Source of the DNA: an uncultured Flavobacteriales bacterium
Lineage (GTDB): Bacteria; Bacteroidota; Bacteroidia; Flavobacteriales; Crocinitomicaceae
Direction of reading: 5' to 3'
DNA length: 36,907 nt
Assembly: GCA_946478775.1 (NCBI GenBank)
Contig: CAMLDR010000018.1
Location: 1-36,907 of the forward strand
Below, one piece after another: positions 1 to 36,907 of the stretch; position 1 is the first letter of the stretch; each line of letters starts with the position of its first letter. Under the pieces are notes generated by a model that was not told where the DNA came from, did no database searches, and saw only the letters and a list, made by a program, of their open reading frames with translations. The position numbers were made by a program, and so were the translations under genes.

Positions 1-11
1 AAAAATAAACT

Positions 12-1028
12 ATGAAATTAAATTTACTCTTAGCTACTAGCTTAATTACAGGAGCCGCTTTCGGGCAGTTCACAGACACGAACAAGCCGGCAATTGGAAC
101 CGACGTGACGATGTACATATTGGATTCAAACGCGGTTGACTTTGCTGCAATGACCGGAACAGGTCAAACATGGGATTACAGCACCACTCCGGGAATTTAC
201 GGTGAAACGAAAGACGTTTCTGTAGTTGCTCCGGCTTCAACCGCTTATTCGGGAGATTTCCCTTCTTCTTCTTTTGCAATTGATATCCCAGGGTTTGTCA
301 CTTCATTTTTTACTTCAACTGCTGGTACACGTAACTCACAAGGTTTTGTGTTTGACGGAGGATCTTTCGGGGGAACTGTGATCGTTAAATTGGATGCAAA
401 CGACCAGTTATTGATGAACTATCCATATGATCAGGGAGATGTCGTTACGGCAGATGCTTTTTCCGGAACAGCAAATGTTCAGGGAAATGATTTTCCGACA
501 ACAGGAACAGTTTCAACTTCTGTAGATGGTTCCGGAACATTAATCTTGAATGATTTAACTACCTTAACAGGTGTTTTACGCTATAAATCTCGTGATGTTG
601 CTACTGTAACTATTCCACTTTTGGGAACTATTACTATGGACCGTACACAATACGAGTACTACCACCATGCAACATCCAATTTACCGGTATTCGTTCATTC
701 TAAACTGGTAATCGACATGGCAGGTACTCCAACAACTCAAACAATTGCTATGAGCAGTGTTGTTCCTGACGATTTCTTAAATGTATCAAAAAACGAGAAA
801 GCGGCATTTGGCCTGTATCCGAACCCGGCTAACGAATCAGTAGTTATTTCAGGTTTAACAGGAAACGAAACAATTGCAATTGTTGACATGGCCGGAAGAA
901 CTGTTTTAACAGCTCAAAACTCAGGTACTACTCAAACATTGAACGTAGCTGATTTTCAGGCAGGAATTTACAATGTTGTTGTAACTGCAAACGGAATCAA
1001 ATCAACAAAAAAATTGACTATCAACTAA
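12..1028 (+). CDS. Secreted protein with T9SS type A sorting domain, function unknown
   Basis: The 338-residue product starts with a Bacteroidota-style signal peptide: a Lys near the start, a hydrophobic core and cleavage near AFGQ at about residue 19. The middle (about 20-255) is rich in Thr, Ser, Gly and Asp, has no Cys, and looks like a beta-rich extracellular region; I do not recognise a family. The last 75 residues are a T9SS type A sorting domain: the LYPNPANE motif near residue 268, a GRTV turn, then GIYNVVV and a basic KSTKKLTIN end. It is therefore probably exported by Sec, carried across the outer membrane by T9SS and anchored or released. The ATG lies 12 bases into the window, so its promoter is outside. 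A strong hairpin terminator follows the stop, which makes this the last gene of its transcript. The coding call is firm; the role is unknown. Confidence 0.9.
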   Translation: MKLNLLLATSLITGAAFGQFTDTNKPAIGTDVTMYILDSNAVDFAAMTGTGQTWDYSTTPGIYGETKDVSVVAPASTAYSGDFPSSSFAIDIPGFVTSFFTSTAGTRNSQGFVFDGGSFGGTVIVKLDANDQLLMNYPYDQGDVVTADAFSGTANVQGNDFPTTGTVSTSVDGSGTLILNDLTTLTGVLRYKSRDVATVTIPLLGTITMDRTQYEYYHHATSNLPVFVHSKLVIDMAGTPTTQTIAMSSVVPDDFLNVSKNEKAAFGLYPNPANESVVISGLTGNETIAIVDMAGRTVLTAQNSGTTQTLNVADFQAGIYNVVVTANGIKSTKKLTIN

Positions 1029-1052
1029 GAAATAGTCATCGAAATACTTAGA

Positions 1053-1096
1053 AAGCCCCGAAGCAGATGTTAGACATCGCTTCGGGGCTTTTCTTT
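1053..1096 (+). terminator. Rho-independent terminator after the first T9SS gene
   Basis: A perfect 12-bp stem (AAGCCCCGAAGC at 1053-1064 with GCTTCGGGGCTT at 1079-1090) closes a 14-base loop and runs into TTCTTTT. It sits 25 bases after the stop codon of the upstream gene. Confidence 0.9.
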
Positions 1097-1188
1097 TACA
1101 GGCAACTTCATTTTCTTTTTTGCGTTTTATTCTATAAATTAGCTAACCAATAAACTGAAAGGCAAGTGCTATTACTACAATTGAGGTA

Positions 1189-1219
1189 TTGGAGGCTTGA
1201 AATAAAATTCAAACCTTTG
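1189..1219 (+). promoter_or_regulatory. Possible Bacteroidota promoter for the PKD protein gene
   Basis: A TTG at 1189-1191 is followed after 20 bases by AACCTTTG at 1212-1219, one base off the TAnnTTTG -7 box of Bacteroidota sigma-A promoters. The start codon is 21 bases further on. The match is short and could be chance. Confidence 0.35.
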
Positions 1220-1239
1220 TATCGGCTACAAAACTACGA

Positions 1240-4200
1240 ATGAAGCATCTTTTACTTCTTGTTACTGTATTCTTTTTGATCCATACGAAAACGTATGCGC
1301 AATGTACTGCCAATGCGGGACCGGATTCAACGGTCTGTATAGGTTCAGGCATCCAATTAGGCGGAACACCCGCAGGAACCGGAGCCGGCGTACTTTCTTA
1401 CTCCTGGTCACCTTCAACCGGACTTTCCTGCACCAATTGCCCGAATCCGACACTCACCGCAACCACCAATCAAACATATACATTAACCGTCAGCTCTTCT
1501 TTGGGCTGCACGGATGATAACTCGGTGAACATTTCGGTAGTTCCTCCTCCCACAGCCCCATTCAATGTAACAGGAAATAACAACTGTTCCGATATTCCCC
1601 TTCAATTTACAAATACCTCATCTGGAAGCGGGCTCTCCTATTCCTGGAACTTTGGTGATCCGGGATCAGGTGCTCAAAATACCAGCAATCTCATTAACCC
1701 GGTCCACCTTTACCAGGCAGTCGGAGCAGGAACTCAAAACTTCACAGTCACATTAGTTGTTACGAACTCCAACGGCTGCACGGCAAGTTTCAGTCAAACA
1801 GTGACGGTCAATGCACTTCCAAATCCTGCATTGATCGACCCGATTGCAGGAATGCGGAACTGTGACGGTTCAAATTTCCCACTTACGGTTTTTGATGCCT
1901 CTTCCACCACATCGGTTTCAAACTACACCATTCAATGGGGAGACGGATCACCTGATTTTAATTCGGCGACTTTTCCCGGAGCAGGTGTCTCGCATACCTA
2001 TACGACTGCAGAAATTTTTTCCCTGGTCTATACCATTACAGGAAACAACGGCTGTGTTCAATCCATTCCATACAATATTGCAAATATTACCAACCCGGCT
2101 ATCGGAGCAGCAAATCCGGGAGCGACTACCGGCTGTGGTCCAATTACGCTTTGTTTTCCTTTGAGCAATTATTCGTCCAATCACAACACTACTTTTTATG
2201 TGGTAGATTACGGAGACGGTTCCCCAACAGACACGCTTTCCCATCCTCCTCCTGCTACCATTTGTCATACCTACTCGACTTCTTCCTGCGGACAACCCGG
2301 AAATCAATTCGTATTCCGCATCAAAGCCATCAATTTGTGTGACAGCAGTGAGGCTTCCATTTCGCCTATCCGTGTTTACACCGGCCCCACAGCGAATTTC
2401 AATGTTGCAGCCACCAATAATTGCGTTGGTGCGGCTGTACAATTCATTAACACCACCCAAGCCGGATTTAACAGCGCCTGCAGCGCCAGCACTTTGTTCC
2501 AATGGAATTTCGGTGACGGACAAACTTTAACGACCGCCACATTAACAAATCCAACGCACGTTTATACTGCACCCGGAACTTATACCGTAACACTTACAAC
2601 CACCAATAACTGCAATTCCAATGTTATTACAAGAATTGTTTGTATTGAGAATCCGCCCACACCTTCGTTTACAGCAACTCCGGCCTCGGCATGCATTCCA
2701 TTCACGGCACAAGTAACAGACGCATCCAATCTGGCAAACACCTGCAACGTGACACGAGTTTGGACTGTACTTTTTAACGGAAGCCCCTGTTTACCTTCCT
2801 CAGGTGCTTTTTCCTTCGTCGGAGGAACCAATGCCTCATCAGTCAATCCGCAGATCCAATTTACACAGCCCGGGAATTATACCATTCGTTTGACCTTAAC
2901 GAACTCTTGTGGATCTTTCATTACCAATCAGGCCATTGTGGCACAGGCTCCGCCTCAGGTAACCATTAACGCCATTCCAAGTGTCTGCGCCGGATTAAGC
3001 GTAAGCCCTTCTGCTGTTGTCAATGATTGCCTGGAACCTTCAGATACTTACACCTGGTCATTTACAGGTGGTTCACCGGGAAGCGCATCCACACTGGTTC
3101 CCGGAGCAATTTCTTATGCAACAGCGGGAACGTTCCCCATTTCACTGGCAGTAACCAATGCCTGTGGTACAACAACCGCAAATGCTTCCGTGGTCATCAG
3201 ACCCATTCCCCCTGTACTTAATCCACAGGTCAACAGCCCGGTTTGTGCAGGTGGAACAGCCAATTTCACTTCTGATGCTTCGGGTTCCACGACCTATTCC
3301 TGGTCCGGACCAAATTCCTTTACGAGCAATCAGCAAAATTTCAATTTAACGAATGTAACAGCTGCCCAGGCCGGTACATATACGGTATTCGGTACACTGG
3401 CCGGATGTCCCGGGCCAAGCTCATCGGTCACCTTAGTTGTGAACCCAATTCCGGTAATAACGGTTACTCCGCCAAATGCTACGATTTGCAACGGACAATC
3501 GGTTTCTATGACGGCTTCCGGAGCTACAAACTATACCTGGAGCCCGGCAACCGGTTTATCGGCAACAAACACTGCAACAGTCACAGCCAATCCAACAACG
3601 ACTCAAACATACACCATTACCGGCTCTAACGGAACGTGTTCGGGGTCTGCAACTGCCACTATTACCGTGAATCCGCTACCCGTTGTGAATGCAGGATCAA
3701 ATACAACGCTATGTAATCAGCCCATTCCTTTTACCCTGACCCCAACTCCTGCAGGTGGGACTTGGACAGGAACCAATGTAACTTCAGCAGGCATATTTAC
3801 TCCGAACGGAACAGGAAGTTTCCCGCTTGTTTATTCATTTACGAATGGGAACGGGTGTACAAATACTGACACAGTCATCGTTACAGTCATTGATCCGACT
3901 CCTGCTTCGGCCGGACCGGATTCATCCAGATGTTTTGGTGCCGGAGCGATTACCTTAATCGGAAGCCCTGCCGGCGGAACATGGAGCGGAACAAGTATTA
4001 CCGCCGGAGGAGTATTTACTCCAAACGTGGTTGGCACGCATTCATTGGTTTATACCTTCGGAACAGGAACCTGTTTATCGCGTGACACGATGCAGATGAC
4101 AGTGAATCCGTTGCCAATCGTAGATGCAGGACCCAATTTTGCAGTATGTGTAGATGCGGGAATTCAAACACTCAACGGAACTCCTGCAGGCGGAACCTGG

Positions 4201-7200
4201 ACGGGGACGGGAATAACGAATCCCACAGGGGAATTCACACCTGCAAGTACGGGAAGCGCAATATTAACGTATTCATTTACCAATTCGAATGGTTGTACGG
4301 CAACAGACAACCTGCTTGTTACTGTTAATCCTCTTCCCATTGTCAATGCCGGACCAGACACAACAGCTTGCGATCAGCCAAATCCGTTTCAATTAAGTCA
4401 ATCTCCCGCAGGTGGAACATGGACTGGATTGAATGTCAGTTCTACAGGACTTTTCACTCCAAACGGAACGGGAACTTTTTCGCTTACTTATACTTTCACC
4501 ACCGCAAATGGCTGCACCAATTCGGATACACGAACGGTGACCATCATCAGTCCGACTCAACCGGATGCAGGACCTGATTTTGCTGTTTGTATTGATGCTC
4601 CGAATGTAACCTTATCACCAACTCCAACTGCCGGTACCTGGACAGGTTCTTTCACCACAACCGGTGGAATTTTCAATCCGACCATTGCAGGAAGTTTCAA
4701 CCTGGTTTACACCTTGGGATCAGGAGCCTGTTTATTGAGAGATACGGTGGTTGCATTGGTAAATCCACTGCCCATTGTCAATGCAGGAACGGATTTTAGT
4801 ATTTGTATTGATGCAGGAATTCAGAACCTGAATGGAAATCCTGCCGGAGGAACGTGGTCCGGAACTGGAATTACAAATCCTGCCGGTGAATTTACACCTT
4901 CCGTTGCAGGAGCCGGCGTGCGCAATCTGACTTATTCTTTTACAGATGGAAACGGATGCTCCGGTTCCGATATTCTTGCCATTACGGTCAATCCATTGCC
5001 GGTTGTGAATGCCGGAAACGATACCACTTTATGTAACCAGCCTTTTCCCATTCAATTTACGGCAACTCCATCCGGAGGAACCTGGAGCGGAACCGGAATT
5101 ACGGCTTCGGGGCTCTTCACTCCTGCTTCTACAGGAATAGTTAATCTCACTTATACCTTTACCAATGCATTTGGTTGCACCAATTCGGATACGCGTGTTG
5201 TGACAGTTGTTAATCCAACACAGGCAAATGCGGGACCGGATTTGGAAGCTTGTATTGATGCACCAAACGTACAAGTAAACGGGACTCCTGTTTCCGGAAC
5301 GTGGACAGGAAGCTTTGTAAGCTCCGGTGGCTTATTTAATCCAACCAATGCAGGAACTTTCCCACTGGTGATTTCCAATGGTGCAGGAAACTGCCTGACA
5401 CGTGACACGATGCTTTTCACCGTTCATCCTTTACCGGTTGTGAGTGTTGGGTCCGACGAAGTATTCTGCCCGAGCGACGCGCCTGTCAATTTTTCAGGAA
5501 CTCCGGCAAACGGCGTGTGGACAGGAAACGGAATTACCGATGCTTCATTGGGAACATTCGATCCGGGAATTGCACCTTTAGGAACAAATACCATCGTATA
5601 TACTTTTACGAATCCGCTTACTGGATGCATTAATAGGGATACTTTACTGGCGATCGTCCACCCGATGCCAACTGCTAACTTTACATTCAATCCGATCACC
5701 TGTATCGGAACGAATGAGACCTTTACAAATACCAGTACTTTAGCAAATCAGACCAACTGGAATTTTGGTGACGGAAATGCTGCATCGACCGTTAGTCCGG
5801 TCCATGCATACAGTTCTGCCGGTTTCTTTGACATCGAATTGGTTGTTACCACTGCATTCGGCTGCCTGGATTCCATTACTCAGCAAATTGAAGTGCGTAT
5901 TCCGCCGGTAGCAGATTTCAGTTTAACACCCGATTCTGCCTGTGGACCAATGACTGTGAACTTCACAGATTTGTCATTGGGACAAAGCTTAACTTACAGC
6001 TGGAACTACGGAAACGGACAGACAAGTTCCAATCCGCTTCCCGTTTCACAGACATACCCGGCAAGCAATACCAGCGATACCAGTTACACCATTACTTTGA
6101 GCTTAACGAATTTCTGCGGAACGAGCAGTCATTCCGAACAAATCACCGTGATGCCTTCACCGACAGCGGTCTTCGGAACATCCACCAATATTCTCTGCAC
6201 TCCGCTCGTTTTGGATATAGTAAACAATAGTTTCGGATTACCGGATACTTACGAATGGGACTTTGGTGACGGAACTACTTCCGATACCGCAGGGGCCACC
6301 CTTCAGCATACTTTTTACACCGGAACAGAAGATACGACTTATACGATTCAGCTGATTGTGAGCAATGAATGTGGTTCGGACACTGTTCAGCATCAAATTA
6401 CGGTACTTCCGCCACAGGTCAATGCATTCTTCAATATTGACAATCCTTCAGGCTGCGTTCCGCATACGATCAATTTAACACAATTCTCGCAGGGAGCCAG
6501 CTTCTCTTCCTGGGATTTTGGAGACGGAAATATTTCGGGCGCCTATAATCCATCGCACACTTTTACTGCTCCGGGGACGTATGTTGTTTCTCTTTTTGCG
6601 GCCGGATGCGGATTTGATACGGCTACAACGATTGTTACGGTCCACCCTTTGCCGCAAATTGATTTTACTTCGCTGGATTCTGTTTGTTTGAACCAGGGAA
6701 TGACCTTTACTAACTTAAGCTCAGGAGTTGCGTCCATGAACTGGGATTTTGGTGATGGGACCACTTCCGCGCTGACAAACCCGACACACGCTTATTCCAC
6801 TCCCGGATTTTATACCGTAACGCTTTCAGGAATCAGTCAAAGCTTTGGCTGTACGACCCAAAAAACGAAAGTCATCAAGGTAAACCAGGGCCCGAACTCG
6901 CAATTTACGCTTGGTCCGAACGCAGGATGTATGGATTTAACGGTCCAAATGACCAATAACAGCGTTGGGATTGTGAACCAGGTTTGGGATTTCGGAGACG
7001 GGAATTCTTCTGTTCTGCCGAACCCTTCTCACACATTCACGTCAGCCGGTTCGTACGCCGTACGATTGATTGTACTGGATAATATCGGATGTCCGGATAC
7101 GGCGGTGCAGGTGGTTACGGTCTATCCTTTACCTGTGGTTGATTTTACATTCACACCTGTTGATCCCTGCGTGCAGCCAACGGTGGTCAACTTCACCAAC

Positions 7201-8190
7201 CAAAGTACCAATACGGTTGGTTATTCCTGGAATTTCGGGAATGGTTCGACTTCATCATTAACCAATCCTAGCACCACATATCAGCAAGTTGGAAATTACA
7301 CGGTCACTTTGGTAGGAACCACAATCCATGGCTGTATGGACAGTATCCAAAAAACAGTATCTTCTTATCAAATGCCGAGCGCTTCGTTTACATTACCCAG
7401 TGATTCATTGTGTGTGGGAGAGGAAATACTGCTTCAGGCAACCACATCATTCGCGAATTCTGTTTCCTGGTTTATCGGAGACGGTGTTGTTTTAATCCAG
7501 AATCCGGTTGTGACTTCATTCGATGCCAGCGGCACTTATGCGGTAACTGTGATTGCTTATGGCGATGGAGGCTGTAACGACACGGTTTCTGCAGGAACAC
7601 AGATTACTGTCTTAACTCAGCCCACTGCAGATTTCACTTATACCAATGTGGAAGGTCCCGAACCATTGAGCGGGATTGTAGATTTCACCAACCTGAGCAG
7701 CCTGGCGGATTATTATTCGTGGGAATTCGGAAACGGGAATTACTCTTCGGAGGAGAACCCAACCGAGCGCTACAAGGAGGACGGTGAATTCGATGTGACT
7801 TTGATTGCTTCCACTATTTACGGATGCGCAGATACGATTGTGAAGACCATTACTGTGGATTTCTTCTACGGATTGTTCATTCCGAATGCCATGAGCCCCG
7901 GACATACTGATTTTGAAGTGGCGAATTTCATTCCGAAAGGTGTCAATATGAAAGAATTTGAGTTATTGATCTACGATGATTGGGGGAATCTGATCTGGTC
8001 AACAACTGCACTGGATGAAGACGGCAGACCTACCGAATACTGGGACGGAACCTACCGCGGGGAACCAGTTCAGCAGGATGCCTATGTCTGGAAAGCAAGT
8101 GCCACCTTCAGGAATGCGAATGTGTGGGAAGGAAAAGAATATCCGAAAGGCCGAATTAAGCGATCGGGAACTGTAACAGTAATACGATAA
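1240..8190 (+). CDS. Giant PKD-repeat cell-surface protein with T9SS type B sorting domain
   Basis: The 2316-residue product has a signal peptide (about 1-20, ending TYAQ) and is otherwise extracellular repeats. Residues about 100-480 hold four PKD domains marked by variants of WNFGDG. Residues about 480-810 are Ig/PKD-like. Residues about 813-1475 are short tandem repeats of about 73 residues with a GGTWTG core, arranged in a three-unit order. Residues about 1477-2204 hold nine more PKD motifs. The last 105 residues, from FIPNAMSPG, are the gliding motility-associated C-terminal domain, with LLIYDDWGNLIW and the W-D-G-T-Y-R-G turn; in this family it directs T9SS type B secretion. Paired Cys residues in most repeats suggest disulfides. 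By size and layout it resembles SprB-like adhesins, but I infer an adhesion or gliding role only from architecture. The stop codon touches the SprF-like gene, so the two are very probably co-transcribed. Confidence 0.93.
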   Translation: MKHLLLLVTVFFLIHTKTYAQCTANAGPDSTVCIGSGIQLGGTPAGTGAGVLSYSWSPSTGLSCTNCPNPTLTATTNQTYTLTVSSSLGCTDDNSVNISVVPPPTAPFNVTGNNNCSDIPLQFTNTSSGSGLSYSWNFGDPGSGAQNTSNLINPVHLYQAVGAGTQNFTVTLVVTNSNGCTASFSQTVTVNALPNPALIDPIAGMRNCDGSNFPLTVFDASSTTSVSNYTIQWGDGSPDFNSATFPGAGVSHTYTTAEIFSLVYTITGNNGCVQSIPYNIANITNPAIGAANPGATTGCGPITLCFPLSNYSSNHNTTFYVVDYGDGSPTDTLSHPPPATICHTYSTSSCGQPGNQFVFRIKAINLCDSSEASISPIRVYTGPTANFNVAATNNCVGAAVQFINTTQAGFNSACSASTLFQWNFGDGQTLTTATLTNPTHVYTAPGTYTVTLTTTNNCNSNVITRIVCIENPPTPSFTATPASACIPFTAQVTDASNLANTCNVTRVWTVLFNGSPCLPSSGAFSFVGGTNASSVNPQIQFTQPGNYTIRLTLTNSCGSFITNQAIVAQAPPQVTINAIPSVCAGLSVSPSAVVNDCLEPSDTYTWSFTGGSPGSASTLVPGAISYATAGTFPISLAVTNACGTTTANASVVIRPIPPVLNPQVNSPVCAGGTANFTSDASGSTTYSWSGPNSFTSNQQNFNLTNVTAAQAGTYTVFGTLAGCPGPSSSVTLVVNPIPVITVTPPNATICNGQSVSMTASGATNYTWSPATGLSATNTATVTANPTTTQTYTITGSNGTCSGSATATITVNPLPVVNAGSNTTLCNQPIPFTLTPTPAGGTWTGTNVTSAGIFTPNGTGSFPLVYSFTNGNGCTNTDTVIVTVIDPTPASAGPDSSRCFGAGAITLIGSPAGGTWSGTSITAGGVFTPNVVGTHSLVYTFGTGTCLSRDTMQMTVNPLPIVDAGPNFAVCVDAGIQTLNGTPAGGTWTGTGITNPTGEFTPASTGSAILTYSFTNSNGCTATDNLLVTVNPLPIVNAGPDTTACDQPNPFQLSQSPAGGTWTGLNVSSTGLFTPNGTGTFSLTYTFTTANGCTNSDTRTVTIISPTQPDAGPDFAVCIDAPNVTLSPTPTAGTWTGSFTTTGGIFNPTIAGSFNLVYTLGSGACLLRDTVVALVNPLPIVNAGTDFSICIDAGIQNLNGNPAGGTWSGTGITNPAGEFTPSVAGAGVRNLTYSFTDGNGCSGSDILAITVNPLPVVNAGNDTTLCNQPFPIQFTATPSGGTWSGTGITASGLFTPASTGIVNLTYTFTNAFGCTNSDTRVVTVVNPTQANAGPDLEACIDAPNVQVNGTPVSGTWTGSFVSSGGLFNPTNAGTFPLVISNGAGNCLTRDTMLFTVHPLPVVSVGSDEVFCPSDAPVNFSGTPANGVWTGNGITDASLGTFDPGIAPLGTNTIVYTFTNPLTGCINRDTLLAIVHPMPTANFTFNPITCIGTNETFTNTSTLANQTNWNFGDGNAASTVSPVHAYSSAGFFDIELVVTTAFGCLDSITQQIEVRIPPVADFSLTPDSACGPMTVNFTDLSLGQSLTYSWNYGNGQTSSNPLPVSQTYPASNTSDTSYTITLSLTNFCGTSSHSEQITVMPSPTAVFGTSTNILCTPLVLDIVNNSFGLPDTYEWDFGDGTTSDTAGATLQHTFYTGTEDTTYTIQLIVSNECGSDTVQHQITVLPPQVNAFFNIDNPSGCVPHTINLTQFSQGASFSSWDFGDGNISGAYNPSHTFTAPGTYVVSLFAAGCGFDTATTIVTVHPLPQIDFTSLDSVCLNQGMTFTNLSSGVASMNWDFGDGTTSALTNPTHAYSTPGFYTVTLSGISQSFGCTTQKTKVIKVNQGPNSQFTLGPNAGCMDLTVQMTNNSVGIVNQVWDFGDGNSSVLPNPSHTFTSAGSYAVRLIVLDNIGCPDTAVQVVTVYPLPVVDFTFTPVDPCVQPTVVNFTNQSTNTVGYSWNFGNGSTSSLTNPSTTYQQVGNYTVTLVGTTIHGCMDSIQKTVSSYQMPSASFTLPSDSLCVGEEILLQATTSFANSVSWFIGDGVVLIQNPVVTSFDASGTYAVTVIAYGDGGCNDTVSAGTQITVLTQPTADFTYTNVEGPEPLSGIVDFTNLSSLADYYSWEFGNGNYSSEENPTERYKEDGEFDVTLIASTIYGCADTIVKTITVDFFYGLFIPNAMSPGHTDFEVANFIPKGVNMKEFELLIYDDWGNLIWSTTALDEDGRPTEYWDGTYRGEPVQQDAYVWKASATFRNANVWEGKEYPKGRIKRSGTVTVIR
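3676..5660 (+). repeat. Three-unit tandem superrepeat inside the PKD protein
   Basis: The coding sequence repeats in the order A-B-C, A-B-C, A-B, then a divergent unit. A units (starting near 3676, 4333 and 4996) share LCNQP or ACDQP. B units share AGPD followed by a Cys. C units (near 4111 and 4768) share CVDAGIQ or CIDAGIQ and TGITNP. The superrepeat period is 657-663 bp, about 220 residues, and each unit is about 73 residues. Confidence 0.8.
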
Positions 8191-8193
8191 GTG

Positions 8194-9240
8194 ATGAGAG
8201 TACTGATTCTATTTCTATTATTCATTACTGCGGGAACTGCTTTTGCGCAGGACCCCAACTTTTCCCAGTTCTATAACAACCCGATTTATTACAATCCTTC
8301 TATGACGGCTGTAAACAATGGAATTGCATTGAGACTGAATGCGCGTTCATTGTGGGGACCCATTCCGGGAAGATTCAACACCTTCTCTTTCTCTGCCGAG
8401 GCCCAAACGATGTACAAAATGGGATTGGGGATCATGGCTTATTCGGATGTTGGCGGAGAAGCCCTTTTGAGAACTGCAGGCGGTTATGTCAATTATTCCT
8501 ACCGGCCGGTTGATACGAAGAATTTCATTCTGCAAGCCGGTGTAAGCGGTGGTTTTGTTACGAAGAACATTGATTGGTCTAAGCTTACTTTTTCAGATCA
8601 GCTGGATGAAACGATGGGAAAGATCCATGAAAGTTCTTTCAACCGGCCAAATTACAACAGCGTTTCCTACGCGGATTTCAGTGCCGGACTGGTTGCCCGT
8701 TTCAATGGTTCAACCCGAAGACAGCGGGGTTCTTTTAAACGCTTCAACGCAACGCTTGGCGGAGCGATCCATCATTTATCCCAGCCGAAGGACGCTTTCC
8801 TTGCGGACACCGAGCGATTGCCTTTTAAATTGGTTTTCCATGGGTCGGCCAATCTTTTGTTCAACGATTTGGTGGTTTCTCCGGGTGTGGTCTACGAAAT
8901 GCAGAATGAATTCCGGACTTTCAGTGTGGGAAGTAATTTCATCAGTCAGCCGTTCATTATTGGAATCTGGTTCCGGAACCGTACAGCTGCATTGAGTTTC
9001 AAGCAATACGATTCCTTTATTTTCATCCTGGGTCTAAACCTGAGAACCAAATACGAAACGCTCTGGCGTGTGACTTACAATTTTGATATGACGATTTCCC
9101 GCCTCAAAACAAGCAGTTATGGAAGTCATGAACTTTCCTTGCTGTTCGAGATTCCTAATAAAGTATTGTTCTCCAAAAATGTCAACAGCAAAAGTATGCG
9201 CAGAAGGTATCAATGTCCGAAGGAGTTTAGCGGATTTTGA
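8194..9240 (+). CDS. PorP/SprF family T9SS outer-membrane protein
   Basis: The 348-residue product has a signal peptide ending AFAQ and then the family hallmark DPNFSQFYNNPIYYNPSM, followed by alternating beta-strand segments typical of an outer-membrane barrel. PorP/SprF proteins help secrete or anchor partners with type B sorting domains; in Flavobacterium johnsoniae SprF is needed for SprB. The gene starts three bases after the stop of the giant PKD gene, so the two are a matched pair in one transcript. I chose the ATG at 8194 over the GTG at 8191 because the GTG adds only one residue and abuts the upstream stop. The C-terminal tail (about residues 325-348) is basic and Cys-containing, unlike a barrel strand. 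The stop codon lies in an intergenic repeat arm. Confidence 0.9.
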   Translation: MRVLILFLLFITAGTAFAQDPNFSQFYNNPIYYNPSMTAVNNGIALRLNARSLWGPIPGRFNTFSFSAEAQTMYKMGLGIMAYSDVGGEALLRTAGGYVNYSYRPVDTKNFILQAGVSGGFVTKNIDWSKLTFSDQLDETMGKIHESSFNRPNYNSVSYADFSAGLVARFNGSTRRQRGSFKRFNATLGGAIHHLSQPKDAFLADTERLPFKLVFHGSANLLFNDLVVSPGVVYEMQNEFRTFSVGSNFISQPFIIGIWFRNRTAALSFKQYDSFIFILGLNLRTKYETLWRVTYNFDMTISRLKTSSYGSHELSLLFEIPNKVLFSKNVNSKSMRRRYQCPKEFSGF

Positions 9241-9342
9241 AAATTGACAATGGAGAATGTAAAAATTAAAAAGGAAAAAAAACACACATTAATGAAAAGT
9301 GATGCTCCTTTTCAATTCTCATTTTTCAATTTTCAATTAATT
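9238..9342. repeat. Intergenic inverted repeat pair, AAAATTGA family
   Basis: The left arm (9238-9275) begins TGAAAATTGACAATGGAGAA; the right arm (9309-9342), read on the other strand, contains TTGAAAATTGAAAAATGAG. The arms face each other across about 33 bases between two convergent genes. The left arm includes the stop codon of the SprF-like gene and the right arm includes the stop of the response regulator. It may act as a weak bidirectional terminator, but there is no GC-rich stem. Confidence 0.6.
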
Positions 9343-9994
9343 AAACCCATCTCTTCTGCATCGCCAGCCGAACTGCTTCTACTTTGGAATTCACGTGCAG
9401 TTTTTCGTAGATATTGGTCATGTGCTTGCGCACGGTGTGAGGACTGATGAATAGTTCATCGGCAATGATGGTATAACTTTTTCCCTGCGCCAGGCAATTC
9501 AGGATATCCATTTCACGGGAACTCAGCGGACTTGTTTCCGAACCGGATAATTCTACCGGTTGGTTCTGAATGAAACTGTAGGCTTTTTTTGCAATTGCCG
9601 GAGCCAAAGGTGCTGCTCCGAATTCCAATACGTTGTCGATTGCCGCATGCAGGTTTGCAATGGACTCATCTTTCAGTAAATAACCGCTGGCCCCTGCCTG
9701 GATTGCTGAAAAGATGCGCTCTTCGTCATCAAAAACGGTGATCATGATGAAATGAATCTGCGGAAAAAGTGCTTTGGCCTGTTTCACTGCTTCAATTCCA
9801 TCCATGACGGGCATATCGATATCCATGAAAACGATTTGAGGAAAGGGTATCAGAGTTGGAAGCAACTGCAGAAAGGCCTGACCATCAAAAGCTGACATGG
9901 TAATTTTCACGCCCGGTTTGGCTTCCAGCTTTTCAGTCAGTATTTGTACGTTGTACAGTTTGTCATCGACAATTCCAATTGGACAGATTCCCAT
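9341..9994 (-). CDS. NarL/FixJ-type response regulator with LuxR HTH
   Basis: The 217-residue product has a receiver domain at about 5-122, with acidic residues D10-D11, the phospho-acceptor D58 in MDIDMP, T86 and the conserved K108 in GYLLKDES. A LuxR-type helix-turn-helix follows at about 152-212, with LSSREMDILNCLAQGKSY and the recognition helix in ISPHTVRKHMTNIYEKL. It is a cytoplasmic DNA-binding regulator activated by phosphorylation. It lies 36 bases downstream of the TPR histidine kinase gene on the same strand, so that kinase is its likely partner. All the expected key residues are present. Its target genes cannot be read from the window. Confidence 0.95.
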   Translation of the reverse strand: MGICPIGIVDDKLYNVQILTEKLEAKPGVKITMSAFDGQAFLQLLPTLIPFPQIVFMDIDMPVMDGIEAVKQAKALFPQIHFIMITVFDDEERIFSAIQAGASGYLLKDESIANLHAAIDNVLEFGAAPLAPAIAKKAYSFIQNQPVELSGSETSPLSSREMDILNCLAQGKSYTIIADELFISPHTVRKHMTNIYEKLHVNSKVEAVRLAMQKRWV

Positions 9995-10030
9995 AGAAGC
10001 AAATTTGAGGATTTAATCCCGGTTTTCCAA

Positions 10031-11911
10031 TTACGCAATTGTGCTATTTTTCTTCCAGCGAAGAGACAGGATCATGCCGCTATGGCCCTTGCTTTTAGTC
10101 ATGGAATATACTGCACCGATCTTCTCCACGCGCTGCTCAATGCTTTTAAGTCCATAATGGAATTCCGGTTTTACGGCCGGATCAAAACCTATTCCAAAAT
10201 CTTCTATAGAAAGGATAAGTGTATCTCCGGCTTCTTTTAAAGTGATTTCTACTTTTTTGGTTTTGGAATGCCTGTAAATGTTACTGATTCCCTCCTGGAA
10301 GATCCGCATAACGTGCAGGGAAACTCCCGGATCCAGTTCACAATCTGCTGCCTGAACAGTAAACTTCACTTGAATGGAATTATCCTCCAGCCATTTTTTG
10401 GCTACGTTTTTCATGCGGTCAACCAACACTTTCGAAGACATACTTTCCGAATGCAGGGCCCAAACGGTATCCCGCAGCGAGCTCATCGCCTCCTGGCTCA
10501 TGGTATACGTTTTGCTAATCCGTTCGTTTTCTTTATCCTTAAAAGACAGTAATTCCAGGTTATTGACCACGAAACTTAATTGGGAACCAACCAAATCGTG
10601 CAGGTCGTAGGAAATGCGTTTGCGTTCTTCATTGGTAGCCTGAAACACCTGCTGCTGGGAAATCAATTCTCTCTTCAGCGAGCGCCTGATAAAGTAAAAG
10701 ATCAAACTGATCACTGTTAAAATCAGGATAGCAACCAATACAATCCAATAGGTATTCTCCAATTTTCTGTTCAGCTGCTGCTGCAGAATTTCCGCATCTT
10801 TCTTCTTCCGGTAAAGCTCTGAGCGCTGTTTTTCTGATTTGATGCCATAAATCGCATTGGTGCGGGTAATGGTGCGGTCACTCAGCTCTTTGTAGTAGCG
10901 TAAATGATAAAGTTCATACTTGTCCCAAAGAACTCTTGCTTTTTGGTTCTCATTCCTGGACAGGTAAATCATACCAAGTGCTTTGGAAATTTTATACAAC
11001 TGCTCATTTGCCTTCAGCTTTTCTGCAATCGGCAAAGCCTCCAAAAGTATGGCTTCTTCCTGTCTCGGATCTTTCAGGTGTTTATAGACCCGTGCCCAGT
11101 TGATCAGGGTGCTCAAGTACAAATAGTCATTCTCAATATCCTTTGAAAACGCTGCACTTTCCTTATAGATTTCAACTGCTTCGTCGTATCTCTTATAGTC
11201 ATGCAATATCATTGCCTTGTTGCACAAAACAATGGCCAAACCATATTTATTGGAGGTTCTTCGGTAGCCGGTGATCGCCAATTCCGAATAATACAAACTG
11301 GAATCTTTTATTCCGAGGGTATTAAAAGCCGTTCCCATATTCGAATACGCGTCTAGTATCTGATCCTTATGGTTTCCTTTCTTGTAGGATGATATGCTCT
11401 GTCGGTACCAAAAAAGTGCCGTCTTTTCCAAATCCAGTTCCTCGTAAATCAATCCTAAATTGTTTTGAGTAGCTCCTACATTGGCGTAATCTTCCATCTT
11501 CTCAAAGTACAATTTCGCCTTGTGGAAAGATTGGATAGCACGTTTCAGATCGTTTGTCCGCCAATAGATCAGGCCGAGATTATTCTCACAGGAAGCAATT
11601 CCTTTGAAGTAACGGTGCTTTTTAGCGATAGCACCTGCTTTTTTGTAGGCGGCAATGGATAAATCGATTTGAGAAAGCACATCGTAAGCAATTCCTATTC
11701 GGATATACGCCCGAATCTCACCCGGAAAAAAGGCGCATTCATTTGCCTGAGCTACAATTTCCCTACATTCTTTGATGGCCGCTTTCGGATCTTCGTAACA
11801 CAAATCCAGTACCTTGTCATTTCGCTTATTGATCTGATTGGTGTCACATTGTGCACTAACCTTCAGGAAAGAAAGATTCAGAAAAAGAACAAGGAATAGT
11901 AAGTGTTTCAT
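10031..11911 (-). CDS. TPR-containing sensor histidine kinase (HisKA_3 family)
   Basis: The 626-residue product has a signal peptide (about 1-20), then about 350 residues of TPR-type helical repeats in the periplasm (motifs such as NNLGLIYWRTNDLKRAI), a short coiled coil (about 355-385) and one membrane helix (about 388-408). The cytoplasmic part holds a HisKA_3 dimerisation segment with the phospho-accepting H438 in DLHDLVGSQLS, then a HATPase_c domain with the N box around N544 and the G box DFGIGFD at about 571-577. This architecture is common in Bacteroidota and is usually paired with a LuxR-type regulator, as here. The gene begins 17 bases after the propeller/Y_Y_Y sensor gene, suggesting that it relays a signal from that protein. 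The signal is unknown. Confidence 0.94.
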   Translation of the reverse strand: MKHLLFLVLFLNLSFLKVSAQCDTNQINKRNDKVLDLCYEDPKAAIKECREIVAQANECAFFPGEIRAYIRIGIAYDVLSQIDLSIAAYKKAGAIAKKHRYFKGIASCENNLGLIYWRTNDLKRAIQSFHKAKLYFEKMEDYANVGATQNNLGLIYEELDLEKTALFWYRQSISSYKKGNHKDQILDAYSNMGTAFNTLGIKDSSLYYSELAITGYRRTSNKYGLAIVLCNKAMILHDYKRYDEAVEIYKESAAFSKDIENDYLYLSTLINWARVYKHLKDPRQEEAILLEALPIAEKLKANEQLYKISKALGMIYLSRNENQKARVLWDKYELYHLRYYKELSDRTITRTNAIYGIKSEKQRSELYRKKKDAEILQQQLNRKLENTYWIVLVAILILTVISLIFYFIRRSLKRELISQQQVFQATNEERKRISYDLHDLVGSQLSFVVNNLELLSFKDKENERISKTYTMSQEAMSSLRDTVWALHSESMSSKVLVDRMKNVAKKWLEDNSIQVKFTVQAADCELDPGVSLHVMRIFQEGISNIYRHSKTKKVEITLKEAGDTLILSIEDFGIGFDPAVKPEFHYGLKSIEQRVEKIGAVYSMTKSKGHSGMILSLRWKKNSTIA

Positions 11912-11928
11912 AATCCGGTTTTATCGAC

Positions 11929-14076
11929 TTAACTGAGTTCCATTTTTTTTAGTCGTTTTCTCCTTTTCAGGTACAAGAGGCCAAAAAATCCTACCAGGAT
12001 TCCGGCAATGAACCAAACCAGCGTGTCCTCATACCAGGAAGCTTTTATTTTAAAAGAAGTAGAACCAGGAGTTGAATACCTACCCGTTCCAGGATCAAAC
12101 AACCGTAATTCCAAATTATACGTTCCGCGGTTCAGGTGCTCGAAAGTCAATTTGGTCAATCCCAAAGAGGTGTTCGACCAATGTGTCTGCTCTTTCTCCT
12201 CGTTACGAACCAAACGGTACTGCAATTCGTAGGGGTGATTTCCAATTAATTCGACCAGTTCGTATGGAATGTTCACCTCAGTATTTGCCGCTTCAAATTT
12301 AGTGGACTCCCCTTCCCGGTGATCTCCAGTTGGTTTCCCCAAAATAAAGGTTGGGAAATCCTGGAAATCCGGTTTCGTTTTTTCCCATCGGAACTCAAAG
12401 AGCCCGAATTGGGTGGCCACATAGACTTTACTGCCAAGCACCACAAAATCCCTCAGGAACAAATCATTTAGGTGTGAAAGCTCTTCCAAACGCTCCAGGT
12501 TCCCGTTCAATTTTTTTGTGCGATAGAGTGTTTTATCTGAAAGAATGTAAAATTGATCGTTGTATATCTTCAGTTTCGAAACCAGCAGGTTGCTTCCGTT
12601 TTCACGGAAATTTACCTCGTGGGTTACTTTCCCTTTCTTAATTGTAAAAATCTTATTGGCAGAGCTCAAAACATACCAACTGTGCCTGTGAAAAAGAATT
12701 TCCTCCGGATCTATGTTCTCATTGAAATAGCGGATGGAGCGGTATTCCAGCGTATTGAGGTCCAGGGTAAACAATCCGTCCAGGTTTGAAAAAAGAACTT
12801 CATTGGTATCTGACTGCTGAAACAACTTCACCGGGCTTTCCAAAATGACATTCCGGGTATTTCCTTTGTTCAGTTTATCGCGCAATTCTTTGGTTGATTT
12901 TGCTTCCAGACTGAATAATCCCTTGGAGGAAACGATCAGGAAGCTGCCTGTATTCAAAGGCAGGATTTCTTTCACAAATTCATCTGCCAGTATGAGCGGT
13001 AGTTGAATCCCGGTTTGTTTCGATCCGGTTTTCAGCCGCTCTTTTTGAACCTTATTGCTGATTTTTCTTCCGAACTTACTCAGGAGCATCATTTCCCCGG
13101 AGTTACTTCGGGCAATAATCTCATCTTTGTACAAGTCCAGGAAACTGAATTCCGTGGAGTTCAGCAATTTGTAGGAACCATCCGGAATGCAATAGAGGCC
13201 TTTTGATTTGGTACCGAGCCAGATATTCCTGTTTTTATCCCGGAAAACGGCTGTCACATGCAAGCCAACAATAACGGATTTTACGCGCATATCCCCGGCT
13301 TTCAAAACAATCATTCCTGTTTCAGAAAGGAGGTAAACTTTCTCATTCATATGCACCACTTTTTGGACGGAATGGTTGAAAGCACCAATGAGTTTGTTGC
13401 GGTTCTTAAAGCGTTTATTGACATATTCCAGTGAAATATTGGAATTCGGTTTTGCCGGAAAAATGATCAGTCCGTTTTTCTCTCCGATAATCCATCTTCC
13501 GGTCATTCCCGGCAATGTTCGCGCCACCTGGTCGTCCACATCAATCAGCTCATTGCTTGAAAGCAGGGCAAACCGGCCTTTGTCGTTTTCACAGTAATCG
13601 ATCAGTTCAGCCCGCCCTTTTTCATAAAATGGAATGGCTGTTTTTGAAACGAGTGAATACGGATTCGTTTTAAATACATAAACTGCATCCGGACAAAGGA
13701 TCCGCAGGTTTTTATCTTTTGTTTTATCGAGACTCAGGATTTGTCCTTTGAGCTGTGGCAAATGGATCAAAACAACCTCATCGCCTTTGATTGCGAACAG
13801 CTGCCCCGTCCTGTTTAATCCAATGAATTTCCCTTTCAGTTTCAGGAGCTGCACAATGTCTTTGGAATACAATTTGGAAGAAGCAATCTGCCTGGATTGA
13901 AATCCATTGAAGCTGAAAATACCTTTATCGGTCCCTAAGATCAGGCGTCCGAATGCATCTTCTTCAATAGCAGCAATGTGGTGATCTTTCAGGGAAGTTT
14001 CAACCGGGTAATAGTACGATTTTGTTTGTGCAAAAAGAAGTGATGTGAAGAGCAGAAAGACGGGAACTAATCTCAT
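11929..14076 (-). CDS. Periplasmic propeller/Y_Y_Y sensor protein lacking a kinase domain
   Basis: The 715-residue product has a signal peptide (about 1-17, ending LFAQ). A long beta-propeller-like region follows: reg_prop-type motifs occur at about 34-55 (EEDAFGRLILGTDKGIFSF) and near 280-300 (NRNIWLGTKSKGLYCI), with weaker blades between. A Y_Y_Y-like beta-sandwich lies at about 605-675 (YELQYRLV, YNLELRLFD). One membrane helix at about 684-703 is followed by only a dozen mostly basic residues (KRRKRLKKMELS). In one-piece two-component sensors of this class the chain continues into a kinase; here it stops, and the kinase is the next gene. The start overlaps the stop of the pseudouridine synthase gene by four bases (ATGA), indicating translational coupling. 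I infer a ligand-sensing partner for the kinase. Confidence 0.82.
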   Translation of the reverse strand: MRLVPVFLLFTSLLFAQTKSYYYPVETSLKDHHIAAIEEDAFGRLILGTDKGIFSFNGFQSRQIASSKLYSKDIVQLLKLKGKFIGLNRTGQLFAIKGDEVVLIHLPQLKGQILSLDKTKDKNLRILCPDAVYVFKTNPYSLVSKTAIPFYEKGRAELIDYCENDKGRFALLSSNELIDVDDQVARTLPGMTGRWIIGEKNGLIIFPAKPNSNISLEYVNKRFKNRNKLIGAFNHSVQKVVHMNEKVYLLSETGMIVLKAGDMRVKSVIVGLHVTAVFRDKNRNIWLGTKSKGLYCIPDGSYKLLNSTEFSFLDLYKDEIIARSNSGEMMLLSKFGRKISNKVQKERLKTGSKQTGIQLPLILADEFVKEILPLNTGSFLIVSSKGLFSLEAKSTKELRDKLNKGNTRNVILESPVKLFQQSDTNEVLFSNLDGLFTLDLNTLEYRSIRYFNENIDPEEILFHRHSWYVLSSANKIFTIKKGKVTHEVNFRENGSNLLVSKLKIYNDQFYILSDKTLYRTKKLNGNLERLEELSHLNDLFLRDFVVLGSKVYVATQFGLFEFRWEKTKPDFQDFPTFILGKPTGDHREGESTKFEAANTEVNIPYELVELIGNHPYELQYRLVRNEEKEQTHWSNTSLGLTKLTFEHLNRGTYNLELRLFDPGTGRYSTPGSTSFKIKASWYEDTLVWFIAGILVGFFGLLYLKRRKRLKKMELS

Positions 14077-14780
14077 TTTTTTGACTTTTGAATTTCGGCC
14101 TCAAACCATTGCCACAAATTATCTTTCGGCACAGGCGCTGTTATTTTTACTATTTCCTTTGTTGTCGGATGTTCAAACTCCAGTTCCCTGGAATGCAAAT
14201 AGATAGAACCATCCGGATTGGAGCGTTTTGCCCCGTATTTCAAATCGCCTTTGATGATACATCCTATGGCTGCTAATTGTGCGCGGATCTGATGATGCCT
14301 CCCTGTTTCCAATTCTACTTCCAATAAAGTATAATTATCGGAGCTCAGCAAAAGCCGGTATTTCAGTCGTGCTTCTTTCGAATCTTTGCGCGCTTCGCTG
14401 TAAGTGTAAGTTTTATTTTGCTTTTCGTTACGCACCAAATGGTGGACGAGCGAACCGGATTTGTCTTTGGGGGCTTTTTCCACCACTGCCCAATAGATCT
14501 TTCGCGGATGTTTCTCTGCAAAGAGCTTGTTCATGCGCGTTAAGGCCTTACTGGTCCGTGCAAAGGCAATTCCGCCGGAAACCGGCCGGTCCAGGCGATG
14601 GATCAATCCACAAAAGACGTTCCCGGGCTTTTCAAACTTATGACGGATGTATTCCCGCACTTTTTCCACGAGCGGAAAATCACCGGAAATATCTCCCTGC
14701 ACATTTTCCCCTGCATGTTTATTGACCACCATTAAGTGGTTGTCTTCATAAAGCACATCTTCCGGGCGAATTTGCTCCAT
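14073..14780 (-). CDS. RluA family RNA pseudouridine synthase
   Basis: The 235-residue product is a short RluA-type pseudouridine synthase with no S4 domain. The catalytic Asp is D64 in HRLDRPVSG; GRHHQIRAQLAAIG in the second half is the usual C-terminal family motif, and KIYWAVV is also conserved. It isomerises uridine to pseudouridine in rRNA or tRNA; which site cannot be told from sequence alone. It starts three bases after the panB stop and overlaps the sensor gene by four bases, so it sits in the middle of a five-gene run. Pairing of panB with a small RluA gene is, as I recall, common in Flavobacteriales; its coupling to a signalling cassette looks incidental. Confidence 0.93.
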   Translation of the reverse strand: MEQIRPEDVLYEDNHLMVVNKHAGENVQGDISGDFPLVEKVREYIRHKFEKPGNVFCGLIHRLDRPVSGGIAFARTSKALTRMNKLFAEKHPRKIYWAVVEKAPKDKSGSLVHHLVRNEKQNKTYTYSEARKDSKEARLKYRLLLSSDNYTLLEVELETGRHHQIRAQLAAIGCIIKGDLKYGAKRSNPDGSIYLHSRELEFEHPTTKEIVKITAPVPKDNLWQWFEAEIQKSKK

Positions 14781-14783
14781 GGA

Positions 14784-15599
14784 CTAATATTGTTCGTTTT
14801 GATTCGGGAAGTCGCCGCTTCTCACATCCTTGATGTAATTTTGAACTGCTTCCAGCATCACATCGTACAGGTTTGCATATTTGCGAAGGAAACGCGGAGA
14901 GAATTCGTTGTTGATGCCCAGCATATCGTGAACTACCAGCACTTGTCCGTCTACCCCATTCCCGGCACCAATCCCAATGATCGGAATAGAAACTGATTTA
15001 GCAACCGTTTCAGCCAAAGCCGCCGGAATTTTCTCTAAAACAATGGCAAAACACCCCGCTTCTTCCAATGCTTTCGCATCTTCTATTAATCGCTGTGCTT
15101 CTCCTTCTTCTTTGGCGCGGACCACATAAGTCCCGAATTTATAAATGGACTGTGGTGTTAATCCCAGGTGCCCCATCACCGGAATTCCGGCTGTAAGAAT
15201 GCGTTTAATGGATTCAATGATCTCAATGCCTCCTTCCAGTTTCACCGCATGTCCACCTGATTCTTTCATGATACGGATCGCATTGGACAAGGCTTCTTTT
15301 GAATTTCCCTGGTAAGAGCCAAAGGGCATATCCACCACTACCAATGCGCGTTCCACAGCTCTCACTACTGACCCCGCATGATAAATCATTTGGTCCAAAG
15401 TGATTGGAAGTGTCGTTTCATGTCCTGCCATGACATTCGAAGCCGAATCTCCTACCAGTATGATATCAATTCCAGCTAAATCAATGATTCGGGCCATGGA
15501 AAAATCGTAACCGGTCAACATGGAGATCTTTGCTCCGGAATTTTTCATTTCTTGTAAAACGTTCGTTGTAACGCGCTTTACATTTTTATGCACTGACAT
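14784..15599 (-). CDS. panB: 3-methyl-2-oxobutanoate hydroxymethyltransferase
   Basis: The 271-residue product is a full-length PanB, the first enzyme of pantothenate (coenzyme A) synthesis. It transfers a hydroxymethyl group from methylene-tetrahydrofolate to 2-oxoisovalerate to give ketopantoate. Expected residues are present: metal and substrate contacts D51 (ILVGDSASN), D90 ([10 protein letters not shown]) and E122 (KLEGG), and the catalytic Glu E189 (IVLEKIP). The GHLGLTPQS and IGIGAG motifs are intact. It is cytoplasmic. It is the first gene of the minus-strand run that continues through the RluA-type synthase into the sensor genes, and a TAnnTTTG box lies 20 bases upstream of the ATG. 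Confidence 0.97.
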
Positions 15600-15618
15600 G
15601 AGCGATAATTTTAGCTAA

Positions 15619-15626
15619 CAAAGTTA
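15619..15626 (-). promoter_or_regulatory. Likely -7 box for the panB operon
   Basis: TAACTTTG on the minus strand matches TAnnTTTG exactly and lies 20 bases upstream of the panB start codon. No clear -33 TTG was found at the usual distance. Confidence 0.45.
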
Positions 15627-15627
15627 A

Positions 15628-15741
15628 GTAATTACGAATTACGAATGCCTAATTACGAATGTTTAGATTGTTAGTTAGTGTGTCGAATTCCCCGAACAGT
15701 TTAATTCTATTAGGAATTTGTAATTGGGAATTCGTAATTAC
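15628..15741. repeat. Intergenic inverted repeat pair, AATTACGAAT family
   Basis: The left arm (15628-15661) begins GTAATTACGAATTACGAAT; the right arm (15710-15741), read on the other strand, begins GTAATTACGAATTCCCAATT. The arms are separated by about 48 bases. The right arm contains the stop codon of the DUF721 gene. The same family recurs at 17145-17258 and 17767-17805. Confidence 0.65.
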
Positions 15742-16049
15742 TCGAACCAAACATCGTGGATGATCTGCTTTCCGGCAGTTTGATTGACGCGTTCAATAAT
15801 GATCTGTTTTCCGTGTGCCAATTCGTCGCGCATAACAGAAGAATTCAAACGGATGATGAGCACTCCCAACCGGATTTGAAGATTGGTCGTTCTGACTGCT
15901 ACCGCTTTACCCATCATTTCTTCCCACTTGCTCAAAACTTCCATTTCGGTCATTTTCCCCTGTAGTTGGTAAGCACTCATGAGCTTGTCTACCAATTCTT
16001 TCATCGGCTGGGCATTGCCGGTTCTTTTGCGTTCGTCCCAATCGTTCAT
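15738..16049 (-). CDS. DUF721 (DciA-like) domain protein
   Basis: The 103-residue product fits the DUF721 family in length and pattern: an N-terminal helix with MKELVDKLMSAYQL, the segment VLSKWEEMMGKAVA, then strand-rich LIIRLNSSVMRDELAHGKQIIIERVN, ending in a short IIHDVWFE strand. DciA proteins of this family load the replicative helicase in many bacteria that lack DnaC; whether this short form does so is inference. The gene overlaps recF by four bases, so the two are translationally coupled, which fits a role in DNA replication or repair. The cytoplasmic product has no signal peptide. Confidence 0.85.
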   Translation of the reverse strand: MNDWDERKRTGNAQPMKELVDKLMSAYQLQGKMTEMEVLSKWEEMMGKAVAVRTTNLQIRLGVLIIRLNSSVMRDELAHGKQIIIERVNQTAGKQIIHDVWFE

Positions 16050-17140
16050 ACCAATTCTGAATTAAAAATGATCATATTCGGCTTCACCCGGATGGTGTCA
16101 AAAATAGCTGAAACACGGTTTTCATCGGTATCGGTTACGAGCACCTGTCCAAAAGTGTTCTTAGAAACCAATTCCATCAATTGTGCTACCCGCAAGTTAT
16201 CCAATTTATCGAAGATATCATCCAGTAACAAGATCGGAATTTGCTTCAGGCGTTCTTTCAGCCAGTCGAATTGCGCCAAACGCAAAGCAATGAGGAAACT
16301 TTTCTGCTGTCCCTGAGAACCAAAACGCTTGATGGGCAATCCTTCCAGCAAAAAAGTAATGTCGTCTTTGTGAATTCCAACTGAAGTATAATGCACGCGC
16401 ATGTCTTTCGGGTACGCCTGCTGGATCAAAGTCCGGAAATCCGTTTCCGATAATTTGGACTCGTAGTTCAAGGAAACTGCTTCCTGTTCTTGTGAGATCC
16501 ATTTGTAATAATGCTGGAACAGCGGAATAAAAGCTTCGATAAATGAAACGCGCTTGTTGTGGATCGCCGTTCCGTAACGGATCAACTGTTCGTCCCATAT
16601 TTCGATGGATTCGCGTTCGAAGAAACCATTTTCGAATTGCAGTTTCAGCAAGGCATTGCGCTGGTCCAGCACTTTGTTGTAGCGCTGCAGATCGTTCAGG
16701 TATTCGTGGTCGAACTGGGAAATAATGCCGTCCATCCACTTCCGGCGCACTTCGCTTCCTTCTGAAATCAAATCGGTATCATAAGGAGAGATCATTACCA
16801 CAGGAAAATGCCCGATGTGATCCGCCAAACGGTCGTATTCCTTTCTGTTCTTTTTAAAAACCTTTTTTGAACCGGCCTTCACCCCGCAATACAAATTGAA
16901 AGGCTGTTCGTCTTTCATCCAGCATCCCTGGATGACAAAAAACTGTTCGTTGAAGCGGATATTTTGCTTGTCTGTCGGATTCAGGTAAGAGCGGCACATA
17001 CTTAGGTAATGAACCGCATCCAGCACATTTGTTTTCCCGGATCCGTTTTTCCCTACAATGCAATTCACGCCGGCTTCGAACTGAAATTCAGCTTCGCTGT
17101 GATTGCGGAAATTGACTAAAGAAAGGGATTCGACGAACAT
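16046..17140 (-). CDS. recF: DNA replication/repair protein RecF
   Basis: The 364-residue product is a full-length RecF, an SMC-like ATPase that helps load RecA at gaps and supports stalled forks. The Walker A motif is GKNGSGKTN (about 30-38), the ABC signature region is GSQGQQKS (274-281) and Walker B is ILLLDDIFDKLD (about 303-314, with D307 and D308). The opening LSLVNFRNHSE is typical of the family. Here it is not next to dnaA, dnaN or gyrB but to the DUF721 gene, with which it overlaps. The start codon is only four bases from a TAnnTTTG-like box, suggesting a very short leader. Confidence 0.96.
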   Translation of the reverse strand: MFVESLSLVNFRNHSEAEFQFEAGVNCIVGKNGSGKTNVLDAVHYLSMCRSYLNPTDKQNIRFNEQFFVIQGCWMKDEQPFNLYCGVKAGSKKVFKKNRKEYDRLADHIGHFPVVMISPYDTDLISEGSEVRRKWMDGIISQFDHEYLNDLQRYNKVLDQRNALLKLQFENGFFERESIEIWDEQLIRYGTAIHNKRVSFIEAFIPLFQHYYKWISQEQEAVSLNYESKLSETDFRTLIQQAYPKDMRVHYTSVGIHKDDITFLLEGLPIKRFGSQGQQKSFLIALRLAQFDWLKERLKQIPILLLDDIFDKLDNLRVAQLMELVSKNTFGQVLVTDTDENRVSAIFDTIRVKPNMIIFNSELV

Positions 17141-17144
17141 CTTA

Positions 17145-17152
17145 CAAAATTA
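17145..17152 (-). promoter_or_regulatory. Possible -7 box for recF inside a repeat
   Basis: TAATTTTG on the minus strand matches TAnnTTTG but lies only four bases before the recF ATG, so a transcript from it would be nearly leaderless. The box belongs to an AATTACGAAT-family repeat, so it may be fortuitous. Confidence 0.25.
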
Positions 17153-17258
17153 CGAATTGCTAATTACCAATTACGAATTATTTGTTGCCAATTCGCAATT
17201 AAAATGTGCCTTCCATCAGCAGCCGTTAACTCAGTTACCTTTTAATTCGTAATTTTCC
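17145..17258. repeat. Second AATTACGAAT-family inverted repeat
   Basis: The left arm (17145-17205) contains AAAATTACGAATTGC, then CCAATTACGAATTA; the right arm (17239-17258), read on the other strand, gives GGAAAATTACGAATTAAAA. The element fills most of the spacer between the divergent recF and NTF2-like genes. Confidence 0.6.
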
Positions 17259-17285
17259 ATATAAACATCAAATTTCCTGGAATTT

Positions 17286-17771
17286 ATGAAAAACCTGTTC
17301 CTTTTTTGCTTCCTAACAATCAGTTGGTTTTCTTCCGCACAAATCGAAAACAATTCGGTACTTTACAAAACCATTCTTTCGAAAGACAGTTTGCTGTTCA
17401 ACGTTGGCTTCAATACCTGCGACATTTCTCAATTCGAAAAACTGGTTAGCGTGAATTTTGAGTTCTTTCATGACAAAGCCGGGATTTCGGACAGAAAAAA
17501 ATTCCTGAGCGACATTCAAAACGGATTGTGTAAATCACCGGAAACGTTTCAATCCAGGAGAGAACTGATCCCTGAGAAAACACAGGTTTTTCCGCTTTAT
17601 GAGGACGGCGAACTCTACGGGGCAATCCAGTACGGAGAACACCGCTTTTATGAAAAGATGGATGGCAAACCGGAACAATTTGCCAGTAAAGCGAAATTCA
17701 CGCATGTCTGGATCATTGAAGACGGGAAGTGGAAATTGAAATCCGGGTTGAGTTATGATCACCAAAAATAA
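17286..17771 (+). CDS. Secreted NTF2-like (DUF4440-type) protein
   Basis: The 161-residue product has a signal peptide (about 1-19, ending SSAQ) and a single compact domain with the pattern of a cone-shaped NTF2-like fold: an N-terminal helical segment with LLFNVGFNTCDISQFEKLVS, a strand FEFFHDKAGI, helix DRKKFLSDIQNGL, then strands ending in FTHVWIIEDGKWKLKSGLSYDHQ. That last strand pattern is typical of DUF4440-like proteins. Such proteins bind small molecules or act as accessory domains; I cannot assign a ligand. It is probably periplasmic. Transcription runs away from recF. Confidence 0.8.
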   Translation: MKNLFLFCFLTISWFSSAQIENNSVLYKTILSKDSLLFNVGFNTCDISQFEKLVSVNFEFFHDKAGISDRKKFLSDIQNGLCKSPETFQSRRELIPEKTQVFPLYEDGELYGAIQYGEHRFYEKMDGKPEQFASKAKFTHVWIIEDGKWKLKSGLSYDHQK

Positions 17772-17805
17772 TTGCCAATTACTAATGGCTAATTACAAAT
17801 TAATT
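17767..17805. repeat. Single AATTAC-family repeat arm
   Basis: The stretch contains AATTGCCAATTACTAATGG and CTAATTACAAATTAATTG, related to the arms at 15628 and 17145. It overlaps the end of the NTF2-like gene and supplies the ATG of the SRPBCC fragment. No opposing arm was found nearby. Confidence 0.5.
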
Positions 17806-17958
17806 GATTATCCGCAGCGGGTTGAAAAAAGTATTTTGATTCAAGCTCCAACGCCGAAAGTATGGAAACACCTGACCAATCCTGCTTTGATGCGCGAACG
17901 GATGGGCGATCCGGAAATGAAGATTGAGATTCCTATAGAATGGAAAGGGGGAAATTAA
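17785..17958 (+). pseudogene. Truncated SRPBCC/START-like protein fragment
   Basis: This 57-codon frame encodes the opening of an SRPBCC (AHSA1/START-like) domain: VEKSILIQAPTPKVWKHLTNPALMRERMGDPEMKIEI, with the usual I.APp..VW..LT.P.....M pattern. Full-length members run to about 140-160 residues, but here the frame stops just after WKGGN. Reading on past the stop stays open for about 30 codons but resembles nothing from the family. The start codon lies in an AATTAC-family repeat, and the first residues come from it. It is most likely a gene remnant left by deletion. A functional micropeptide is possible but unsupported. Confidence 0.45.
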
Positions 17959-18015
17959 GGATTGAAGCAGCAAATTAGTTTTCCAGTTTATTCTGAAAAA
18001 AGAGGTAAAAGGAAC

Positions 18016-18023
18016 TACCTTTA
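18016..18023 (+). promoter_or_regulatory. Possible -7 box for the membrane VWA gene
   Basis: TACCTTTA, one base off TAnnTTTG, lies 33 bases before the ATG at 18057. No clear -33 TTG was found. Confidence 0.35.
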
Positions 18024-18056
18024 TAAACTTATTGATCAAAATCAGCAATAACCGGC

Positions 18057-19469
18057 ATGAATTACCTGATTTGCATACTATTTACGCTTTCTTCATTTTT
18101 TTGTTTTTCCCAGGCAAGAAATGTAAAGACAAAAATTGAGGCTGAAAACATTTTTGAGCTTTCAATCATCCAGGTTTATCCGGATTCTTTTCCAACGGTA
18201 TCTGTTGTTTTTCAAGCGAAGAACCAATATGGAAAACCACTCTGGCTCTTAAAGAAACACGAATTGACAATCACCGAAAATGGGGTTCCGGGCAAAATTT
18301 TAAGATTGATAAACATCAGCAAAAATAAGCCGCTCAATATCGGTTTAGTATTTGATCATTCCGGATCTATGTTTGAAAATCCGGAGATTCCTTATGACAA
18401 GATGATGGAAATCAGTGAGCGGTATTACATGGGAGAACCCATTCCGTCCGACTATGTATCCTCGCTTGATTATGCAAAAGAAGGTGTAATCCAATTCCTT
18501 ACGAACACCGGAAACTCTGAAGACTCCATCTTATTCGTTGGCTTTTCAGAAGTTGTAGACAAGGTGTTTCCCCTATCAAACAACTACGCTAAAATCCGTT
18601 CCTTTATAGCAGGAATTGAGCCAACGGGTGCTACTGCATTTTATGATGCCATTTATGCAACTATTGACAGCCTGATAGTACATTCCTCCAATTCCGCAAT
18701 CATTGCAATGACAGATGGAATGGATAATTCATCCACGCATACTTACGAAGAAGTTATTGCTCACGCGAGAAAAAACAACATTCCTATTTACATTATCGGA
18801 TTGGGAAGCATCGACAAAGCATCCCTGAAAAAGATGGCCCGGAAAACGGATGGCTTCTTTTATCAAACCAACGATCCCAATAAATTGAAAGAGATTTACG
18901 CAAGTATCAAAGGTCAGCTCAAATCAATTTACCAGGTAGATTATACTTCAGCTTGTACGGATTTTGATACCGATGAACGAACGATCAGGTTTTCATTTGA
19001 AAACGATACCCTGACTTTCATCCCTCATTCTGAAAGATATAATCTGCCTAAGGAAGCTCAGGAATATTTAAAAGAACAAGAAGAAATCAGATTGAATAAG
19101 CTCGACAAAGAGGAACAGGAAAGAGCGAATTTATATTGGATGATTGGAGGTGGTTTCGGGATAGCACTCCTGGGTTTTTCGGGTTTCATCGTTTATAAAA
19201 AGCGAAAAAAAGAAGAAATCATACTGGAGAATGTATTTCCTAATCCATTTGAATCAGAAGTAACCATCCAATATATCCTTCCTGCGAAAGTTGAAAATCC
19301 ACAATTGATTATTTACCACATTAGCGGAGAGTTAATGAACACTTTCGAACTTGACCGGAACTCGAACGAACTGAAAACAGACTTAAGTCATTTAATGAGG
19401 GGTGTCTATATTTTCAAGATAGATAGTGGCCAAAACACTTCCAACAAATTGAAAGCAGTAAGAAATTAA
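18057..19469 (+). CDS. VWA-domain membrane protein with a terminal T9SS-like sorting region
   Basis: The 470-residue product has a signal peptide (about 1-19, ending CFSQ), a beta-rich segment (about 35-90) and a von Willebrand factor A domain (about 93-290) with a complete metal-ion site: D100, S102 and S104 in DHSGS, T193 and D220. A charged helix (about 330-357) leads into one membrane helix (about 359-380) followed by KKRKKEE. After that, residues about 389-470 look like a T9SS type A sorting domain (ENVFPNPFES, YHISGELMNTF, GVYIFKI, KAVRN end). This is odd, because by the positive-inside rule the sorting region would be in the cytoplasm, where T9SS could not use it. Either the membrane helix passes through Sec or the terminal domain has another use. 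VWA domains usually bind partner proteins; the partner is unknown. Confidence 0.88.
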   Translation: MNYLICILFTLSSFFCFSQARNVKTKIEAENIFELSIIQVYPDSFPTVSVVFQAKNQYGKPLWLLKKHELTITENGVPGKILRLINISKNKPLNIGLVFDHSGSMFENPEIPYDKMMEISERYYMGEPIPSDYVSSLDYAKEGVIQFLTNTGNSEDSILFVGFSEVVDKVFPLSNNYAKIRSFIAGIEPTGATAFYDAIYATIDSLIVHSSNSAIIAMTDGMDNSSTHTYEEVIAHARKNNIPIYIIGLGSIDKASLKKMARKTDGFFYQTNDPNKLKEIYASIKGQLKSIYQVDYTSACTDFDTDERTIRFSFENDTLTFIPHSERYNLPKEAQEYLKEQEEIRLNKLDKEEQERANLYWMIGGGFGIALLGFSGFIVYKKRKKEEIILENVFPNPFESEVTIQYILPAKVENPQLIIYHISGELMNTFELDRNSNELKTDLSHLMRGVYIFKIDSGQNTSNKLKAVRN

Positions 19470-19506
19470 TCGAAGTATTGATCATGCTATTTACAGTAAA
19501 TTCTGC

Positions 19507-19514
19507 TACCTTCA
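19507..19514 (+). promoter_or_regulatory. Possible -7 box for the Cys-rich lipoprotein gene
   Basis: TACCTTCA, close to TAnnTTTG, sits 16 bases upstream of the ATG at 19531. Confidence 0.35.
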
Positions 19515-19530
19515 CTTAAAATTCTGAGTT

Positions 19531-20001
19531 ATGAAATTCCTTTTCTTCATTGCACTTTCAGCTTCCATCCTATTCGGCTGCAATACCACCAAACCGACAG
19601 CTTCTGATAATCAGATCATCAGTGTAACTCACGGAACAAATTTCGGGCATTGCAGAGGATATTGCAGAAAAGAAGTGGTTTTCGGGGAAAAACAGATCAA
19701 TTACATGGAGTCCAGCGTGGATTCGGATAAAAATGCTCCAAAAGAGGAAAGTTTTGAAATTTCTGACACTAAATGGAAAAGCATTACAGACAAAATCGAT
19801 TGGAATACGTTCAAAAGTCTGGAAGAAAGTTACGGCTGTCCGGATTGTGCAGACGGCGGTTCGGAATACATTGAGATCAAAACTGCCGGCGGCACCAAAC
19901 GCGTAACGATTGAATTCAATAAAGAAGCTTCGCAATTGGAGCCTTTGCTAACGGAACTGCGCACTCAGCGAAAAGCATTATTGAAGAAAGATTCGGAATA
20001 A
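19531..20001 (+). CDS. Cys-rich lipoprotein, function unknown
   Basis: The 156-residue product is a lipoprotein: a hydrophobic signal followed by the lipobox LFGC with lipid-bearing C17. The mature part has two close Cys pairs, C41/C45 in GHCRGYCRKE and C103/C106 in YGCPDCADGG, which could bind a metal or form disulfides. The middle (about 75-100) contains a WKSITDKIDWNTFKSLE helix, and the strand EYIEIKTAGGTKRVTIEF follows. The early HCRGYC segment loosely resembles the start of DUF6438-type lipoproteins, but I would not assign the family. The C-terminal helix ends in RKALLKKDSE. It is probably attached to the outer or inner membrane on the periplasmic side. It sits between two VWA genes without obvious coupling to either. 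Confidence 0.8.
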   Translation: MKFLFFIALSASILFGCNTTKPTASDNQIISVTHGTNFGHCRGYCRKEVVFGEKQINYMESSVDSDKNAPKEESFEISDTKWKSITDKIDWNTFKSLEESYGCPDCADGGSEYIEIKTAGGTKRVTIEFNKEASQLEPLLTELRTQRKALLKKDSE

Positions 20002-20030
20002 GAGCCAGTGATAGGTGGTGAAACTAACCG

Positions 20031-20050
20031 GGATCAGTCATAACTGATCC
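20031..20050. other. Perfect hairpin between the lipoprotein and VWA genes
   Basis: GGATCAGT at 20031-20038 pairs with ACTGATCC at 20043-20050 around a CATA loop. No T-run follows directly, so it may be a weak terminator or a protein-binding palindrome. Confidence 0.45.
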
Positions 20051-20124
20051 TTACATACCCCATTCTTTTTCATTCGTTTTGAACCAAACAACAACATCGT
20101 TGTATTCCTTCAAAACGCCAAAGT

Positions 20125-21249
20125 ATGAAATCGATCCTTATTACACTTGTTAGCTTGGCAGCCGGAATTCAATTCGCACAAGCACAGCCGCTTCATCCGA
20201 GCGATGAGGCCCGTAAAATCCAAATCGCTATCCTGTTCGATACCTCCGGAAGTATGGAAGGTCTGATCGAACAAGCCAAATCCACGATCTGGAAAATTGT
20301 CAATATGGCTTCCAAAATGTCGGACAAAGGAAAAGCACCCCAACTGGAAATAGCCTTGTACGATTATGGAAACGACGAGATCAAAACTCCTAACTGGATC
20401 CGTAAGCGCACTGAACTCATTGCTGACTTAGATTCTATCTCCGGACAACTATTTTCACTTCGAACAAACGGCGGATCAGAATACTGTGCCGCAGTCATCG
20501 AATCTTCTATGAATGATTTGAAATGGTCTCCCAATCCAACGGACCTTCGCCTTATTTACATTGCCGGAAACGAACCTTTCAACCAGGGACCGATTGATTA
20601 CAAGAAAATTTTGAAGATCGCAGCAGAAAAAGACATTATCGTCAACACGATTTATTGCGGACCTTATGATCAGGGAGTGAAAGAATTTTGGTACGACGGG
20701 GCTCTTCAAACCCAAGGTTCTTATTTCAATATTAACTCGAATGAAGAGATCCGGCACATTGATACCCCTTACGACAAAGAGATTATCTCTGTGAACGATT
20801 CTTTAAACAAAACGTATATCGGTTACGGAAAAACCGGAGTTTACCGTGCAAGCAAACAAGCAGAGGAAGATCAGAATGCCAGTTCAAAAGGATACGCTGT
20901 TATGAGTGAGCGCGCTGAAGCAAAATCCAAATCGAATTACAAGAACGCCAGCTGGGATTTGGTAGATGGTTTGGACCAGGGAGTGAACCTCGACAGTATC
21001 CGAGTGGAAGACCTGCCGGCTGAATTGAAAGGAAAATCCAAAGCCGAACAAACCAAGTATATAGAAACTAAGAAAGCAGATCGAATCAAATACCAAAGTA
21101 AAATCGGAGAGCTTTCCAAAAAACGGGAAGAATATATCGCTGAGGAGCGGAAAAAAATCAGCGAATCGAATGCGAAAAAAGACCTTGGATCAGCAATCAT
21201 TGAATCGTTAGTTGCTACCGCTCAAAAAACGGGATTCACGGTTGAATAA
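20125..21249 (+). CDS. Secreted VWA-domain protein with C-terminal coiled coil
   Basis: The 374-residue product has a signal peptide (about 1-20, ending AQAQ) and a VWA domain (about 31-215) with the metal-ion motif DTSGS (D39, S41, S43). Later segments include EIALYDYGND, LRLIYIAGNEPF and an EFWYDGALQT loop with Trp and Tyr. A linker follows, then a Lys/Glu-rich helix at about 305-355 that probably forms a coiled coil. There is no membrane helix and no T9SS sorting domain, so a soluble periplasmic location is likely. The family is known to me only as VWA domain-containing protein; the partner is unknown. A strong terminator directly follows, so the gene ends its transcript. It is not an obvious paralogue of the upstream VWA protein beyond the shared domain. 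Confidence 0.9.
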   Translation: MKSILITLVSLAAGIQFAQAQPLHPSDEARKIQIAILFDTSGSMEGLIEQAKSTIWKIVNMASKMSDKGKAPQLEIALYDYGNDEIKTPNWIRKRTELIADLDSISGQLFSLRTNGGSEYCAAVIESSMNDLKWSPNPTDLRLIYIAGNEPFNQGPIDYKKILKIAAEKDIIVNTIYCGPYDQGVKEFWYDGALQTQGSYFNINSNEEIRHIDTPYDKEIISVNDSLNKTYIGYGKTGVYRASKQAEEDQNASSKGYAVMSERAEAKSKSNYKNASWDLVDGLDQGVNLDSIRVEDLPAELKGKSKAEQTKYIETKKADRIKYQSKIGELSKKREEYIAEERKKISESNAKKDLGSAIIESLVATAQKTGFTVE

Positions 21250-21256
21250 GAGGAAG

Positions 21257-21287
21257 ATCCCCTGAGTAATATCGGGGGATTTTTTTG
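21257..21287 (+). terminator. Rho-independent terminator after the secreted VWA gene
   Basis: ATCCCC (21257-21262) pairs with GGGGAT (21275-21280) and is followed by seven T residues. Confidence 0.85.
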
Positions 21288-21434
21288 TTTCCCACAGAGG
21301 AACACAAAAGAACACGGATGTATATTGCTTACTAAAATATTTCTCAAATGACTTTTCCCTTTTGTTCTGGTAATGTCATATTAAATTCTACAACAAGTTT
21401 AACCTCTGTGTTCATCCTTGCCCGTTCGTGGGAA
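21288..21434. repeat. Intergenic inverted repeat pair, CACAGAGGAACAC family
   Basis: The left arm (21288-21320) reads TTTCCCACAGAGGAACAC and on to GGATG; the right arm (21401-21434), read on the other strand, begins TTTCCCAC and contains GGATGAACACAGAGG. The arms share TTTCCCAC, GGATG and ACAGAGG in a different order, and 80 bases separate them. It fills the spacer between a terminator and the next promoter. Confidence 0.6.
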
Positions 21435-21469
21435 AAATTAAGAATCGGTATCAATTGTGAATGATTCCC

Positions 21470-21477
21470 TATCTTTA
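21470..21477 (+). promoter_or_regulatory. Possible -7 box for the DUF1905 gene
   Basis: TATCTTTA lies 18 bases before the ATG at 21496, one base off TAnnTTTG. It supports that ATG over the upstream GTG at 21457, which would put the box inside the coding region. Confidence 0.4.
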
Positions 21478-21495
21478 TCATTCCAAGAATACCCC

Positions 21496-22005
21496 ATGAT
21501 TGAATTTGAAACCGACGTCAAAGCACTCGATTATTTAAACTATTGGTTCGTAGAAATTACCCCGGATATCCTGGCACAGCTTCCCGGCAGAAAAGAAAAA
21601 GGTGATTTCAATCAGCGTCTGATCATTACATTGGATTCCAAAGTGCAATGGCAGGCGGGAATTTTAGCATTGGGTGAAGGGAGTGGATTGATTACGGTTC
21701 AAAAAGACCGCTTGAAAAAGCTCGGAAAGACTTTAGGGGATTTCGTTACCGTTCAGTTGGAAAAAGACGAATCGGAATTCGGTGTTCCTGTTGCCGAAGA
21801 AATCAGGGAATACTGGATCCAGGTCCCTGAATCAAAAGACCGTTTCGACGCACTGAACCCTGCCATGAAACGATATATTCTGAATCATGTTTCCACTGCA
21901 AAATCGAATGAGAAACGATCGGAAAGAACCCACCTCCTGTTATCAAACCTCCTTTTAGCCCCCCAAGGAAAAGAAACATTTCGGTTTCTTCTGGGAAAAG
22001 ATTAG
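21496..22005 (+). CDS. DUF1905/YdeI-like protein
   Basis: The 169-residue product has an N-terminal DUF1905-like beta domain (about 1-95: WFVEITPDILAQLPG, then a GSGLITVQKDRLKKLGKTLGD segment resembling the family's lRk.lg...GD turn and VTVQLEKDES). The C-terminal half is helical with MKRYILNHVSTAKSNEKRSERTHLLLSNL, reminiscent of the YdeI/OmpD-associated tail. The family is common in Bacteroidota and is annotated as bacteriocin-protection or OmpD-associated; the true function is not established. It is cytoplasmic, with no signal peptide. I chose the ATG at 21496 because a promoter-like box lies just before it. The cysteine desulfurase gene follows after 44 bases with its own promoter-like box. 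Confidence 0.72.
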   Translation: MIEFETDVKALDYLNYWFVEITPDILAQLPGRKEKGDFNQRLIITLDSKVQWQAGILALGEGSGLITVQKDRLKKLGKTLGDFVTVQLEKDESEFGVPVAEEIREYWIQVPESKDRFDALNPAMKRYILNHVSTAKSNEKRSERTHLLLSNLLLAPQGKETFRFLLGKD

Positions 22006-22028
22006 TTCTTTTCTTCCTTTGAATCTAT

Positions 22029-22036
22029 TAAATTTG
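22029..22036 (+). promoter_or_regulatory. Likely -7 box for the cysteine desulfurase gene
   Basis: TAAATTTG matches TAnnTTTG exactly and lies 13 bases upstream of the ATG at 22050. Confidence 0.45.
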
Positions 22037-22049
22037 TAGAAAAAAATCG

Positions 22050-23189
22050 ATGCGAGTATATTTAGACAATGCTGCAACTACGCCACTTGCGAAAGAAGTT
22101 GCTGAAGCGATGATCCCTGTTTTACAAAATGAATTCGGAAATCCTTCTTCTACGCATTTCTACGGTCGACAGACCAAAGCATTGATCGAGACTTCCCGCC
22201 GATCGATTGCAAAGCAATTAAACTGCTCTCCCAACGAATTGATCTTTACTTCAGGTGGAACAGAAGCAGATAATATCGCATTGAATACTGCTGTTTATCA
22301 ATTGGGAGTAAAACGGATCATTTCCACCACCATTGAACATCACGCAGTTTGTCATACCATTCAACATTTAGCGGAAAGAGAAAATACCGAAGCCTGCTGG
22401 TTGACGGTTGACTCCAAAGGAAACATCGATTTAAAGGAGTTGGAAGCTTATTTGAAAGATGAAAAACCAACACTGGTTTCACTGATGCATGCCAATAACG
22501 AGATCGGAACGCTGACACCGATTGAAAAAATAAGTGCACTTTGCAAAAAATACAATGCTTACTTTCATACCGATACGGTTCAGACTATGGGACATTATGC
22601 CTTTGATCTGAACGCATTGGGGATCGACTTTGTAACCTGTGCAGCACATAAATTCCACGGACCGAAAGGAATTGGATTTTTGTATGCGAACAAACGCATC
22701 AAGACAGATATTTTGATCCACGGAGGTGCCCAGGAAAGAGGACTGCGCGGAGGAACAGAAAACGTATATGGAATCGTTGGGCTTGCAAAAGCAGTGGAAT
22801 TGGCATACAATGGACTGGAAGAACACCAGGCTCATGTTCAGGGGTTGAAAACCTACATGATCGATCGACTGAAATCGACACTTCCGGATGTTACTTTCCA
22901 CGGAGAAACAGATCCGGAAAAAAGCTTGTATACCGTATTAAATGTTTGTCTTCCTGCTACTGAGAAATCGGGAATGCTTTTATTTACACTGGATTTAAAA
23001 GGTGTTGCCTGTTCCGGTGGTTCGGCATGCTCGTCTGGTGCTACGAAAGGTTCTCACGTACTGGAAGGAATCCAGGCGGATAATTCACGTCCGAATGCCC
23101 GATTCTCTTTTTCCAGATATACTACCAAAGAAGAAATCGATTTCGCTATTGAACAGCTTGAAGCTATCTACGAGAAAGTTTTGGTTTAG
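22050..23189 (+). CDS. Cysteine desulfurase (NifS/IscS-like, class V aminotransferase)
   Basis: The 379-residue product is a pyridoxal-phosphate enzyme that removes sulfur from cysteine as a persulfide for Fe-S clusters, tRNA thiolation or other cofactors. The PLP lysine is K201 in CAAHKFHGPKG; cofactor contacts include the EHHAV region (H97), D175 and Q178 in FHTDTVQ. The catalytic Cys is C327 in SGGSACSSG, on the loop typical of the NifS/IscS group. Length matches the family. There is no iscU, iscA or suf gene beside it, so the sulfur acceptor is unclear. The neighbours are a DUF1905 gene upstream and a secreted serine hydrolase downstream, each apparently separate. Confidence 0.95.
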   Translation: MRVYLDNAATTPLAKEVAEAMIPVLQNEFGNPSSTHFYGRQTKALIETSRRSIAKQLNCSPNELIFTSGGTEADNIALNTAVYQLGVKRIISTTIEHHAVCHTIQHLAERENTEACWLTVDSKGNIDLKELEAYLKDEKPTLVSLMHANNEIGTLTPIEKISALCKKYNAYFHTDTVQTMGHYAFDLNALGIDFVTCAAHKFHGPKGIGFLYANKRIKTDILIHGGAQERGLRGGTENVYGIVGLAKAVELAYNGLEEHQAHVQGLKTYMIDRLKSTLPDVTFHGETDPEKSLYTVLNVCLPATEKSGMLLFTLDLKGVACSGGSACSSGATKGSHVLEGIQADNSRPNARFSFSRYTTKEEIDFAIEQLEAIYEKVLV

Positions 23190-23306
23190 TAACCCGTTTT
23201 TTTCATCTTTGTCATTGAGTTAATCTGTTTAAACTCAAAATATAAGTTGCTTTAAACTTTTTTGCTTTTTGAGCATCTTAACCGAAAACATGCAACAAAC
23301 TACGCT

Positions 23307-24593
23307 ATGAAACAACTGACATTCCTGCTTTTTTCAATCATTGGATTGACCAATCTAAATGCGCAAACGTATTTTCCTCCATTAGCCGGAAATACCTGGT
23401 CCGTAACAGATCCCGCAACCTTGGGCTGGTGCACCGATTCCATTACTAAAATGTATGACTGGCTGGAAAACACCGATTCCAAAGCATTCATTGTATTGAA
23501 AGACGGGAAGATCGTGCTTGAAAAATACTTCGGCACTTTTACTGCAGATAGTTTTTACGTATGGAACTCAGCCGGAAAGACTTTAACAGCCTATGCTGTG
23601 GGTATTGCACAACATGAAGGATTCCTCGACATTGATTATCCCACAAGTGATTACCTGGGAATCGGCTGGACGAGCCTGACAATTCCCCAGGAAAATGCCA
23701 TTACCATTCGCCATCAATTGAGCATGACAACCGGTTTGGACGATGGGGTTGCAGACATTCACTGCACAGATCCGGCATGTTTGGTCTACCTGGCAGCTCC
23801 CGGAACCAGATGGGCGTACCACAATGGCCCGTATACTTTGCTCGATTCAGTGATCGAATCTGCTACCGGAATGACACTGAATGCATGGGTTAATCAAAAG
23901 ATTTCTTCCAAAATCGGGTTAACAGGTCTTTACCTTCAATTGGGATACAATAACGTCTTTGCATCCAGAGCGCGTGGAATGGCACGGTTCGGTTTATTGC
24001 TTTCACAAGATGGCTACTGGGATGCTACGGCTGTTCTTCCGGATGTGACTTACCTGAATGAAATGCGTAACAGCAGCCAGAGTCTGAATAACTCCTATGG
24101 CTATCTGACCTGGCTGAACGGAAAATCTTCCTTCATGCTTCCCCAATCTCAATTCGTTTTCCCGGGCGAACTTTGCCCGAATGCGCCTGCAGATATGTAC
24201 GCTGCTGAAGGAAAGAACGGACAGATCATCAATGTAGTTCCTTCGGAAGGACTGGTTTTGGTAAGAATGGGAAGTACAATGGGAAATAGTCTGGTTGGAA
24301 CGCAATACAACGATACCATCTGGCAGTACATGAACCGGTTAACCTGCGTTGCAGGAATAACTAATCAGGAACTGGAACAAATCCGTATTTCACCCAATCC
24401 TACCAATGACCTGATCCAACTTTCTGACCTCATGGGGGACGAAATAATTGAACTAAAAAATAAGCTGGGGCAATCCATTCCCTTTCAACAAATTGGAAAT
24501 GAAATCTCATTGAAAAATTTACAATCCGGAGTTTATTTCCTCACAATCCGTAAAGAAAATCACACAAAAACTTTCCGGGTGGTGCGCAATTAG
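23307..24593 (+). CDS. Secreted serine hydrolase (beta-lactamase class C fold) with T9SS sorting domain
   Basis: The 428-residue product has a signal peptide (about 1-20, ending LNAQ) and a beta-lactamase/transpeptidase-like domain (about 40-340). The nucleophile is the Ser of the S-x-x-K motif in WNSAGKTL (S88, K91), and the Tyr-x-Asn motif is YHN (Y171, N173) in WAYHNGPYTLLD. The third usual motif, near the C-terminal side of the domain, is less clear (AAEGKNGQ is a candidate). A T9SS type A sorting domain closes the protein (ISPNPTND, SGVYFLTIRK, FRVVRN). This class ranges from peptidases to esterases; the substrate is not predictable. I chose the ATG at 23307 because it opens a clean signal peptide; a TTG at 23262 would add an unsupported extension. 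Confidence 0.92.
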   Translation: MKQLTFLLFSIIGLTNLNAQTYFPPLAGNTWSVTDPATLGWCTDSITKMYDWLENTDSKAFIVLKDGKIVLEKYFGTFTADSFYVWNSAGKTLTAYAVGIAQHEGFLDIDYPTSDYLGIGWTSLTIPQENAITIRHQLSMTTGLDDGVADIHCTDPACLVYLAAPGTRWAYHNGPYTLLDSVIESATGMTLNAWVNQKISSKIGLTGLYLQLGYNNVFASRARGMARFGLLLSQDGYWDATAVLPDVTYLNEMRNSSQSLNNSYGYLTWLNGKSSFMLPQSQFVFPGELCPNAPADMYAAEGKNGQIINVVPSEGLVLVRMGSTMGNSLVGTQYNDTIWQYMNRLTCVAGITNQELEQIRISPNPTNDLIQLSDLMGDEIIELKNKLGQSIPFQQIGNEISLKNLQSGVYFLTIRKENHTKTFRVVRN

Positions 24594-24618
24594 TGAAAAA
24601 ATGCACTAAATTTATCGG

Positions 24619-25758
24619 ATGTCCGATACGAAAAGACATATTCTAATTATGAGTTCCTGGTTTCCAACACGCGTAGATCCGTATGCTGGAAATTTCGTTG
24701 AGCGCTTTGCACATTTGCTTTCGGACACTTATGAAGTCACCGTGCTTCATACGATGGGCGATAAAAACTGCAGTTCTGTAGAAGTAGATGACACGCAAAC
24801 AGGCAACCTGCGCATTATCCGGATTTATCATCACATTTCCAAAAACAGGTTCCTCCATTGGTGGCTTCAGCGAAAAGCACTTAGAAAAGGGCTTTCCATG
24901 CTTGATCACATTGATCTGATCTTTGCACACGTCTTTCTTCCAAGGGCTATGCAGTTTGCACGTGTACAACGCTATTTTCACGTGCCGTTGATTGTGATGG
25001 AACACGGATCGTATTACCGCAAGAAACTGCTCAAGAGTTTTATTTCACTTCATCAACAGGTGATCAAACGCGGAAGCAGACATACCAGTGAAATTGTTGC
25101 CGTTTCAAACGTATTGAGAACAGACATGAAACCGCTCTTCCCCACCACAAAAATTCAGGTCATTCCAAACTTTGTGGACGAGGATATTTTCACCTTGCGA
25201 GAATCAAATCCCATCAAGCGAAATAAGTTCATTCATATTTCAACACTGGATAAAAACACCAAAAATCCAGGTTTTCTTTTTGATGGTTTTTTAAATGCAT
25301 ACCTGGAATCCGGAAAGAAAATCAGTTTGACTGTTGTTTCGGACCAAAATACCGATGAATGGGAAAGATGGGCAAAACTAAACAGCTGCCGGGAAGCCAT
25401 TCACTTTACAGGTCCTTGTGAATGGGATGAGATCAGCCGGCTTCTAAAGGAACATGACGCGTTGATCCTCACATCGGAATACGAAACCTTTAGTATTGTT
25501 ATTGCTGAAGCATGGTTAACCGGAACCCCTGTCATTTCAACTCCGGTAGGAATTGCTGCGAATATGACCGAAGCTTTGGGCGTTAAGATTGAACACCATA
25601 ATATAGCCGAACTGAAACACGCTATCCTGGACATGATGAACGGGAAATTCCAATTCGATAAAGAATTCCTGCGTTCGTTCGGAATGCAGTTTTCCAAAGA
25701 AAGCGTCAAAAATCAACTTATCGAATTATTTAATAAGCATTTTATCGTATACGAATAA
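24619..25758 (+). CDS. GT4-family glycosyltransferase
   Basis: The 379-residue product is a GT-B fold glycosyltransferase. The N-terminal half has MSSWFPTRVDPYAGNFVERF, as in GT4 enzymes; the C-terminal half has the nucleotide-sugar region, with the E-x7-E pair E289 and E297 in SEYETFSIVIAEAWL and then TGTPVISTPVG. It transfers a sugar from an activated donor to an acceptor, likely a surface polysaccharide or lipid; neither can be identified. It is cytoplasmic or membrane-associated, with no membrane helix. It begins 25 bases after the serine hydrolase gene. It is not in a polysaccharide cluster, so its pathway is open. Confidence 0.93.
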   Translation: MSDTKRHILIMSSWFPTRVDPYAGNFVERFAHLLSDTYEVTVLHTMGDKNCSSVEVDDTQTGNLRIIRIYHHISKNRFLHWWLQRKALRKGLSMLDHIDLIFAHVFLPRAMQFARVQRYFHVPLIVMEHGSYYRKKLLKSFISLHQQVIKRGSRHTSEIVAVSNVLRTDMKPLFPTTKIQVIPNFVDEDIFTLRESNPIKRNKFIHISTLDKNTKNPGFLFDGFLNAYLESGKKISLTVVSDQNTDEWERWAKLNSCREAIHFTGPCEWDEISRLLKEHDALILTSEYETFSIVIAEAWLTGTPVISTPVGIAANMTEALGVKIEHHNIAELKHAILDMMNGKFQFDKEFLRSFGMQFSKESVKNQLIELFNKHFIVYE

Positions 25759-25762
25759 CATA

Positions 25763-25829
25763 CTTCGACTCCGCTCAGTATCCTTTCGTATTGCCTATCT
25801 TATTTAAAGGTGACTGAGCGGAGTCGAAG
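25763..25829. repeat. Long palindromic hairpin element (CTTCGACTCCGCTCAGT family)
   Basis: A perfect 17-bp inverted repeat, CTTCGACTCCGCTCAGT at 25763-25779 and ACTGAGCGGAGTCGAAG at 25813-25829, continues after a 2x2 internal loop into CCTTT/AAAGG, giving 22 base pairs around a 19-base loop. It lies between the glycosyltransferase and the GreA-like gene. It is REP-like in form; no T-run follows. Confidence 0.85.
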
Positions 25830-25853
25830 GCACTTTATGACTGAACTTCCTCT

Positions 25854-26297
25854 ATGGACAAAAAAGCACTTTTCGAACATATTTCATTTATCATTTCTGA
25901 TAAAATTTTCAGCCTGCAGGCAGATATTGCAGATCTCCAAAAAGGAATGTCAGAAGACAGTAAAAGTTCGGCCGGGGACAAATTTGAAACAGCGCGTGAA
26001 ATGGCCCAGCAGGAATTAGGGAAATTAAGCACCCAGCTTAGTGAACAGCAACGCCTGAAAAGTCTCCTTGCAAATCAATCTGCGGATAAAAAAACACAAG
26101 TTGAACTGGGAGCAGTTGTGCAAACAAATAAAGGGCTCTTCTTAGTGGGAATTCCAATAGGAAATAGTTCGTTTGAAGGCAAAACAATTGTTGGAATTGG
26201 TTTGGGAGCTCCGTTAGGTCAACTTCTTTTGAATAAAAAGAAAGCAGATCAGGTGGTATTCAATAATCAGTCCTTTGTGATTGAAGCCATTTATTAA
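25854..26297 (+). CDS. GreA/GreB-like coiled-coil protein
   Basis: The 147-residue product has an N-terminal helical hairpin (about 1-75) with SSAGDKFETAREMAQQEL, a pattern shared with the coiled coil of GreA/GreB transcript-cleavage factors, and a C-terminal beta-rich region (about 82-147: VELGAVVQTNKGLFLVGIPIG, GKTIVGIGLGAPLGQLLLNKKKAD) like the FKBP-like Gre C-terminal domain. In Bacteroidota such proteins are often called 3-oxoacyl-ACP synthase, which the sequence does not support. A cytoplasmic RNA polymerase-binding role is plausible but inferred. A REP-like hairpin lies just upstream, and the ATG is 24 bases past it. Confidence 0.75.
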   Translation: MDKKALFEHISFIISDKIFSLQADIADLQKGMSEDSKSSAGDKFETAREMAQQELGKLSTQLSEQQRLKSLLANQSADKKTQVELGAVVQTNKGLFLVGIPIGNSSFEGKTIVGIGLGAPLGQLLLNKKKADQVVFNNQSFVIEAIY

Positions 26298-26352
26298 AAA
26301 AATCCCACTGGAAAAGCTTATATTTGAGTGCCAGCAAAATCCTTTTAGTCAA

Positions 26353-26372
26353 ATGTTAACTCCATGTTAACT
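26353..26372. promoter_or_regulatory. PHO-box-like direct repeat upstream of the TonB receptor
   Basis: ATGTTAACT occurs twice with a two-base gap, giving an 11-bp period. Read on the minus strand this is TTAACA-N5-TTAACA, the pattern bound by Bacillus PhoP. It lies about 99 bases before the receptor start codon. A related box precedes the next gene. The link to a PhoB-type regulator is inference. Confidence 0.4.
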
Positions 26373-26445
26373 GACTTCATAATTTGTTTACACAAGCCTC
26401 ACAATGCAATAATTTTACACTTAATTTAGAATAATCTGATAGCTG

Positions 26446-26453
26446 TTCCTTTG
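26446..26453 (+). promoter_or_regulatory. Possible -7 box for the TonB receptor gene
   Basis: TTCCTTTG, one base off TAnnTTTG, ends 17 bases before the ATG at 26471. It overlaps the alternative GTG start at 26453, which favours the later ATG. Confidence 0.3.
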
Positions 26454-26470
26454 TGGCAAAATTAATAGCT

Positions 26471-29443
26471 ATGAAGATATTTCTTTCCGTTGTTTCAGTA
26501 TTGATCGCAGGTTTTGCATTCTCGCAGGACAAAAGCACCGGAGTAATTCAAGGAAAAGTAATCGATTCTGAAACCGGAGAAGGACTTCCTTCTGCGCAGG
26601 TAGAATTGGTTGAACAAACAAAACGAATCCTATCTGACATCGAAGGTATTTACAATTTCGACAAACTGGACAAAGGAACATACACCATTAAAATTGTGTA
26701 TGCCGGAATGCCCACTCAAATTGTAAATGGTATCCAGGTTAAATCAGGAGAAGTTACAACCATTGACGTAGTAATGTCTCCTCCTGCTGAAGACAGCACA
26801 TCCATCGGTGTCGTTGAAGTCACTGCAAAAAGAATTTTAGATACGGATCAGGGAGGTGTTTTGATCCAAAAAAATGCACTGGGTGTTACAGATATCATTA
26901 CCAGTCAGACCATTCAGAAATCTCCGGCAAGCAATACCAGCGACGTATTGAAGATGGTGAGTGGGGCAAGTATCCAGGACAATAAATTTGCGGTAATTCG
27001 TGGTTTGAATGACCGGTACAATGCTGCTTTCCTGAACGGTTCTCCCCTTCCAAGTTCCGAAAGCGACCGGAAAGCATTCTCATTCGATATGTTCCCGTCC
27101 AATATGTTGGATAACCTGACGATTACAAAAACAGCTACTCCTGACCAACCGGCAGAATTTGCCGGTGGACTCATCCAGATCAATACGAAAAGTATTCCGG
27201 ACAAGAACTTCTTCTCCTTCCAGGTAGGTTCAGGAATCAACACGATTACTACATTTAAGGACCGCATGTCTTATCAGGGCGGGAAAATGGATTGGTTAGG
27301 AATTGATGACGGAACCAGAAAAATCCCTTCCGGAATTGCTCCTTTCGGACAATACCCTTTGAATATCCACGACCAGGCAAAAGTAGCCCAACAAGTTTCT
27401 ACCAACTGGGAAACAACCGACAGCAAATTCTTACCTAACTTAAGTCTTCAGGCTTCAGGTGGATTCAATAAAAAGTTCGGGAAACGTGAATTCGGAATGA
27501 TCGCTGCTTTAACATACAGCAGAAGTTTCAGCTACAACGAAACTGTTCGTAACAGCTACGTGAACAGTTCTGACCCGAATTCAGCTCAAACAACCCAACT
27601 GGAAAACGATTACCTGGATAAAAACAATGTAACGAACTTGTTGGCAGGGGCATTGGTCAATTTCGCTTTCAAAATCAACGAACGGAATACCATCAGCTTC
27701 AAGAATATTTACAGCATTAATTCCTCAGACAAACTAATCAACAGAACCGGTACCGCAAACGCTTTGGAATCAAATCCGATCCTGATTCGATCTAATGCAC
27801 GTTGGTTCACATCCGATCGCGTTTACTCAGGTCAGTTGGAAGGACAGCACGGTTTAAGATTACAGGGACTGAAAGTGAACTGGTTAGCAGGATACAGTAA
27901 CGTACAGCGTTCTGTTCCTAACCTGAGCCGCTCCATATACTCCAAAAATAAAAACGTCAATGACCCAAGTGATCCGAATCCAACGGATACGATGTACACT
28001 GCAAACATTTCATACACCAATGTGGGACCAAACTATGGCGGTGGAATGTTCTTCTCTGAGAACAAAGAAAGCTCAGTAAACGGTCGTTTGGATTTATCCT
28101 ACGGGACAAGCCTATTCGGAAAATACAAAAGTGAATTCAAAATCGGTGTCTACAACCAGGTCCGTACAAGAAATTTTGAAGCACGTCAGTTGGGATATAC
28201 CCGATATGGTGTAACAGGTGGTAGCGTTATGTTCGACGAAAGCCTGTTGTATTTGCCGGAAGACGAGATTTTCGCTGCTGAGAACATGGGATTAATTGAA
28301 CCGGGAGAAAGCGGGAACCCTGGAAAAGGAGGTTTCAAATTGACAGACGGGACAAAACCATCCGATCAATACGATGCTCAATCTGTTTTGAACGCTGCAT
28401 ACCTTCAATTGGATAACCGCTTTGGGCGATTCCGTTTCATTTACGGTGCTCGTGTTGAATATTTCCAGCAGGAATTAAAGGCTTTGAGAGATAATCTTTC
28501 CGAGTTGAAAATCAGCACGAAAAAACTGGATGTACTTCCTTCCATCAATGCCATTTTCGAAGCAAATAAAAGAACAAATGTTCGCTTGAGTTATTCTCAA
28601 ACATTGAACAGACCGGAATACCGTGAACTTGCTCCTTTTGCATTTTATGATTTCACGACAAACCTGGTGGTATCCGGAAATGATACTTTGGAACGTGCTT
28701 TGATCCACAACCTGGATTTGAGATACGAAACATTCCCGGGAAGAGGTCAATTGTTGTCTGCAACGATCTTTTACAAGAACTTCATCAATCCGATAGAGCA
28801 AAAAATGCGCGCAGATGTAATCAATGAAACTTCATTTCAGAATGTACCATCTGCCACAAACTTCGGTTTAGAACTGGAAGCTCGTTCATTGATCTCAACA
28901 ATCTTTGGGTTAGATACTTCTTCGTTCTTTGACGATTTAACGATTTACTCGAACTTATCCATTATTCGTTCACAAGTAGACGTTTCAAGTGTAGTGGGAA
29001 GTGCTGCAGATTCAAGACCACTTCAGGGGCAGTCTCCCTATGTTTTCAATGCAGGGATCCGTTACGAAAACCGTCGCAACCAATGGGGAGCAGCGTTAAA
29101 TATTAACCGCGTAGGTCAGCGTATTTCAATCGTTGGAAACGTGAACGAACCGGACCTTTGGGAACAGGCAAGAACATTCTTAGACCTTCAGATCACGAAA
29201 TCATTCTGGAAAGGACGTGCGCAATTCAAATTAAACATCCAAAACATTTTGGCACAAGACCAGATCTTTTATCAGAACAACACATTGGAAAGATCACAAG
29301 CTAAAGGAATGAACGGATTCTTCAATACCATTTTCATTGGAGAAAAGAACAACCAAAAAGGGTTTGACGAAAAAATTGATCAACAAGTATGGAAAACAAA
29401 CTTCGGAAGAACATTCAGTGCTTCTATTAGTTTCAGACTGTAA
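26471..29443 (+). CDS. TonB-dependent outer-membrane receptor with carboxypeptidase-like N-terminal domain
   Basis: The 990-residue product has a signal peptide (about 1-18, ending AFSQ), a carboxypeptidase regulatory-like domain (about 25-105: IQGKVIDSETGEGLPSAQV, FDKLDKGTYTIKIVYAG), a plug (about 120-235, with NTSDVLKMVSGASI, FAVIRGLNDRYNAAFLNG and AEFAGGLIQINTKS) and a 22-strand-type barrel to the C-terminus, ending SASISFRL. Receptors of this kind import bound substrates with TonB energy. No SusD partner follows; instead a T9SS-secreted protein does. I chose the ATG at 26471 because a GTG at 26453 would only add six residues before the signal peptide. A PHO-box-like repeat upstream hints at phosphate control; the substrate is not readable from the sequence. 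Confidence 0.92.
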   Translation: MKIFLSVVSVLIAGFAFSQDKSTGVIQGKVIDSETGEGLPSAQVELVEQTKRILSDIEGIYNFDKLDKGTYTIKIVYAGMPTQIVNGIQVKSGEVTTIDVVMSPPAEDSTSIGVVEVTAKRILDTDQGGVLIQKNALGVTDIITSQTIQKSPASNTSDVLKMVSGASIQDNKFAVIRGLNDRYNAAFLNGSPLPSSESDRKAFSFDMFPSNMLDNLTITKTATPDQPAEFAGGLIQINTKSIPDKNFFSFQVGSGINTITTFKDRMSYQGGKMDWLGIDDGTRKIPSGIAPFGQYPLNIHDQAKVAQQVSTNWETTDSKFLPNLSLQASGGFNKKFGKREFGMIAALTYSRSFSYNETVRNSYVNSSDPNSAQTTQLENDYLDKNNVTNLLAGALVNFAFKINERNTISFKNIYSINSSDKLINRTGTANALESNPILIRSNARWFTSDRVYSGQLEGQHGLRLQGLKVNWLAGYSNVQRSVPNLSRSIYSKNKNVNDPSDPNPTDTMYTANISYTNVGPNYGGGMFFSENKESSVNGRLDLSYGTSLFGKYKSEFKIGVYNQVRTRNFEARQLGYTRYGVTGGSVMFDESLLYLPEDEIFAAENMGLIEPGESGNPGKGGFKLTDGTKPSDQYDAQSVLNAAYLQLDNRFGRFRFIYGARVEYFQQELKALRDNLSELKISTKKLDVLPSINAIFEANKRTNVRLSYSQTLNRPEYRELAPFAFYDFTTNLVVSGNDTLERALIHNLDLRYETFPGRGQLLSATIFYKNFINPIEQKMRADVINETSFQNVPSATNFGLELEARSLISTIFGLDTSSFFDDLTIYSNLSIIRSQVDVSSVVGSAADSRPLQGQSPYVFNAGIRYENRRNQWGAALNINRVGQRISIVGNVNEPDLWEQARTFLDLQITKSFWKGRAQFKLNIQNILAQDQIFYQNNTLERSQAKGMNGFFNTIFIGEKNNQKGFDEKIDQQVWKTNFGRTFSASISFRL

Positions 29444-29463
29444 GATCCAACGACGCCTGAGAG

Positions 29464-29496
29464 GCCACCCGTGATGCGGGTGGCTTTTCTTTTTTA
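29464..29496 (+). terminator. Rho-independent terminator after the TonB receptor gene
   Basis: GCCACCCG (29464-29471) pairs with CGGGTGGC (29477-29484) around a five-base loop and runs into TTTTCTTTTTT. The receptor and the downstream gene thus probably have separate or partly read-through transcripts. Confidence 0.88.
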
Positions 29497-29505
29497 TAAT
29501 TTACA

Positions 29506-29541
29506 GTAGGAATGAATCCCGCACATGCGGGACGCCCCTAC
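29506..29541. repeat. Short palindromic repeat, GTAGG...TCCCGCA family
   Basis: TCCCGCA (29517-29523) and TGCGGGA (29526-29532) form a tight stem, with outer GTAGG (29506-29510) facing CCTAC (29537-29541). No T-run follows. It lies 10 bases beyond the terminator. Confidence 0.65.
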
Positions 29542-29580
29542 TAAATCGATTGAGCCAATATTAAATTAATGCTACATTCC

Positions 29581-29597
29581 TTAAAACACTCTTAACA
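29581..29597 (+). promoter_or_regulatory. PHO-box-like direct repeat upstream of the T9SS partner gene
   Basis: TTAAAA and TTAACA are separated by five bases (11-bp period), like the box before the TonB receptor but on the other strand. It lies 83 bases before the start codon. Its role is inferred. Confidence 0.35.
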
Positions 29598-29679
29598 TTT
29601 ATTTACTCGAATCGTAACTTAAAGGAAAGGATAGAACAAGGTGAGTAAGGCAATTTTGTACCAAGAAAAAAAACGAAAA

Positions 29680-31305
29680 ATGAAAAAAATTTACTTAAGT
29701 GCATTGTTTGCAGGTTTAGGAACTCTGGCTGCATTCGGACAAGACTTTTACGAAACAACTTATCGAGGTGCTTTTGCTCCTGCTCCAACAGCAATGTGGA
29801 CACAGGGATGGGCAAACTGGGATCCGCAAAACACAAACTACGGTTCTTCTAACCAGACGATCTCAACTAACATCACTGCAAACACTACCTGGACTGCAGG
29901 AAATGTTTACTTGTTGCAAGGTCAGATCTATGTAAAAAACAACGCAACATTGACCATTGAGCCGGGAACTATCATCATGGGTGATAAATCAGTAGCCGGA
30001 TCAGGTTTATTCATTACAAAAGGAGCAAAATTAATGGCTCAGGGTACAGCAAATGCTCCAATCGTATTTACATCCAATCAGCCTGTTGGTTCACGTTCTG
30101 CAGGTGACTGGGGAGGGATAATCCTCTTAGGAAAAGCTGCTAACAACCAGGCAAATGGTGTAGCAAACATTGAGGGTCTTGCTCCAACCACAGATACTGA
30201 ATTCGGTGGTGGAATGGCTCCTGACAACAACGATAACTCAGGTAAATTAACTTATGTACGTATTGAGTTCCCTGGTTATGCTTACCAGGCTGATAAAGAG
30301 ATCAACGGAATCACTTTAGGTTCAGTTGGAGCGGCTACAGAAATAGACTACGTTCAGGTATCTTTCTGTAATGACGATGCTTTCGAATGGTTCGGTGGAA
30401 ATGTGAATGCAAGACATTTGGTTTCCTACAGAAACTTAGATGATGATTTCGACACGGATTTCGGATTCTCAGGAAATGTACAATTCGGATTGATCGTTCG
30501 TGATCCGAACATTGCTGATAACCCTACCATTTCTACTTCAGAAGGTTTTGAATCAGATAATGATGCTTCCGGTTCTGCTGGAACTCCTCAAACAAACGCT
30601 ACATTCTCTAACATCACTGCAATCGGGCCATTCCGTGGAAATACTGCAAATACAATTGCTGCAGGTTACCGTCGCGGTGCTCGTATCCGTCGTAACTCTG
30701 CTATTGATATCCGTAACTCTGTATTCATGGATTTCCAAAGAGGAATTTTCATCGACGGAACTGCATGCGAAGGAAATGCTACAAATGGGTTGCTCATTTA
30801 CAAAAACAACATCGTTGCTGGTAACGCAGTTGGTAGAGTAACTGAAAGAACATCTACAAGTACTTTCAACATCATCGGATGGTTTGATTCAAACGATAAC
30901 GATTCAATTGCTTCTACAGCAGGAATTTTGACTACACCATACAACTATTTGGCTCCTGACTACCGTCCGGCTGGAAGTTCTCCGCTTTTATCAGGTGCAG
31001 ATTTCACAGGAATGAGTACAGGACTAGGGATCAAAGAAGTTTCAGCTATCGCAGGTGTTACTTTATACCCGAACCCAACAAGTACAACTGCATCTTTATT
31101 CGTTGACGTAGCACAAAACAGCACTGTTGAAGTGGTTGTTATGAATGCAAGCGGACAAGTAATGCAAACAGTAGCTACTAAGTATGCTGAAGTAGGAACT
31201 CACGAGTTCACTATCAACGCTGCAGATTTCGCTCAGGGATTGTACTACGCAGTTGTAAGAACTGGTAATGCGGTTAAAACTGTTAAGTTGAGCGTTATTA
31301 AGTAA
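29680..31305 (+). CDS. T9SS-secreted beta-helix-like protein, partner of the TonB receptor
   Basis: The 541-residue product has a signal peptide (about 1-20, ending AAFGQ). The mature protein is beta-rich with strand-turn patterns that look like a right-handed beta-helix: LTIEPGTIIMGD, GLFITKGAKLMAQG, APIVFTSNQP and GDWGGIILLGKA. An Asp-rich stretch (NLDDDFDTDFGFSG) could bind calcium. A T9SS type A sorting domain ends it (LYPNPTSTT, YYAVVRT, VKLSVIK). It follows the receptor gene and may capture or process the substrate that the receptor imports; this is inferred from position and paired regulatory boxes. I chose the ATG at 29680, which opens the signal peptide; the GTG at 29641 would add a charged leader of 13 residues. 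Confidence 0.9.
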   Translation: MKKIYLSALFAGLGTLAAFGQDFYETTYRGAFAPAPTAMWTQGWANWDPQNTNYGSSNQTISTNITANTTWTAGNVYLLQGQIYVKNNATLTIEPGTIIMGDKSVAGSGLFITKGAKLMAQGTANAPIVFTSNQPVGSRSAGDWGGIILLGKAANNQANGVANIEGLAPTTDTEFGGGMAPDNNDNSGKLTYVRIEFPGYAYQADKEINGITLGSVGAATEIDYVQVSFCNDDAFEWFGGNVNARHLVSYRNLDDDFDTDFGFSGNVQFGLIVRDPNIADNPTISTSEGFESDNDASGSAGTPQTNATFSNITAIGPFRGNTANTIAAGYRRGARIRRNSAIDIRNSVFMDFQRGIFIDGTACEGNATNGLLIYKNNIVAGNAVGRVTERTSTSTFNIIGWFDSNDNDSIASTAGILTTPYNYLAPDYRPAGSSPLLSGADFTGMSTGLGIKEVSAIAGVTLYPNPTSTTASLFVDVAQNSTVEVVVMNASGQVMQTVATKYAEVGTHEFTINAADFAQGLYYAVVRTGNAVKTVKLSVIK

Positions 31306-31366
31306 AAAATAAGCTACTACAAAGCTTAGAAGAGTTTTCTCTGTTAGTTTAGTTTTATAGCAAAGT

Positions 31367-31397
31367 AAAAGGGTTCGTTTCGGCGGACCCTTTTTTT
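31367..31397 (+). terminator. Rho-independent terminator after the T9SS partner gene
   Basis: GGGTTCG (31371-31377) pairs with CGGACCC (31384-31390), with one G-T pair, around a six-base loop. A run of A precedes and seven T residues follow. Confidence 0.88.
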
Positions 31398-31416
31398 ATC
31401 TCCAAAAGTTCCATGA

Positions 31417-31469
31417 TTCAAAAGGTTAAAAAGTTAAAAACCATTGAACTTTTTATCTCTTTGAACTTG
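31417..31469. repeat. Intergenic inverted repeat pair, TTCAAAAGGTTAAA family
   Basis: The left arm (31417-31440) reads TTCAAAAGGTTAAAAAGTTA; the right arm (31444-31469), read on the other strand, contains TTCAAAGAGATAAAAAGTTC. The arms are almost adjacent. The right arm supplies the TTG that may be the -33 box of the next gene. Confidence 0.6.
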
Positions 31470-31496
31470 TTTCGACCTCTAATATCCGTACCTTCG
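31467..31496 (+). promoter_or_regulatory. Promoter-like pair for the FMN reductase gene
   Basis: TTG at 31467-31469 is followed after 19 bases by TACCTTCG at 31489-31496, close to the TTG-N19-TAnnTTTG consensus of Bacteroidota. The ATG is 14 bases downstream. Confidence 0.5.
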
Positions 31497-31510
31497 TTAA
31501 AACAAATCCT

Positions 31511-32044
31511 ATGAAAATATTAGCATTCGGAGCAAGTACCAGTAAGTCTTCTATCAATCAGCAATTTGCACATTTTGCTGCCAGCCAGTTTGAAGGAGAG
31601 GTCAATATGATTGATTTAAACGACTTCGAAATGCCGGTATTTTCTGTAGATAAAGAAAAAGAAGACGGATATCCGGTACAAGCACATGAATTGCATGAAA
31701 TCATTGAAAATGCTGATTTTTTAGTTATTTCAATGACGGAACACAACGGAAGTTATTCTGCGGCATTCAAAAATACGCTGGATTGGTGTTCCCGGTTAAA
31801 CAATAGTGTATTCCACGACAAGCCCATGCTGCTGATCTCTACTTCTCCCGGAAAATTGGGTGCAAAGTTCTCTTTGGAGGCTGCATTAAGCCGTTTTCCG
31901 CGCCATTCGGCAAATATTCTGGGACATTTTAGTTTACCCAGTTTCGGAGAAAATTTCAATGATGGGATTACCAACGAAGAATTGGCAAAAGAATTCAATG
32001 ATCTGATCGCAAATGTGAAAGAAACCTTATCTAAGCTCAAATAA
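31511..32044 (+). CDS. NAD(P)H-dependent FMN reductase
   Basis: The 177-residue product is a flavodoxin-like NADPH-dependent FMN reductase. The FMN phosphate loop is GASTSKSSIN near the N-terminus, and the flavin-contacting motif is SMTEHNGSYSAAFKNTLDW (about 75-93), the equivalent of the family's PEYNGS..LKN.LDW. It reduces flavins or quinones using NAD(P)H; the acceptor is unknown. It is cytoplasmic. Its 3' end overlaps the convergent bshB1 gene by 18 bases, so the two cannot share a terminator, and antisense effects are possible. Confidence 0.92.
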   Translation: MKILAFGASTSKSSINQQFAHFAASQFEGEVNMIDLNDFEMPVFSVDKEKEDGYPVQAHELHEIIENADFLVISMTEHNGSYSAAFKNTLDWCSRLNNSVFHDKPMLLISTSPGKLGAKFSLEAALSRFPRHSANILGHFSLPSFGENFNDGITNEELAKEFNDLIANVKETLSKLK

Positions 32045-32746
32045 GGATGCTACTCCAATGATTCTTTCAGCGGTATATCCTTCGGCATAACGCACCCCCA
32101 TATTCCGTCCAAATTCAGCCATTCTTCCACGAAGGAACTCAAAAAACTCTTCTCCGGAGATCGGTGTTTTCGGTTCGGATGAGTTCGGGTCCCAGAATTG
32201 AGTCTTGTAAGCTTTGATCGAATCGAATTTCTGTTCCACAAAATCCGTTACATCAATCACAAAATCCGGTTTCAGATAACGGTCCTGGATATAATGATAA
32301 ACGGCTTGAGGTCTGTGTGCTTCCTGAGGCTCGCCATTCCAGGTAGTTTCAATTCTTCTCAATCCTGCCAAAAAACAAGCTTCAGAAGCCAGCTTACTCC
32401 CCTTTCCATGATCCGGATGACGGTCGGAAACAGCATTAACTAGGACAATACTTGGTTTAAATCGTCGGATTTGCTCAATCAGCAATCGCAGGTTCTCTTC
32501 GGAATGTTCGAAAAATCCGTCTGCCATTTTCAAATTCACCCGATCCGTCAAACCTAAGATCTTCGCAGCAGCTTCCGCCTCTTCTTTACGAATTTCCTTT
32601 GATCCCCTCGACCCCAATTCGCCCTGCGTCAAATCAATGATTCCGGTGGAATACCCCATTGCCCGGTGTTTCAATAAAGTTCCTGCAGCAGAAAGCTCCA
32701 CATCATCCGGGTGTGCACCGATTGCTATGACATCAATTTGACTCAT
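32027..32746 (-). CDS. bshB1: Bacillithiol biosynthesis deacetylase BshB1
   Basis: The 239-residue product is a PIG-L-type zinc deacetylase. The opening IGAHPDDVELSAAGTL carries the metal and catalytic residues H12, D14 and D15, and the second motif DRHPDHGKGS supplies H113. QGELGSRGS and the conserved NPSSxP-like tail region mark the BshB1 subgroup. It removes the acetyl group from GlcNAc-malate in bacillithiol synthesis, the main low-molecular-weight thiol route in many Bacteroidota. It overlaps the glutathione peroxidase gene by four bases, so the two are coupled. No bshA or bshC lies in the window. Confidence 0.94.
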   Translation of the reverse strand: MSQIDVIAIGAHPDDVELSAAGTLLKHRAMGYSTGIIDLTQGELGSRGSKEIRKEEAEAAAKILGLTDRVNLKMADGFFEHSEENLRLLIEQIRRFKPSIVLVNAVSDRHPDHGKGSKLASEACFLAGLRRIETTWNGEPQEAHRPQAVYHYIQDRYLKPDFVIDVTDFVEQKFDSIKAYKTQFWDPNSSEPKTPISGEEFFEFLRGRMAEFGRNMGVRYAEGYTAERIIGVASLFELR

Positions 32747-33207
32747 GACTTTTTAATCCAATCTAAAATTTGTGCATCAGCGGGTTCCGTTTGCGGTGAA
32801 AAATAACCGGCAATTTTCCCCTCCTGATCAATCAGGTATTTCTGAAAATTCCAGGTCACTTCCGTACCTGTTTGTTCTTTCAGCCATTCATAAATCGGAT
32901 GAATCTCCTCACCTACGGTATGAACTTTTTCTGAAAGCGGGAAGCTGACCCCGTAGTTCGCAGAACAAAAGGCAGCAATTTCCTCCGCTGTTCCCGGTTC
33001 CTGTCCTGCAAAATCATTACAGGGAATTCCAAGGATCACAAAATGATCCCCACCAAATTCGGCATAGAGCTCTTGCAGCTGCGTATACTGAGGAGTTAAC
33101 CCACATTGTGAAGCCACATTCACCAACAGCACTTTCTTGCCTTTAAAAGCATCCCAGTCAATGGATTTCCCATCCAGGTATTTCAATGAAAAGTCATACA
33201 ATCTCAT
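32743..33207 (-). CDS. Glutathione peroxidase-like thiol peroxidase
   Basis: The 154-residue product has the thioredoxin-fold pattern of the glutathione peroxidase family. The peroxidatic Cys is C35 in NVASQCGLT; the other catalytic residues are Q69 in IPCNDFAGQEPG and the Trp-Asn of TWNFQKYL. C63 or C81 (AFCSAN) could serve as resolving Cys, which would fit a thioredoxin-dependent rather than glutathione-dependent enzyme. It has no signal peptide and so is cytoplasmic. It overlaps ccsBA upstream and bshB1 downstream by four bases each, placing peroxide removal in one transcript with heme handling and bacillithiol synthesis. Confidence 0.94.
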   Translation of the reverse strand: MRLYDFSLKYLDGKSIDWDAFKGKKVLLVNVASQCGLTPQYTQLQELYAEFGGDHFVILGIPCNDFAGQEPGTAEEIAAFCSANYGVSFPLSEKVHTVGEEIHPIYEWLKEQTGTEVTWNFQKYLIDQEGKIAGYFSPQTEPADAQILDWIKKS

Positions 33208-36200
33208 AGCGATTCTCTTTGAGCTTTAAGGTAGTTTTTATTTTTAACTCCTGCAATGATAGTCACGATCAGGAAGCCTAAAACAACCAGCCAGACCCAA
33301 ATAGGAAGATTCACAGAACCATCACCGTTTGCATAAGAATGTAGACCTACCAGGATAAAGTTCACCCCAAAGAAGGTAAACAAAATCGCCGCATAACCCC
33401 ACATCGCAGCTGTATTGAATGCAAATTTTCCTTTCAAACCGGGAATGAACCTGAAATGTAAAATAATCGAATAAACCAGAACGGAAACCAAAGCCCACGT
33501 TTCTTTCGGGTCCCAGCCCCAGTATCTTCCCCAGGATTCGTTGGCCCAAATACCACCAAGGAAAGTTCCGATTGTCAGCATAAATAAACCAACAATCATC
33601 GTCATTTCAGAAACATAGGTCAGCTCATTGATATTTCTTGTAGCTTTTTTAGCATTTTCCGGATTCCTGAATAAATACAATACCATATTGAAAATCCCCA
33701 AAATACAAGCTAAACCAAGGAAACCATAACTTCCCGTAATAATCGCTACGTGGATCATCAACCAATAACTTTTCAGTACAGGAGGCAATTGTGTGATTTC
33801 AGGATCCAACAAATTCATTTCTGTAACGAAGATCATAAACGCAGCCAATAATGCAGCTCCGGCCAAAATACCCGGATTTGTTCTGGCAAAAATAAATCCT
33901 GCCAACATGGTTACCCAACCAATGAAAACAACCGCTTCATAACCGTCACTCCATGGAACGTGTCCGGAAACATACCAACGCAGTCCCAAACCGGTTCCGT
34001 GATACAAGAAAACAATCACCAAAAAGAATACGAATATTTTACGAATGATCGAATAGCGTTTTTCCGACTTTTCAGACGGGTTGAACAATACCCGAATAAA
34101 GAATACGATCATTAATCCCAAGCCCAATAACAAATAAGAGTACTCCGAATTCTTGAAAATCTCCATTTTATTATAGGAAACTTCAATTTTGGCGTGTGTT
34201 TCAGATGGCAAAATCGATGCAGGGGCAATTGTACGCTGGGCCTTTTTCAATTCATTCAACAACTTGGTTGATTTGGTGAAGTCATTGTTCGATTTTGCCG
34301 CATCATTCAATGAACTGATATAGGTTAAAGCCAGCTTGCTGGTAACGGTATCACTCATCATTACTTCCTGGCTAAAAGGCATGTACCAATTAATGACCTT
34401 CCCTTCTTTTAAAGGAATAATTTTCATGTATTGCCATCTGATGACTGCAGAGAAAACCTGGTATTTTTCACCCAGCTTGATCAACTTTTTTTCAGCCTCG
34501 GATTGCTGGGATTCTGCTTTTCTCAAAGCGGTATTGTAATCTGCTATCCATTTAAAGTCACCGGTTTCATTCGTTAATTCTCTGAAAGAAGCATATTTAC
34601 CCAAACTGTATTTTTCCTTTAAAGCGGCCGGAACCTGAATCACCTTTTGGTCCATCCAATAATCCGGGTACATATGCATACTCAAGATAGTCTGAATAGC
34701 ATTTCTATCGTCATATTTATTAGCCCGGTACAGTTTTCTCAATAACTGATCACAAACAGTATGCATTGGAACAATACGGTTCTTAAAATCTTTAACCAAT
34801 AGGGTTGCCAATTCATCACTTTGCTCTTCCGAAATATAATACACTACCGGATTTACACTCCTTACCGGGGCGCTGCTTTCCGCATGATCGTGATTGTGGT
34901 CATGGTCGTGATCGTGAATCTGATTTTCTTCCTGTTTGTGTGCATGAGTTTCAATGTTCTGTCCAAATACAGAGAAACTGCTTAGCGCCAAAACAAGGAC
35001 AACAATATTCTTTCCATTCGAATTAGCAATATTCCGCATCAATTCTCTGAAACGGGAAGCCGGAGCAAACAAACTAAAGATCATCCCGATAAACATCATT
35101 AAATAACCAAAATAAGTAATGTTCGTTCCCCAGAAATCATGGTTTACGCTCAAAATGGTTCCCTGCTCATCCGCATCATAAGAAGACTGGAAGAAACGGT
35201 AACCTCCGTAATCGAGTACATTATTCATAAATACATGTTTTGTCCCGAATTCATTGTTCGCCGTATCCAAGACCTGTAAATCACTGGCATAAGAAGAAGG
35301 CATATCCGATCCGGAATACCGGTCCAGTGTAAAATCATTGCATTTCATGTAGAATGGAATAGTAATGCGCTTCATTCCATATTCCAAATGATAATTCAAT
35401 CCGTTGAATTCGAAAAAAGCAGGTTCTCCAACCATTTTTTCGCCGCCTTTCAGACGAACGATCTTTGATTTGGAGCCATCCGTGATTTTCACAGTCAGGT
35501 AATCCGACCCCACGTCTCTTTTCCCTGACGGGACCAATATCTTTCCAACGTTCGGAATTTCCTGTTTGAACACAAATTGCTGTCCGGCAACCAGGTAAAG
35601 CGTTGTTGTAGCGAATATGATTTCTTCTCCCGGAACAACATTGGTATACGCCGAATCAGGTGGAGCCATGCCGCTCTCACGGATTTTCTTCATTTCGCTC
35701 ATGGCCAGATACTGCATAGGCAGTTCCGACCTCAAACGAAGGGTATCATTCTTGCGGTAAACATTGATTCCTTTCACCAGGTTTTCCGAAAAGGCCAACG
35801 GAATTCCATTCAAAGAGAAAATCTCATCATTAACAACATAATTGGACTTTTTTCCATCCGTCACAATATCCAGTGCGCTCGTTTTGTATTTCGGATCAAT
35901 ATCGATGGTATCCAGTTGTTTCGACTTAAAATCAACATACTCAATGGAAACTGCTGTTTTACGCTTGGGAAATTCAATATCCATCGATGCGGAATTGAAG
36001 GGGTAAGATTCTGCAAGGTAAGTTCTCACATCATGCGTCAGCTGGTATTCTTTCCCGTCATTGACCTGCACCCACAAATACGGGTCTGAGGTATAAACAA
36101 TATTGGAAGAAGCTCCTTCACGAATAGGCATAATCCCTTCGTAGCTGATATAGCGGGTTATCGCTGCTCCGATAATAATCACAATGAAAGAAATATGAAA

Positions 36201-36440
36201 AAGCAGCACCGCTATCTTCTCACGTCTCCACATTTGATACCGGAAAATATTTGCAATCAGGTTCACACTTAAGAAAGCCAGCAAAATCTCAAACCATTTG
36301 GCATTGTAGACCCATAGCTTTGCGGCCTGGGTTGTTTCATAGGATTCGATAAAAGTAGCTATTGCAATTGCTGAAAGGAAGATGAATAATCCCAGTGCCA
36401 TTGCTCTCATCGAGAAAAGAGCTTTTGCTAGTGTGTCCAT
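33204..36440 (-). CDS. ccsBA: Fused ResB/CcsA cytochrome c synthase (CcsBA)
   Basis: The 1078-residue product is a fusion of ResB (CcsB) and CcsA, the System II heme exporter and cytochrome c synthase. N-terminal helices (about 10-100, with TM-His H82 in FHISF) surround a long periplasmic ResB region; a helix lies at about 441-460. The C-terminal part has helices from about 768 onward, the heme-binding motif WGRYWGWDPKETW (about 970-982), His residues H897 (MIHVA), H995 (ILHFRF) and H1034 (GLHSYA), which fit the periplasmic and membrane His pairs known for CcsBA. Two oddities stand out. An internal segment at about 476-494 (VVLVLALSSFSVFGQ) looks like a signal peptide, and a His/Asp-rich stretch (about 499-519) follows it. 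The gene ends overlapping the peroxidase gene by four bases. Confidence 0.95.
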   Translation of the reverse strand: MDTLAKALFSMRAMALGLFIFLSAIAIATFIESYETTQAAKLWVYNAKWFEILLAFLSVNLIANIFRYQMWRREKIAVLLFHISFIVIIIGAAITRYISYEGIMPIREGASSNIVYTSDPYLWVQVNDGKEYQLTHDVRTYLAESYPFNSASMDIEFPKRKTAVSIEYVDFKSKQLDTIDIDPKYKTSALDIVTDGKKSNYVVNDEIFSLNGIPLAFSENLVKGINVYRKNDTLRLRSELPMQYLAMSEMKKIRESGMAPPDSAYTNVVPGEEIIFATTTLYLVAGQQFVFKQEIPNVGKILVPSGKRDVGSDYLTVKITDGSKSKIVRLKGGEKMVGEPAFFEFNGLNYHLEYGMKRITIPFYMKCNDFTLDRYSGSDMPSSYASDLQVLDTANNEFGTKHVFMNNVLDYGGYRFFQSSYDADEQGTILSVNHDFWGTNITYFGYLMMFIGMIFSLFAPASRFRELMRNIANSNGKNIVVLVLALSSFSVFGQNIETHAHKQEENQIHDHDHDHNHDHAESSAPVRSVNPVVYYISEEQSDELATLLVKDFKNRIVPMHTVCDQLLRKLYRANKYDDRNAIQTILSMHMYPDYWMDQKVIQVPAALKEKYSLGKYASFRELTNETGDFKWIADYNTALRKAESQQSEAEKKLIKLGEKYQVFSAVIRWQYMKIIPLKEGKVINWYMPFSQEVMMSDTVTSKLALTYISSLNDAAKSNNDFTKSTKLLNELKKAQRTIAPASILPSETHAKIEVSYNKMEIFKNSEYSYLLLGLGLMIVFFIRVLFNPSEKSEKRYSIIRKIFVFFLVIVFLYHGTGLGLRWYVSGHVPWSDGYEAVVFIGWVTMLAGFIFARTNPGILAGAALLAAFMIFVTEMNLLDPEITQLPPVLKSYWLMIHVAIITGSYGFLGLACILGIFNMVLYLFRNPENAKKATRNINELTYVSEMTMIVGLFMLTIGTFLGGIWANESWGRYWGWDPKETWALVSVLVYSIILHFRFIPGLKGKFAFNTAAMWGYAAILFTFFGVNFILVGLHSYANGDGSVNLPIWVWLVVLGFLIVTIIAGVKNKNYLKAQRESL

Positions 36441-36468
36441 GTAAAAACGGATTGATAATTTTCAGTTG

Positions 36469-36476
36469 CAAAAATA
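36469..36476 (-). promoter_or_regulatory. Likely -7 box for the ccsBA operon
   Basis: TATTTTTG on the minus strand matches TAnnTTTG exactly and lies 28 bases upstream of the ccsBA start codon. Confidence 0.45.
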
Positions 36477-36540
36477 ACGATTCGTTTGGGTTTTCGGTCT
36501 AAATAATGGCGCAATAATGAGAAAATAGCATTGCACCTAT

Positions 36541-36676
36541 TTCTCCCGCAGATCACGCGGATTACGCAGAAGAAAATACTATCAGGAAAGAAATGACGCT
36601 GTTTATCTCAGCCAAAAATAATCTGAAACAGATACCAGTAATAAAATCAGCGGGATCCGCGAAATCAGCGGGCAAA
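36541..36676. repeat. Intergenic inverted repeat pair, CCCGCAGAT family
   Basis: The left arm (36541-36577) contains TCTCCCGCAGATCACGCGGA; the right arm (36643-36676), read on the other strand, contains TTGCCCGCTGATTTCGCGGA. About 65 bases separate the arms. It fills most of the 372-base spacer between ccsBA and the zinc-ribbon gene. From 36441 to 36812 I see no other gene. Confidence 0.65.
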
Positions 36677-36701
36677 AAAAAGGGTTCGCTTAACGAACCC
36701 T
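36674..36701 (-). terminator. Rho-independent terminator for the zinc-ribbon gene
   Basis: AGGGTTCG (36681-36688) pairs with CGAACCCT (36694-36701) around CTTAA. On the minus strand the stem is followed by eight T residues (the A-run from 36674). It ends the transcript coming from the right edge. Confidence 0.85.
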
Positions 36702-36812
36702 CTTCTAATTTTATCTATCACAAACGATACTTGTTGCAAAACTGCACTAACGCTTACGCAGGAGCTTCAGCGGAGGCGCAACGCTTGTTTTTTTTATTCG
36801 CTTTGCGAATTC

Positions 36813-36907
36813 TTATTCAGCGTCTACCACTTCTGCAGGAACCAAAATTCTTCCGCAATGTTCGCAAACGATTACTTTTCTGCGTGTATCGATATCCAAT
36901 TGACGTT
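36813..36907 (-). CDS. C4-type zinc-ribbon protein, 3' end only
   Basis: The frame enters from the right edge and ends at a TAA on the minus strand. The visible residues are IDTRRKVIVCEHCGRILV and a short acidic tail. The VCEHCGRILV ending is the second Cys pair of the C4-type zinc ribbon (PF02591-type) found at the C-terminus of proteins with a long N-terminal coiled coil. In Bacteroidota these often follow a Nif3-like gene. Only about 31 residues lie in the window, so the assignment rests on this tail. The stop is 112 bases from a strong terminator. Confidence 0.75.
   Translation of the reverse strand, partial: RQLDIDTRRKVIVCEHCGRILVPAEVVDAE

Follow-up and report, generated by a model that had tools for sequence, protein, structure and literature searches.

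Intergenic facing repeat arms in Fluviicola-like DNA as probable gene-less members of arm–ORF–arm units

The window, meaning the whole stretch of 36,907 nt that was analyzed, is Fluviicola-like DNA (Bacteroidota), and its RecF is 92 to 98% identical over the best segment to that of seven records, one of which bears the label Glaciecola and the others Fluviicola or Flavobacteriales. A sequence-only reading had described eight of its intergenic spacers as each holding two facing arms. An Rfam scan of the window returned no family at gathering score. In 17 spacers, each 25 nt or longer, the best gapped inverted repeat was compared with those of 60 dinucleotide shuffles (floor P = 0.016); in three of the eight named spacers it outscored every shuffle. 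These hold the arms TTGAAAATTGACAATGGAGAATG and CATTTTTCAATTTTCAATT, separated by a loop of 30 nt, at 9238 to 9340, heptad-like in grammar and lying in a convergent spacer (tested over 9241 to 9340); facing AATTACG heptad arrays with no ORF between them at 15624 to 15742 (tested over 15600 to 15737); and CTTCGACTCCGCTCAG arms facing across a 19-nt loop, with the grammar of GIY-YIG units, at 25763 to 25829 (tested over 25759 to 25853). Four others were borderline. Two carry ORF-less facing arms with GxxExxY grammar, CACAGAGGAACACA-type at 21288 to 21437 (spacer 21250 to 21456) and CCCGCAGATCACGCGGATTACGCAGA at 36540 to 36677 (spacer 36441 to 36789), each with P = 0.049. The TTCAAAAGGTTAAAAAG arms at 31417 to 31470, of IVP-type grammar, gave P = 0.066 (spacer 31306 to 31510), and an AATTACG heptad array at 17145 to 17258, with a short facing partner at 17243 to 17256, gave P = 0.098 (spacer 17141 to 17285). 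At 29506 to 29540 there is a single GTAGG...CCTAC hairpin rather than a two-arm pair (spacer 29444 to 29640; P = 0.33). The described pairs are therefore real as a set, not each singly, and the description fails at 29506.

Further features lie outside the eight spacers. Hairpins at 1052 to 1091 and 20075 to 20117 also reached the shuffle floor, and an unpaired heptad array missing from the earlier description (AATTGCC AATTACT AATGGCT AATTACA) lies at 17770 to 17805 with no second arm. The earlier statement that the elements sit only between genes was nearly right, except that two elements, the array at 17770 and the arm at 9238, start within stop codons. Window elements occupy convergent, co-directional and divergent spacers, some directly after terminators. 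The heptad-type arms match themselves at a lag of 7 nt with a frequency of 0.61 and at a lag of 14 nt with 0.58 (expected, 0.35). When 60 stretches from four relatives, 1.2 Mb in all, were put through a stricter ungapped screen (score of at least 16), 36 of the pairs obtained were intergenic, 13 mixed and 13 coding, compared with 15 in one shuffle; loops were shorter than 10 nt, and hence terminator-like, in 21 of the 36 intergenic pairs.

Most window arms match arms that flank ORFs in related genomes. Sixteen window arms were compared with the flanks of Fluviicola ORF loci, against 60 shuffles each (floor P = 0.016, uncorrected for the 16 tests). Both arms at 15628 matched those of IVP loci L163, L173 and L167 (P = 0.016). 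The left array at 17145 matched L163 and L173 (P = 0.016), with P = 0.033 for its right arm at 17243, and the lone array at 17770 matched an arm of L163 (P = 0.016). Both arms at 21288 matched GxxExxY locus L144 (score 26; P = 0.016), and both at 25763 matched the pair enclosing the L339 GIY-YIG ORF (scores 19 and 23; P = 0.016). Elsewhere the match was one-sided or shared: the right arm at 31417 matched IVP locus L181 (P = 0.016) and the left was not above shuffles (P = 0.20), while the left arm at 36541 matched GxxExxY locus L142 (P = 0.016) and the right, at 36647, gave P = 0.049, an IVP flank sharing the top score. Neither the 9238 arms (P = 0.31 to 0.39 against IVP-flanking arms) nor the 29506 hairpin (P = 0.61 against ORF-flanking arms) matched above shuffles; the 9238 family is present, ORF-less, at other loci of relatives G001 and G005. 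The families also fall into more than one class, with three ORF types paired to at least three arm grammars.

Copy numbers were taken from a comparison set of eleven relatives rather than from the window's own genome: G001 to G006 and G008 (RecF identity of 92 to 98%), G007 and G011 (75 to 77%) and the more distant G009 and G010 (55 to 56%). The arm families proved multicopy. Runs of four AATTNNN units numbered 78, 78, 53, 51, 26, 3, 4, 8, 0, 0 and 27 in G001 to G011, respectively, with a reversed control of 0 throughout except for 1 in G008. Exact copies of CTTCGACTCCGCTCAG numbered 61 in G001, 30 in G003, 16 in G002, 8 in G004 and 3 in G005, with 0 in the other six of the eleven and 0 for the reversed-pattern control. 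A hand count of the 61 places in G001 gave 15 pairs in +/- orientation within 150 nt and none in -/+ orientation.

Loci in the eleven genomes comprised 30 of 48 PF13366 matches and 30 of 43 PF05635 matches. Both families occur in nine of the eleven genomes, the same nine that have heptads, and were not found in the heptad-free G009 and G010. The IVP genes of the ORF-bearing relatives are TIGR02436/PF05635, so that an S23/IVP ORF occupies the loop. Arms were scored by comparing the 220 nt upstream of the Pfam-matched core with the reverse complement of the 220 nt downstream, at a threshold of at least 16. Such arms were present at 19 of 30 IVP loci and at 19 of 29 GxxExxY loci, a thirtieth being excluded for lying at a contig edge; counted by gene, the latter figure is 19 of 28, since L147 and L154 belong to a single split gene. 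Control ORFs had arms in 4 of 334 cases, and random cores in 0.5% of 1,200. Many of the Fluviicola ORF loci are orthologous to one another, and for this reason, together with the split gene, they are not independent. Across the phylum, of 80 evenly drawn Bacteroidota genomes 61 had an IVP match and 39 a GxxExxY match; among the best-scoring loci, one per genome, arms flanked 21 of 30 IVP and 24 of 30 GxxExxY genes. Further IVP loci, from many-copy genomes, had arms in 29 of 40 cases (260-nt flanks). Complementary terminal arms occur at most, not all, IVP loci, and the share of IVP and GxxExxY loci with no arms by this score runs from a fifth to more than a third.

Arms match within their own unit far more often than between units. 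In four locus sets, from which short loci were dropped, scores of at least 16 were reached by 19/30, 20/29, 16/27 and 22/28 own pairs versus 47/870, 45/812, 45/702 and 52/756 cross-pairs; cores shifted by 1 kb gave 1/60, 0/58, 1/54 and 1/56 for the same sets. Together with sister-species spacers that hold other families or none, this bears out the earlier proposal of one design with different seeds. Matches in the same direction were found at 4/30, 5/29, 5/27 and 14/28 loci. The last value, for GxxExxY across the phylum, is high: direct repeats flank many of these genes too.

The grammar of the arms follows the class of the gene. Heptad arms flank the four-helix-bundle IVP/S23 genes, and GxxExxY genes have CACAGAG/CGCAGATT-type arms on either side. 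IVP arms scoring at least 16 match themselves at lags 7 and 14 with frequencies of 0.48 and 0.42 in Fluviicola and 0.46 and 0.47 in the phylum (expected, 0.31 to 0.32), lag 8 in the Fluviicola set also being at 0.41; GxxExxY arms, with L211 left out, have no signal at lags 7 and 14 and a weak rise at lags 8 to 10. The seeds of IVP arms vary widely (AATTACG, AAGACTA, AGGACTT, GGTGAAC, AGCTAAC, GGAGTCA and others). The heptad seed differs between units but follows protein lineage: arm similarity exceeded 0.5 in 11 of 11 pairs with at least 85% protein identity, in 38% of 16 pairs at 70 to 85%, in 29% of 24 pairs at 60 to 70% and in 0 to 1% of pairs below 60%. Many of the close protein pairs are orthologous or possibly so, and shared ancestry of entire units accounts for part of the link between seed and protein. 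At one locus set the position differs: L161 and L168 have similar flanks and L158 has others, placing it at another locus, and its arms are 0.60 to 0.68 similar to theirs at a protein identity of 70 to 71%. Arms and ORF travel together, which does not necessarily imply recognition of one by the other.

The third class came from the CTTCGACTCCGCTCAG family, which forms inverted doublets of a repeated oligonucleotide, as REPINs do. In G002, a pair of copies 410 nt apart encloses a GIY-YIG ORF (PF01541; E = 1.4e-17). A phmmer search with this protein against the window and loci L001 to L341 (frames of at least 50 aa; E = 1e-5) found only itself, and in Fluviicola the GIY-YIG link rests on one locus. 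When it was combined with eight of 12 listed plasmid hits (58 records matched), facing arms of at least 16 were found at six of the nine loci, the Fluviicola locus itself scoring 15; cross-pairs reached the threshold in 3 of 72 cases, the highest at 26.5.

Plasmids from other groups carry similar arrangements. Facing heptad arms flanked all ten cyanobacterial plasmid IVP loci, which were drawn from 15 listed hits (28 records matched) and include some close relatives, versus 16 of 90 cross-pairs, with self-matching of 0.60 at lag 7 and 0.57 at lag 14. Several of these units lie between neighboring genes of an operon, such as cas6-cas4, cas10-cmr3 and the two ribonucleotide reductase subunits. 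Plasmid GxxExxY genes had arms at four of six loci (of seven records), and 4 of 30 cross-pairs matched.

At the level of whole genomes, runs of four AATTNNN units were present in 3 of 19 Bacteroidota genomes with no IVP copy, 5 of 29 with one to four and 28 of 31 with at least five (79 genomes, G005 left out). The Spearman correlation between runs and IVP count was 0.64, and the reversed control also correlated (0.41), so composition plays a part. Strict period-7 tandems were not special among 553 sampled Fluviicola spacers (8, versus 7 each for periods 8 and 11). Bulk lag-7 autocorrelation was not significant in Fluviicola (z = 1.4), with z = -1.8 in IVP-free genomes, 1.0 in IVP-rich genomes and 2.8 in the window. 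Strict heptad-spacer counts and bulk lag-7 values were set aside as measures of IVP-rich versus IVP-free genomes, being not specific, underpowered or not significant.

Slipped-strand mispairing could have made the heptads in place, and template switching at quasi-palindromes the second arm, with no mobility and with the ORFs as captured passengers. Degenerate heptads, seeds that differ among loci and arm matching mostly confined to the arm's own locus are all compatible with this, as are intergenic TAACTGA heptads, for which no ORF link is described (PMC4679880). We nevertheless consider an in situ origin unlikely, given that a family can reappear in many species and at many loci unrelated to one another, that arms are tied to three ORF families and not to control ORFs, that the seed tracks protein lineage and that paired CTTCGACT copies face one way only.

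Orthologous spacers can be filled, ORF-less or empty even where their flanks are 97% identical, and they are re-occupied by other families. The spacer at 25758 holds CTTCGACTCCGCTCAG arms in the window, TTCAAAAAG-like arms in G002 and G008 and AAGACTAAAGAC-like arms in G004, and the genes abut in G005 and G006. At 31305, the TTCAAAAGG arms of the window correspond to a CTTCGACTCCGCTCAG pair in G001, and at 9240 its AATTGAC arms correspond to AATTATC arms in four relatives. The spacer at 36440 has CGCAGATT arms in the window and G002, a different palindrome in G001 and G004 and neither in G005 and G006; the length of the 15628 spacer ranges from 38 to about 1,180 nt among relatives. At 21249, G002 has an unbroken GxxExxY frame (TIGR04256, L149) between ACATAG arms, and the loop in G001 keeps 19 C-terminal GxxExxY residues (84% identity; E = 4.6e-10; 38 bits). 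In the window, the loop at 21288 had no GxxExxY remnant above shuffles (best of 50 window-spacer shuffles, 19 bits).

Filled and empty states were compared at three sites. Site A has an IVP gene with AAGACTA arms in G003 and a short spacer with no IVP in G002, the flanks being 97% identical; it is filled in G001 and G004, holds other palindromes in G005 and G008 and carries an IVP with AGGACTT arms (L158) in G006. The element replaces about 30 nt there. Since G002, G005 and G008 share a backbone at this site, the comparison suggests a gain in the G003 line, possibly via recombination, although loss in G002 is also possible. Site C has an IVP in G003 and none in G002 (95 to 97% identical flanks) and could not be placed in G001. 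At site D, an IVP with AATTACC arms in G002 and G003 corresponds to ORF-less AATTACG arms in G001 and to a shorter spacer with no IVP in G004. The sequence-only reading had looked to such syntenic spacers for clean insertion points, and at sites A, C and D no clean junction was found; no target-site duplication was evident by eye.

This turnover, in which elements are absent or replaced in relatives, together with their presence in convergent, co-directional and divergent spacers alike, makes it quite improbable that they are regulatory or terminator hairpins kept by the host for expression, even though some lie just past terminators or between convergent genes. Least probable of all are RAYT/REPIN elements moved by Y1 transposases, the origin first suggested and now rejected for the classes tested: hairpin-forming inverted doublets do resemble REPINs (PMC3116915) and a PF01797 gene is present in six of the eleven genomes, but it numbers only 0 to 3 per genome and has no match in G003, G008 and G011, all with heptads, and the absence of arm families beside RAYT genes counts against it, with no arms of at least 16 at any of the seven scorable RAYT loci (an eighth lay at a contig edge). 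The GTAG hairpin at 29506 stands outside that argument.

Our favored interpretation is that the elements in the window spacers are probably selfish units of arm–ORF–arm design that lack the ORF, or what is left of such units, which resemble the intervening sequences (IVS) of 23S rRNA. A full unit spans roughly 450 to 700 nt (by eye), with two facing arms of degenerate short repeats and one gene of roughly 105 to 150 codons. Three classes are seen: IVP/S23 with 7-nt tandem arms, GxxExxY (Pfam PDDEXK_3) with CACAGAG/CGCAGATT-like arms and GIY-YIG with CTTCGACT..CTCAG-like arms. The analysis establishes that arms go with ORFs, that they match within units, that seed is linked to protein lineage, that one spacer can be filled, ORF-less or empty and that most window arms match ORF-flanking ones; movement itself was not observed, and mobility is inferred only.

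The units may propagate selfishly, their protein acting either on an empty site or on the arms once folded. GxxExxY and GIY-YIG belong to nuclease superfamilies, and with two of the three proteins falling there, homing-like gene conversion would be the most likely route. To our knowledge, IVP has no known enzymatic fold and so may not itself mobilize anything; nor do we know any of the three as a transposase family. One IVP matched PDB entries 2gsc and 2rld (five chains each) and, weakly and below cut-off, the Avd model of diversity-generating retroelements; no structure match was obtained for GxxExxY. Avd is described as homologous to PF05635 (PMC10053308). Pairing of the arms in the transcript could allow a unit to be tolerated within operons, as in RNase III-processed 23S rRNA IVS, and if the ORF were lost, short facing pairs such as the window contains would remain.

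More tentatively, and with somewhat less than even confidence, we suggest a broader class of hairpin cassettes in which unrelated tiny proteins (Avd-like IVP, PDDEXK-type GxxExxY and GIY-YIG) each run a unit with facing arms as the sole constant feature. The protein class would set the grammar while the seed drifts, 23S IVS would be the rRNA case, and much unexplained short repeat content of Bacteroidota, Cyanobacteria and others (heptads, CACAGAG/CGCAGATT and CTTCGACT..CTCAG) would be ORF-less debris. Such units could be the source of several repeat families so far unexplained, perhaps with one kind of origin. They give a genomic context to TIGR02436 (four-helix-bundle) and TIGR04256 (GxxExxY), whose NCBIfam names state no function, and they make testable how 23S intervening sequences move. 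They also carry a warning that such genes within cas or other operons may be insertions rather than functional partners; in a paper on rare CRISPR systems, a figure legend includes 23S rRNA IVP in its domain abbreviations (PMC10910872). In the open-access literature we recognized no paper in which these ORFs are connected with heptad arms that face each other outside rRNA, a weak negative with subscription papers and preprints outside its scope.

Several known systems share parts of this design. Cyanobacterial STRR are short tandemly repeated repetitive heptanucleotides. Like these and the TAACTGA heptads (PMC4679880), the heptad-type arms of the window are degenerate intergenic 7-nt tandems, but here they form facing pairs around IVP ORFs, with a seed that varies per unit. 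REPIN/RAYT systems (PMC3116915, PMC3733652), whose GTAG/CGTC REPs are among the nearest prior work (PMC3733652), are likewise short, inverted, hairpin-forming intergenic doublets in many copies, whereas no RAYT link was found for the elements described here, their arms are tandem-repeat arrays and other ORF families occupy the loop. MITEs such as BrickBuilt (PMC4596501) are also intergenic and gene-less with inverted ends; here, no target-site duplication was evident at the three sites compared, no transposase parent is known and the ends are variable repeat arrays. The window elements share arms with ORF-bearing units. In Coxiella, the 23S IVS consists of a stem, an S23 ORF and heptameric repeats beside the ORF, with RNase III cutting in the stem, and it has been called selfish, with horizontal transfer proposed (PMC4990558). 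The ORF-bearing relatives of the window elements likewise have an IVP/S23 ORF with heptads beside it and with complementary arms facing each other across it, the window copies being ORF-less. Unlike the rRNA elements, which lie at helices 9, 25 or 45 of 23S rRNA, those in the window lie between protein genes, and the units as a whole are found in operons and in the spacers of protein genes; genomes carry several each, their seeds are diverse and some are short forms with no ORF.

At site A, the spacer that holds an AAGACTA-armed gene for a 23S IVP/S23 four-helix-bundle protein (IVP) in the related genome G003, CCTCCCTTGAGGGAGG-like palindromes fill the space in two further loci, L290 and L288; sister species have an IVP unit there, that is, an IVP gene between facing arms of 7-nt tandem repeats (heptads). 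Palindromes of another kind, TCCCGATA..TATCGGGA, lie within or adjoining AATTACG heptad arrays at several loci (L001, L297, and a stretch of the related genome G001), a placement that looks as if these arrays were their targets. An 883-nt insertion also adjoins AATTACG arms in G002 (L002), in the spacer between the orthologs of the genes at 15600 and 15738, and by eye it appears to hold small ORFs.

Between two genes of the window, positions 17772 to 18056 may represent the decayed remnant of an SRPBCC-type ORF, again as judged by eye; in the syntenic-spacer comparison, none of the relatives tested yielded a match to this spacer's right-hand anchor. Record CP034120.1 (L005), which carries the name Glaciecola amylolytica, shares synteny with the window across much of a 21-kb stretch. 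Its RecF is 94% identical to that of the window, and the species label looks mistaken. Among cyanobacterial plasmids (L342, L344, and L351), heptad-armed IVP genes are located between cas genes.
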